Positions 1 through 64,000 of a DNA stretch of 64,000 nt are shown here, one piece after another. Both the position numbers and the translations under genes were made by a program. The notes beneath the pieces were generated by a model, which searched no databases, was not told where the DNA came from, and saw only the letters and a program-made list of their open reading frames with translations. Every line of letters starts with the position of its first letter. The stretch's first letter is position 1. The stretch comes from Ilex aquifolium (taxonomy: Eukaryota; Streptophyta; Magnoliopsida; Aquifoliales; Aquifoliaceae), in assembly GCA_951799425.1 (NCBI GenBank), contig OX637406.1:24608390-24672389 (forward strand). Reading direction: 5' to 3'.

Positions 1-516
1 TTGCTTTAGGGCTGACTTGTGTTGAGATTTGAACAAAAAAAAAAAATTCAAAAGTTACTTATTATGATCATTCACGCATTGTTATCCCAAAATAGGTCAT
101 CTTATTTGATTTAACCCCTTTCTTGATCCGTTTGTTGCTTTCGAATCATTGTTTCTCTTAGTTTTCGCCGAATTCGTTTTCTTTGCTTCGTTGTGTTTCT
201 TTGTTTCATTTTCGTGTTATCGTTGTTATTCTCTGTTTTCATTGTTAATTCTGGTCATTCCTTCGATATTTGTGTCTTATTTTGTTAAGTTATTGTGCGT
301 TATGAGAACGGTTGGTTTTTGGTTGAGTTTTGAGTAGTTTGTGAAAGAACGACAAAGGTGAAACATTTGAGTGGTAAAAGGCTGAGTGTGTGAGCTTATC
401 TTAAGAAAAAACCAATAAGAGTGTAAACACGAGGGTTGAGTGACATTGAAACGAGTGAAACACGTGAGGGAGTGTTTGTGAGGCTATTTCTAACATTGTT
501 TTGCAGGTTATAAAAC
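1..516 (+). other. 5' untranslated leader of the chromovirus element
   Basis: AT-rich, T-rich DNA upstream of the gag ATG at 517. No PBS is visible, so the 5' LTR and PBS lie before the window. A cag/g acceptor-like site sits just before gag (about 501-507), but splicing cannot be judged. No convincing gene is seen. Confidence 0.5.
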
Positions 517-1338
517 ATGACTTCCAAGGATAAAGGAGTAGCTGAGGAGGGTGGTACTGATGTGCTATTCATACTTCGGGCTATGCAACAACAGTTCGAA
601 CGTATGAATACGAGATTTGATGACATGGGAAATCAGTTGGAGGAGCAGGCGAATGCGATTAATGAGTTGAGAATGAATGAGGGAAGAAGAGTTGATGGAC
701 ATGATAGGCGTGAGGCACCAGTGGAGAGGAGGCAGAATAGGCGTCATCAAAACATTATCGATGATGACGAGTGGGATCTTGGTGATTACTTCGAAGACCA
801 GGCCACGTTGATTGGGTTTGACCATGGTAGAGGTGGTAGAGGTGGCAGAGGTGGTCGTGGAGGTGTTTATCGGAGGGATGGAAATTTGGGTAGCATTAAG
901 ATGAAAATCCCAGCCTTTCAAGGCAAGAATGATCCGGAGGTTTATTTAGAGTGGGAAAAGAAAGTGGAGTTAGTGTTTGATTGCCATGACTATTCAGAGG
1001 AGAAGAAGGTGAAACTAGCTGCAGTGGAGTTTACTGATTATGCGGTGGTATGGTGGGATCAGTTAGTGATGAATAGGAGGAGGAATAGAGAGCATCCGGT
1101 CGATACTTGGGATCAGATGAAGAGTATCATGAGGAAGAGGTTTGTCCCTTCTCATTATTATAGGGACTTGTTTCAGAGGTTGCAAGGGTTGACTCAGGGG
1201 TCTAGGAGTGTTGAGCAGTATTATAAGGAGATGGAGATAGCCATGATTCGGGTAAATGTAGAGGAGGACCGAGAGGCGACCATGGCACGATTTTTGCACG
1301 GTTTGAACCGAGATATTCAAAATGTAGTTGAGTTATAA
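517..1338 (+). pseudogene. gag: gag N-terminal part (capsid region), closed by an in-frame stop
   Basis: ATG at 517 opens a 273-residue reading frame. Residues about 100-115 are a Gly/Arg-rich GGRGGRGG stretch, followed by the retrotransposon gag (UBN2/Retrotrans_gag-like) capsid domain, with the typical aromatic run TDYAVVWWDQL and a long helical C-terminus. The stop TAA at 1336-1338 is in the same frame as the 1345-5352 reading frame, with only two codons between them. It therefore looks like one nonsense change inside a single gag-pol frame rather than a natural boundary. Without it gag would run on into the CCHC knuckle. Gag coats the element RNA in cytoplasmic virus-like particles. Confidence 0.85.
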
Positions 1339-1344
1339 CATTAT

Positions 1345-4300
1345 GTGGAGATGGAAGATATGCTACACATGGCGATGAAGGTTGAGAGGCAACTCAAACG
1401 GAAGGGTTCTACTCGGTTTGGGCAGAATTCGGGTTCTTCATCTTCTTGGAAACCGAATTCTAGTTGGAGCAAGAAGGAAGAGAAATCAGATTCTAAGGGT
1501 AAAATTGAAGCTTCCTACAAAGGCAAAGACATAGAGACAAGCAAGGAGCGAGGTAAATCTGATTCTCAAACTTCTAGAAATAGAGATATAAAGTGCTTTA
1601 AGTGTTTGGGTAGGGGGCACATTGCATCTCAATGTCCAAATAAACGTGCTATGTTTTTGAGGGATAATGGTGATTTTGAAACTGAAAGTGAATTTGATGA
1701 AGATGTGGAGAATAAGGAGAGTGAAGGAGAGGAATATCCAGTTGAGGGTGAAATTTTGGTCACGAGGCGTGCCTTGAATGCACAAGTGAAGGAGGAGGAC
1801 AACGAGGCACAACGTGACAACATCTTTCATACTCGCTGCCATATCAACAATAAGGTATGTAGTGTTATCATTGATGGGGGGAGTTGTGCCAATGTTGCTA
1901 GTACCTTGTTAGTTGAGAAACTTAATTTGCCTACTATTAAGCACCCTACTCCTTATAAGTTGCAATGGTTGAATGAATGTGGGGAGATTAAGGTGAATAG
2001 GCAGGTATTAGTTTCATTCTCCATTGGGCGTTATGTTGATGAGGTTTTGTGTGATGTAGTCCCAATGCATGCTGGTCATTTACTTTTGGGACGTCCTTGG
2101 CAGTTTGATAGGCAAGTTATGCATGATGGATATAGAAATAGATATTCTTTTGTACTGCATGGAAAACCTGTAACACTTGTACCGTTAACGCCTAGACAGG
2201 TGCATGATGATCAAATGAGGTTAAAAAGTGAGTTTGAGGGAAGAAAAGAGAGTGACAATGAAAAAAAAGAGGGAAATAGAGTGAAAGTGAAAAAAAATGA
2301 GGGAAAAAACAGAGAGGCTGCTGAATCTTCAAGAAGTGAAAAGAGTGAGAGTTCACAAAAGCAAGAGAGGAAAAATGTGAGTTTCTATGCAAAAGAACGA
2401 GAGGTTATGGGAGCTTTTTATTCCGGGCAGCCGATGATTGTACTTATGTACAAGGAGGCCTTTTTGAATACTAATGAGCTTAACCTTGCTTTGCCTAGCG
2501 TTGTTGATTCTCTTTTGCAGGAGTTCGGTGATGTTTTTCCCGAGGAAATCCCAAATGGCTTGCCACCAGTTAGAGGGATTGAACATCAGATTGATTTCAT
2601 TCCTAGTGCAATGATTCCCAATCGTCTAGCTTATAGGAGTAATCCCGAGGAGACGAAGGAACTTCAAAGGCAAGTTGAGGAGCTGATGTCGAAGGGTCAT
2701 GTAAGGGAAAGCTTGAGTCCTTGTGCAGTTCCAGTGTTACTTGTGCCCAAAAAGGATGGGACTTGGAGGATGTGCACCGATTGTCGCGCCGTGAATAAAA
2801 TAACGGTAAAGTATCGGCATCCCATTCCTAGACTTGATGACATGTTAGATGAATTACATGGCGCTTGTGTGTTTAGTAAGATTGATCTGAAATCTGGTTA
2901 TCATCAAATTAGGATGAGAGAAGGTGATGAATGGAAAACGGCATTTAAGACTAAATATGGTTTATATGAATGGCTGGTAATGCCTTTTGGCTTAACCAAT
3001 GCACCTAGTACGTTTATGCGTTTAATGAACCATGTTTTGCGTGCTTTTATTGGTAAATTTGTTGTCGTTTATTTTGATGATATCTTGGTTTACAGTAAGA
3101 GCTTAGATGAGCATGTTGAACATTTGAGGCTTGTGTTATGTTCTTTGCGTGATGCTCAGTTATTTGCTAACCTCAAGAAATGCTCGTTCTACACTAGTCA
3201 GGTTGTTTTCTTAGGATATGTTGTTAGTGTTAAGGGCATTGAGGTTGATGAGGAGAAGGTTAAGGCTATTCGAGAATGGCCTACACCTAAAACCATTACT
3301 GAGGTACGTAGCTTTCATGGTCTTGCTAGTTTTTATAGAAGGTTTGTAAAGGATTTTAGCACCATAGCTGCACCATTGACTGGAATTATTAAGAAAAACG
3401 TAGGCTTTAAATGGGGAAAGGAACAAGAAGTTGCTTTTAATTTGATTAAAGAAAAACTTAGTTCTGCACCTTTACTTGCTTTGCCTAACTTTTCTCAAAC
3501 TTTTGAAGTTGAGTGTGATGCCTCAGGTATTGGAATTGGAGCTGTTTTAATGCAGGGAGGTCGTCCTTTAGCTTATTTTAGTGAGAAGCTAAATGGGGCA
3601 GCCTTGAATTACCCAACTTATGATAAGGAGCTTTATGCATTGGTGAGGGCGTTAGAGACTTGGCAACATTATCTTTGGCCCAAGGAGTTTGTCATCCACA
3701 CTGATCATGAGTCTTTGAAACATTTGAAAGGTCAAGGTAAGCTGAATAGACGCCATGCTAAATGGGTTGAATTCATTGAGACCTTTCCTTACGTTATCAA
3801 ATACAAGATGGGGAAAGAGAATGTGGTTGCTGATGCTTTATCTCGTAGGTATGCTTTAGTTTCCACTTTAAATGCAAAGTTGCTTGGTTTTGAGTACATT
3901 AAGGATTTATATGCTATTGATTCTGACTTTGCTAATGTGTTTGATGCTTGTGAGAGTTCGGGTTTTGGTAAGTTTTATAGGCATGATGGGTTCTTGTTTC
4001 AAGAGGATCGATTGTGCGTGCCTAATTGTTCGATGCGTGAGTTATTAGTTAGAGAAGCACATGGGGGTGGTTTAATGGGGCACTTTGGTGTTAGGAAAAC
4101 CTTAGATGTATTAGTTGAACATTTTTTCTGGCCACATATGAAACAGGATGTTGAGCGAATTTGTGAGAAATGTGTTGCTTGTAAAAAGGCTAAGTCTAAG
4201 GTTCAGCCCCATGGTTTGTATAATCCCTTACCTATACCTAGTTCACCTTGGGTAGATATTTCCATGGATTTTGTGTTAGGTTTACCTAGGACAAAACGAG

Positions 4301-5352
4301 GACGGGATTCTGTGTTTGTTGTTGTTGACAGGTTTTCAAAGATGGCTCATTTCATTGCATGTCATAAGACTGATGATGCTAGCAATGTAGCTGATTTGTT
4401 CTTTAGAGAGGTGGTGCGTTTACATGGAGTGCCTCGGAGCATTGTGTCTGATCGTGATGCTAAGTTTTTGAGCTATTTCTGGAAGACATTGTGGGGTAAG
4501 CTTGGTACTAAATTACTCTTTTCTACTACTTGCCATCCACAAATAGATGGGCAAACCGAGGTAACTAATCGTACTCTTTCTACTTTATTGCGTGCTGTCA
4601 TTGGTAAAAATTTGAAAACTTGGGAGGATTGTTTGCCTCATGTCGAATTTGCTTATAATCGTAGTGTGCATTCTGCTACTAACTATTCACCTTTTGAAAT
4701 TGTCTATGGTTTTAATCCCTTAACTCCATTAGATTTGCTGCCTTTGCCTGTTGATGAGTGTGCTAATCTAGATGGAGAACGAAAGGCTGAATTGGTGAAG
4801 CAATTGCATGAGAAAGTTCGATTGCACATTGAGAGGCGAACGAAGCAATATGCTACTCAAGCTAATAAGGGACGTAAGAAGGTGGTTTTTGAGCCTGGAG
4901 ATTGGGTTTGGGTGCATATGCGAAAGGAGCGTTTTCCCGCACAAAGGCGTTCTAAGTTGCAGCCTAGAGGAGATGGGCCTTTTCAAGTGGTGGCACGGAT
5001 AAATGATAACGCTTACAAACTAGATCTTCCTGGTGAGTATAGTGTTAGTGCTACTTTTAATGTTGCTGATCTTTCTCCTTTTATTGCAGATGACGAAGAT
5101 TCGAGGACGAATCCTTTTAAAGAGAGGGGGAATGATGCAATACAATCTGATCCGTTGAGCATAAATGGAGGTCCTACGACTCGGGCAAGAGTAAAAAGGA
5201 TGAAGGAAGCATTGAACGGGCTGATTCAAGACATATGGGCTGATTGTGGAAGTTCAAGCAAGGAGCATGATCCACTTGGGCAAAGATCCATCAACATGAT
5301 TCAAGTTCTAGAAGATTCCGGCAAAGGCTTAGCTTTAAATTGGCATGTTTAA
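1345..5352 (+). CDS. pol: gag C-terminus plus pol polyprotein (PR-RT-RNaseH-INT) of chromovirus element
   Basis: Open for 1335 codons, in frame with the preceding gag. It opens on GTG, so it is unlikely to be initiated independently. Counting from 1345: CCHC knuckle at residues 84-97 ([14 protein letters not shown]); aspartic protease motif IDGGS at 176-180; RT with YFDD at 576-579; RNase H beginning near D725 (ECDASG); integrase HHCC finger with H906, H913, C943 and C946; catalytic D975, D1036 and E1072, giving the exact D,D-35-E spacing. The C-terminus carries [15 protein letters not shown], resembling the tail of CRM/Reina chromoviruses. The last 73 codons or so lie inside the 3' LTR, which begins at 5133. 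All key catalytic residues are present; the only obvious lesion is the stop at 1336. Confidence 0.93.
5119..5132 (+). other. Polypurine tract of the chromovirus element
   Basis: A purine run (aaagagagggggaa) directly precedes the TGATGC start of the 3' LTR. It primes plus-strand DNA synthesis. It lies inside the pol reading frame. Confidence 0.8.
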
Positions 5353-5429
5353 AATTGGTCTGATTGTAAGACTTTCCTTAGCTATTTAGGCATGTGAGTT
5401 ATTCCTTTTAGGAAAGTAAGAGTTTAGGA

Positions 5430-5525
5430 AAGTAAGCTATTTCTTTACCAGCAAGTAAGAGATATTTCTTTACCCACAAGTAAGAGATATTTCTTCACCA
5501 GCAAGTAAGAGATATTTCTTAAATA
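5430..5525 (+). repeat. Tandem repeat in LTR U3, about 27-30 bp period
   Basis: Repeats of a unit like gtaagagatatttcttnacc. The same place in the LTR at 63465 holds a different tandem repeat (unit like agattaggatttgtttcctt), so this U3 site expands different repeats in different copies. Confidence 0.75.
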
Positions 5526-5566
5526 GGATAAGCTATTTTAGGAAGTTTTCTTTGTAATAACTAGCC

Positions 5567-5574
5567 TATAAATA
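5567..5574 (+). promoter_or_regulatory. TATA box of the chromovirus 3' LTR
   Basis: TATAAATA, in a context conserved with the LTR at 63465 (TATAAAT at 63884). It would direct element transcription from the U3/R boundary. Confidence 0.75.
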
Positions 5575-5879
5575 GGCATTCAAAGCATTGTAAAAGACAG
5601 AATATTTTGGTGTGTATTGTGAGGTTTCTACCTTATTGTTCTTCCAAGAACTATTTCAAGAACTTATCAAGAATTAATCTTTCTTGTGGCGTTCATCGAC
5701 TTATCGCTCAATCTTGAGTGTGGCGTCCTTCTCTTGAACTTTTAACCTTGGGTTCTTGTTTCTTGCAAACATTGGGTCTAGGGTTCTTGGTTCTTATAAT
5801 CTGATTTGTGATCTTTCTTGGGGAGTCTTCAATCAATGTGCCTGTGGGTTCTTGAATTCGTTTAAGGGTTCGCATCATT

Positions 5880-6002
5880 ATGGAAGTCACAAACCCTAAA
5901 GATGGCAAGACATTCAAGGTCAATGGCCAAAGACTTAAGCCATTTTTTGAAGGACAAGGAATGGAGGAAGATTTGATGGATCCAGTTTATCCGGACTTGT
6001 TG
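5880..6002 (+). pseudogene. pol: pol C-terminal tail (integrase end) of remnant W
   Basis: Short in-frame remnant ending the pol of an Athila element, with the diagnostic phrase [12 protein letters not shown]. The same phrase occurs at the end of the minus-strand pol at 45.6 kb ([12 protein letters not shown]). Everything upstream is cut off by the chromovirus at 5877. Too little is left for function. Confidence 0.75.
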
Positions 6003-6009
6003 GAGTAAT

Positions 6010-8100
6010 AACTGTTCATAGGATCTTTAGTGTACAGTTGTTTTTACTTACTTTATATGTTTATGTCTACTTACTTTATCTTTGCATATAGTGTTGTTTT
6101 CTTAGTTACATATATTGGTGTTTTTGTCAAAAGCTCAAGTGCGAGGTGGTTTCTAACCCTACTCATCTTTTTACAGTCCTTCATTGCATATCATATCTTT
6201 TTTCTTGCATTGAGGACAATGCATGAATCAAGTTGGGGGGTGAGGTGCACCATTTGTATGATACACCAATGTTGTTGGAAATTTTTGTATACAAATTTTT
6301 GTGGTGAAAATTCATCTTTTACATATCATACAAATTTTTGTTCACAATAGTTACAAATTATGTGAAAATTTTGAAAATTTTTAAGAAAATATCTAAATGT
6401 TGATCTGTATTCCCTTATTAAGAGTGCTATGGGATGTTGATATGTTGATCTTTGTGTTGAATTGTGAATATATGAGCATATTATAGAAGTTCATAGTATC
6501 ACATATGTGTTTGTCTTTGAACTCACCAATATGTACACCTTGAATCTGTAACTTCGTCAATTTACGGATTGAGTTCACATTTTAGAACTTGACATGAATA
6601 GTGGAGATGAGTAAGGACCCATGATAGCTTTAGTGTCAATCCTTGTTGGAGGGAACTTACATTTACTCAAGGAACAATTTTTCAAATTCCAAATTTGTTC
6701 AATAATCTCATTATGTTTGTTTTGGCTAGTTGTATTTGGTTAGTGGATTGACTTTGTCTTGGTATGTATAATGCTCTCCCATGCCCATCTAGAAAGAATC
6801 TTATGCCATCTTTGATTTACTTTGAGCCTTTGCCCTTTTTCTTGTGAAAGTTTATCCCTAGTGCCGTGATTGAGCCTTAATTGTAATTTCGTTTCCATGC
6901 CACACATTTGACCAAGCCAGTCCACATTGATAAAAAAACAAAATCTACCTCACCTTGGTTATTCCTAGAGCTGAATATGAGTGATCATAAAGAGAAGGAA
7001 GTATGATATGGAAACTCAAATAAAATGGATGGATGAGGTTGAAATTCAAAGAGTTGAATGGAAAAGAATGAAAATCCAAGAAAATGATAAAAAAAAGAGG
7101 TGAAAAGAAGAAAGAATGATCAAAAAAATAATAGGAAAATGTTAAGGAAAAGAAAGAAAAGAAACAAAGAGTGTGGTGATAGTGTTGGACTGAAAATCCC
7201 ACGAAAAGGGAGATGTTTTTGAATAAAAGTCTTTCACTCGGAACAACCCTCTTTGTTATCCTATATCCTTCGTTTCATTTGCCTCAATATCACCCCAAGG
7301 CCCCATTATAACCCTTGAAAGTCCTAAATGATAAAGAGAAGCATGGGAGATGCATACTTTTAAATGAAAGGAGAAGTTGGTTTTGGTATCTAATGCCCTA
7401 GCATTCCCTTCATGAGATTATCCCAAGGTTGCTTCATTATTCAGGCATGAACTTCATTTTTGGATTATATGTGAGTATACTTCATTTTGTGCACAAAATT
7501 TTATCTCACATATACACATGGAGAGCATGAAAGGATAACTAGAGTGTAATTCATTGCTGAGAGACATCCTTGGTGAGATTGCATCAAAGCTTAATTTGGA
7601 TAGCCAAAGTGAATGTGAATTCCACTATGTAAATGCTTAAATTACATGTCCATTATGCACACACACGAGTTTGAAAATGAATGTGTGGGTGCATACTCTA
7701 GACTAGCATTTAAAGTCATGGTGTTGCTCATGTGTGCTTGGTTTGGACATTTGAACGATGTGTTTCATAGCCCTATGCTTAAAGGATAGGGGAATATTGC
7801 TCAACTTTTGATATTTGATAAATTTTAGTAATGCCCTTGTTAATTGAATTTATGTTTCATATTTGGGTATTCATTTTGGTAGTTAGAATTAGAAATCCAT
7901 GTTTTGTAGTTTGAAAACATCAAAATCATAAATCATGTTGCAATTTTGGAAAAGACTTTGGGCATGATCAATCGTGGTTCATATGAGTGGTTCAAGTTTT
8001 TGGTAGGTTAGACATCCTGGAAAGAGTATTGAAATGCTTTGGAGTTGAGGGAAGTTTGAATGGATGTGAATTTTTGAACAAATGAATGGTATTGTAGTAG
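6010..8100 (+). other. Non-coding post-pol spacer of remnant W
   Basis: No supported gene. It contains the conserved signature at 6209-6245 (attgaggacaat, then agttggggggtgagg), which looks like an internal polypurine tract, and a purine-rich patch about 7000-7180. The same blocks in the same order recur at 29570-31080. Confidence 0.7.
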
Positions 8101-8106
8101 AGGCAA

Positions 8107-8302
8107 AACCTTCCGGAAGGTTCTGTCCAGTGACCAAAACCTTCCAGAAGGTTGTCATCGACCTTCGAGAAGGTTTTCCTTATTGGACAGTGGTGCCCCA
8201 GAAGTAAGCAAAACCTTCCAGAAGGTTTTGATCGACCTTCTGGAAGGTTTTGCATACTGGACATTTTGTGTTAAACTGTGAGCAAAACCTTCCGGAAGGT
8301 CT
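8107..8302. repeat. Palindrome array, AACCTTCCGGAAGGTT type
   Basis: About seven copies of a 16-bp palindrome, intact at 8107-8122 and degenerate elsewhere, often in pairs with a short spacer. It lies roughly 290 bp before the third ORF of W. The same palindrome occurs in LTRs S3, S4, P1 and P2. Confidence 0.9.
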
Positions 8303-8588
8303 TGCCCAGAAACTTAAAAACGAGGGTTTTAAGTTCGATTTCTTTTAGAAACCCTTCACATTTTCCTTCAAGCTTAAGATTCCAAACCCTTTCCTCCCCC
8401 TCAAACCTCTTCCAATCTTCAAAACATTTCACCAAAGCTCAAATTTCTCATTCCTTTTCTTGATTCAAGTTGATTTTGAAGTATTTTAGCCAAAAATTTT
8501 AGTGTTCTTCACAAACCCTAGATTTTCACATTTTCCTCAATCTCTCAAGTCAATCTTCATCTTTCTCAAATCCCTCTACTCTTTTGCT

Positions 8589-9094
8589 ATGGCGCGTATG
8601 AATGGGATATCCTTGGACACTTTTGAGCCTATAGAGAGGCTATTTTGGTTGATTTGGGCAATCCTTGGTGTACGGGCACTAATGGCCCTCATGGCCTGCA
8701 CCAAGAGGACGGGCCCCGAGTCCCCACCACCTACGGGCTGTAGCTCCCGGAAGAGGACCGAAGAGGGCCCTAGTGGCCAAGAAAAGGAGGAGAGAAGGAC
8801 AAAGGCAAGGCATGATGCTGGAGAGAGAGAATAGAGGAGAAAAATGTCACGTGCGAGAGATACATTGACAAAGTCTCCCTTGGGCCTAATGATGAGGTGG
8901 TGAGGGTGATCGAGGCACGTGGATTGAATGTCTGGTTTCAAGAGGTTAAGGGCTATAATTTGGATACTCCTCCTATTGTTACAGTAATGGGATATGAGAG
9001 GCCTCCCCCGACTACCCTGGTCTACCCACACAATGTGGAAAGGGGTAGGACTCTCACATATTATGTGGCTCTCACCTATAAGGACCTGACCATG
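8589..9094 (+). pseudogene. Third ORF (post-pol) of remnant W, broken
   Basis: ATG at 8589 opens 82 codons rich in Arg/Lys/Glu and ending at 8834. A second frame from 8844 (with MVRVIEARGLNVWFQEVKGYNL near 8897) runs to the junction near 9098. By position (after pol, before the 3' LTR) and by a weak similarity (RDTLTKSPLGPNDEVVRVIEARGL against ERDVVLEDFAKLGIL...) it is probably the counterpart of the third ORF of Y1 and Y2. The product function is unknown. Truncation at 9098 and the stop at 8834 mark it as broken. Confidence 0.5.
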
Positions 9095-9097
9095 TTC

Positions 9098-10964
9098 AAA
9101 GGAACAACGTTGGGACTACCCGGATCTTTGTATTTAAGAAGAGTGTTATGCTGTATTATAGCATTAACTTGTTCAGTTAGACATACTTTCTTTGGTACAT
9201 TGGTCTTTCTTTTTACCGGCAAAGACCTTTCAAAAATTTAGCATAAACTGGAACTTGTTTGATTGCATCCAACAAAGGGATGTTAATATTTACCTGTTCA
9301 AACAACTCAAGAATTTTGGAATGATCTTTTATAGATGAGGGCTTCTTGACTCTCTAAGGAAAAGGTAAAGGAATAGGACATGGATGATTTTCTTCATTTT
9401 GTACTTCTGGTTGTTTTTTTGCTGAAGGTTCAGGTTCAAGTGGTTCATTTATAGGAATTGACTTACTTATTTTTTTAGGAATCTTGGGTTTAATGGTTTT
9501 TTCAATCACCTTACCACTTCTTAGTGTTGTGATTGCTTTTACTTGACTTGGAGAAGGTTCAAGTTGAGATGAAAATTTTCCTTTCTCTAACGTACTCAAG
9601 GACTAGGTCAACTTAGCTAGATGACTCTTGATGTCTTCAATACTTTGGGAAGTTTGAGCTTTAAACTCATTAAATGCTTGAGTTGTTCGAGTATTGAAAC
9701 TATTTTGAATCTGAATAAATTGATTCATAGTATCTTCTAGAGTCCTTCTATGTGGAGGTTGATATTGTTGTTGAGTCTGCGGCTGTGGTGGACCTTGTGT
9801 TTGATTTATAGGTTGTGTATTTTTCCAACTAAAATTTGGATGATTTCTCCATCCTGAATTATAGGTATCAGAATATGGATTTGGATAAGGCTTAGTATAA
9901 GTTGGAATAGCATTAGATTGTTCAATCAAAACTTCTTTAAATGCAAGTATAGTTGGACGTTCTCCTGCAGGATGTCTTGACAATGCACAAATTTCACATA
10001 TTTGGTAAGTAGAAGAACTAACAAACACTTGCTTAATTTTTTTCATTTCTAAGGCTTCTAGTTTTCGAGATAGATTAGCAATTTTAGCACTTAAATCATC
10101 ATCTTCTTTTAATATATTTTTTCCTCTTTCGGATGTAGATGGCTTAGTTTCAACAATATTTGAAGAAGTCGAGTCCCACATCTGGGAACTCTCATAAATA
10201 GTATCAAAAAATTGAAATGCCTATTCAGGGTTTTTACTCATAAATTCCTCTTGGGCCATCATTTCAACAAATTGTCGCATTGTAAATGGATGAGCATCAT
10301 AAAAAAAATCAACTAAAATCCAGTTTTCAAATGCGTGATGTCGACAATCTTGGAGAGGATCCTTAAATCTTTCCCAACATTGATAAAAAGTTCCCCTTCT
10401 TTCACAGAAAAATTCATTATTTGATGTCTTAATGTATTAGTACGATGCATAGGAAATTTTTTTGAAAAAAAATCAGTTTGCAAAGCTTGCCAACTTGTGA
10501 TAGAATTAGCTCTTAAAGAATTAAACCATTATTTAGCTTTATCTTTCAAAGAAAAAGGAAAAAGTTTTAATTGAGCCATTTTAGAGTTATCCTGCAGAGT
10601 TCCACAAACTTCCTCAAATTATTTCATATGTACATAGGGGTTTTTAGTTTCCAAACCATGAAACTGTGATAATAACTGTATTATCCCTGGCTTAATATTA
10701 AGATTTGGAGTGTCTGTTGGAAAAGCAAAGCATGACGGAACATTAGTTCACGTAGGATGCAAATATTCTCTTAAAGGCCAGACATTTTGAACTTCTTTTT
10801 CCTCCCTAGGATCTTGCTCTCTAGGAACATTTTGAGCCATACTTAAATCAAATGATGCTTGTGAAGATGAAGATGAAGATGATGAAGACGAAGGAGATGA
10901 CTAAGGATGATGAAGACGAAGGAGATGACTAAGTTACAGACCCTACTGATGAATGAATAGACAT
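9098..10964 (-). pseudogene. gag: gag and gag-pol spacer of Athila element Am, degenerate
   Basis: On the minus strand gag would begin at 10964 (ATG), as Ap gag does at 53536. Parts are readable: 10181-9603 (WDSTSSNIVETKPSTSERG, the knuckle-like CEICALSRHPA, and a Gln/Pro-rich linker) and 9599-9354 (ITTLRSGKVIEK, a hallmark phrase of Athila gag-pol). The capsid part (10.2-10.8 kb) aligns by eye with 53.8-54.3 kb of Ap but has several stops, including an early one after the start. A 27-bp tandem duplication lies at about 10879-10934. Not functional. Confidence 0.85.
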
Positions 10965-11047
10965 AAAATATTAAAAGAAAACAAACAATCTATAAACATA
11001 TAATACAAGTAAAACAACTTCCCCATTCAAATTAAAATTACCGTAAC

Positions 11048-11065
11048 TCCGCGACAACGACGCCA
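11048..11065 (-). other. Decayed primer-binding site (tRNA-Asp type) of Am
   Basis: Minus-strand TGGCGTCGTTGTCGCGGA, with three mismatches from the 18-nt complement of plant tRNA-Asp seen intact at 53432 and 27895. Two of the three are C-to-T on the minus strand. Confidence 0.85.
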
Positions 11066-11071
11066 AAAACT

Positions 11072-14000
11072 TGATTCGACTTGTTTCGTGACCTGCTTTA
11101 TATCATACACCCAATTATAAGTTGTCGAATTGTAATTTTCTCGGTTTAAGTCCAAGATCGATCTCACAAAGAGTTTTAATAATTGGAATTTAAAATAATA
11201 ACTGTGACACCCCAAAATCCGGGGATCCGTTGATTACCCATCAACCCGCGGAATACTCGTGGATACCGAATAACTCGATATCACACCGTCATGCCCCATT
11301 TACCGGGGCTCTTAATTTTAACGAAATTCGGGCAGAATCTCCTTTGTACGGAGAGCTCTACCCAAAACACAACCTGTACAGTATATATTAACATGACCCA
11401 TCCGAGGCCCAATATAACACAATGACCACACAAGGTCCATTTATAAGTAAAACTTGACCGCACCGGGTCCATTTATCAATATTTATATCAAAACATGCAA
11501 GGTTAGTTTAACAATAGTCCATATGAGTTCTATTACAATTATTTGCAAAAGATTACATGCCCAAAATATTATTTCCACAAATGTTGTACATTCACACAAA
11601 ATAAAGCCACATTCGGTTTCTTCAAACATGAGGGTCAAAATTGGAGCCATCCACCGGTGTATTTCTCCCACCTGAAATGTTTCCCATATAGGGTGAGCAA
11701 ACGCTCAGTAGAAAAACTCCTACAGAGGCTACTCCCCACCTAAAATGCGTATGCAATGCGTACATGCCACAAACAACTTCTTCCATTCCAAATAAGAATA
11801 TATTATTCAAGATAGAATCTTATGATGTCATGCCAAGTAATGAGATGAAACTCACTCATGCATGCTATCCCGAGCCCATACCGACTCTCACAACACATTG
11901 TAATGCCAACGTGCCTTTGAACCGTCATCTATGTTATACATCAATTGACATTTGCAAAACTAGGGTCTTTCTTGGGGTGGGCATTCATGGACTTACACCA
12001 ACGGCACCCAGCCGACACGGAATTTCAGGACTTCAACCCACGGTTCCGCGTATACCGACACACTTTATGGCCTTTTACACCAACAAAGTGCGAATCCTAT
12101 CAACGAGTCTTTCACCCGAGGGATATTCTAGCCCTTCTTGCTAACCCCGACCCAATTTATCATGAAACCAAGCGGCTTAGCTAGGCCTTCGACCCAACTT
12201 TCCCAAGCCTTCTGTCAATCACCAAGTGTGGTATTGATGACAACCATGCACACACCCATGTGATGAGATGTTCTGTGCAAATGCAATGTAATGAACCATT
12301 GCTTATCCATGTCATGTCCCATGTAATGAATGTCACATGAGCAACATATAACACTTATCATCATATCCCATGGAAATGTATGTCATATACACATGACTTC
12401 CATATATCATCATCATGCTCAATATATCAATAAGCATATGATTTTCACAAGTTATCACCTAACTCAACTCAAGCATGTTATTTCAATTTCATCAAGATAA
12501 CACTTTTCACATTCAAGGCATTTTATCAAACACCTTACATGCATCAATTATGTAATCACATAATATTGCCACACAACATTAAATATCATCATTCAAGGCA
12601 TTTTATCAACACCTTCAAGGCACCTTCATGTTAAACACATATCATGCCCACAATTTCACATAGTTACAAGAAAATTTCCAAGTAACCCCCATGCATCAAA
12701 GTCAAGCTAGAAGTTGGCATAAGCCATTTCTAAGCTCACTTTCCCATTTCTATATTAATAGGCAATTGATAGATATATATATATATATATAACACATGCA
12801 TCCAACCATTCCTATGGACATTTAGGTTAGAAATCAACCCAAGTAGGAGAAACCCTACCTTTTGAAGCGTGAGATGAAGACTACAGCTTCAAAGCTTCAA
12901 GAACACCTCAAGAACACCAACAAAGACCACAAAATCCTTGATTTCTCCAAAGACTCCACTTGAATCTTCGGTGAAATCCCTCGTTCTTGGTACGTACGCG
13001 TAGCCCTTGACGAGTAGAAGAACTTTAAGTCTTGGTCCGACGAATTCCGACTGACGGAACTTCCGGAATCGGAGCGGGAATGTTGAAGAAAATTTTTCTC
13101 TTTGATCTTGGCCGGCTGCTTACAGCCAATGAGGAGATATTTTTTTCTCCAAAAAGCTAATTTAAGAGGATATTTATAGGCGTAAATGAGCGGTCCACAT
13201 CGCACCGCATATTTTCGACTTTTGGGTCCGTTTTTTGTCCCGAAATGAGTTATTATATCTCGGATTAAATCCAAATAAATTTTATTGGAACTTTAACTTA
13301 ATTTTAAGGAAATTTTAAAAAATACATTTTTGGAGACCTTTAAAAAGTCATTCGTCACGCAGTCGTCTCGAACGACGTGCAAAAATTCGACTATCTCGGA
13401 ATTTGACGAAATTTGACAGGGTGACTAGATTTCGCGATACGAATCCAACGGCGAACTCTGTTTCCTCATCCGAGGTCTAGAGTATGAGTATTTCAAATAA
13501 GCATTAGGATGGCAAATGACCATTTTGCCCTTATTCACAAAAATTCAAATTTACCCGGGTTTCACAATAACACTGAAGTTATTATTAAAGCAGTGTAACA
13601 TAAGATAGCTTGTGTTGTGAGCTTAGATTTATAACTAGTCTAAGGAAATGAAATGCGTAGGTAAACTGTTAAAATACAATAATATGAAAGGTACCCTTCA
13701 ATTTAAGGATCACATATGCTTTATATTAGTTAAATACTGGAAATGCCAGCTTACAACAATTAACTTCCAGGCTACTGGAAAGTTAACCAGTAGGTCTTAT
13801 GTATATTAAACCATAACACAACAACTTCTTAGGTTAGTTGGTGGTGTATGCATCAATTGACTAATTCAAGTAAACTAGAAGGTCAAGCCATTCAGGAGGA
13901 ATACTGGAATTACTCAATTAGCAGTTTTATGTATCAGTTAAACAACCCTAGTGAACCAAAAGGTCAAGCCATTCAGGAGGATCACTTAGGTTATTCATCT

Positions 14001-15114
14001 GACAAATTTATACCATGCAACAGTTAAACATCCTTAGTGCACCAGAAGGTCAAGCCATTTAAATGGAACACTGTAGATATTCCACCGGCAGGTTGATGAT
14101 TCACTGATGACATAATTACAGGCTAAGTATTGAAATGAAAGCATTGGCTATATCGAGACTTAACCCGTCTATAACCAATCAATCGACTTTTACGTAACAC
14201 CCAATTACGTACATCACTATATCATGCATGAAATACATAATAGTAGATAGTATGGTATAGAATATTAAGTATTGCTCGGTGTTCATAACCATGAGCATAT
14301 TATAATTATAACCATCCATCAGTTAAGGGAGGTATATATATCAATAAAGCATAATTAAACATCGGCATTTCCATAATTTAACCAATATTATCATATGTTT
14401 ACCCCTCACTGAAGGGTATAAGTAAACTACTTACACCCCATTGCTATAAACAAGTAAGAAGTGCGGGTGGGTTTCATTACAATACTAAATAAAATACAAA
14501 CACTGACACTCCTTTCCCAAGGAATAATTGAAATACAACCACCCTTAATATCAGTTAAGACACAAAATTGGCGGAAGTTCAACTCTCCAAGTAGAAAGGC
14601 ATAACAGAAATGTAGAAATAACATAATTCTAGTTGGAGAGTAGGTCGGGCAGGGTTTCACCCTCAATTTCTTTCTTTTTCTCTTGCTTTCTCTTCTTTTC
14701 TTTTCTTTGGATTCTCCCTGGAGGTCTTCTAAACTCTCCAACTCTAACTCTCCCGTTCATGCTGGTTGGAGTGTAGTATTTATAGGCCAAAGAGGAAGAT
14801 AATGATGAACCGCCTAGAGCAACCGTCCTGATGCCACCACCACCGTCCAGACGGTGCTGGTTTGTGGTGGTAACTTCCACAGTATTCTTGTAGATTCTTG
14901 GTTGATATTACACTTGCTTCCTTTGTTGATTCAGGCTTCGACAAATTGCTCCTTACGATTTTTGGCAATTCCGCACAAAAACCCTGAAATTTCAGACATT
15001 ACACACATAAACCCTAATTTAAATACAAATCTTGAAAAACAGTTTTTAACTGTTTTATCTTACAAAATTCTCTTATTTATTTATTTTAATTTACATACTA
15101 ATTAGGGTTAATCA
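11072..15114 (-). repeat. 5' LTR of Am (split by S1 at 11203-13566)
   Basis: Minus strand TGATTAACCCTAATTAG at 15114 to ...GAATCA at 11072, about 1.67 kb once S1 is removed. A TATA-like ggcctataaata lies at about 14774-14790 (minus). It matches the 5' LTR of Ap, including the segments with 'caggaggaat...cact' repeats at 13.9-14.1 and 52.7-53.0 kb. Short open frames in it are not genes. Confidence 0.82.
11203..13566 (-). mobile_element. S1: solo LTR of a Tekay/Del-like gypsy element, TSD ATAAC
   Basis: Reads TGTGACACCCC... to ...GGGTTTCACA on the plus strand and is flanked by perfect 5-bp repeats ATAAC (11198-11202 and 13567-13571). True orientation is minus, as shown by the PPT/PBS of the relative at 16602-21483. 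2364 bp, no internal region, so it is a solo LTR left by LTR-LTR recombination. It has a TATA-like box at about 13171-13180 (minus) and the conserved U3 block at 13350-13480. An (AT)n run lies at about 12772-12790. Confidence 0.92.
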
Positions 15115-16133
15115 CTAAAATGGAGGTGAGGGCTCAAGCATACCCCGTGACAAGTCTACGGTGTATCAAGAGCTCACAACCACGTCCACACTCAACCTAG
15201 TCAAACTAAACCATCTTACACTATGAGGAGGACTGAAAAAGAGTTGATTTAGTGTACCCAAGAGGAAATCTCCCTTGGATTAGCCAACTTAAAGCTTAGC
15301 TACTCATATTAAATGCAAAGTCATACATGATATGAAGAATCATTGTGAAGACATGAAGATTGAAACTTGTATTAATGCAAGAAAAGTTAAACTACAAAGA
15401 AGTGCATTTAATACTCATTTGAAAAGCTTGAGAGGAAAAACTTAAATACAAACATGGTAGAATCTAGAATACATAACTAAACTTGTAATACACTTGAAAT
15501 AAATGACATTAAAGTGCATTAAATGAAGATTACAAGAGGTTTACAACAAACTACAAGTGAAATGGGTAAGAAAATGCAAAAATATAAACTTTCTCTCTCT
15601 AAAACTATGTCTTCTTCCTTGAGCTTCTCTCTCTATATTGCTGAGTAATTGTCTACAATGGTTTAAATCTCTGCATTTTCGTCCATGAGGCCCTACATCA
15701 TTTGTGTCCAGGTCTCCCATCAATGGGGGGCTAAGTAGATGGCTTGGACAAGCTAGGACAAGCCTAGCCTGCAACTTCCTAGGCTTCCACATTCTCTCTC
15801 ATCCTCATTAATGCATTGGGCTCCAAAGTTCAACCTTAAGTGTAGGGAGGCATGTATGTATGTAGAATATGTCAGTGGACAAGTGAGAGAATCATAGGTG
15901 GGACCCCCAAGTGGCAGAGCTTGAGTTGCAGGTGTTTGGCATTTCTGGGCAAAACCTTCTGGAAGGTCGACGCAAACCTTCCAGAAAGGTTTGGCAGGGG
16001 TAGAGGAAAAGTTGTCCAGTATGTCTAACCTTCCTAAAGGTCGATACAAACCTTCGGTAAGGTCTTCTTCCAGTGTGCAAAACCTTCCGAAAGGTTTTGG
16101 CTGGCAGAAGCTGTCCAGTGTGCAAACCTGACT
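15115..16133 (-). repeat. P1: fragment of a family-P LTR
   Basis: Homologous to 41.5-42.4 kb and 47.5-48.5 kb (ggtgagg.tcaagcata.. and the run through to the palindrome array). One side is cut by Am and the other by Y1. It contains an AACCTTCCGGAAGGTT-type array at about 15951-16102. No gene. Confidence 0.82.
15951..16102. repeat. Palindrome array, degenerate AACCTTCCGGAAGGTT type, in P1
   Basis: Five or six partly mutated 16-bp palindromes, paired with about 9-bp spacers. In P3 the same LTR site carries AACCTACCGGTAGGTT, and in LARD-1 GTACCGGTAC. Confidence 0.8.
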
Positions 16134-16601
16134 TGATCCGAAATGTGTACACCCAAGTGTAGGCGGTCAAGTTGTAGTAATAATCCGGTTAAGTCCGGAG
16201 TCGAATCCACAAGGAACTAATGTTGGTGTTTCGAAGTAATTAGTGACAGAGACCAAAGTGACTGGAACCCTTGAGATTTAAAGTGATGATCTTTATGGAC
16301 TGTTCCTGGACAGAATATAAAATTCTTCCCAAGAGGATTTTCTAGAAAAAATATAATATTCTCTCAAATGTAAAAGTCACCCTTTAGCTCGAGGATCTAG
16401 ACATGTAGTCAATCATCCGGTTGTTATACTTGTGCTTGGGAACTCAATTAATCCCTGTGTCAACATAAAGTTAATCGGAAGATAAAGATGAATTGTGAGA
16501 ATTAAGAGCATGGTTCCAATGCCTTTGTAGAGATTTACAAGAATTTTCTGTGTCGATACTCAACCCGTCTACAAACAAGAAAATCTTTCTACAAGGCATC
16601 T
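16134..16601 (-). repeat. Y1 3' LTR, terminal (U5) piece
   Basis: Matches 58408-58865 of Y2 (TGATC.GAAATGTGTACACCC on the plus strand is the LTR end read backwards). It is interrupted at 16601 by the inverted-LTR element and resumes at 21484. Confidence 0.88.
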
Positions 16602-17501
16602 TGTGACACCCCAAAATCCGGGGGTCCGTTGATTACCCATCAACCCGCGGAATACCTGTAGATACCTAGTATCTCGATATCACACTGTTATGCCCCATTT
16701 ACCGGGGTCCATAACTTAACGAAATTTGGGCAGAGTCTCCTTTGTATGGGGAGCTCTACCCAATACCCAACCTGTGCAATACACAATTACCAGACCCATC
16801 CGAGGTCAAATATAAAGCAAAGGCCGCACCGGGTCCATGTATAAGTAAACATTGGCCACACTGGGTCCAATTAACCATACTTAAATCAAAACATGAAAGG
16901 CTAATCTAACAATAGTCTTTATAAGTTCTATTACAATTATTTTACGCATTACATGCCCCAAAATATAGTTTCTAACATGTAATTACACAAAACATTAAGT
17001 AAAGTCACATGCGGCTTTCTTCAAGCATGAGGGTCCAAAATGGAGCCATCCGCCGGTGTATCTCTTCCACCTGAAATGTGTTCCCGTATAGGGTGAGCCA
17101 ACGCCCAGTAGAGTATTTCCTACAGAGGCTACTCCTCAACCTATATGCATATGAAATGTTCACATGCAACATCCATAAATCTGTAACCATTCCATCAAAT
17201 AATATACAATTAAATGATGTAATGCTATAATGTCATGCCATGAATGAGATGAGACCCACCCATGTGCACTCAACCCGAGTCCACTCTGACTCCCTTTACA
17301 TGTCAATGTCATGTATGTTAAACCGGGCTACCTAAGCCCCATGAAATGAGATGAGACTCATGTACTCAACCCGAGCCCTTCCCAGCTCCTTTCCCCCATG
17401 CAATGCCATGAGTATAAAAACCGGACTTCTCAAGCCCCCGCCATTGGTATTACTCACCCAATAACTAATTTAAGAAAATCTCTGGGTCTTTCTTTGGGGT
17501 G
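16602..17501 (-). repeat. Left arm: inverted copy of LTR 3' part
   Basis: Reverse complement of about 20651-21483. It starts TGTGACACCCC and ends in ctttggggtg, where it joins the true LTR end. The shared string tttggggtg at the junction is a 9-bp microhomology. Confidence 0.9.
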
Positions 17502-17509
17502 TCACAGCT

Positions 17510-17520
17510 TGGTATCAGAG
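17510..17520 (+). other. Primer-binding site, initiator tRNA-Met type
   Basis: TGGTATCAGAG, complementary to the 3' end of plant initiator tRNA-Met (11 nt), three bases after the LTR end GTGTCACA. Typical of Tekay/Del elements. It fixes the plus orientation of the internal region. Confidence 0.85.
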
Positions 17521-18616
17521 TATAGGTATACGATTTACCTAGGGCTTGAGGGAAATGGGTTTACACCATTGCATTCCATGTGCATTCATGTTATGTGTTT
17601 TATTTGTTACATGATTATGTGTTATGTGTAAATTGTATACATGGTAAAATGTATATGGAAAAGAGGAACACTAGGGTTAGAAAACATAACCTTGGGAGTT
17701 CGAAAAAGGATGAACGGGATAGTTCATGGGTTAAATGTCTACTAGTGAGACGGTGAGGGAATTCTCCTTGTTTTGAACTTGGTCCCTACATTGGGATATT
17801 AAGTTATTGTCCTATGACAATTTAACTTGAGTAAGGGAATGGGCTCAGAGATTGTAATCTTGGAAGAGCCATTGTTTGTGAGTTCTCCCCTAGCAGCTAG
17901 GGTGAGTACTAAATGGGTATGTCGGGAATGTGAGCTAGGATTCTTGGGGATTCTACTCCACGGACATGTTAGAATTTGATGTCATCCTTGGGATGGACGG
18001 ATTGACGGCACACTGAGTCGTCAGTGATTGTGATCGTCAGCGGGTCACTGTTTACACCTCGGAGTGTGTATGTTTTAAGTTTTAGGAGAAACGCATGACG
18101 TTTTACCTCAAATAAAGTATGAATTCCGTTGGTACGGACAGTTCATGGGTTAGCTAGCAAGCTTTACCCTAGAGAACGAGGTGAGACAGAGATTTGGTCC
18201 ACCTCAGATGTTTATGAGCTTACGAATGTTTGCCTCCATGTAGGGATGTAGACTTCAGTGTTGAGTTACACCCCGGTATGTTGTCTACTCTATGGCTCCT
18301 CATAGAATGACACTGGTAGAGTTGTGAGAACTCTAGGTTGAATAAGGACTTCACTACCGAATGCCTCGCCTTGGGATGTTTCGGTACTATTGTCAAATTA
18401 CAAAGAAGGTTACTTTACCTCGTATTCTAGTAGTCCCGGAAATGGGACAAAGGTACACGGGATATGTGGTGCCTTTACGAACGAACTTGGTTGAGTTTAG
18501 AACCTAGTCCGGGAGAGAGACGGATACATGTGGGACAGTTTAGACTGTATTGTTGTGACATATGCATATGGTTGAATGTGCACATGGGTGTGAATTTCGG
18601 GGACGAAATTCTTTTT
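17521..18616 (+). other. Internal region of the inverted-LTR element, no coding domain recognised
   Basis: About 1.1 kb between PBS and polypurine tract. No long frame and no gag, RT or integrase motif seen. The end, 'gaatttcggggacgaaatt' before the PPT, is the usual post-integrase sequence of Tekay elements, so this is probably a deletion derivative mobilised in trans. Confidence 0.75.
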
Positions 18617-18629
18617 AAGGGGGGAAGAA
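18617..18629 (+). other. Polypurine tract
   Basis: AAGGGGGGAAGAA directly before the LTR start TGTAAAACC at 18630. Confidence 0.9.
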
Positions 18630-21483
18630 TGTAAAACCGGGGAAAATTTGAACTTTTTCTAAAAAAGGGCAAAATGGTAATTCTCCACCCTTATGCGTAT
18701 TTGAAATAATCATGTTCTAGACCTCGGATGAGGAAACGGAGTGCGCCATTGGATTCGCAACGCGAAATCTAGTAATCACTAGAAATTTCGTCGAATTCCG
18801 AGATAGTCGGATTTTTGCACGTCGTTCGAGGCGACTGCGTGGCGAATGTAATTTTAAAGGTCCCCAATAATGGATTTTATAAAATTTCTTTATAATTGGA
18901 TTAAAGTTCCAATAAAATTCATTTGGACTTAATCCGGGACTTAATGAATCATTTCGGGACGAAAAACGGACCCGGACGAGGGGGGCATGTGGCGCGACGT
19001 GCACAGCGCATCGGGGTTATAAATATCCACAAATATCTGTGTTTTAGACACAAAAACCAGTGTGTTTACTGGTCTGGACGTTGGGGAGAAAAGAGAAGGA
19101 AAAAAATTCATCTCCAAGCTTCCCGCTCCGATTCTGGGAGTTCCGTCGGTCGGAATTCGTCGATTCAAAAGGCAAAGTTCATCTACGCGACGAGGGCTAC
19201 GCGTGGGTACCAAAGACCACAAGTTTTACCAAAGGTGAACGGATGAGGGTATACGAAAATCAAGATTCGAGTTGTATTTTGTTGCTCGGATTCCGTTGAG
19301 CTAGAAGGGAGAAGTGATCACGTCGACGAAGGCTACGCGTGGGTACCAAAAAAAACGAATTTCACCTAAGGTGAAATTTCGGGAGTTGGGAAAATCAAGC
19401 TTCGAGTTGGGTTTTCGGGTCTTGGGAGCTTCCTACGGGATTCTCACGCTACAAGAGGTAGAGGTTCTCCTACTTGGGTTGATTTCTTACCTAGAAATGC
19501 CTATGATAAATGAGCTGGATATATATATGTATATCTATATATATTGACCTATGTATACATATATTTATATGTATATGGTTATGGAATAATGAAGATGGTG
19601 GGTAGGTTGTTAGAAAATTACACTTGCCTATTGGTGGAATTTAGGTAAAATAATTTTATCCTAAATTGGTATGTAGAAATTGCCTATTGGAATTTCTTGA
19701 ATTATGTGGAAATTGGGCATGATATGTGTTACCATGTTGTTTGCCTTGAAGGTGTTTGACAAAATACCTAAATGGATTGAAATTGTTATATGATAAATAA
19801 CATGTTATGCCTTATGTGGTAAATGAAAATCATATGTGTACGATATGATTTATGTTGAAATTGTGAATGTCAGATATATATTTTGATATATCAATTGTTG
19901 TGATGAAGCATGGAATTTATACGTTTATAATGTAAATTGCCATGGAATGGAATTGATTATGTTAATTTAGTCCATATGGCATGCATTACATATGTGACAT
20001 AATTTTATTGCAATGATACATCGCATTGCATATGCACGGGGAATTCACATCATGAGTGGTGTGTGTGTGTGCATGGTTGTTGTTAATACCATATGTTGGA
20101 ATGTGGTAGAGACAGTTCATATGGCATTCATTACATATGAACCTTGCATGAGAGAAGCAATGGGTCATTACATTGCATATGTACGGGAACATCACATACA
20201 TGGACATTGTGTCATAATGATGTTGTGCATGGGTGTTTGTACCACAAGCTATGTGGTATTATGGGAGTCTAATATGGAGATAAATTGCTCATTGGCATTC
20301 ATGACATATTGGGCATAAGGTGATGTCACATTCATGAGAAACTTGCATGAGTGTGGGGGGGTAATTGCATATATCAATCATCATGCTTGGTGGTTGGTGG
20401 ATGGGCTCGGGAAAGTTGGATTGATTATTCAACTGAGTGGCATGGTTGCATGAAAAAGAAGAAAAAGATTGGGTCGGGGTTAGCAAGAAGGGGCAAGACG
20501 ACCTCTCGGGTGCAAGGCCCGGTGTTTCGGATACGTACTTCCGTTGGTATAAGAGCCCATAAAGTGTGTTGGTGTACGCGGCACCGTTGGTGGAAAAAGT
20601 CCATAAATCCCGTGTCGGTTGGGTTCCGTTGGTGGAAGTCCATAAACGCCCACCCCAAAGAAAGACCCGGAGATTTTCTTAAATTAGTTATTGGGTGAGT
20701 AATACCAATGGCGGGGGCTTGAGAAGTCTGGTTTTTATACTCATGGCATTGCATGGGGGAAAGGAGCCGGGAAGGGCTCGGGTTGAGTACATGAGTCTCA
20801 TCTCATTTCATGGGGCTTAGGTAGCCCGGTTTAACATACATGACATTGACATGTAAAAGGAGTCAGAGTGGACTCGGGTTGAGTGCACATGGGTGGGTCT
20901 CATCTCATTCATGGCATGACATTATAGCATTACATCATTTAATTGTATATTATTTGATGGAATGGTTACAGATTTATGGATGTTGCATGTGAACATTTCA
21001 TATGCATATAGGTTGAGGAGTAGATACACCAGCGGATGGCTCCATTTTGGACCCTCATGCTTGAAGAAAGCCGCATGTGGCTTTACTTAATGTTTTGTGT
21101 AATTACATGTTAGAAACTATATTTTGGGGCATGTAATGCGTAAAATAATTGTAATAGAACTTATAAAGACTATTGTTAGATTAGCCTTTCATGTTTTGAT
21201 TTAAGTATGGTTAATTGGACCTAGTGTGGCCAATGTTTACTTATACATGGACCCGGTGCGGCCTTTGCTTTATATTTGACATCGGATGGGTCTGGTAATT
21301 GTGTATTGCACAGGTTGGGTATTGGATAGAGCTCCCCATACAAAGGAGACTCTGCCCAAATTTCGTTAAGTTATGGACCCCGGTAAATGGGGCATAACAG
21401 TGTGATATCGAGATACTAGGTATCTACAGGTATTCCGCGGGTTGATGGGTAATCAACGGACCCCCGGATTTTGGGGTGTCACA
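18630..21483 (+). repeat. Right LTR (full length) of the inverted-LTR element
   Basis: Starts TGTAAAACCGGGG after the PPT and ends GGGGTGTCACA; 2854 bp. It contains the conserved U3 block (18720-18845), a TATA box ttataaata at 19018-19025, and AT-rich stretches near 19500-19570. Homologous to S1 in opposite orientation. Confidence 0.9.
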
Positions 21484-21720
21484 CATCTGACCACAGTGTT
21501 AGTATTCCATTCTTAGTTGAAGCACAATAATGGTGAAGATTGAAAGGTAGTCTTGAAGATCTAGCTGGAGTACTTGCAAAGGCCCAATGAGTCTTCCTAT
21601 GCAAAGAGTCATCTATGTCATATAAAGGACTCATGGTTGTGCAAAGTACCTTAGCTTTGCTACATGCATTCAATCATTCAATAAGCAAGTAAAAGATAAA
21701 GCATTAAGCATAAACGAAAT
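21484..21720 (-). repeat. Y1 3' LTR piece
   Basis: Continues the LTR broken at 16601 (matches 58870-59110 of Y2). It ends at GAAAT (21716-21720), the target-site repeat of Z. Confidence 0.88.
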
Positions 21721-22237
21721 TGTAACACCCCGCATTTTTCTTTTATATATATATGTATATATATATATATAGTAAATAATTGTTGTAAAAATGTGGATAT
21801 GTGTATGGATGAAAGAATACATTATATAGATTGTAATAGTAGGAGAACGCTATAGATAAATATGGATTGGGAAGTTGGAGTTTCCAAGACGATTAAACTT
21901 GGAAAGGGTGACTAGATGAATTTCTAAATATTTTTAGGTCAAAATAAGGTGTCCATGGAATCCGGAAGGTCGAACAACCTTGGGAGAGGTAATATGAGGT
22001 GTATTGGAAGTTAGGAAGTATTCCGGAGTGAAAACACACTTAGAGAAAATTTGGGTAAAAAGGAGTTGGGACACCTTCTAGTATTTTGGTCATACCTTTT
22101 TATTCTTAAGTCCAATTGATCTGAAATTTTTACAGTAGATAGTAGACATCTAGGGCTACAAAAGTGTGTCTCATGTAAATTTTCCAATTCAACCTCTAAA
22201 TGGGTCAAAACTGCCCTGGAAGTTGCAGCAGACAAAG

Positions 22238-22338
22238 TGTACCGGTACTGCGTACCGGTACCATACAGTACCGGTACTGTGTACCGGTACTTCGACTCCA
22301 GAAGGTTCGGGGTACCGGTACTGAGTACCGGTACGATC
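22238..22338. repeat. Palindrome array, GTACCGGTAC type, in Z
   Basis: Six near-perfect GTACCGGTAC decamers, mostly in pairs separated by 3-6 bp, 43 bp before the TATA box. Confidence 0.92.
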
Positions 22339-22380
22339 CGTCTGACGCCGCTAAACAGTTAAAAAGTCGGGATTTTTGTG

Positions 22381-22388
22381 TTATAAAA
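22381..22388 (+). promoter_or_regulatory. TATA box of Z LTR
   Basis: TTATAAAA followed by a C-rich stretch and then purine-rich leader, just downstream of the palindrome array. Confidence 0.7.
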
Positions 22389-23318
22389 CCCATCCCACAT
22401 CCCATTTGCCCCATTTCTTCATCTCCCTCTCACCCTAACCCTCCTAGAAACCCTTAGAGAGAAAGAGAGAAAGATAAAACTCAAGATCAAAAGGGAAGAC
22501 AAAGGGTTCACAAGTGATTCAAGACTCAAACCCTAGGTTTCTTCATGAGCATAAGGTAGGGGATTTCTTCCTATGTTCTTACATTGAGGCTAGGGCTAAA
22601 TTATATGTATTCTTTTGGTTTAAAATCATATGTACTTGCTATTAAATACCTGATTCTTTGTCTTCTTGCATTTATTTCCTTTTTTTTTTTTTTTTAAACA
22701 TTTTGGTAGTTGGGTAACTATTAAAGCTATCTTTTGCACTCTCAAACCCTAGTTTTAAGAAAAATAAATTTTTCTTCTTTACATTTCCTTTGTTCTCACC
22801 ATCAAAACCTTAGTGCTTGATATTGTACAACCAAATGATGTTTATGGTGATCTCTTGCTCTTTTTCTTCAATTATGCTATGGTACAAATGGTGAAATTTG
22901 GGGATTTCTTGTGAATTGAGAAATGTTTGTAATGATATCTCTTGTATGATTGTTGTGATGAACTTGGATTGCCTTCGAGCATTGCCGTAGAGTGTTAGAG
23001 GTTAGTCTATCCCGGTGGGGGTGAGATGGTTGCCTAACACTTGTAGTGGGTGGTTATTTGGTAATAACCACCACTATTGTTCACTGGAGTTCGAACGAGG
23101 GGTGGTATACCTTTCCCAAGAAGGGACTCGTCACTGCCATTGGGATGGTAGACGCCTTTTCCTAAAGTACTTGTGATTGTGATGGTGATTGGTGAACTAG
23201 GTACAAGTCGTTGGGTAGATTCATGGGAAGCAATCAATATACATGAGAACATGAGATTATTATTATTGTTACGGAATGGTTTCCAACAAGTGCTTGTGGA
23301 GGTATGGGACTCCACAAG

Positions 23319-25842
23319 TGTAAAACCCGAGAAAAATTTGAACTTTTGTGAAAAAGGGTAAAAAGGTAATTTGCCACTATGGTACAGGTTGTAAACCTGA
23401 ATTTTTCTAGAGCTCGGATGACGAAACGGACATCACCGTTGGATTCGTCTTGCGAAATCTAGTTACCACGTCAAATTTCGTTGAATTCCGAGATAGTCGG
23501 ATTTTTCGCGTTTGACGAGGCGATCGAGCCTCGGGAGACCCAAAAACGAAATTCTGAATAAAATTTTAAATTTTGGGAAATAAAGGATGGCAAGTTAAAA
23601 TAAAAATATTTTGAACTTGAACCGGAGCGAAATTTAATCGTTTCGGGGTTAAAACGGACCCGGGAAATAAGGGACGTGTGGCGCGTTGTAGGCTAAGTAT
23701 TTAAAGGGTATTTAAAGGGGAGAAAATCATATTTTCCTCCCCATTTGTTCAGCCGATTCCAACGAGAGAGGAAGAGAGGGAAAGGGCTTGGGTTCTCCAT
23801 CTTCTCTCTACGATCTACGGAGATTGAGAGCTCAAATCCACTCGGGCCAAGAACAAAAGTTGTTCTCCTCGCCGAGGGCTACAAAACCATACCAAGGAGG
23901 TCGAGTTTTGGAGTGATTCGAAGAACGGGAATTTGGGAGAGTGAAGACTCCACCTCGTTTGGAGTTCTCGGAGCTTCTCAAAGTTGTTCTCTACACTTCA
24001 AGAGGTAGGGTTCCCTCCTACCAAGGTTTATTCCACACCTAGAATGCTTAGATGAAATGGGTAAATGAATAGATATAGATATATATGTATGTCATTTGCC
24101 TATGGTTGTGAAATTGGGTGAAATGGGTTGAAATCAATTCTAATTGGATTGGTAATTAGAAGTTTCTAAATGAAATTTCTAGGATTGAGTATATGAAATT
24201 AACCCAAGGTGACTCTTGGGCTATATGAAGTGTGGGCATGCTATGTGTTTATCTTGTGCTTGAAATTGAAGTATGTTATCTCTTGATAATGTGATGACAT
24301 GCTTGGGTGTTGATTAAGATTAAATGTTGATATATATACATGCTTGTGATACATTGACATTGTAAGGAAATATGGAAATTATATACTTATGATATGATTT
24401 TGCCATGAAGTGTGAGAAATGTATTGTAAATGTTCATATGTCACTCATACCATATTGAACATTGTAATATTATTGAAATGGGACATCACATTTCATATGC
24501 ACGGGAGCATTGCACTTAGTGGGTGTGTGTGCATGGTGGTTGTCTTCACCACGCTTGGTGGATGACGAGTGGGCTCGGGTAAGATGGGTTGATGACCTAA
24601 TCGAGTCGCACAGTTTGCACGGTTGTTAGGGTTGGGGTAGCAAGAAGGGCTAGACTATCCCTCGGGTGAGAGACCCGGTGATTGGATACGCACTCCGTTG
24701 GTATAAGAGTCCATAAAGTGTGTCGGTGTACGCGGAACTGTTGGTGGAAGTCCATGAATTCCGTGTCGGTTGGGTGCCGTTGGTGTAAGTCCATAAATAT
24801 CCACCCCAAGAAAGACCATAGAATGAAATGTCATTTGATGTACAACATAAATGACGGATTAGTACACATTGGCACTTGCATGTGTAGAGGAGCCGGGAGG
24901 GGCTCGGATGATATGCATGAATGGGTCTCATCTCATTCCATAGCATGGCATTGCAAATTCCATCATTGAATATAATTCCTTGCTTGGAATGTTATAAATT
25001 GTTGTTTTGGGCATGTGAACATTTCATATGCATATAGGTTGGGGAGTAGCCTCATTAGGAGATACCCTATTGAGCGTGGCTCACCCTTTGTGGGAAAAAC
25101 ATTTCAGGTGTTGGGTTTGCACCGGTGGATGGCTCACTTGGGGAGCATCAAGCATGAAGGGGGCCGACTTGTGGCCTTAATTTTGAGTTGTAAAGTTTTT
25201 ACCAAAATTTCCATTTTTGATGTATAAATTATGGGAATTGTTGTAATGGAATTTTTATAAAGCATGTTATATGGAAAATCCTATTACTCTGGTATTGGAT
25301 GAGTTGGGGAAGGTTTGGAAATGAAAAATGGAGGAAAAAGGCAAAACTGGGCAGAGAGTACCGGTACTGTGTACCGGTACCCCCTTTCCAGTGGGTTGAC
25401 AGTACCGGTACCGGGTACCGGTACTGAATGATACCGGTACTGTGTACCGGTACCCCCCTTTCCAGTGGGTTGACAGTACCGGTACCGGGTACCGGTACTG
25501 AATGGTACCGGTACTGTGTACTGGTATTGATTGGTACCGGTACTGGGTACCGGTACTCTCTCCAAAATTTTCAGATTTTCACACTGCTTCGCCCTATTTT
25601 CAATCTACGTTTTCCTTCCCTCCAATGATGTAAATGGACTAAAATGGAGTATAAATCATGGTATATTGAGTATTGGTTGAACCCAAATGAATAATCGAAT
25701 CCGGTTAACAATTGTGAATTAAGATCCCGGTTAAGGGGATGTTACTACCGTGGTGTTAGGTTGAGTGATATTCACGGGTATTTCCGCGGGTTGACGGGTG
25801 GTCAACGGTTAATATAGGACCCCCGAAAATTGGGGCGTCACA
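23319..25842 (+). mobile_element. S2: Tekay-like solo LTR, TSD ACAAG
   Basis: TGTAAAACCCGAG... to ...GGGGCGTCACA, 2524 bp, flanked by perfect ACAAG (23314-23318, 25843-25847). It contains the conserved U3 block (23410-23530), tatttaaag TATA-like motifs near 23697-23715, internal 'gttggt.taagtccataaa' subrepeats at 24700-24800, and a GTACCGGTAC array at 25355-25556. No internal region, so solo. Confidence 0.93.
25355..25556. repeat. Palindrome array, GTACCGGTAC type, in S2
   Basis: About ten decamers, mostly in pairs with 3-4 bp spacers, plus a duplicated segment of about 85 bp. The flanking DNA is homologous to that around the AACCTTCCGGAAGGTT array of S3 and S4. Confidence 0.93.
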
Positions 25843-25847
25843 ACAAG

Positions 25848-26062
25848 GACTTGTTGGAAATGGTTATGGTGATAATTGTGACTGAGCTTTACGGTTCATT
25901 TAAATTATTGCGAACATTTAAACTTGAGATCTATTTAAAATATCCTGCTTTTCCTTCAAAATGGTATATATGCTATTTGTGAAAATGAGACCAACCGTTT
26001 TATATGCTTTTCTAAACCTTGTTTGAGTTTGGGAAGATTTTGCTACAGAGCTTCGTGCTCAT
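25848..26062 (+). repeat. Z solo LTR, second piece
   Basis: Resumes Z after the second ACAAG and ends at CTCAT (26058-26062), the target site of LARD-1. It continues in the inverted block at 35211 down to 34701. Confidence 0.82.
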
Positions 26063-27891
26063 TGATGAGCGCATAATATTGCATATTTGAAGGGCTCATT
26101 ACATGCATTATAACTCAACTTTTGCATTTAAATACTTAGTGTTAGCCAAAATTGTCTATAATATTGATATTTTGATGTTGCAACATTTTATAGCTTAAAT
26201 GATTGATTTTAGGACATTGCAATCTTGATGGATGTGTGGTGAAGGCATGGACACAATACATGAAGAATTGGAGGCTTAAAAGTGAAGAAATCAAGAAGGC
26301 ATTGGTGCTTGGGAACAAGGGCACCAGCTGCAGCAACAATTGGAAGCACTGCCTCGGAATTCCTCCATTTTTACCATGATATACTCAGAATTTGGAAAAG
26401 TTCAAAACATGAAAGTTGTAGATATGGGTGTCTTCTATTTGGTGTCAAAATTTCAGCCCAATCCAACGGTTAGATCAAGAGTTATGTCAATTCTACCGAA
26501 TGTGGTCCAGTGCAGAAAAACAGTACCGGTACCCAGTACCGGTACTCCGGACCTTCTGGTCGCGAAAACAGCCTGTAACTCAACTTTGAGGCTTGGGGGT
26601 CCCACCTACACTTCTCCCACGCCTATCCCAACATTTCCTTACACATTTACAGGCCTCCTACACTCAAGTGGAAGACTTTAAAGGCCAATGCATTAAAGGA
26701 GGAATGGGGGGAAGTGGGCTGCCCAGGCTATGATCTCCTAGCCTGTCAAAGCCATCCATTCAGCCCTCTCTTGATGGGAGCTCGTACACACAGCTAGGGG
26801 GGAGCCTCTTGGACGTTTTGGCATGTCTCTACACTCCAATATATTTCAGCATTCACAACACATTGTGGGAGTTGGCTACCTAAGCTTAGAGTAGTTTTAG
26901 TGAGGAAGAAGATGAATAGTAAAGTTGTGATTTTTACATGTTCTTCCATCCATTTCTCTTGTAACCTCTTGTAAGGATATTGTAAGCTTCCTTTACTGTC
27001 TTTAATGCCATTTATTAGAAGTACATTTCAAGTTTAGCCTTGCACTTTACATTTCACCATTGTTATGCTTTCAAGTTCTTCATTTTCATGCTTTAAATTG
27101 GGTATTGTATTTCCTTCTTCTTACTTTAAGATTTCTTGCTTCAAGTTAAGTTTCATGCTTTAAATCTCCATTTCTCTTCCATGTCCATCTACATTATGCT
27201 TGTCTTGCATTTTTAATATGAGTAACTAGATTTAAGTTGGTTAATCCAAGGGAAAATTTCTCTTGGGAATACCATGTTCAAATCTTCTTCATTCCTCCCT
27301 TTAGAGTCAAATGGTTCGGTTTGACGGGGTTGAGAGTGGATGAGTTGGTGAGCCTTTGATATTCCGTAGGCCTAGTCACGGTTTATGCTTAGATACTCAC
27401 CAATCTCGTCCCTAACTTCCCCCGAATCAATCGTTCATTCATGCTCAATCGGAGGAAGGCTTTGAGTTGATTTGGTATTCCCATTGGAATGAACCCTTTG
27501 GATTAGCCAACACTTGCTTTCTTGCATTTTCATTTACAAACCAAACACAAAACTCAAATACAAGATTTTACACTTTCTTTTCACTTTTGCAAAATCACTT
27601 TCACAAAACTCCCTTTCCTTCCCTGAGGAGACGACCTTGGAATATTTTCCAAGTAAAACACACGACCACAAAAGACTCCTTTCGATTGGGGAGCATTTTT
27701 GTGCACACCGCATCTCATTCCATCTATTTTGTTCATCACATCTCCATTCACATCCATTTTGTTGTTGTTTCCTAATCTTTTGCATCATCCGGAGGGAGAG
27801 TGACACTCCCCCATTCCTATAAGCCATACACACATTGAGGGTGAGGGTGATGTTTAGAGGTTAGGAATAACAGCGCATTTTCAACCAATCA
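26063..27891 (+). repeat. 5' LTR of LARD-1
   Basis: TGATGAGCGCATAATATTG ... AACCAATCA, 1829 bp, near-identical to 31294-32930. It includes a short GTACCGGTAC pair (26521-26550) followed by a block (gcctgtaactcaa...gggtcccacct) shared with P LTRs. Small frames in both LTRs are duplicates of each other and not genes. Confidence 0.9.
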
Positions 27892-27894
27892 TTT

Positions 27895-27912
27895 TGGCGC
27901 CGTTGCCGGGGA
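27895..27912 (+). other. Primer-binding site, perfect tRNA-Asp
   Basis: TGGCGCCGTTGCCGGGGA, 18 nt complementary to the 3' end of plant tRNA-Asp, three bases after the LTR end. Confidence 0.95.
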
Positions 27913-28037
27913 AGGTAAAGCGTCGAGTTCGAGAGGTGATTTTGGGACGGCATAAGGTAAGTCTTGTGATTTTCATCACGGGCCAAGGTATGTCGTCTAA
28001 CTTGTAAATATTTTTGTTTTAGTTTGTGTTTTGTATT

Positions 28038-29024
28038 ATGTCTTATAATTTTTATGAAAATGTATATAATGCCCCATATTATGAAAATGTGTGTGAAATT
28101 TGTGATGACTATGGGCACATTACTAGTGAGTGCCCAAGAATGGCCTCTTATTTTGAAAACGTATACAAGATTTGTGGTGAGTATGGACACATCACTAGTG
28201 AGTGCCCAATAAATGCCCCTTATTTTGAATACGTTTGCGAAATTTGTGGTGAGAATGGACACCTCACTAGTGAATGCCCAATAAATTATCCGGTTCAAGA
28301 CCTTGAATGCGAAAGTTCAAATTCAGAGTTGGACTACCTAAATTTTTACCGCAACCATTATGATTCACCGAGTTACTCGAGTTATGGTGGGGAGAATGAA
28401 CCTCATGATTTATCATCCAATTTCACACAACCTAATGATTTTTGCCACTATCCAACATATAGGGACTCAACCGAACAAGAATTGGAAAATACGTTGTACG
28501 AGTTTATTCAATCCCAAATGGAATGCAATGCCCAAATGACCCAACAACTTTCTGTAATTAGTGATCAACTTAATACATTGACTAATGCTATAATTGCTAT
28601 GGATGAAGAATTACACCTTGAGCATAGTCAATGTATTGAGGATGATCACCCCATTGAAATACATATTGAGGTTGAATCTCCCACCACTCTTGATTGTGAA
28701 AAGTTTGATGAAGTGATTATCTCACATGAGGCTAATGAGCCCAAGGTCTTTTCTCCATCTAAGAGTGGTGTTGAGATTCACATTTCTCAACTTGGGGAGG
28801 GCATTGCAATGGAGTCAAGTGTTGAAACTTGTAAAGAAAAATTGTATACTCCATTTGTGGGATTGCATAAACTTGCCTACACATCTATTTGGTTGAGAAT
28901 TTTTAATCAACATCCTTTATATGTTTGGATAGATGGTTTAAGAATGGCATTGATGCAACAAAAAAATTTTAAAATCAAAAAAATCCATGGGCGTAAGGTC
29001 ATATCCGAATTGAAGCCGGATTGA
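28038..29024 (+). CDS. Gag-like protein with triplicated CCHC zinc knuckle (LARD-1)
   Basis: First ATG at 28038, about 328 residues, open to TGA at 29022-29024. The N-terminus is three tandem units of roughly 30 residues. Unit 1 has C-x2-C-x4-H-x4-C intact (C19, C22, H27, C32; CEICDDYGHITSEC). Unit 2 has lost its first Cys (YKICGEYGHITSEC). Unit 3 is intact (CEICGENGHLTSEC). An acidic low-complexity stretch follows, then a region like the Athila gag linker (ENTLYEFIQSQMECNAQMTQQL, compare MNQFIQSQMSFNT in Ap). No capsid domain, protease or RT. Knuckles at the N-terminus reverse the usual gag order. It may bind element RNA for packaging; this is inference. Confidence 0.75.
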   Translation: MSYNFYENVYNAPYYENVCEICDDYGHITSECPRMASYFENVYKICGEYGHITSECPINAPYFEYVCEICGENGHLTSECPINYPVQDLECESSNSELDYLNFYRNHYDSPSYSSYGGENEPHDLSSNFTQPNDFCHYPTYRDSTEQELENTLYEFIQSQMECNAQMTQQLSVISDQLNTLTNAIIAMDEELHLEHSQCIEDDHPIEIHIEVESPTTLDCEKFDEVIISHEANEPKVFSPSKSGVEIHISQLGEGIAMESSVETCKEKLYTPFVGLHKLAYTSIWLRIFNQHPLYVWIDGLRMALMQQKNFKIKKIHGRKVISELKPD

Positions 29025-31293
29025 CATGAGCCCTTGTTGTTTTGTTTCCATGTACATAGTAGTTAGATCTCTTTTATTGTCATATTTTTATTTTTCATGT
29101 CATTGTAGTATAATGGTGAGTATCATTGTAGTTTAGATTTTAACATGAAGCATGTTTCAGCGGGAGTAGTTTGGCAGACAAAGCAGAACAGTACCGGTAC
29201 TCAGTACCGGTACCAAATGGTACCGGTACCCAGTACTGGTACTAAAAGTCTACTGGAATCGCAGTACCGGTACTCGGTACCGGTACCAAAAGTCTACTGG
29301 AATCGCAGTACCGGTACTCGGTACCGGTACCAAATGGTACCGGTACCCAGTACCGGTACTGTTTGCCTGACAGACCCAATCTCTGCAATGCTGCTCCACC
29401 TGCTTTGAGGGCATCACCAGCATTTCTCCCCCATGTTCTAGTCTAAGTTGGGGGGTGTAAATGAGCTTTGTGTGTTTCATTTTCTCTTTTATGTTTATAT
29501 ATATAAAAAAAAAGGGGTATCTCATTTCTCATTTTACCTTCATTGTTTTCATTGCATGATTTCTTGTGCATTGAGGACAATGCATAGTTTAAGTTGGGGG
29601 GTGAGGTGCACCATTCACATGTTCCACCACTTTGTGTATAGAATAAGTTGGAAATGTGAAAATTTTGAAAAATTTTGGACAATTTTTGTGAAAAATAGTC
29701 AATATTGAACTATATTCCTCTATCCTAATTGTTATGGGATTTGTGAATTGCTTGATCTTCATTTTGAACTTTGAATACATGAGCACATTATAGAATTTTA
29801 TCCTATGCTTGAGTATCACATATGTGTTTTCTTTCAAACTCAACCATTGTGCACCTTGAATGTGTAATTTGGACAATTTACGGATTGAGTTCACATTTGA
29901 GTGCTTGACATGAATAGTGGAGATGAGTAAGAACCCATGTGAGCTTTAATGCCAATCCTTGTTTGGAGGGAACTTACATTTACTCAAGGAGCAATTTTTC
30001 AAATTCTAAATTTGTTCAATAATCTCATTATGTTTGTTTTGGTTAGGTGCTTTTGGGTAGTTGATTGACTTTGTCTTGATTGTACAATGCTCCCATATGC
30101 TTATCTAGAGATGATCTTAGGCCATCTTTGAAATTCTTTGAGCCTTTGCCTTTTTCTTGTGAAAATATTATCCCTAGTGCCGTGATTGAGCCTTAATTGA
30201 ATTCGTTTCTATGTCACACATGTAACCAAGCCAATAAAATTGATAAATATCTACCTTACCTTGGTTGTTCCTAGTGCTAAGTTGGGTGATGATAAAACAA
30301 AAGGGATGAAGGATGTTGAAACTCAAAAGAGTTCAATGGAAAAAGAATGAAAATCCAAGAAAAGGTGAGAAAGGGAGTGAAAAAGGAGAAAAAGAATGAG
30401 AAAAAGAAAAGGGAAAAATGTAAAGGAAAAAAAAAAAAAGAAACAAAGGGTGTGGTGATGGTGTGAAAATCAAAATCCCATAAAAGGGAAGTGTTTTTCT
30501 AAGATTAAGGTCATTCACCCGGAACAACCCTCTTTGTTATCCTATATCCTTTGTTTCCCTTACCACAACATCACCCCAAGGCCTCATTACAACCCATGAA
30601 AGTCCTAAAAGATCTAGAGAAGCATGGGGGATGCATACTTTTAAAGAAAAAGAGAAGTTATTTTTACTATCTAATGCCCTAGCATTCCTTTCATGAGATT
30701 ATGCCAAGGTTGTTTCATTTGTATACATGTGCTTCATTTTTGGATTATATGTGAGCATTTTGGTTTGTGAATAAGATTCTATCTCACATATACACATGGA
30801 GTGCATGCTAGGATAATCATTGAGTTATTCATTTTTGAGAGAAACCCTTGGTGAGTTTTTGCATCAAAGCTTAATTTGGATAGCCACGTGAATGTGAACT
30901 CCATTGTGTAAATGTTTAAATTACATGTTCATTTCACACACACACGAGTTTTGAAAGGAAATGTGTATGTGGATACTCTAGAATAGCATTTAAAGCTATA
31001 ATGTGTTGCATGTGTTTTTAGTTAGGATGTTTTGAACATAGTTGTTTTATTGAAATCCCATCACTAGTTAAGATAGGGGAATATACTTTAAATATTGGAT
31101 ATTAGCAAGAAGTTTATAGGTACCTTCACTGGAAACCTTCACGAGACAAAACTCGTCCACTAGGGATCACCTAGGGGTTTAAAGGCTTGTTGCATGTGCT
31201 AAATGCAATTGCGGAATTAGTATAGGTTTATTTTTGTTTGCTTGCTTTTACATTTTGTTTGCTAGGGACTAGCAAAGCTTAAGTTGGGGGGTG
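29025..31293 (+). other. 3' non-coding region of LARD-1
   Basis: Contains a GTACCGGTAC array (29191-29360), the signature 'attgaggacaatgc...agttggggggtgagg' (about 29571-29606), purine-rich patches, and finally the PPT agttggggggtg (31281-31293). Homologous in order to 6200-7800 in W. No gene supported. Confidence 0.75.
29191..29360. repeat. Palindrome array, GTACCGGTAC type, in LARD-1 3' region
   Basis: About ten GTACCGGTAC decamers, mostly paired, with a segment (gtctactggaatcgcag) repeated between pairs. Confidence 0.92.
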
Positions 31294-32930
31294 TGATGAG
31301 CGCATAATATTTCATATTTGAAGGGCTCATTACATGCATTATAACTCAACTTTTGCATTTAAATACTTAGTGTTAGCCAAAATTGTCTATAATGTTGATA
31401 TTTTGATGTTGCAACCTTTTATAGCTTAAATGATTGATTTTAGGACATTGCAACCTTGATGGATGTGTGTTGAAGGCATGGACAAAATACATGAAGAATT
31501 GGAGGCTTAAAAGTGAAGAAATCAAGAAGGCATTGGTGCTTGGGAACAAGGGCACCAACTGCAGCAACAATTGGAAGTACTGCCTCGGAATTCCTCCATT
31601 TTTACCATGATCTACTCAGAATTTGGAAAAGTTCAAAACATGAAAGTTGTATATATGGGTGTCTTTTGTTTGGTGTCAAAATTTCAGCCCAATCCAACGG
31701 TTAGATCAAGAGTTATTCCGATTCTACCGAAGGTGGTCCAGTGCAGAAAAACAGTACCGGTACTCGGGACCTTCTGGTCGTGAAAACAGCCTGTAACTCA
31801 ACTTTGAGGCTTGGGGGTCCCACCTACACTTCTCCCACGCCTATCCCAACATTTCCTTACACATTTACAGGCCTCCTACACTCAAGTGGAAGACTTTAAA
31901 GGCCAATGCATTAAAGGAGGAATGGGGGGAAGTGGGCTGCCCAGGCTATGATCTCCTAGCCTGTCAAAGCCATCCATTCAGCCCTCTCTTGATGGGAGCT
32001 CGTACACACAGCTAGGGGGGAGCCTCTTGGACGTTTTGGCAAGTCTCCACACACCAATATATTCAGCATTACACATTGTATTAGAAGTTGGCTACCTAAG
32101 CTTAGGAGTAGATGTAGAAAGCTCCAAGGTTGAAGATGATGAATAGTAATTTCGTTTTTGCATTTTCTTCATCCATGTCATTGCTGTAAGCTACATTCCT
32201 CTTGTAATCTTCATTTCTTACATTGTAATCTCCTTTATTTCAAGTATATTGCAAGTTAATTACATGTTCTTCATTTCACCATTTATGCTTTCAAGTTCTT
32301 CATTTTTAGCTTAAAATGGGTATTGAATGTTTTTGTTCATAGCTTTAGATTTCTTGCTTCAAGTTTAGTTTCATGCTTTAAAGCTTCATTTCTATACAAT
32401 GTCTTTCATTTACATTATGCTTGTCTTTCCTTTATGCATTTTTAATATGAGTAGCTAGGATTTAAGTTGGTTAATCCAAGGGAAAATTCCTCTTGGGAAT
32501 ACCATTTTCAACTCTTCTTCATTCCTCCCTTTAGAGTCAAATGGTTCGGTTTGACGGGGTTGAGAGTGGATGAGTTGGTGAGCCTTTGATATTCCGTAGG
32601 CCTAGTCACGGTTTATGCTTAGATACTCACCAATCTCGTCCCTAGCTTCCCCCGAATCAATCGTTCATTCATGCTCAATCGGAGGAAGGCTTTGAGTTGA
32701 TTTGGTATTCCCATTGGAATGAATCCTTTGGATTAGCCAACACTTGCTTTATTTTCATTTTCATTCACAAACCAAACACAAAACTCAAATACAAGATTTT
32801 ACACTTTCTTTTCACTTTTGCAAAATCACTTTCACAAAACTCCCTTTCCTTCCCTGAGGAGACGACCTTGGAATATTTTCCAAGTAAAACACACGACCAC
32901 AAAAGACTCCTTTCGATTGGGGAGCATTTT
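31294..32930 (+). repeat. 3' LTR of LARD-1, truncated by the TRIM
   Basis: Begins TGATGAGCGCATAATATTT right after the PPT and matches the 5' LTR until 'ggagcatttt' at 32930 (TSD half ATTTT, 32926-32930). Only one GTACCGGTAC remains at 31753. Confidence 0.9.
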
Positions 32931-33023
32931 TGTAACACCCCGTACCCGCCTCTTAAAAGAGGTAGTACAGGATCTCACAGATCTCCCCCAAGCAACCGAT
33001 GTGGGACTAGCCAGGATCTCACA
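32931..33023 (-). mobile_element. TRIM solo LTR (variant, 93 bp) at left inversion breakpoint
   Basis: Reverse complement of the TRIM LTR (TGTGAGATCCTGGC...GTGTTACA), with an internal difference of about 20 bp. Left flank ATTTT belongs to the target site in LARD-1 LTR; right flank GATTT (33024-33028) belongs to the target site in S3. The two flanks come from two different insertions. Confidence 0.88.
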
Positions 33024-34256
33024 GATTTTTTATAGAGACATAACTTTTATCTCAAACGATCATTGGGAGGGTTTCTCCGTCAATAGACGGGTTCATACAC
33101 GTTGGCTTTGGCATTGTGTTGTGTGAGTCGGGGAAGACTTGGGATAAGGTGCGTGAGTGAGTTCCATCTCATATCATGGCATGACATAGCATAGCATGGT
33201 AGCTTTCTAACATTGAAGTATATACTCTTGTTGGATTGGTTGATGCTTGTTGATTGTTGCATGTGCGCATTTCATATGCACTTAGGTTGGGGAGTAGCCT
33301 CTGTAGGAGGATATCCTATTGAGCGTGGCTCACCCTTCGTGGGACAACATTTCAGGTGCGGGGTTCACGCCGGCGGACGGCTCCCAATGCGAGCCCCAAA
33401 GTTGAAGAAAGCCGACTTGTCGCTTTTATGGTTATTTAGTAAAGTTTTTGTAAGAATTCCATTTTGAGATGTAAATATATGGAATGAATTGTGATAGAGC
33501 TTGTATGAGTTGTGTATTATATTGAAAAGCTCATTAAACATATGTTGGATGAGTTTGGAGTGTATGGGGTAGCTTTAAGGATGGTTTGGAGGGGAAAGAA
33601 ATCCATTTTTTTTGCTCACAGTCTGAAAACCTACCGGAAGGTGTATGTCGGCCTTCCGGAAGGTTTTGCTAAAAACCCTGGATGCCTTGTTCACGGCTAA
33701 TACCTTCCGGAAGGTTTTGCCCACTGGAATGAACCTTCCGGAAGATTTTAGCTACTGGAGTAAAACCTACCGGAAGGACTTGTCTACTGGAATGAACCTT
33801 CCGGAAGGTTTTGCCTTGGGTTTCTTTTTGACTGCCAAAATCTTCCGGAAGGTTTTGTTTTCTGGAATGAACCTTCCGGAAGGTTTTGGCTACTGGAATG
33901 AACCTTCCGGAAGGTTTTTGCTATTGATGTCGACCTTCCGGAAGTTCTTGCAATTGATCCTTTTCATTTAACTGTTCTTTCAGCGACCTTCCGGTAGGTG
34001 TATGTCGACCTTCCGGAAGGTTTTTCCAAAAATTTGAAATTTTCAAAATGCTTAGCCATGCTTTTGGGCTTTGTTTTCTTTGGTTCCTATGACATAAATG
34101 GACATAAATTGAGGTATAATTGACCTTGTGGATGGTAAATCCGGTCAAAAGCATGTGAATGACGTGGTGTCGGGTTATACGACTATCACGAGTATTTCCG
34201 CGGGTTGACGGATGGTCAACGGTTAATAAAGGACCCCCGAAAATTGGGGCGTCACA
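33024..34256 (+). mobile_element. S3: Tekay-like solo LTR, first half (inverted), TSD GAATC
   Basis: Homologous to S4 (48963-50110) in opposite orientation. Ends ...GGGGCGTCACA at 34256, next to GATTC. The second half is at 36555-38428. Contains an AACCTTCCGGAAGGTT array at 33628-34022. Confidence 0.9.
33628..34022. repeat. Palindrome array, AACCTTCCGGAAGGTT type, in S3
   Basis: About twelve copies of the 16-bp palindrome, with a looser period of about 33 bp and linkers like 'ttgcccactggaatg'. It gives spurious open frames with repeating LPEGF/PSGRF/TFRKV. Confidence 0.95.
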
Positions 34257-34700
34257 GATTCAAAGGGGACTTAGTCTTAGACTTAGACTTACACTTGTAT
34301 ACACTTAGACTTAGATATAGATAGACATACATACAGGGAGATAGATCATCTTTTGGTTGAGGAGGAAACCCTCCAAAAGTGACTAGCTTTCTTCTACTTT
34401 CATTATTAGTTTCATTTGCTTCCATTGTTTGAGCTTCCTTCTTCCCTTAGAGGAGTGAAACTCTTCCACTTTTCTAGAGATTTACCAAAGCCGTGAAGGG
34501 TGGAAAGTGATTCACTTATTCTTCGTCGAAGATAGGCTCCTTGTGTAGTGTGTTTCACCTTGTAACTCCTCTACTTGGATGAGAATCACTCACTTTTCTA
34601 GCTTTACCAAACCCATGAAGAGTGAGTAGTTTCTCATTCACTCTTTAGTAAGAGGTGATGCACATGTATAAATCATTCGGAAGTTATATTTGTGCATTTC
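34257..34700 (+). repeat. Y1 3' LTR piece (inverted)
   Basis: Reverse complement matches 59110-59555 of Y2. It lies between S3 and Z and, before the inversion, joined 21720 (through Z) to 38429. Confidence 0.87.
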
Positions 34701-35211
34701 TGTAACACCCCAAATACCACTCTGGACGGCATTACACTATGAAACCATTCATGTAATGAGAGCAACTAAATATATATCCATCAAATAAGAAACATTCTTA
34801 ATTTTAACAAAATTTGGGCAGAGTCTCCTTTGTACAGGAAGCTCCACCCAAAAATCACAACATGTGCAATTCTATTAACTTGACCACACAGGGTCCATTT
34901 AACCATCCAATAACAATAAAATTTCTATTTACCATCTATACTATCCTTAACATTATCCCAAAAGAATAGGCCAAATATGTCAATTACATTCCCCAAAAGA
35001 ATTACATGAATATATCGCAGCGGAGTTTCAAAAGAATCTAGACTTTACATTGTTCAGAAATAAATCTCCTAGTCTAGAACAAAATAAGCTATATCTCTAG
35101 ATGTCCCATTCAGGATCTAGGTACCCCTCCAAGGAAGCTTCCCCAAGGCCCGGCTCATTCACACCGAGCTCCTCCTCTAAAGCCAAATCTGAAAAATATT
35201 AATTGTAGGGG
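34701..35211 (-). repeat. Z solo LTR, third piece (inverted)
   Basis: TGTAACACCCC at 34701 is the reversed end of Z. It shares 'gggcagagtctcctttgtac' with other Tekay-like LTRs. It ends at the LARD-1 target site, 35212-35216. Confidence 0.83.
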
Positions 35212-35216
35212 ATGAG

Positions 35217-36018
35217 TGATTGGTTGATAATTACGTCGTTCCTAACCTCGTAACATCACCCTCACCCTCAATGTGTGTATGTGGCTTATAGTGATGGGGG
35301 AGTGTCACTCTCCCTCCGGATGATGCAAGAAGATAGGAAACAACAACAAAATGGATGTGAATGGAAATGTGATGAACAAAATAGATGGAATGAGATGCGG
35401 TGTGCACAAAAATGCTCCCCAATCGAAAGGAGTCTTTTGTGGTCGTGTGTTTTACTTGGAAAATATTCCAAGGTCGTCTCCTCAGGGAAGGAAAGGGAGT
35501 TTTGTGAAAGTGATTTTGCAAAAGTGAAAAGAAAGTGTAAAATCTTGTATTTGAGTTTTGTGTTTGGTTTGTGAATGAAAATGAAAATAAAGCAAGTGTT
35601 GGCTAATCCAAAGGATTCATTCCAATGGGAATACCAAATCAACTCAAAGCCTTCCTCCGATTGAGCATGAATGAACGATTGATTCGGGGGAAGCTAGGGA
35701 CGAGATTGGTGAGTATCTAAGCATAAACCGTGACTAGGCCTACGGAATATCAAAGGCTCACCAACTCATCCACTCTCAACCCCGTCAAACCGAACCATTT
35801 GACTCTAAAGGGAGGAATGAAGAAGAGTTGAAAATGGTATTCCCAAGAGGAATTTTCCCTTGGATTAACCAACTTAAATCCTAGCTACTCATATTAAAAA
35901 TGCATAAAGGAAAGACAAGCATAATGTAAATGAAAGACATTGTATAGAAATGAAGCTTTAAAGCATGAAACTAAACTTGAAGTAAGAAATCTAAAGCTAT
36001 GAACAAAAACATTCAATA
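35217..36018 (-). repeat. Partial third LTR of LARD-1 (inverted)
   Basis: Minus strand matches positions about 1029-1829 of the LARD-1 LTR, ending AACCAATCA next to the TSD. It is joined head-to-tail to the end of the second LTR through 'ttttg', the first bases of the internal region. Confidence 0.87.
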
Positions 36019-36220
36019 CAAAATGATTGGTTGATAATTACGTCGTTCCTAACCTCGTAACATCACCCTCACCCTCAATGTGTGTATGTGGCTTATAGTG
36101 ATGGGGGAGTGTCACTCTCCCTCCGGATGATGCAAGAAGATAGGAAACAACAACAAAATGGATGTGAATGGAAATGTGATGAACAAAATAGATGGAATGA
36201 GATGCGGTGTGCACAAAAAT
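36019..36220 (-). repeat. End of LARD-1 3' LTR (inverted)
   Basis: Minus strand gtgcacaccgcatctc...ccaatca continues exactly where 32930 stops (gagcatttt), showing the original continuity across TRIM A. Confidence 0.9.
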
Positions 36221-36554
36221 TGTGAGATCCTGGCTAGTCCCACATCGGTTGCTTGGGGGAGATCTGGGCTGTTTATAAGTGACTCCTGTACTACCTCTTT
36301 GTAAGAGGCGGGTACGGGGTGTTACAAATGGTATCAGAGCCGACCCTGACCGGCTGGTGGTGGGTAACCCTGCACGGGTGCTCGTGTGAGCCTAGCGCTG
36401 CGGCGTGGTAAAGCTGCACGGGGACGTGCAGCCCTGAGGGGGGTGGATTGTGAGATCCTGGCTAGTCCCACATCGGTTGCTTGGGGGAGATCTGGGCTGT
36501 TTATAAGTGACTCCTGTACTACCTCTTTGTAAGAGGCGGGTACGGGGTGTTACA
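36221..36554 (+). mobile_element. Complete TRIM element, 334 bp
   Basis: Two 106-bp LTRs (36221-36326, 36449-36554) starting TGTGAGATCC and ending GTGTTACA, apparently identical. PBS TGGTATCAGAGCC (36329-36341, 13 nt, initiator tRNA-Met) and polypurine GAGGGGGGTGGA (36436-36447). Internal part 122 bp, non-coding, with a gctgcac/gtgcagc stem (about 36409-36432). The flanks differ (AAAAT left, AAATC right) because the copy is a recombinant of two insertions. No 5S-like sequence, so not Cassandra. Confidence 0.93.
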
Positions 36555-38428
36555 AAATCAAATCATTGTTAGAGGCTACCCATTGAATGGGTGTTTTTAT
36601 ATAACAAAATCTTGTGTCTTCCTGGGCAACGGATTTTGGAATCGCACCGCCGGCTCCGTGGGCCTATCTACACTTTTTGGACTTGCACCGTCGGAGTGTA
36701 TGAACCAGTGGTTCCGGGTTTTTCACCCGAGGGAGTGTCTAGCCCTACTTGTTTTACCCGACACAAGTTTTCCTTATGCAATGCAACCGTGCAACTCAGT
36801 CGGATCTTCGATCCCGACTTTCCCGAGTTCACATACCAACCACCAAGATTTGGTGTTTGATCCACAACACATGCACACACCCACACTCATGCCTATGACC
36901 CATGAATGCGATGTCAACTCACCCACACACACTCATGTCTTATAACCATGAATGTGATGTACCCATGAGAATGCAATGTAATATACCCTTGCATCTTCTC
37001 CACATGTTCAATATGTATGAATGCCATATGAACAACTCAACAATAAATCCACATATCCATGGTACTTCATATCATAAGCATATGTATATAAATACCATAA
37101 TTCAACACTTTGTCAACACCTCGTAAGCATGTGTATATCAACATTTTCCTTAATCACAATATCCAAGCATGTTATACATAGTTCATGCAAAACATACTTC
37201 ACATTTTCATCAAAGCATTTACTCAACACCTTCAAAGCATCCAAGATCATGTAATCACATAATATACTCAAATTCATCATAAAGCTCAAGAAATCATATT
37301 AATTGATTTCTACACAATTATACCAAGATAGAATTCATTCTACCCATAACATAACCTCATATGTCATAATTTCTCAGGAAATTATCAACTACCATTCCTA
37401 ATTGTCCATTTCATTTAGGAATTCACTTTACCCAATTTCCCATATCAATTTTCTACACTTCAAGTTTCTTTATGAAATTTACCCATCAAGTAAATTTATT
37501 TACCCATTTCATACCAACCTTGCTTAGCACATTTGGTACTCATTTCCCACACATGAAATGCATTAGTGGTACATTAAACTAGAGAATGTGATTTAAATCT
37601 TGCTACCCATTCTCAATACCCATTTCACCCAAATAACCACAATAGGCAAGTGATACATATATATATACACCTACCCATTCCATATAACCTTCCTAGGTTG
37701 GAAATAAACCTAAGTAGGAAGAAAATCCTACCTCTTGTAGAGTGTAGAATCGCCGTGGGAAGCTCCTAGAACTCAAAGCAAGCTTGAATCCTTCACTTCC
37801 AAATTTTCGGCCCTCCAACGTTCGGTGAAAACCGTCGTTTTTGGTACCCACGCGTAGCCCTCGACGCGTAGAGCAACTCTTGTTCTTGGCCCGAATCGAT
37901 TTGAGCGCTAGAACGGAGTAGATCGTAGAGAGAAGGTGGAGTTTTCTCTCATTTTCCCTCTCTTCTTTTCTCTCGGCTGAAACCGGCTGAAATGGTGAAG
38001 GAGAAGTCTGATTTTTCAGACTTTAGGCCCCTATTTATATTTTTAGGATACTTGGCCCACAATTGGCCACATGTCCTATTTAATTTCGGGTCCGTTTTAA
38101 TCCCGAAACGACTAAATTTCGCTCCGGTTCAAGTTCGAATTATTTTTATTTCAACTTGCCTCTAATATTTCCCCAAACTTTAAAATTTTATAAAAATTTC
38201 GTGCACGGGATCACCCGAGGCCCGTTCGTCTCGTAAAACGCGAAAAATCCGACTATCTCGGAATTCAACGAAATTTGACGTGGTAACTAGATTTCGCGAG
38301 ACGAATCCAACGGTGGAATCCGTTTCGTCATCCGAGATTTAGAAAAATTCAGTTTTTCAACTAGTACCGAAGTGGCAATTCACCTATTGCCCTTGTTCGT
38401 CAAAGTTTAAATTTTCTGGGGTTTCACA
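36555..38428 (-). mobile_element. S3: Tekay-like solo LTR, second half, TSD GAATC
   Basis: Near-identical to 50110-51995 of S4; ends GGGTTTCACA followed by GAATC. True orientation minus. TATA-like box at about 38032-38045 and the conserved U3 block at 38225-38340. The paired frames here and in S4 are LTR, not genes. Confidence 0.92.
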
Positions 38429-39056
38429 GAATCTCCCACAATGGGAGTATTTATAAGCAAGGAGGAGGAGGTAAAGAAGTGTAAAAGAATAGTACAAAGT
38501 CCTCAAAGTCTAAGTGAATTCCCTATGGTCCGACTAGAAAATCAACCACTCTGCAGCCTGTCTGGGAACTACATTCGAACATTTAATGGAGTTCGAACGT
38601 TGAATCTTGTCTTCTGTTATGGGCGTTCGAGCGCTTAATGGAGTTTGAACGTGGACTCAAGTGGCTTTTGTCACCCACAGTAAATAGCAAGCCATGTATC
38701 ATCACTATGGCAGTCTTGTCCTTAAATAAATCAAGATGACGTTCGAACGTTGTACTCAAGTAGCTCTTGGTCTTTTGTGAAAATAACTACAACACGACAT
38801 ATGCCATCACCTCAGCAGTCTGTTCTTCAAATAATTCAGTAGGAAGTTCGAACGTGGATTGGCGTTCGAACATTTGGTCCGAGTTCCAAACTTCTCCAAT
38901 TTTCTTCCAGAACATGTGGGCGTTGCATGAAAGTTTGGTATCCATTGACTTTAGGCTTTCGTGCAACTTGTTCCTGAAATGTCATCATTTAAACTCCATC
39001 AAAGCATAATTAGTCTTGTTAAAGAATAGTAAGATGCAAATTTTAGCTATTCATCA
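38429..39056 (-). repeat. Y1 3' LTR, U3 piece
   Basis: LTR start TGATGAATAGC on the minus strand at 39056, after PPT-like ttaggttggggtg. TATA (minus) at about 38447-38458. CGTTCGAACG-type palindromes at 38572-38880. Matches 59560-60170. Confidence 0.88.
38572..38880. repeat. Palindrome array, CGTTCGAACG type, in Y1 LTR
   Basis: About eight variants of (A)CGTTCGAACG(T), often paired with 9-16 bp spacers, upstream (minus strand) of the LTR TATA box. Confidence 0.88.
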
Positions 39057-40816
39057 CACACCCCAACCTAAATATTGTTAGTCTCTAGTAATACAACAAC
39101 AATTGAATGGGAAATAATTTACAATGCCATTTTTGTAGGTCATCCTGTTGCATTTAGCATATGCAACAAGCCGTTAAACCCCTAGGTTTCCCTAGGGGAC
39201 GAGTGTTGTCTCGTGAGGGTTTTCAGTGAAGCTACCCACAAATTTCAGTCGAATAGATGTGTATGTCTGAGATTGCTTGTCAGAGTGAATTAGCACCATG
39301 GTCGTTGAGACACCCAACCCTTAATTTCGACTTATCTCCCAAACACTTCTCTTTTATAGATACGTATTCTATGCAAAAATAAGCATTTGTCACATTGGTA
39401 TTTGAAATTCCATATGTAGTAGGAATAATCATTATAGCGACAGGAATTGTTACATAACAAACACTCATCTTTACAACCTTCCCTGGATAACTTTGATTTC
39501 ACAAACCTCTCTTAGAATGCTCTCAGCCAAAATTCCCTCCGAGTATAATGACTTTTCTCTCAAAGGGAACGTGATCAGAAGAAGGCTAATTGTAAATTCA
39601 CATGCACAATTAGTATGGGAGTGAAATCTAATGAAACAGACTAATATTGTTTGGCATAATCTCATGGAAGAATATTGATACAAATCAAGTAATTTTATTA
39701 ACATACCCTAGACTTTTGGTTGACGACCTACATATGCATCCAACTTGAGATCAATTAGGGATTTTTATAGGTTGTAATGTAGCCAGGGTTCAGTGGTTTA
39801 AGATACGACGTCAATGGTATTCAAAAACTATCCTTTCTTTATGTAATGTAGCACACCTCTTTCTAGCCTTTCGAAACTTCCCCAACATGGTATTTCTTTC
39901 TTTCTTTCTTTCTTTTTCTCATTTTTCACTTTCTTGGCCATTTTCTATTTTTTTTCTTTCTCTTTCTTTTTTAGTTGTTTCCACGAACTTTTCTTTCTTT
40001 GAACAGTAGCCACCATCTTCTTTAAGTTTTCTCTTGCTTTTCTGTATCATACTAATTTATAAGAGGGTGCAAGAAAATTAGATAGTAAAGGTATGTCAAA
40101 TATATTTTCCTGTGGCTGGGGTATCATATGGGGTACCTGAAAAAAGAAATCATACTTTAAAAGATCAATCATGGCAAACTAGGGATATAATTTTGTAAAA
40201 GAAATGGCTAAGGCTCAAAATTAAATCAAAGATGGCCTAAGATCCTTTCCCAAGTATGTGCATATGTATGTGTCGTATGAACAGATTCTTTGTGGGATAC
40301 GTCAATAGATTGCTCTAGTTTCGTCAATTCATAACAATTTTAATGAGACTATTCAAGGATAGAAATTGAAAAACCTTACTTGAGTAAATGTTGATTTTCT
40401 CTTAAAAGCATCGCAAGGCTCGAGAACTTACCATGGTGCTCTTTGTTATCTCCACTGGTTATGTCAGGTTTTCAAAGAATGTTGGTTATATATCAATTCC
40501 ATTTTCGATTCTGGTCATCTTGTACCTTAAGAATAACAAATACCAATGTACATTTGACATTTAAGCATAGAGAAAATACCATTTTTAAAAGACATGTGAT
40601 TTTAAGTCTGGATTGTCAGGTGAGGCGTCAAACTGATCATGTGCTTAAGTCACTTTAGCAATCAATCTCAATGTTAACATCTGTTTCATCAATTATTTAA
40701 CAAAATAACAATGTAATGTTAAGTCTAACACGTGCATTTAAAAAGATAGAATATAACAAAAACTATTTCATTCATTTCACAAAATATCATCGTTCAGCAC
40801 CAAAAAAAAAAAAGAT
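39057..40816 (-). other. Y1 spacer between third ORF and 3' LTR
   Basis: No gene supported. Contains the PPT next to 39056, a (cttt)n run (about 39896-39912) and several pyrimidine-rich patches. Homologous along its length to 60171-62000 of Y2. Confidence 0.75.
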
Positions 40817-41078
40817 TCAAATCATCCAAAAACAACAACCAGTCATCCACTCTCTCGTCTCCCCAGCGATTGAAGGTCCTCTAACTCCACCCCTCAAAAA
40901 GCTGAGAATCTCCTCCTGCTGTTAGAGAATCTCATCTTACTTGGCCTCGATGCCAAGCATGATGTCCCGTAATGACCATCGGGTGCTGGTGCTGGTACCT
41001 GCCTCAGTCTGGTTTGTGCCTGTGCCCCTGCCTCCTTGGCCCCTCTCTGTTCCTCGGCGTCCAAAGTATCCTGCACCT

Positions 41079-42733
41079 TGCTTGACTTATTCCCTCGTTC
41101 CTAAATCTCCGAACATGAACCCACAATGTGTATATGGCTGAGTGAGTGTCACTCTCACTCGGGTTCGATGTGAGAAATGGGAAACAGATGTGTGAATGAA
41201 ATGTGTGTGTGTGAACAAAAGTGCTCCCCAAGCGCAGAGAGACTTTTGAGTGTCGTGTTTTACTTAGAAATCGTATTCCAAGGTCGTCTCCTCAAGAAAT
41301 GAGGTGAATTGTTTTGAAGGTGATTTTGGTGAAAAAGGAAAAGTGTAAAAATATTTGAGGTTTGAGTTTGGTAATATGTGTTCTTGATGAAAATGAAATG
41401 GAAACAAGTGTTGACTAATCCGAAGAGGTCATTCCAATGGGAATGCCAAATCAACTCAAGACCTTCCTCCAATGGTGCCTAGATGTTTGATTGATTCGTA
41501 GGAAGCGCGGGACTAAAATAGAGGTGAGGATTCAAGCATACGCCGTGACAAGTCTACGGTGTATCAAGAACTCACAGCCGCGTCTACACTCAACCTACTC
41601 AAACCAAATCATTGTACACTATGAGGAGGAATGAAAAAGAGTTGATTTAGCATGCCCAAGAGAGTTCTCCCTTGGATTAGCCAACTTAAAGCTTAGCTAC
41701 TCATACTTAATGCAAGAACATAAATGGAATAAAGAGACATTGTAAAGCAATGAAGATTGGAACTTAAATCAATGCAAGAAAAGTTAAATTGAGAAGAAGT
41801 GCATTGAATACCCATATTAAAAGCTTGAAATGTAGAAAACTTACTCCAACAATGGTAGAATCTAAATGGTGTATTTAAACTTGCAATGTACTTGAAATAA
41901 ATGACATTAAAGACAATAAATGAAGCTTACAAGACTCGTACAAAAGATTACAAGTGAAATGGATGGAAGAAATGTAAAAATCTAAGCTTTCTCTCTATAA
42001 ACTATGTCTTCTTTCTTGGAGCTTCTCTCTCTACAATGCAATACAATCTGAATAAAATTTAAAGGAGCCTGCATTTTCGTCCATGAATCTTCTCCTAGGT
42101 GTGTGACAGACCTCTGATCCTTAGGAGGCTGATTGGAAGGCATTGGGCAGGCTAAGATAGCCTACCCAGCAACTCCCAGGCTTCCTCTCTTCTCTCTCCT
42201 CCTCATTAATGCTCAAGCCTTCAAAGTCCAAGGCTAGGGTTGAGGAGGCATGTCTGTGTGTAAGGAGTGTCAGGGAACAAGTGGGAGACCCATGGGTTGG
42301 ACCCCTATCTGGCAGAGCTTTAGTTGCAGAATCTGGCATTTTTCAGCAAAACCTACCGGTAGGTCGATGGCCAAACCTACCGTTAGGTTTTACTCCAGTA
42401 GGCAAAACCTTATGGTAGTTTTTCGGTAGAACCCACTCTAGTAGCCAAAACCTACCGGTAGCTTTATGACAAACCTACTGGTAGGTTTTAACTTGTTTTG
42501 CTTAAATGTTGATTCTTTCACCTCCCAAGCCCTCATCAAGCCTCCTCCTCAACTCCATTGATCTTAAGCACCATAATAGGGGCCTAACATGCACCATTTA
42601 AGCTCTTTTACCTGCAAACACACCAAAACCTCAATAAAAGCTCGAAACATTGCAATTCCTCTCATTTCACCACAAAAAAGAGTATAAAAGGGGTGTAAAT
42701 GCACACATGATATGCAATATTTCTTTCTAATCA
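41079..42733 (-). mobile_element. P3: solo LTR of family P inside Y1 third ORF
   Basis: Minus strand TGATTAGAAAGAAATATTGC (42733) to ...AAGTCAAGCA (41079), 1655 bp. Flanks CACCT (41074-41078) and CACGT (42734-42738) look like a target repeat with one mismatch. Its start and body are related to the LARD-1 LTR. It contains an AACCTACCGGTAGGTT array at 42350-42490. Confidence 0.83.
42350..42490. repeat. Palindrome array, AACCTACCGGTAGGTT type, in P3
   Basis: About six copies of an A/T-swapped relative of the AACCTTCCGGAAGGTT palindrome, at the position where P1 and P2 carry the latter. Confidence 0.9.
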
Positions 42734-43636
42734 CACGTCATCGGTGCCTTGGGCCAGTAGCTCATCCTGTCTCATCGCTAGGCTGCCTCTGTGACCTTGG
42801 CTTCTTCGAAAGGACACCTTGTTCAACGGTCCCATCGGCTTTTGCACTCCCATCTGTGGCCTAACTTGCACTCCCCAGTCCAGGCACATCTCCGTCACAA
42901 GTGTACCGAAGGGGAGTGAATTCCTCTTCACATCACACCCCTTCATCACCTCCGTCAAGATCAAGGATGGGAGGTCTATGATTTGGCCTCTTCCTATTGC
43001 GTATAGCAATCGGGCCATCTCCGGGAGTATCTCATTTTTACGTCCGATGGGGGCAAGGTTGGAGACTGCAATCAAGTTTCACATATTGTACTTGTCCGTC
43101 AATTCACCTTGCCAAAAAAATCTCCGTCCTTCCCAAGCAAACGTCGCCAAGCCCGTCAACTCAACTCCGACCTCATCCATCCCCACATTCTTTCTCGGGG
43201 GGTAGCTTGGCCTTGGTACCCGCTATATGGCCCTCATCTCTACAATATAATCTTCATTGACATTAATGTGAGTTCCCCTCACATAAGTCTTGATCACCGC
43301 ATTGACAATTTCGGCGTTGGAGTAAAACTCCTACACCAACTCCTTCACCGCCTCTCCTCCATTCCTCAAGTACATTGTCCATCCCCTCACCTCCATATTG
43401 GCATAAAGCCATAACTCCACAAAATCAATCAACTCAATGGAACGTTCACAAACAATTGCTTGCTTTTGATAAAAATTGTCATACCTATCCGCTTTGAGAA
43501 CATTAGGGAATCGGGTTCTGTCGTACCTTCAGACTATGGGTGGCCTTCCCTCTCATTCCTCAATCACTTCCTCCACAAAATTGGGCTCTTGGTTGGCCGC
43601 CTTGTGCCTAATGGGCATCTTCATTCTTGGAGGCAT

Positions 43637-45180
43637 GATTCTCAGATTTTTGGGGTTTTAGGGCAATAAAAGTTTGGATTTCTTGGTGAAAAGGTGAGAA
43701 ATGAGGTGGGAATGTGTTTGGGATGGTGGATTTTGGGTAGAAATTGAGAATGAATGGGGTTTAGAGGATGGGGAGGTGAAAATTCGACGAGGGTTTGCAA
43801 GGGTTTTGGGTGATTTTGAAATGGAGAAGACAAACCAGGTATTTATAGCCAAGCAGACAACGTTTGAACATTACTAACGTTCGAGCGTGTATAGAAGGAT
43901 TTTTAACAAATAGTTTGAACGTTACACTGTCGTTCGAACGTTTAGTGCTCCCAGTACTTTTCATGTCCTATAGAGGCCAAAGTACTGTGAGCTCCTGGCG
44001 CTCGAATGTGGATATGGCGTTCGAACGTTGGGTCCTAGTTCAAACGTTAATCATTCCTTCGAACATTTGGTGCTCCCAGTACTTTTCATGTCCTACATAG
44101 GCCAAAGTACTGTGAGCAGCCAACGTTCGAACGTGAACTGGCATTCGAACGCCAAATCAAAAATCATAATTTTATGCACATTTATATACACACATTAAAA
44201 GAAGGCTATATACATAATTTGAACTTGGAAAAACCGTAGCGTCTCAAGATAAGTCCCTACCCATGCTTCAGGTTGGTATTCTAAGACATTCCTTACTCAG
44301 CCCACGTTTTCATTTCAACAAAAAATTGTACAATTAACCCAAAGATATTTACACTTTTTACAAAAAAGTTCAGACCTTTGGCTTTCATCCCAAAAACACA
44401 GTTTTTCTCAATTTTGTCGAAAAGCATTCTAATTCGAGTCTTCCCCTATCTCCATGCCATTCGAACAATTAGTGGCTCTTTTAATTTTTGTCGCACAAAA
44501 CGTGTAAGTACAGTACCGGAATAACATGGCGTCTTAGGATAATCCTTACTCTGCCAATTCACTATCCCGTCTAATCAATCGAGTGCGCGACCGAAAATTG
44601 GTTCAGAACACTGATTACATTCTTTCATGTGAAAGATCCTGCCACATTGTTTACAGACACCAAGTCTTTTGGCACGGACGTTTAACAAAAGTGCTTATGC
44701 CACACAGTGGTTTTGCTTGCTCTTCTTGGATTTCAGTTTTTCTCACCAATCTTGCTTTTCCCATTATCATAGAATGCACATCAGATTGAAAAAGTGCGTA
44801 AAATGCCTAAACTGAACCAAAAAATCTTACTATCCATGCTTGCTAAGCTTAGGACACTTTATCTGGTTCTTTACCGTCTGCCAGTCACAATGATGATTAG
44901 AGTTGCTTTAAAGACATGATCATCAATTTTTTTATATATATACTATAAAGACTGTATAAATATGAAATACAACACAGAATAGGGAATACAAGACAAAATA
45001 CGCAATATGATCAAGAAAAATTTTGAACTGTAGTTCTCACCCCCAACCTAAACTCAACATTGTCCCCAATATTTCGAATTTACCAGTATACTCAAAGTAG
45101 AGTTAGGATTGAAAGTAGAGATTTGTTCATCTGCCGATGCCTACAAACAAAATACACAAATTAATCATCTTTACGAAGAT
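43637..45180 (-). other. Y1 spacer between pol and third ORF, with palindromes and internal TATA
   Basis: Contains the signature attggggacaatgttgag...aggttgggggtgag on the minus strand (about 45040-45075), degenerate CGTTCGAACG palindromes (43858-44155) and a minus-strand TATA ggctataaat (43841-43850) about 205 bp before the third-ORF ATG. No gene. Confidence 0.75.
43841..43850 (-). promoter_or_regulatory. Candidate internal promoter TATA of Y1 third ORF
   Basis: Minus strand GGCTATAAAT, directly downstream of the palindromes and 205 bp before the ATG at 43636. Same arrangement at 63357-63366 in Y2. Confidence 0.6.
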
Positions 45181-45189
45181 CAGGGTTTC

Positions 45190-47007
45190 GGCTAGGATGA
45201 AAATCCTTGTGCGTGAGTGTAAATAGAAGCAGGACACCCATTAGCAAGTACAAAATTAAAATGCAAAACATGAAGCAAATGATTGTGTCGGTGGAGTGTG
45301 TGGCCATGGTGTTGTAGAAAGTGGATCATTTTACGGAAAAGGGAAGAATAAGAAGAAGAAGAAGAAGAATAGCGGCGAATGGGGGAAATAGGGGAAAGGG
45401 TTGGAGGCCTTATGAAGGCATCCTTTCGGGTCGGGTTGGGTTGGATTGGATTGGATTGGATTGGATTTTTCCAGACCCGACCCCTTTTGTGCCGGTAGAC
45501 GCGAATCTCGGAGAAATATTCTGGATCCATTATGAAAATGGTTTCTACATCTTTAACAAAGTCTTCAAAAAATGGTTTCAAACGCTGACCATTGACAGTA
45601 AAAATATTCCCATTTGATGGATTTTTCACTTCCACTGCTCCATGTCCAAACACTGGTTTGACAATGTAAGGCCCAGTCCACCTTGATCTCAACTTACCAG
45701 GAAACAAGCGGAGCCTTGAATTAAATATGAGGACTTTCTGTGAAGGGACAAAGGATTTTCTCACTATGTTTTTGTCATGAAAAACTATCATTTCCTTTGC
45801 AATTTTGGCATTGTCATATGCCTCATTTCTCAACTCTTCCAACTCATTAATCTGAAGTTTTCTTAAGATTCCAGCCATGTCTAGGTCAAAGTTCATTGTT
45901 TTAATAGCCCAATATGCTCTGTGTTCCAATTCCACAGGTAGGTGACAATGCCTGCCATAGACTAATCGATAATGAGACATGTCTAAAATTATTTTAAAAT
46001 GAGTGCGATATGCCCAGAGTGCATCAATTAGTCTTAACGACCGGGTTTATTATTTTTCTAAAAATCAGTTTGATCTCTCGATTAGCTAATTTAGCCAGTC
46101 CACTAGTCTATTGATGATAAGGGGTTACAATTTTATAAGTAATCAAGTACTTTTCATCAAATTCCAAAAAGGACGATTGCAAAAATGAGCACCCCCATCA
46201 CTTATAATGGATTTAGGAATTCCAAACCTGGACAAAATATTTTCTTTTAAAAATTTGATCACTGTTCGGCGATCATTATTTCGGCATGGAATTGCTTCAA
46301 CCCATTTGGGCACATAGTCAACAGCCACTAAAATATATAGATAGGCAAAGGAAGAAGGAAATGGTCCCATAAAATCGATGTTCCAACAATAAAAAATTTC
46401 AATTACCAGAATTGGGTTCAAGGGCATCATGTTTCTTTTAAAAATGCTTCCCAACCTTTGGCATCTATCATATGTTTGACAAAAGGCATGGACATCTTTA
46501 AAAAGTGTGTGCCAATAAAATCCACACTACAAGGTTTTCGCAACGGTTTTTTTAGATGAAAAATGGCCACCACATGCTTCAGAATGACAAAAAGATATTA
46601 CATGTTTGCTCTCATGATTGGGGATGCAACGCCTTATGATTTAATCCTTATAGTACTTAAACATGTATGGATCCTCCCAAAAGAAATTACGAATCTCCCT
46701 CAGAAATTTCTTCTTATCCATCATTGTAAAGAAAGGAGGAAATGTACTAGTAGCAAGGAAGTTAGCAATATCAGATTCCCATAGTGTTTCCATGACTGTG
46801 AACAGTTGTTCATCAGGAAAATTTTCATTGATTGACAACCTATCCTCATGAAATTCATATGTTTACCTGGATAGATGATCTGCCACCACATTCTCAACAC
46901 CTTTCTAAGAGTATCCATCTTAAGAGTCTTGGATTGGCATCTTTCTTTGTGAGCAAGAATTTTAATGCTGCATGGTCAATGAACACAATAATAGATGAAC
47001 CAACAAG
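45190..47007 (-). pseudogene. pol: pol 3' part of Y1 (RNase H end, integrase), degenerate
   Basis: Minus strand from 47007: RNase H tail (IIVF.DHAALKFLLTKKDANPRLLRWILL) with an internal deletion running into ENVVADHLS-like sequence; then integrase finger region (46.9-46.5 kb, frame-shifted); catalytic core at 46454-46143 (NIDFMGPF, IISDGGAHFCN, giving the two Asp); a deletion removes the Glu region; C-terminal part at 45980 to about 45500 ([26 protein letters not shown] ... [11 protein letters not shown]). The frame then runs on through a GGATT-repeat tail to 45192. Athila lineage. Cut at 47007 by P2. Confidence 0.87.
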
Positions 47008-47175
47008 TGCTTGACTTATTTTGTCGTTCCTAATTTTGACCATGATTCCGGTAATATGTATGTGGCTTATACGGTTAGGTGAGTGTCAGTAATGTGCATG
47101 TGGCTTATGCGGTTAGGTGAGGGTCACTCTCCCTCGGATATCATGCAAAAAATGGGAAAACGGGTGTGTGAATGA

Positions 47176-47210
<35 letters not shown>

Positions 47211-48667
47211 GTGCTCCCCAAGCATAGAGAGACTTTCAAGTGTCGTGTTTTACTTGGAATTGGTATTACAAGGTCGTCTCCTCAGGGAAGGAAGGTGAAT
47301 TGTGTTGAAGGTGATTTTTGTGAAAATAGAAAAGTGTAAAAATATTTTGAATATGTGTTTGGATGAGTTGTGTTCTTGATGAAATGAAATGGAAACAAGT
47401 GTTGGCTAATCCAAAGAGGTCATTCCAATGAGAATGCCAAATCAACTCAAGACATTCTTCTAATGGTGCCTAGACGTTTGATTGATTCGTAGGAAGCGAG
47501 GGACTAAACGAAGGTGAGGATTCAAGCATACCCCGTGAGAAGTCTACGGTGTATCAAGAACTCACAACCACGTCCACACTCAACCTAGTCAAACCAAACC
47601 GTCTTACACTACGAGGAGGAATGAAAAAAGAGTTGATTTAGCATACTCAAGAGGAATTTTTCCTTGGATTAGCCAACTTAAAGCTTAGCTACTCATATTG
47701 AATGCAAGAACATACATAAAGGAAAGAGACATTGTGAACAAATAAAGATTGGAACTTGAATTAATGCAAGAAAAGTTAAACTATGAAGAAGTGCATTTAA
47801 TAAAAGCTTGAAGTGAAAAACTCAATACAACAATGGCAGAATCTGGAATTCATAACTAAACTTGCAATACAATTGAAATAAATGACATTAAGTGTAATAA
47901 ATGAAGCTTACAATAGTCTTAAAGCAGATTACAAGTGAAATGGGTAAAGGAAAAATTCAAAAATCTAACTTCTCTCTGTAAACTATGTATTCCTCCTTGA
48001 GCTTCTCTCTCAAAAATGCTGAACAATGCTGTAAATATGTCAAGTGATCCTTGTATTTTCGTCCATGGAGGTCTTCTAGCATGTGTGATAGGCCTCCCAT
48101 CAATGGAGGCTGAGTTGATGGCTTTGACAGGCTTGGACAAGCCTAGCCTGCAACTTCCCAGGCTTCCCTCTTATCTCTCTTCCTCATAAATGCTTGGGCC
48201 TCCAAAGTCCAACCTTAGGCAAGGGGAGGCATGTATGTGTATAAGAGATGTCAGAGACAAGTGGGAGAATCATAGGTGGTACCCTAAAGTAGAAGGGCTT
48301 GAGTTGCAGGCTGTCTGGCATTTCTGGGCAAAACCTTCCGGAAGGTCAATGCAAACCTTCCGGAAGGTTTATGCAGAGCAAGAAGAAAAATATGTCCAGT
48401 GACCCAAACCTTCCAGAAGGTCGATGCAAACATTCCAAAAGGTTTATTCCAGTAGACAAAATCTTCTGGAAGGTTTTGGCAGTGCATAGGTAGACTAAGT
48501 GCAAACCTTCCGGAAGGTTTATGGCCAAACCTTCCGGAAGGTTTTCATCCAATTTTCCATTTTCTTGGTTTCTTCACCTTTCAATCCTTCCTTTAAGCTA
48601 TCCCCTAATCTTCATTGACATTAAATACTACGATGAGAGCTTAACTCAATCCATTTACAACTCTTCA
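47008..48667 (-). repeat. P2: family-P LTR, truncated by Ap
   Basis: Ends (minus) ...AAGTCAAGCA at 47008, exactly as P3 does at 41079, inside Y1 RNase H. It contains a (GT)n run (about 47183-47204) and an AACCTTCCGGAAGGTT array (48330-48546). The U3 start is missing beyond 48667, where the Ap LTR begins. Confidence 0.82.
48330..48546. repeat. Palindrome array, AACCTTCCGGAAGGTT type, in P2
   Basis: About six 16-bp palindromes, in pairs spaced about 9 bp (tcgatgcaa, tatggccaa). Confidence 0.92.
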
Positions 48668-48962
48668 CCTAATTAGTATGTGAATTAGAATAGTTAAATA
48701 AGCTAACTTAGTAAGCTAAAACAGTAAAAAAAACTGTGTATTAGGGTTTGTGCGTAAACTAGGGTTTATGTGCGTAAATGTTTGAAATTTCAGGGTTTTG
48801 TGCGGAATTGCTGGAAACTACATGGGGCAATCTGTAAAAGCTTAAGAGAACAAGGGCAGCAAGTGCAATATAACCAAGAAATAATTAGAACACTCTGGAG
48901 ATCACCACCACAAACCAGCAAAGGAGCACCGTCCGGACGGTCCCTTTAGGCGGTTTGAGCTC

Positions 48963-51900
48963 TGTGACGCCCCAAAACCCGGGGGTCCTTTATTAACCGT
49001 TGACCATCCGTCAACCCGCGGAAATACTCGTGATAGTCGTATAACCCGACACCACGTCATTCACATGCTTTTAACCGGATTTACCATCCACAAGATCAAT
49101 TATACCTCAAATTATGTCCATTTATGTCATAGGAACCAAAGAAAACCAAGCCCAAAAGCATGGCTAAGCATTTTGAAAATTTCAAATTTTTGGAAAACCT
49201 TCCGGAAGGTTTTGACTCAACCTTCCGGAAGGTTTGCTCACTGGAAAAGTTCTTCCGGAAGGTTTTGCCTTCTGGAAATAGATTGAAAAAATGAAACGTG
49301 TCGGCCTTCCGGAAGGTGTACTCAAACCTTCCGGAAGGTTTTGCTCACTGGAAAGGTTCTTCCGGAAGGTTTTTCTTAACCTTCCGGAAGGTTTTGCCTT
49401 CTGGAAAATAGATTGAAAATGAGACGTGTCGACCTTCCGGAAGGTGTACTCCACCTTCCGGAAGGTTTTACCTTCTGGACCACAATTCTGCCTTAACCTT
49501 CCGGAAGGTGTTAGTGACCTTCCGAAAGGTTTTGCCCAGAATTTCTTCCTTCCTTAGTTTTTCAATTCGAATCCGTTTCAATTTGCTTCAAAATCATCCA
49601 AAACTTATACAATGAAGTTTCTAACATAAAACATTGTTTGTACAAGTTCTATTACAACCCAATACATATATTTACATGTCAATATCAAATTTCCTTAAAA
49701 TTTTTACAAACATTCAAAACAAAGCCACATCCGGCTTTCTTCGTCCTTGAAGCCCGTATGAGGGTCTTCCACCCATGCATATCCCACACCTGAAAATGTT
49801 GTCCCACGAAGGGTGAGCCACGCTCAATAGGATATCCTCCTACAGAGGCTACTCCCCAACCTAAATGCATATGAAATGCGCACATGCAACGATCAACAAG
49901 CATCAACCAATCCAACAAGAGTACACACTTCAATGTTAGAAAGCTACCATGCTATGCCATGTCATGCCATGATATGAGATGGAACTCACTCACGCACCTT
50001 ATCCCGAGTCTTCCCCGACTCACACAACACAATGCAAAAGCCAATGTGTATGAACCCGTCTATTGACGGAAAAACCCTCCCAATGATCGTTTGAATTAAA
50101 AGTTATATCTTTATAAAATCAAATCATTGTTTGAGGCTACCCATTGAATGGGTGTTTTTATATAACAAAATCTTGTGTCTTCCTGGGCAACGGATTTTGG
50201 AATCGCACCGCCGGCTCCGTGGGCCTATCTACACTTTTTGGACTTGCACCGTCGGAGTGTATGAACCAGTGGTTCCGGGTTTTTCACCCGAGGGAGTGTC
50301 TAGCCCTACTTGTTTTACCCGACACAAGTTTTCCTTATGCAATGCAACCGTGCAACTCAGTCGGATCTTCGATCCCGACTTTCCCGAGTTCACATACCAA
50401 CCACCAAGATTTGGTGTTTGATCCACAACACATGCACACACCCACATTCATACCTATGACCCATGAATGCGATGTCAACTCACCCACACACATTCATGTC
50501 TTATAACCATATGTGATGTACCCATGAGAATGCAATGTAATGTACCCTTGCATCTTCTCCACATGTTCAATATGTATGAATGCCATATGAACAACTCAAC
50601 AATAAATCCACATATCCATGGTACTTCATATCATAAGCATATGAATACCATAATTTAACACATTGTCAATATATAGCAAGCATGCATATATCAACATTTC
50701 ATCCAATAACCATTTTCAAACATGTTATCACATAAGCATGCAATTAACATAGCAAACTCATCAATACATCATTTTCACCAAGGCATTTAATCAACACCTT
50801 CGAACCACCCAAAGCATGTAATCATATAATATACTCAATTTCTTCATCAACTCAAGAATTCATATCTAGTGATTTCTACACAATTATACCAAGATATAAT
50901 TTATTCTATCCATTTCTTAATATCCACATATCATAATCTCCCAAGAGAATTATAAAGCAACCACCTCTAAATGCCAATTCCATTTAGAATTTCACTTTAC
51001 CAATTTTCCCATATCCATTTTCTACACTTCAAGTTCCTTTATGAAATTTACCCAACAAGTAAATATATACATCCATTTCATACCAACCTTGCTTAGCACA
51101 TTTGGTACCCATTTCCCACACATGAATTTCATTAGTAGTACAGTAAACTAGAGAATGTGATTTAAATCATGATACCCATTCTCAATACCCATTTCACCCA
51201 AATAACCACAATAGGCAAGTGATACATATATACATACACCTACCCATTCCATATAACCTTCCTAGGTTGGAAATAAACCTAAGTAGGAAGAAAACCCTAC
51301 CTCTTGTAGCGTGTAGAATCGCCGTGGGAAGCTCCTAGAACTCAAAGCAAGCTTGAATCCTTCACTTCCAAATTTTCGGCCCTCCAACGTTCGGTGAAAG
51401 CCGTCGTTTTTGGTACCCACGCGTAGCCCTCGACGCGTAGAGCAACTCTTGTTCTTGGCCCGAATCGATTTGAGCGCTAGAACGGAGTAGATCGTAGAGA
51501 GAAGGTGGAGTTTTCTCTCATTTTCCCTCTCTTCTTTTCTCTCGGCTGAAACCGGGTGAATGGTGAAGGAGAAGTCTGATTTTTCAGACTTTAGGCCCCT
51601 ATTTATATTTTTAGGATACTTGGCCCACAATTGGCCACATGTCCTATTTAATTTTGGGTCCGTTTTAATCCCGAAACGACTAAATTTCGCTCCGGTTCAA
51701 GTTCGAATTATTTTTATTTCAACTTGCCTCTAATATTTCCCCAAACTTTAAAATTTTATAAAAATTTCGTGCACGGGGTCACCCGAGGCCCGTTCGTCTC
51801 GTAAAACGCAAAAATCCGACTATCTCGGAATTCAACGAAATTTGACGTGGTAACTAGATTTCGCGAGACGAATCCAACGGTGGAATCTGTTTCGTCATCC

Positions 51901-51995
51901 GAGATTTAGAAAAATTCAGTTTTTCAACTAGTACCGAAGTGGCAATTCACTTATTGCCCTTGTTCGTCAAAGTTTAAATTTTCCGGGGTTTCACA
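48963..51995 (-). mobile_element. S4: Tekay-like solo LTR, TSD AGCTC
   Basis: TGTGACGCCCC ... GGGTTTCACA, 3033 bp, perfect AGCTC repeats at 48958-48962 and 51996-52000. True orientation minus. Near-identical to S3 once S3 is un-inverted, so it is the reference for that copy. Array of AACCTTCCGGAAGGTT at 49194-49535; conserved U3 block at 51785-51900; TATA-like at about 51595-51608. Confidence 0.95.
49194..49535. repeat. Palindrome array, AACCTTCCGGAAGGTT type, in S4
   Basis: About twelve copies with two longer repeats (about 150 bp, each with 'gattgaaaa.gagacgtgtcg'). Confidence 0.95.
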
Positions 51996-53431
51996 AGCTC
52001 ATCCATCCACCTCCTGCTTCCTGGCTGCCTATATATATGAGAGGCCTCTTCATTTGAAACCGGCTGGGATGGGGAAGAAAGAAAGAAAGGAAGAGACTTG
52101 AGAGCTCCAGGAGAAAACCAAGAAAAAGAAAAGAGAGAAAGAAAAGAGAAACATAGAAAGTCCTAGATCCGGTCTGTCATACTCTTCAGCTGAAACTCTG
52201 TATCTCTACAATTTTGTTATGTCTTTCTATTTGGATAGTTGAACTGCCACCACCTTTTTGTCTTAACTGATATTAAGGGTGGTTGCAATTCAATTGTTCC
52301 TTGCGAAGGAAGTGTCAGTGTTTATATTTTATTTACTGTTGTAATGAAAATTACCCGCACTTCTTGCTTGTCTATAGTAATGGAGTGTGAGTAGTTAGTT
52401 ATATCCTTCAGTGCGGGGTGAACATATGTATAATACTGGCTAACTTGTGGAAATGCCGATGTTTAATTATATAATATATATACCTCCCTTAATTGTTGGA
52501 TGGTTATATTTATATATACTTTACTATATTATATATTGTTATAAACTTCATGCATGATACAGTGATGTACATGATTGGGTGTTACTACGTAGCCCGGAAT
52601 TATGTTATCAGTGAATCATCAACCTGTCGTTTGAATATCTACGGTGTCCAACGGTATGGCTTGACCTCCAAGTGACACTGAGGATGTTTACTGTTGCATG
52701 GTACAATTATCAGATTAATAACCTAAATGATCCTCCTGAATGGCTTGACCTTCTAGATTATTAGGGTTGTTTAACTGATACATAATATTAAACTGACAAT
52801 TGAGTAATTCAAGTATTCCTCCTGAATGGCTTGTCCTTCTGGTTTACTTGGATTAATCAATTGATGCATATGCCTACCAGCTAACCTAAGAAGTTGTTGT
52901 GATATGACTTCATATGCATATATTTACTATAATATTGCCAATTGAGTAATTCAAGCAATCCTCGTGAACGGCTTAACCTTCTGGGTTACTTGGATTAGTC
53001 AATTGTCAAGTATACCACTAGCTAACCTAAGTAGTTGTTGTGTTATGGTTTATATACATCAGACCTACCGGTTGACTTTCCAGTGACTTTAAAGTTAATC
53101 GCTGTAAGGTGGCAATTCCAATATTTAACCAGTATAAAGCATATGAAATCCTTAAACTGAGGGGTACCTTTAATATTATTGTCTTCAATCGACTTACATA
53201 TACACTTACACATATCATTAACTTAGACTAGTCATCAATCTAAGCTCACATCACAAGCTATCTCATGTTACACTACTTAAAAACAACTTCAAAATTTTTA
53301 TTTTATTTCCTAATTATTAAAACTCTTCGTGGGATCAATACTTGGACTTAAACCGACAAAACTACAATTCGACCACTTATACTTTGGTGTATAATATAAA
53401 TCAGATCACAAATTAGGACGAATCAAGTTTT

Positions 53432-53449
53432 TGGCGCCGTTGCCGGGGA
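53432..53449 (+). other. Primer-binding site of Ap, perfect tRNA-Asp
   Basis: TGGCGCCGTTGCCGGGGA, 18-nt complement of plant tRNA-Asp, six bases after the LTR end. Confidence 0.96.
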
Positions 53450-53535
53450 GTTACGGTAATTTGAAATTAAATAAAATAGGGAAGTTGTTTACTTATATTA
53501 TAGATATAGATTGTTTATTTTCTTTTTTATAGTTT

Positions 53536-55434
53536 ATGTCTGTTCATTCATCAGTAGGGTCTGTAAATCAGTCATCTCCTTCGTCTTCATCATCTTCATC
53601 TACACAAGTATCGTTTGAATTAAGTATAGCTCAAAACGTACCTAGGGAAGAAAATCCTAGAGAGCAGGAAGTAGTTCAAAATGTGTGACCTCTAAGAGAA
53701 TATTTAAATCCTACACGAACTAATGTCCCGTCATGTTTTGTTTTTCCAATAGCTGCTTCAAATCTTAATATTAAGCCAGGAACAATACAGTTATTACCAC
53801 AGTTTCATGGTTTGGAAACTGAAAATCCTTATGTTCATATGAAAGAATTTGAAGTCTGTGGAACTTTGCAAGATAATTCTGAAATGATCAAATTAAAATT
53901 TTTTCATTTTTCTTTAAAAGATAAAGCGAAACAGTGGCTTAACTCTTTAAGAGCTAATTCTATCACAAATTGGCAAGCTTTACAAACTGAGTTCTTTAAA
54001 AAAAAAATTCTTGTGCATCGTACTAATACATTAAGACGAAAAATAATGAACTTTTCTGTAAAAGAAGGTGAAACTTTTTATCAATGTTGGGAAAGATTTA
54101 AAGATGTTCTCCAAGCTTGTCCACATCATGCATTTGAAAACAGGACTTTAGTTGGTTTTTTTTATGATGCTCTTCCACTTGCAATGAGACAGTTTGTTGA
54201 AATGATGGCTCAGGGAGAATTTATGAATAAAAATCCTGAAGAAGCATTTCAATTTTTTGATACTATTTCTGAGAGTTCCCAGATTTGGGACTCGACTTCT
54301 TCAAATATAGTCGTAACTAAGCCATCTACGTTCGAAAGAGGAAAATATGTATTAAAGGAAGATGATGATTTAAAAGCTAAAATGACTAATTTATCTCGAA
54401 AACTATAAGCCTTAGAGATGAAAAAAATTAAACAAGTGTCTGTTGTTTCTTCAAGTGACCAAATATGTGAAATTTGTGCGTTGTCAGGACATCCTGCAGC
54501 AGAATGTCCAACTATACCAGCATTCAAAGAAGTTTTGATTGAACAATCTAGTGTTGTTCCAACTTATAATAAGCCTTACTCAAATCCATATTCTAAAACT
54601 TACAATCCAGGATTGAGGAATCATCCAAATTTTAGTTGTAGAAATACACAACCTACAAATCAAACACAAGGTCCACCATAGCCACAGAATCAACAACAGT
54701 ATCAACCATATCAACCCCCACATAGAAGAACTCTGAAAGATACTATGAATCAATTTATTCAAAGCCAAATGAGTTTTAATACTAAAACAACTCAAGCTTT
54801 TAATGATTATCAAGCTCAAAATTCCCAGAGTATTGAGGACATCAAGAGTCATTTAGCTAAATTGACTCAGTCCTTCAGTATATCAGAAAAGGGAAAATTC
54901 TTGTCTCAACCTAAACCTCCACAAAGTCATAATCAAGCTAACACTATATCCTCTGAACCTTCTCCAAGTCAAGTACAAGCAATCACAACACTGAGAAGTG
55001 GTAAGATTATTGACAAGACTATTAAACTTAAAATTTATAAAAAAATACGTAAGTCAATTCCTGTAAATGAACCACTTGAACCTGAACCTTCAGCCGAAAA
55101 GCAACCAAAAATACAAAATGAGAGGGATCCTCCATGTCTTATTCCTTTACCTTGTCCTCAAAGGGTTAAGAAGTTTTCATCTGAAAAAGATCAATTTGAT
55201 ATTTATGAGTTGTTTAAACAAGTAAAGATTAACATTCCTTTGTTGGATGCAATAAAACGAGTTCTAGTTTATGCTAAGTTTTTAAAAGATCTTTGCACAA
55301 CAAAAAGAAAAACAAATGTACGAAAGAAAGCATTTCTAACTGAACAAGTTAGTACTATAATACAACATAATACTCTACTTAAGTACAAAGATCCAGGTAG
55401 TCCTACAGTTACATGTATCATTGGAAATTTTTGA
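53536..55434 (+). pseudogene. gag: gag of Athila element Ap, with in-frame stops
   Basis: ATG at 53536, one constant frame, but stops at 53686 (TGA), 54406 (TAA), 54679 (TAG) and 55432 (TGA). The capsid domain (53.81-54.3 kb) has the Athila phrases LKFFHFSLKDKAKQWLNSL, CWERFKDVLQACPHHAF and FYDALPLAMRQFVEMMAQGEFMN. Then a knuckle-like CEICALSGHPAAEC (C-x2-C-x4-H-x4-C), a Gln/Pro linker, and ITTLRSGKIIDK. At 54679 the Am copy reads Gln, so that stop looks like CAG to TAG. Not translatable as is. Confidence 0.9.
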
Positions 55435-58402
55435 ATTGAACAAGCTCTGCTAGATCTTGGAGCCAGTTGTAATTTAATGCCATATTCAGTGTATACACAA
55501 TTAGGATTAAGTGAGCTGAAATCTATCAATGTTACATTACAATTAGCAGACCGATCAATAAAAACTCCACGGGGAATTGTGGAGGATGTTATTGTCCAAG
55601 TTGATCAATTCTATTTCCCAGTAGATTTTATCGTTATAGACACGCAACCAATTTTTCATGCATCTGCATACATACCTGTTATTTTGGGTCGACCATTCCT
55701 AGCTACATCAAATGCATTGATTAATTGTAGGAATGGAGTCATGAAACTTTCATTTGGAAACATGACCTAGGAATTAAATGTTTTTAACAGTGTAAAACAA
55801 CCTAGAGAAGAAGAAGATGAAGTGCATGAAATAAATAATGTTGAGTCGTTAACTCAACGTTTTTTTGAAAAGAGTTTTCTGAAAAAAGAATTATATACAT
55901 TAGAGTCTGTATCTAATGATGAGTCTGAAAATATATCATCAGGGAATACAAAATGTGAAAATTTACTACCAAAACCTAAAGAATCTAAAATCAAAGTTTC
56001 TAAACCGGAATTAAAACCTCTTCCAGCTAACTTAAAATATGTCTTTTTAAGAGAAAATGAAATATGTCCAGTGATAATATCATCAGAATTATCTGAAATT
56101 CAAGAAAAAGAATTGACAAAAGATTTGAAAAATCACCAAAGTGTTATTGGTTGGACAATAGCAGATATAAAAGGTATAAGTCCACTTTTGTGTACTCATT
56201 GTATATATTTAGAAGAAAATGCTAAACCATCTTGTCAAATGCAAAGAAGACTGAATCCACATTTAAAAGAAGTAGTCCACGTTGAAGTACTTAAGCTATT
56301 AGATGCTAATATTATCTATCCTATATCTGATAGTAAATAGGTTAGTCCTACACAGGTAGTCCATAAGAAATCTGGTGTCACTGTAATAAAGAATAAAGAA
56401 AATGAATTAGTCTCTATGCGTACAGTCACAGGTTGGCGTGTGTGTATTGACTATCGAAAGCTAAATTCTCTCCCCAGAAAAGATCACTTTCCGTTACCTT
56501 TCCTAGATCAAGTACTAGAAAGAATAGCTGGTCATGCATATTATTATTTTTTAGTTGGATATTCTGGTTATAATCAGATTGAAATTGAAATAGATGATCA
56601 AGAAAAAATTGCATTTACATGTTCTTTTAGTACTTTTGCATATAAAAGGATGCCTTTTAGATTATGTAATGCTCCAGCTACCTTTCAGCGTTGCATGTTG
56701 AGTATATTCAGTGATATGGTAGAACGATGTCTAGAAGTTTTTATGGACGATTTTTTAGTATATGGTTATTCATTTCATTTATGCTTAGAAAATCTTGAAA
56801 AAGTACTCATTCGATGTGAAGAAACAAACCATGTCTTAAATTGAGAAAAAATGTCATTTTATGGTTACACAAGGTATTGTTTTAGGTCATGTAGTCTCTG
56901 AAAAAGTAATTGAAATAGATAAATAAAAAATTGATTTGATAGCTAATCTTCCTTCACCAAAAACTGTGAAAGATATTCGATCTTTTCCAGGTCATGCAAG
57001 ATTTTATAGAAGATTTATTAAAAACTTTAGTTCAATATCTAGACCTATATGTAATCTTTTGTGTCATGATGTGTTATTTGGATGGAATGATGCATGTTAA
57101 TTAGCATTTGATAAATTAAAAAATATGCTTATTTCTGCACCTATTATGCAACCTCCTGACTAGTCTTGACCTTTTGAAGTAATGTGTGATGCAAGTGATT
57201 ACGTGGTAGGAGCTGTATTAGGTCAAAGAAAAGATAAAAAATCATACGCTATTTACTATGCAAGCAAAACTCTAAATGATGCACAAATGAACTATTCAAC
57301 TACAGAAAAAGAATTACTTGATGTTGTGTTTGCATTAGATAAATTTCGTTCATATCTAGTTCGATCGTCAATTGTTGTGTTTACAGATCATGTAGCTTTG
57401 AAATATTTACTTACTAAGAAATATGCTAAACCACGTCTCCTACGATGGATATTATTACTTCAAGAATTTGATCTTATCATTAAGGATAAGAAAGGAGTAG
57501 AAAATATGGTAGCAGAGCACTTGTCAAGACTAAATTATGATATAAAGGAAGAACCAACTCCGATTAAAGAAACCTTTCTAGATGAGCAACTGTTTGCTAT
57601 AACAGAAGTACCATGGTATGTAGATATAGCTAATTATTTAGCCACTGGTACTATTCCTTCTCATTATACCTGGTCTGATAGAAATAAGTTTCTAAGTGAG
57701 GTACGTAACTTTTTTTGGGAAGATCCTTATTTGTTTAAATATTGTACAGATCAAATAATAAGGCGATGTGTACCTAATCATGAAATAGGTCAGGTAATTA
57801 AGTTTTGTCACTCTGAAGCTTGCGGAGGCCATTTTGCTTCAAAGAAAACCACTGCTAAATTTTTGTTGTATGGATTTTATTGGTCAACTCCTTTTAAAGA
57901 TGTTCATATCTTTTGCTTAAATTGTGACAGATGTCAAAGATTGTGAGACATTTCAAAAAGAAATATGATGTATTTAAACCCTATTTTAATTTTTGAAATT
58001 TTTTATTGTTGGGGCATCGATTTTATGGGTCTATTTCTCTCATCTTTTGGATATCTGTATATTTTAGTTGCAGTCGATTATGTCTCTAAATGGGTAGAGC
58101 CAATTTCTTGTAAAAATAATGATCACAGAACAGTGATTAAGTTTTGGAAAGAAAATATTTTGTCCAGATTTGGAATTCCTCGAACCATTATCAGTGATGG
58201 TGGATTACATTTTTGTAATAAAATTTTTGAAAAACTGATGAAAAAATACTCGATTTCACATCAAATATCCACTCCATATCATCCTCAGACAAGTGGACAA
58301 GCTGAATTAGCTAATAGGGAGATAAAATATATCTTAGAAAAAATAGTAAATCCAGATCATAAAGATTGGTCATTAAGATTAACTGATGCACTTTGGGCTT
58401 AC
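55435..58402 (+). pseudogene. pol: pol of Athila element Ap (PR-RT-RNaseH-partial INT), degenerate
   Basis: Same frame as gag to 56844, with protease LLDLGASCNLMPYS (55.45 kb), stops at 55768 and 56338, and RT with GWRVCIDYRKLN, FRLCNAPATFQRCM and VFMDDFLVYG (56.42-56.84 kb). A TGA at 56842 and a +1 shift just after move it to the next frame. Several more stops follow to about 57170. RNase H is open from 57182 (VMCDASDYVVGAVLGQ, TDHVALKYLL). Integrase finger HSEACGGH...CLNCDRC (57.81-57.94 kb), TGA at 57944, core GIDFMGLF, ISDGGLHFCN and GQAELANRE (58.0-58.33 kb) giving D, D, E. Cut after ALWAY by Y2. Confidence 0.92.
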
Positions 58403-59576
58403 GGACTTGATCTGAAATGTGTACACCCCAGTGCAGGCGGTCAAGCTGTAGAAATAATCCGATTTGAGACTGGAGCCGAATCCACAGAGAACTATTGTTG
58501 GTGTTTCAAATTAAGCAGTGGTGGAGACCAAATGATTGTAACCCTTGAGATTTGAAGTTGTGTGGTGTATGAGATATCCTGAACAGAATATAGGATTCTT
58601 TCCAAGAAAGTTTTCGTTTTCTAGACAAAATATAAGATAAGCTCAAATGTAAAAAGGTCACTCTTTAGTTCGAGGATCTGGACATGTAGTTAATCATCCG
58701 GTTTATTATACTTGTGCTTGATAACTCAATTAACTCCCGTGTCAACAGCAAGTTAATCGGAAGATAAAGATGGAATGTGATAATTAAGAACATGGTTCAG
58801 ATGTCTTTCTAGAAGTTTACAAGAATTGTCTGTGCCGAGACTCAACCGGTCTACAAACAAGCAAGTGTTTCTACAAGACATCCAACCATGACATTAATAT
58901 TCCATTCTTTAAATGAAGCACAATAATTGTGAAGATTGAAGGGTAGTCATGAAGATCTAGTCGGGGTACTTGCCTTGAACTGATGAGTCTTTCTATGCAA
59001 GGGTTATCTATGTTATAGAAAGTGCTCAGAGTTATACAAAGTACCTTAGTTTTGCTAGATGCAATCAATTATTCAATAAGCAAGGGGGAATATAAAGCAT
59101 TTAAGCATAAATGTAATGCACAAATATAACTTCCAGATAATTTATACATGTCCTTCACCTCTTACTAAAGAGTGAATAAGAAACTAATCACTCTTCATGG
59201 CTTTGGTAAAGCTAGAAAATTGAGTGATGTTCATCCCTCCAAGTAGAGGAGTTACAAAGTGAAACACACGAAACACGGAGCCGATCTTCAACGAAGAATG
59301 AGTGAATCACGTTCCACCCTTCACGGCTTTGGTAAAGCTCTAGAAAAGTGGAAGAGTTTGACTCCTCTAAGAAAGAAGGAGACTCAAGCAATGGAAGTGA
59401 AAGAAATAACGAAAGTAGAAGAAAACTGGTCACTTTTGGAGGGTTTCCTCCTTAACCAAAAGATGAACTATCTCCCTTGCTACAAGTAAATATAAGACAA
59501 TTCTACAACTATATGAGTGGGAATCTAAGCCTCCATCAAGCTCTCTACAAGTCCCCTTTTACTCTCCCAAAATGGG

Positions 59577-59590
59577 AGTATTTATAGGCA
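59577..59590 (-). promoter_or_regulatory. TATA box of Y2 LTR
   Basis: Minus strand GCCTATAAATACTC, conserved in Y1 (about 38447-38458). Confidence 0.7.
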
Positions 59591-59679
59591 AGGAGGAGGA
59601 GACAAGAGGGGATGAAGGAATAGTGCATGGCCGCCCAAGTCCAAGTGAAAGCTAACCACTATGCATCTAGTCTGCAGAT

Positions 59680-59990
59680 AACGTTCGAACGTTGTCTGGA
59701 GTTCGAACATTGTTTCTGTCTTTGCTTGATGGGTGTTCGAACGCCAGATGGGGTCTGACCTTCCCACTCAAATGGCATGTGGTCTTCTGTGAAGTTCATT
59801 TCGACACTCCATGCAGCATCATGGTCCTCAAATAATTCCAAGGGACGTTTGAACGTTGATTGACGTTTGAACATGGTACTCAAGTACCTCAGGGTCTTCC
59901 TTCTTGGCTGCAACATGCCATGTCTCAACAGTATGGTCTTCACATGATTGAAGGTAACGTTCGAACGTTGATTGGCGTTCGAACATTCTT
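59680..59990. repeat. Palindrome array, CGTTCGAACG type, in Y2 LTR
   Basis: About eight variants, two exact pairs with the spacer 'ttgattgg' (59953-59988) or near it (59842-59875). Confidence 0.9.
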
Positions 59991-60170
59991 GCCTTGGTCC
60001 AAGCTTTTTCAATTTTGCTCCAGAATATGTTGGTGTTGCATGAAAGTCTGATATCCATCGCCTTTGGTCTCTTATACAATTTATGCCCTGAAATGTCATC
60101 ATTTAAACTCCATCAAAGTATAATTAGTCTTAAAAGGGCATAGTAATATGCTAATTTTAACTACTAATCA

Positions 60171-62027
60171 CACCCCAACCTAAATATTGCTAGTCTCTAG
60201 TAATACAACAATTTGAATGAAAATCTATTGCTAATGCCATTTTCGTAGGTTATCCAGTTGCATTTAACTTATGCAACAAGCCGTTGAACCACTAGGTTTA
60301 CCCTAATGGACGAGTGTTGTCTCGTGAGGGTTTTCAGTGAAGCTACCCACAAACTTCAGTTGAACAGATGTGCATGTGGGATTGCTGGCTAAAGTAAATT
60401 ATCATCATGGTCGTTGGGACACATAACCCTCAATTTCGACTCATATCCCGCATGCTCCTCTTTCATAGGTATTTATTCTATGCAAAAATTAGCATTAGTC
60501 ACATTGGCATTTGAAATTCCCTGTGTAGTAGGAATGGTCATTCTAGAAACAAGAATTGTTACATAACAAACATTCCACTTTACCACCCTCCATGGATAGT
60601 TTTGATTTCACAAACCTCTCTTAGAATGCTCTCAGCAACAAAAATACTCTCCGATTATAGTGACTTGTCTCTCAAATGGCATGTGATCAGAGGATGGCCA
60701 ATCGAAAAATCACATGCACAATTAGCAAGTTTAAGGAAACAAACCAATCATGTTTTGGCATAATCTCATGGATGAATATTGATGCAAACGAAAGAAATAC
60801 TATTTAACATACCCCCACTTTTGGTTGACAACACACACATGCATCAGACTTGAGATCAATTAGGGCTTTTTTATAGGTTGTAATGTGGCTAGAGGTCAGT
60901 GGCTAACGAAATGACGTCAATGATATTCAAAAGATATCCCTTTTATGTAGTGTAGCACACGTCTTTCTAACTTTTCGATCTTTTGCCTAGAAATGGTATT
61001 TCTTTCTTCATTTTTCTCATTTTTCACTTTCTTGGCAATTCCCTGTCTTTTTGTTTCTTTTCTTTTCCAATTGTTTCCACCAGTGTTTCTTTTATTGAAC
61101 AGTAGCCACCGTTGTCTTTTCTATTTCTCTTGCTTTTCTGTATCATACTGATTTAGAAGAGGGTGCAAGAAAATTAGATAGCAAGGTATGTCAAGTATAT
61201 GTTCTTGTGGCTTGGTTATCATATGGGTTTCTTGAAAAAGAAATCATTCTTTGAAGGCTCAATCATGGCTAAGTAGAGATATAATTTTGTAAAAGAAGGG
61301 GCTAAGGCTAAAAATTAAATCCAAAAGATGGCCTAAAATCCTTTCTCAAGTATGTGCATATGTATGTGTCGTATGCACAGATATGCCAATAGATCGCTTT
61401 AGTTGCGTCAATCAAGGCAAAATTAATGAGATTATTCAAAGATAGATAGTGAAAAACCTTTGTTGAGTAAATGTTGATATCCTCTCAAAAGTATCGCAAG
61501 GCTCGAAACTTACCATGGTATCTTCATTATCTCCACTGGTTATGCCAGGTTTGTCATGGAATGTTGATTATATATCGATTCCATTTTTGAGTCCGATCAT
61601 CTTGTACTTTAAAAATAACAAATACCGATGTACATTTGACATTTTGGGCATAGAGAAAATACCATTGTTCAAGAAGTTGTGGTTTTAAGTCTAGATTTGC
61701 TAAGTTAAGTGTCAAACCGATCATGTGATTAGTTACTTTAACAAACAGTCTTAGCATCTACATTTGTTCCATCATTCATTAACACATAACAGTATAATGC
61801 TAATTCTATGCATGCATTTAAACAGATAAAAGTGATAAACTGAATCATTCAATTCACAAAATATGATCTTTTAATTCAAACACCAACGATTCAATTCATC
61901 AAAAGAAAGAAGTAACAAAACATACAAAAACTTTTAACATCCACAACAACCCACAAAAGAAGAAACTTATCCTCCAAAGAAGAAACAAACACACAAAACC
62001 ACAATCAAGTACAGAAATATCTCCTCC
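60171..62027 (-). other. Y2 spacer between third ORF and 3' LTR
   Basis: No gene supported. Same blocks as 39057-40816, including the pyrimidine-rich stretch and 'ctccactggttatg.caggtttt'. The PPT lies next to 60170. Confidence 0.75.
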
Positions 62028-63144
62028 TCACTCTCCTCCAGCTCTACCAGCTCCACCCCTCAGGTAGCCGAGAATCTCCTCCTACTGTCGGAGAATCTCA
62101 GCTTGCTTGGTCTCAATGCCAAGCATGATATCTCTCAGTGATCTCTGGGTGCTGGAGCTAGGTCCTGCCCCCTGTGGTTGCTCCTGGGCTCTCTCAGTCT
62201 CTAGCTCTCTCTCCTCCTCCTCGTCGATCTACTCTTGCACCTCATCAACTCCTCGGGTAGGGGGCACCTCATGTCTTGCTGCCGGGCCTCCACTGTGACC
62301 TTGGCTTCATTGGAAAGAAGCCTTGTTAAGTGGTCCCATTGGCCTCTATATAGTCATCTCAGGCCTCACCCTGATCCCATGGTCTTTACATATCTCAGTC
62401 CCTAGGGTGCCAAACGGGAGCGAATTCCGCTTCACATCGCATCCTTTCTTCATTTCATTCAAAGATGAGAGATGGGAGGTCTATGCTGTGGCCTTTCCCA
62501 AGAGCGTAGAGAAGGCGGGCCATTTCGGGCAAGATCTCGTTCTTGCACCCAATTGGGGTGAAGTTCGAAACCGCAATCAAATTTAACATCTTGTATTTGT
62601 CAGTTAGTTCCCCTTGTCGGAAAAATCTCTGCCCAACCCAAGAAAAGTTAGCCACCCCTGTCAGATCCGTTCCAACCACATTCATAGCTACGTTCTTTCT
62701 TGGGGGGTAGGTGGGCTTGAGTACCCGAGGCACTTCTTGCCTATTCTCTCTTATGTAGTCTTCATCTACATCGATGTGAGGCCCCCTTACATAGCTTTTT
62801 AGCACCCCATTGACTATTTCAGCGTTGGAGTAAAACTCCCGCACCAAGTCAACTACGGCCTCTCCGCCGTTTCGCAAATACAACACCCAACCTCTCATTT
62901 CCATATTTTTCAAAATACCCAACTTAGCAAAATCCTCCAATACCACATCACGCTCACAAACTACCGCATGGTTTTGGTAAAAAATCTCATACCTGTTTGC
63001 TTTGAGAGCCATGGGGAAGAAAGTCTTGTCATATCTACGAACAATGGGTGGCCTCCCATGTCGCTCTTCAATCACCTCCTCCAGGAAATTGGGCCCTTGA
63101 GTGGTTGGGTTGCACCTACTAGGGAGCTTGACCCTTGGAGGCAT
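62028..63144 (-). pseudogene. Third ORF of Y2 (post-pol protein of unknown function)
   Basis: Minus-strand ATG at 63144; open for 229 codons to 62455. The region REFYSNAEIVNGVLKSYVRGPHI ... NEILPEMARLLYALGKGHSIDLPSL matches, from memory of the family, the 'putative plant transposon protein' domain found after pol in Athila-like elements. At 62455 a frameshift relative to Y1 closes the frame; homology continues (KGCDVKRNSLPFGTLG) to about 62330, then a Glu/Gln-rich probable coiled coil (IETKQAEILRQ, one stop, EEILGYLRGGAGRAG) ending at 62028. Full product would be about 370 residues. No transmembrane segment seen, so env-like function is not supported. Confidence 0.8.
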
Positions 63145-63356
63145 GATGTTTTCGGGTTTGAGGTTTTTAGGGCTTGAGAGTTTTGATTTCTTTGTGAAAA
63201 TGAGGATTTTTTATGTCGGAATGGTCTTGGGAGGGTCGTTTTTAGCTAGAAATGGGGAATGAAGGGTGTTTTGAGGGCTGGGTATAGAAAAGGCACCCTA
63301 GGGTTTGGAGGTTTTTTCAAAATTTTGGGGGTTTTGGAGTGGAGAAGACGAACCAG

Positions 63357-63366
63357 GCTTTTATAG
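63357..63366 (-). promoter_or_regulatory. Candidate internal promoter TATA of Y2 third ORF
   Basis: Minus strand GCTATAAAAG, about 11 bp downstream of a perfect AACGTTCGAACGTT (63377-63390) and about 213 bp before the ATG. Same layout in Y1. Confidence 0.65.
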
Positions 63367-63375
63367 CTTGAGTCG

Positions 63376-63457
63376 TAACGTTCGAACGTTAACATCGTTC
63401 GAACGTGTGCAAAAGGATTTTAAAAGAATCGTTGGATCGTGAGTATCGTTCAAACGT
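63376..63457. repeat. Palindrome array, CGTTCGAACG type, before Y2 third ORF
   Basis: AACGTTCGAACGTT (63377-63390), CGTTCGAACG (63396-63405) and a degenerate CGTTCAAACG near 63447. The same palindrome is in Y2's own LTR. Confidence 0.88.
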
Positions 63458-63464
63458 AGCGAGC

Positions 63465-64000
63465 TGATGCAATCCATAAGATGCTCAAGGAAACACAAAT
63501 TCGAAGATGTGAAAGATAATGAAATTGACTTTCCATCAAGACAAAGATCCATATGGAACCTTGCATTATTGTATTTCGATTCTTATTTTAAGTCAATTTG
63601 CTAGTATTAGTATTTTATATGTCCTTTTAATATTTTTTAGAGTTAGGGGTATTTTTGTAATTTCTAGAATTTTTGGAACAGTTCATATTTTTGGATTGTC
63701 AAAATATAAACTCATATTAGGATTTGTTTCCTTAGTAGATTAGGATTTGTTTCTTTATTAGATTAGGATTTGTTTCCTTACTAGATTAGAATTTGTTTCT
63801 TTAGTAGATTAGGATTTGTTTCTTTAGTAGATTAGGATTTGTTTTCCTTAGCAGATTAGGAATTTTCTTTGTAATGGCCAGCCTATAAATAGGCCTCTAA
63901 ATCAATGAAAAAGGGAGATTATTATTCAGCAAAATTGGAGAGTATTTTCTCTGTGGTTCTTTGAAGAACTATTCGAACTTATGGGGATTTCCCGTGGCGT
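63465..64000 (+). mobile_element. 5' part of a second CRM-like LTR, cut by window end
   Basis: Starts TGATGCAATCC next to Y2 sequence; contains six or seven repeats like agattaggatttgtttcctt (63716-63865), TATA TATAAAT at 63884, and ends ...cccgtggcgt, matching 'cttgtggcgttc' at 5684 in the first element's LTR. About 536 of an expected 745 bp. The left target-site half would be CGAGC (63460-63464). Confidence 0.85.

Follow-up and report, generated by a model that had tools for sequence, protein, structure and literature searches.

The closest described counterparts of the arrays reported here are found in the LTRs of Sireviruses (Ty1/copia), which carry, upstream of the TATA box, numerous copies of a CpG-rich palindrome particular to each element, and further copies internally (PMC2829016). 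As described there, the palindromes of these RM boxes differ by element, near-identical boxes are noted in diverged elements, and the repeated motif is deemed Sirevirus-specific, being absent from the classic Ty1/copia elements compared in that study. The CGG-CCG core signature is missing in one of the 13 elements of the same paper. Together with the motif arrays of the VANDAL/VANC system (PMC5735166), these LTRs are comparable to the arrays considered here, so that the statement of the first-pass annotation that no such system had been described is wrong in part.

In the window, that is, the whole 64-kb stretch of DNA analysed, to which all coordinates below refer, TACCGGTA occurs 31 times, TTCCGGAA 26 times and GTTCGAAC 16 times, with at most two occurrences of any other CpG-centred 8-base palindrome. 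The longest palindrome of this kind in the window is ACCTACCGGTAGGT; the exact 16-mer AACCTACCGGTAGGTT, which had been claimed for it, has no match there, yet 1,723 genome-wide. The other genome-wide counts are 7,077 for AACCTTCCGGAAGGTT and 12,088 for GTACCGGTAC-N3-GTACCGGTAC. Since the reversed-pattern controls all returned zero, chance is excluded, and the palindrome arrays first noticed in the window prove to be a largely correct and genome-wide observation, several details of which are corrected below. Arrays in the S elements occupy a homologous site of the LTR:

25358..25556, plus strand: S2 array, GTACCGGTAC class, with YWCTGGA on the minus strand and native S flanks on both sides
25650..25655, plus strand: TATAAA of the S2 LTR, 93 bp downstream of the array
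25832..25842, plus strand: 3' end of the S2 LTR (GGGGCGTCACA), its orientation given by TGGTATCAGAGC, which follows this end in locus L001, and by the same-strand pol in locus L117
33557..33630, plus strand: P/K-type upstream flank of S3, about 70 bp, inside a Tekay-like LTR, with the left cassette junction near 33556-33560
33631..34019, plus strand: K-derived S3 array of CTTCC sites and CTACC·GGAAG hybrids; native S flank and a TATAAT at 34115 come after it
34246..34256, plus strand: 3' end of the S3 LTR (GGGGCGTCACA)
49199..49528, minus strand: S4 array, CTTCCGGAAG class, bordered left and right by native S sequence, with TATAAT at 49104 (minus strand) and the LTR 3' end at 48963

The Tekay label of the S elements is that of the first-pass annotation. 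The S internal piece in L117 contains RT, RNase H, H2C2, integrase and SH3_Tf2-1 (E 7.5e-29) in Ty3/gypsy order. This agrees with the PR-RT-RH-INT order and C-terminal SH3/chromodomain-like part expected of a Ty3/gypsy chromovirus (Tekay/Del-like), an assignment that covers S only and comes from domain order. Because TGGTATCAGAGC follows the LTR in L001 and pol lies on the same strand in L117, S runs in the order 0s-array-TATA, and the S3 cassette is therefore in sense. An inverted insertion of this cassette, suggested by the S LTR end when read as TGTGACGCCCC, which is start-like, was ruled out by the same two observations. A TATA-like match lies 83-100 bp downstream of the array in 13 of the 16 S and S3-type arrays examined; the search gave no plausible match in L056, L068 and L037, and in L065 and L076 the sole match is a TATAAT, at the place where the box known from related loci is altered.

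The same palindromes are found in other carriers in the window:

26063..27702, plus strand: LARD-1 5' LTR (BLAST limits)
26523..26545, plus strand: array of the LARD-1 5' LTR, two GTACCGGTAC units
28023..29021, plus strand: LARD-1 open frame of 333 aa with CCHC zinc knuckles
29191..29359, plus strand: LARD-1 internal array, 10 GTACCGGTAC units and two YWCTGGA; the flank after it resembles the P downstream flank (72% over 72 bp)
31294..32933, plus strand: LARD-1 3' LTR (BLAST limits), with a GGGGGG polypurine tract just before it
31754..31763, plus strand: array of the LARD-1 3' LTR, one GTACCGGTAC unit
42353..42484, minus strand: P-type LTR array, CTACCGGTAG class, whose second flank joins P in one clustering only
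48335..48540, minus strand: P-type LTR array, CTTCCGGAAG class
22239..22334, plus strand: array of the TATA-type group, GTACCGGTAC, with TATAAA 47 bp downstream
8110..8298, plus strand: CTTCCGGAAG array belonging to another LTR group (flank modules 6/7)

The difference between LARD-1 and P LTRs noted in the first-pass annotation is confirmed, with GTACCGGTAC in LARD-1 (26523, 31754) and CTTCCGGAAG (48335-48540) and CTACCGGTAG (42353-42484) in P LTRs. Seven of eight TATA-type or hybrid arrays have a TATA-like match 47-54 bp downstream, four of these seven matches being TTTAAAA; no TATA was found in the LARD-1 LTR with the pattern used. S (Tekay-like), P and LARD each have members with all three palindromes set within homologous flanks, and a fourth LTR group has two of them. 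Grouping the arrays by their flanks likewise bears out the sharing of palindromes by unrelated families.

The repeated unit is composite, consisting of the palindrome, 8 bp, and then the directional motif YWCTGGA, which is common to all classes. Counted over distinct gaps between cores 17-60 bp apart, YWCTGGA starts 8 bp past the core in 19 of 19 GTACC and 45 of 49 CTWCC occurrences, and at 7 bp in the remaining four. Neither this motif nor the published Sirevirus motifs had been mentioned in the first-pass annotation. The identical words and geometry recur in at least four flank groups. Because the palindromic site NNNCC·GGNNN has two-fold symmetry, it would probably be bound by a dimeric protein, and a second factor probably binds at the directional YWCTGGA(R) 8 bp away. 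Possible binders would be LOB-domain factors, which bind CCGG-type sites, and SBP factors, which bind GTAC.

The half-sites fall into few classes, GTACC, CTTCC and CTACC, and each array would carry a single specificity in which CTTCC and CTACC can be combined; the CTACC sites of S3-type arrays are indeed half-site hybrids (CTACC·GGAAG, CTTCC·GGTAG). Genome-wide, 3,156 units are pure GTACC-GTACC and 6,733 pure CTWCC-CTWCC, and the two mixed GTACC/CTWCC patterns count 1 and 0. With 9,889 pure units against a single mixed one, the arrays are homogeneous as blocks, as had been claimed. This exclusivity could mean that each palindrome class is a regulatory clan, with different members of a single family of dimeric DNA-binding proteins reading GTACC, CTTCC/CTACC and perhaps GTTCGAA, and with unrelated LTR retrotransposons joining or changing clan by swapping or converting whole upstream arrays while the core promoter stays unchanged, possibly escaping the silencing of one clan; we regard this extension as tentative and rather doubtful.

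One way in which unrelated LTRs may come to share a class is recombination that carries the array and some flank into another LTR, the recipient keeping its core promoter. S3 is such a case, a Tekay-like LTR that has kept the S promoter but obtained its array, together with about 70 bp of flank, from family K. The block is 96-97% identical to the K loci L092-L094, and in all 18 S3-type arrays the K/P upstream flank adjoins the array, with S flank farther out. Locus L051 was considered as an acceptor of an S cassette and rejected, the K loci L092-L094 showing that the block is native to K. A single-junction LARD x K recombinant was also found, with the LARD-like upstream part present in 28 of 40 scored matches and absent in 12 (3,353 candidates). 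Block transfer between families, which the first-pass annotation had proposed, is thus seen together with its breakpoints. The contrast that it drew at the homologous S site holds for S2 (GTACCGGTAC) against S3 and S4 (CTTCCGGAAG), but S3 and S4 do not share one array, that of S3 coming from another LTR family. The demonstrated swap is from CTTCC type to CTTCC type, so no recent swap between GTACC and CTWCC has been caught.

When flanks are compared, mean identity between classes is 0.42-0.72 in S, P and LARD and, in the TATA-type group, 0.58 for one flank and 0.86 for the opposite one, compared with within-class means of 0.66-0.99. Classes do differ between homologous flanks, but the closeness of the relatives concerned was overstated, and neither recurrent exchange nor recurrent gene conversion between closely related copies is supported by the flank trees. 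The subfamilies sampled mostly hold a single fixed palindrome and have deeply diverged flanks, which is largely the pattern named at the outset as speaking against the first interpretation; switches between GTACC and CTWCC thus appear to be few and old. Two exceptions are the S pair of L056 (GTACC) with L054 (CTTCC), with a local support of 0.964, and L052, a CTTCC locus that falls within the TATA-type group amid members with GTACC (0.990). Of the earlier interpretation, block homogeneity, sharing, transfer and the selection pattern described below stand, and the recurrence of exchange between close relatives does not.

The old switches would reflect a second, rarer route in which all palindromes of an array change. 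In all five putative LTR pairs among the fetched loci, the two LTRs have different numbers of units, and a joint change would be made possible by units being lost and gained this fast. The resemblance among L054, L056 and L099 is suggestive of GTACC units having descended from CTWCC units. Between classes, however, shared spacers are no closer than column-shuffled ones, so common descent of the two kinds of units is not proven, and a direct origin of GTACC units from CTWCC units via shared spacers was rejected against this null.

In the two better-sampled array sets, palindrome and motif have about eight times fewer changes than the spacers. In the S3-type set, of which 11 of the 17 loci lie inside C1:60-192 kb, non-majority bases number 4/1,320 in the core, 1/385 in the motif, 62/2,579 in the spacer and 56/2,193 in the flank (against spacer, p 1e-7 for core and 0.0035 for motif), and 3/264 core CpGs are changed against 8/132 in spacers (p 0.008), all these p values being optimistic because related copies are pooled in the rates. 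The S-GTACC set gives 4/430 for core, 0/49 for motif and 23/260 for spacer. In LARD the core has 2/830 against 176/3,578 in the upstream flank, and 1/400 against 6/120 in the spacer for the 10 longer arrays. No clear effect is visible in two small sets, K/L051 (core 3/380, spacer 6/733, flank 21/600) and LARD-CTTCC (core 0/120, spacer 6/684, flank 1/598). Only loci with one or more perfect palindromes were chosen, and one tally behind the rates counted cores with up to two mismatches. The pattern of core and motif conservation fits the selection on a binding site suggested earlier.

Neutral turnover of tandem repeats, with a few lucky subfamilies amplified and palindromes and purity as founder effects, would account for the fast shifts in unit number and for sampled subfamilies being mostly of one class, but we find it very unlikely, given that core and motif are conserved relative to spacers of the same arrays and that the same words and geometry appear in at least four flank groups. 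The arrays might instead be kept for RNA or DNA secondary structure, as a by-product that small RNAs target or as jump sites of reverse transcriptase, so that only self-complementarity matters. Compared with shuffled sequences, the S3 and S2 arrays do have much stronger folding (z -12.09 and -9.51), recombination is seen beside arrays, and an excess of small RNAs on the palindrome clusters of maize Sireviruses is cited in PMC10760457. Structure alone, however, would neither limit the genome to few palindrome words nor keep GTACC and CTWCC apart, and YWCTGGA lies outside the palindrome, yet is conserved 8 bp away in all classes, which makes this explanation improbable.

We favor, with reasonable though not high confidence, promoter-proximal enhancer arrays in U3 that would be protein-bound, exchanged by recombination and rarely class-switched, a reading drawn from sequence comparison. 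The observations on which it builds are the arrays, their geometry, purity and conservation, the position before the TATA box (S, TATA-type), the variation in unit number, one swap and one recombinant. Alternatively, the units could be targeted by an anti-silencing or activating protein that a transposon encodes, as in the VANC system, with other families carrying the sites as hitch-hikers. VANC motif arrays change together and one motif is also reported in an unrelated element (PMC5735166), and LARD-1, which is apparently non-autonomous, shares its kind of site with S elements whose pol frame is open. More than one such protein would, however, be needed to serve several families that differ in class, and the Pfam scan of six unassigned window frames gave no candidate gene (three without match, three with matches only below the cut-off; three further frames of at least 150 aa lay outside the scan, and the window has few long open frames); we consider this origin unlikely.

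If the units are indeed enhancers, they bear on a general problem of retrotransposon promoters, which need to be read by host proteins, yet must evade silencing. Few symmetric words common to several LTR families, pure arrays and traded arrays amount to a countable record of regulatory specificity passing between mobile elements, and with thousands of copies, switches, half-site hybrids and swaps become datable and countable. A small set of proteins is predicted to read the palindrome words together with YWCTGGA.

Among described systems, the VANC targets of Arabidopsis VANDAL elements are likewise short, tandem, non-coding motifs with joint change and gain or loss of units (PMC5735166), but their carriers are VANDAL elements, the binding protein is known, and "palindrome" is not a term of the main text of that paper. 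Complex LTR elements of the Triticeae likewise fuse two parent retrotransposons, which is ascribed to template switching; those are whole complex elements, whereas here only the U3 array region is concerned, in many copies (PMC1950507). As in the Sirevirus LTRs described in PMC2829016, the cluster lies upstream of the TATA box in S (13/16) and TATA-type or hybrid arrays (7/8), no TATA being found for LARD-1, and extra internal copies occur in one element only (29191-29359, within LARD-1). The Sirevirus motifs are carried by Ty1/copia elements, in contrast to the Ty3/gypsy S elements (from the L117 domains) and the LARD and P elements here. The CGG-CCG signature reported for them does not occur in our palindromes, which are CCGG-centred, with the core order CC·GG (GTACC·GGTAC, CTTCC·GGAAG), the reverse of CGG...CCG; a CpG is present in both. 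Beyond what that paper describes, the present arrays add a constant second motif at a fixed distance, class exclusivity, a measurement of constraint and a cassette swap with its breakpoints.

Among the CpG-centred 8-base palindromes of the window, TACCGGTA occurs 31 times, TTCCGGAA 26 times, and GTTCGAAC 16 times, every other one at most twice. Across the whole genome (800,232,872 bases), we counted 7,077 matches to AACCTTCCGGAAGGTT, 1,723 to AACCTACCGGTAGGTT, and 12,088 GTACCGGTAC-N3-GTACCGGTAC pairs, while reversed-pattern controls of these three patterns gave 0 matches each genome-wide. The palindrome arrays are a real, genome-wide feature, carried by plant-type LTR retrotransposons. Loci (L numbers) were sampled for the half-site classes CTTCC (20 + 11, besides four others), GTACC (20 + 6), and CTACC (20), together with 30 LARD copies (the window's own two LTRs among them) that ranked highest in a set of 40 scored matches from 2,092 candidates; the class loci are the first-listed places on one contig (C1), and neither they nor the LARD copies are random samples.

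Other palindromes were also seen. The word (AAC)GTTCGAAC(GTT) forms pairs 17-18 bp apart in other window repeats (59683-59984, 63380-63404, 43932-44150, and 38574-38871, two of them close to TATA-like boxes) and recurs in L019, near CTATAAAAG. ACCGTCCGGACGGT occurs once in the window, at 48928, and L009 holds at 3007-3099 four GTCCGGAC palindromes, as two pairs 22 bp apart, possibly a further class.

In all classes, the directional motif YWCTGGA lies between palindromes, being present in 16 of 19 distinct 31/32-bp intervals for GTACC and 17 of 26 for CTWCC (CTTCC or CTACC), whereas shuffled sequences predict about 0.2 per set. It starts 8 bp past the palindrome core in 19/19 GTACC and 45/49 CTWCC occurrences (gaps of 17-60 bp, sampled loci). 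Exact units of palindrome, 8 bp, and motif number 3,156 for GTACC and 6,733 for CTWCC genome-wide, and the two mixed GTACC/CTWCC patterns gave 1 and 0, every pattern testing the second palindrome by its first four bases alone. The sole GTACC/CTWCC neighbour pair in the sampled loci, 118 bp apart and outside any array, is a chance match. CTTCC and CTACC do combine, as half-site hybrids, in 18 of 175 units of the first 20 CTTCC loci.

Different classes occupy homologous sites in several LTR groups, told apart by their array flanks.

Arrays by LTR group and flank sequence type (module); part of the module assignments are weak (65-70% identity)
S (Tekay-like), modules 0s and 2: GTACC 7, CTTCC 5, CTACC 1, plus 18 S3-type
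P, modules 0p and 1: GTACC 5, CTTCC 4, CTACC 11
LARD, modules 3 and 1: GTACC 7 (at least 2 units each), CTTCC 5, CTACC 3
TATA-type, modules 5 and 4: GTACC 5, CTTCC 1
Hybrid pair, modules 4 and 0s: GTACC 3
Group 6|7: CTTCC 3; CTACC 3 with module 7 alone matched

These counts leave out arrays with at most one assignable flank (L058, L077, L044, L091, L103, L106, the second array in each of L036, L043, and L090, and the 29-kb array internal to LARD-1). Flank clustering groups the window's 42-kb CTACC array with P, its second flank being without a match in a separate flank comparison.

Mean GTACC/CTTCC flank identity is 0.62-0.66 in S, 0.42-0.49 in P, 0.71-0.72 in LARD, and 0.58 on one side and 0.86 on the other in the TATA-type group. 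The flank trees mostly separate the classes, with exceptions; class switches are present in at least four LTR backgrounds but look few and old. As exceptions, L056 groups with L054 across classes (local support 0.964) and L052 is nested among GTACC members of the TATA-type group (local support 0.990). The S relatives L054, L056, and L099, with pairwise flank identities of 68-80%, each carry a different palindrome.

The S elements are Ty3/gypsy with SH3_Tf2-1. Because TGGTATCAGAGC, presumably the initiator-Met PBS, sits past the terminus GGGGCGTCACA of L001, a 5' LTR, the S LTR is ordered as module 0s, array, TATA-like box, and end. A TATA-like match lies 83-100 bp downstream of the array in 13 of 16 S and S3-type arrays; L068 and L037 gave none and L056 an implausible one alone, at 20 bp. 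For TATA-type and hybrid arrays, the distance is 47-54 bp in seven of eight (four are TTTAAAA), no match being found in L064.

The arrays are best read as having passed between LTR families by recombination. In K loci (L046, L048, L092-L094), whose LTRs start with TGATTAGCAC, an alignment of about 68% to the 48-kb P LTR runs through the left edge of the cassette, so that the cassette block is native to K. In S3-type LTRs, K upstream flank and array sit between S flanks, both being matched in 18/18 arrays: the S match starts at the end of the K match in 15 (71 after 1-74), and is weaker and overlaps the K match in three (L045, L053, and S3, the window LTR with its array at 33631..34019). Over 473-476 bp, S3 shares 96-97% identity with L092-L094; for L046 and L048 the figure is 90-91%. 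Another recombinant type (L051, L095, L096) has a LARD-LTR start (L095 and L096 match it at 85% identity across 179 bp, L051 at 94% across 85 bp) followed by K sequence, a form found in 28 of 40 scored matches to L051, the other 12 being without the LARD-like part. Both types exit K sequence at almost the same base, TGGA|GTGTATGGGG (L051:87; S3 33556-33560), where TGGA is common to the recombination partners. Either template switching during reverse transcription or recombination at the DNA level may have brought about the transfer.

The two LTRs of the window element LARD-1 (26063-27702 and 31294-32933) differ by about 30% over about 420 bp and elsewhere by 0-8% per 60-bp block (array excluded), and carry 2 and 1 palindrome units, respectively. 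They are mosaic and, with the hybrid 4|0s arrays, add signs of recombination. Within the sampled LARD loci, all five putative pairs of LTRs spaced about 5 kb from each other (L006/L007, L012/L013, L015/L016, L027/L028, L029/L030) also have unequal unit numbers. Inside LARD-1, polypurine-tract-like AAGTTGGGGGGTG is present in several copies (window 29445, 29591, 31281), recalling the multiple PPTs of Sireviruses described in PMC2829016, and 72-bp tandem repeats at 28068-28304, in its 333-aa frame, code for repeated CCHC zinc knuckles.

Non-majority bases in 11 distinct S3-type arrays amount to 4/1,320 in the core, 1/385 in the motif, and 62/2,579 in spacers. Five S-GTACC arrays have 4/430 in the core versus 23/260 in the spacer, and LARD copies 2/830 versus 176/3,578 in the upstream flank; in two further sets of three arrays each, the core-spacer comparison gave no clear effect. 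The arrays were computed to fold strongly as RNA, which is expected of any self-complementary repeat and alone is no evidence of function. They are best read as putative enhancers, combining class-exclusive dimer sites with a constant co-motif; both the function of the arrays and their binder are inferred.

As far as the available text of each source goes, the closest kind of known system is the Sirevirus RM boxes (PMC2829016), over which a small-RNA excess is described, along with a maize Sirevirus palindrome shared with Helitrons (PMC10760457). Retand tandem repeats (PMC11963269) offer a looser parallel, and the nearest known system in behaviour is the VANC arrays (PMC5735166).
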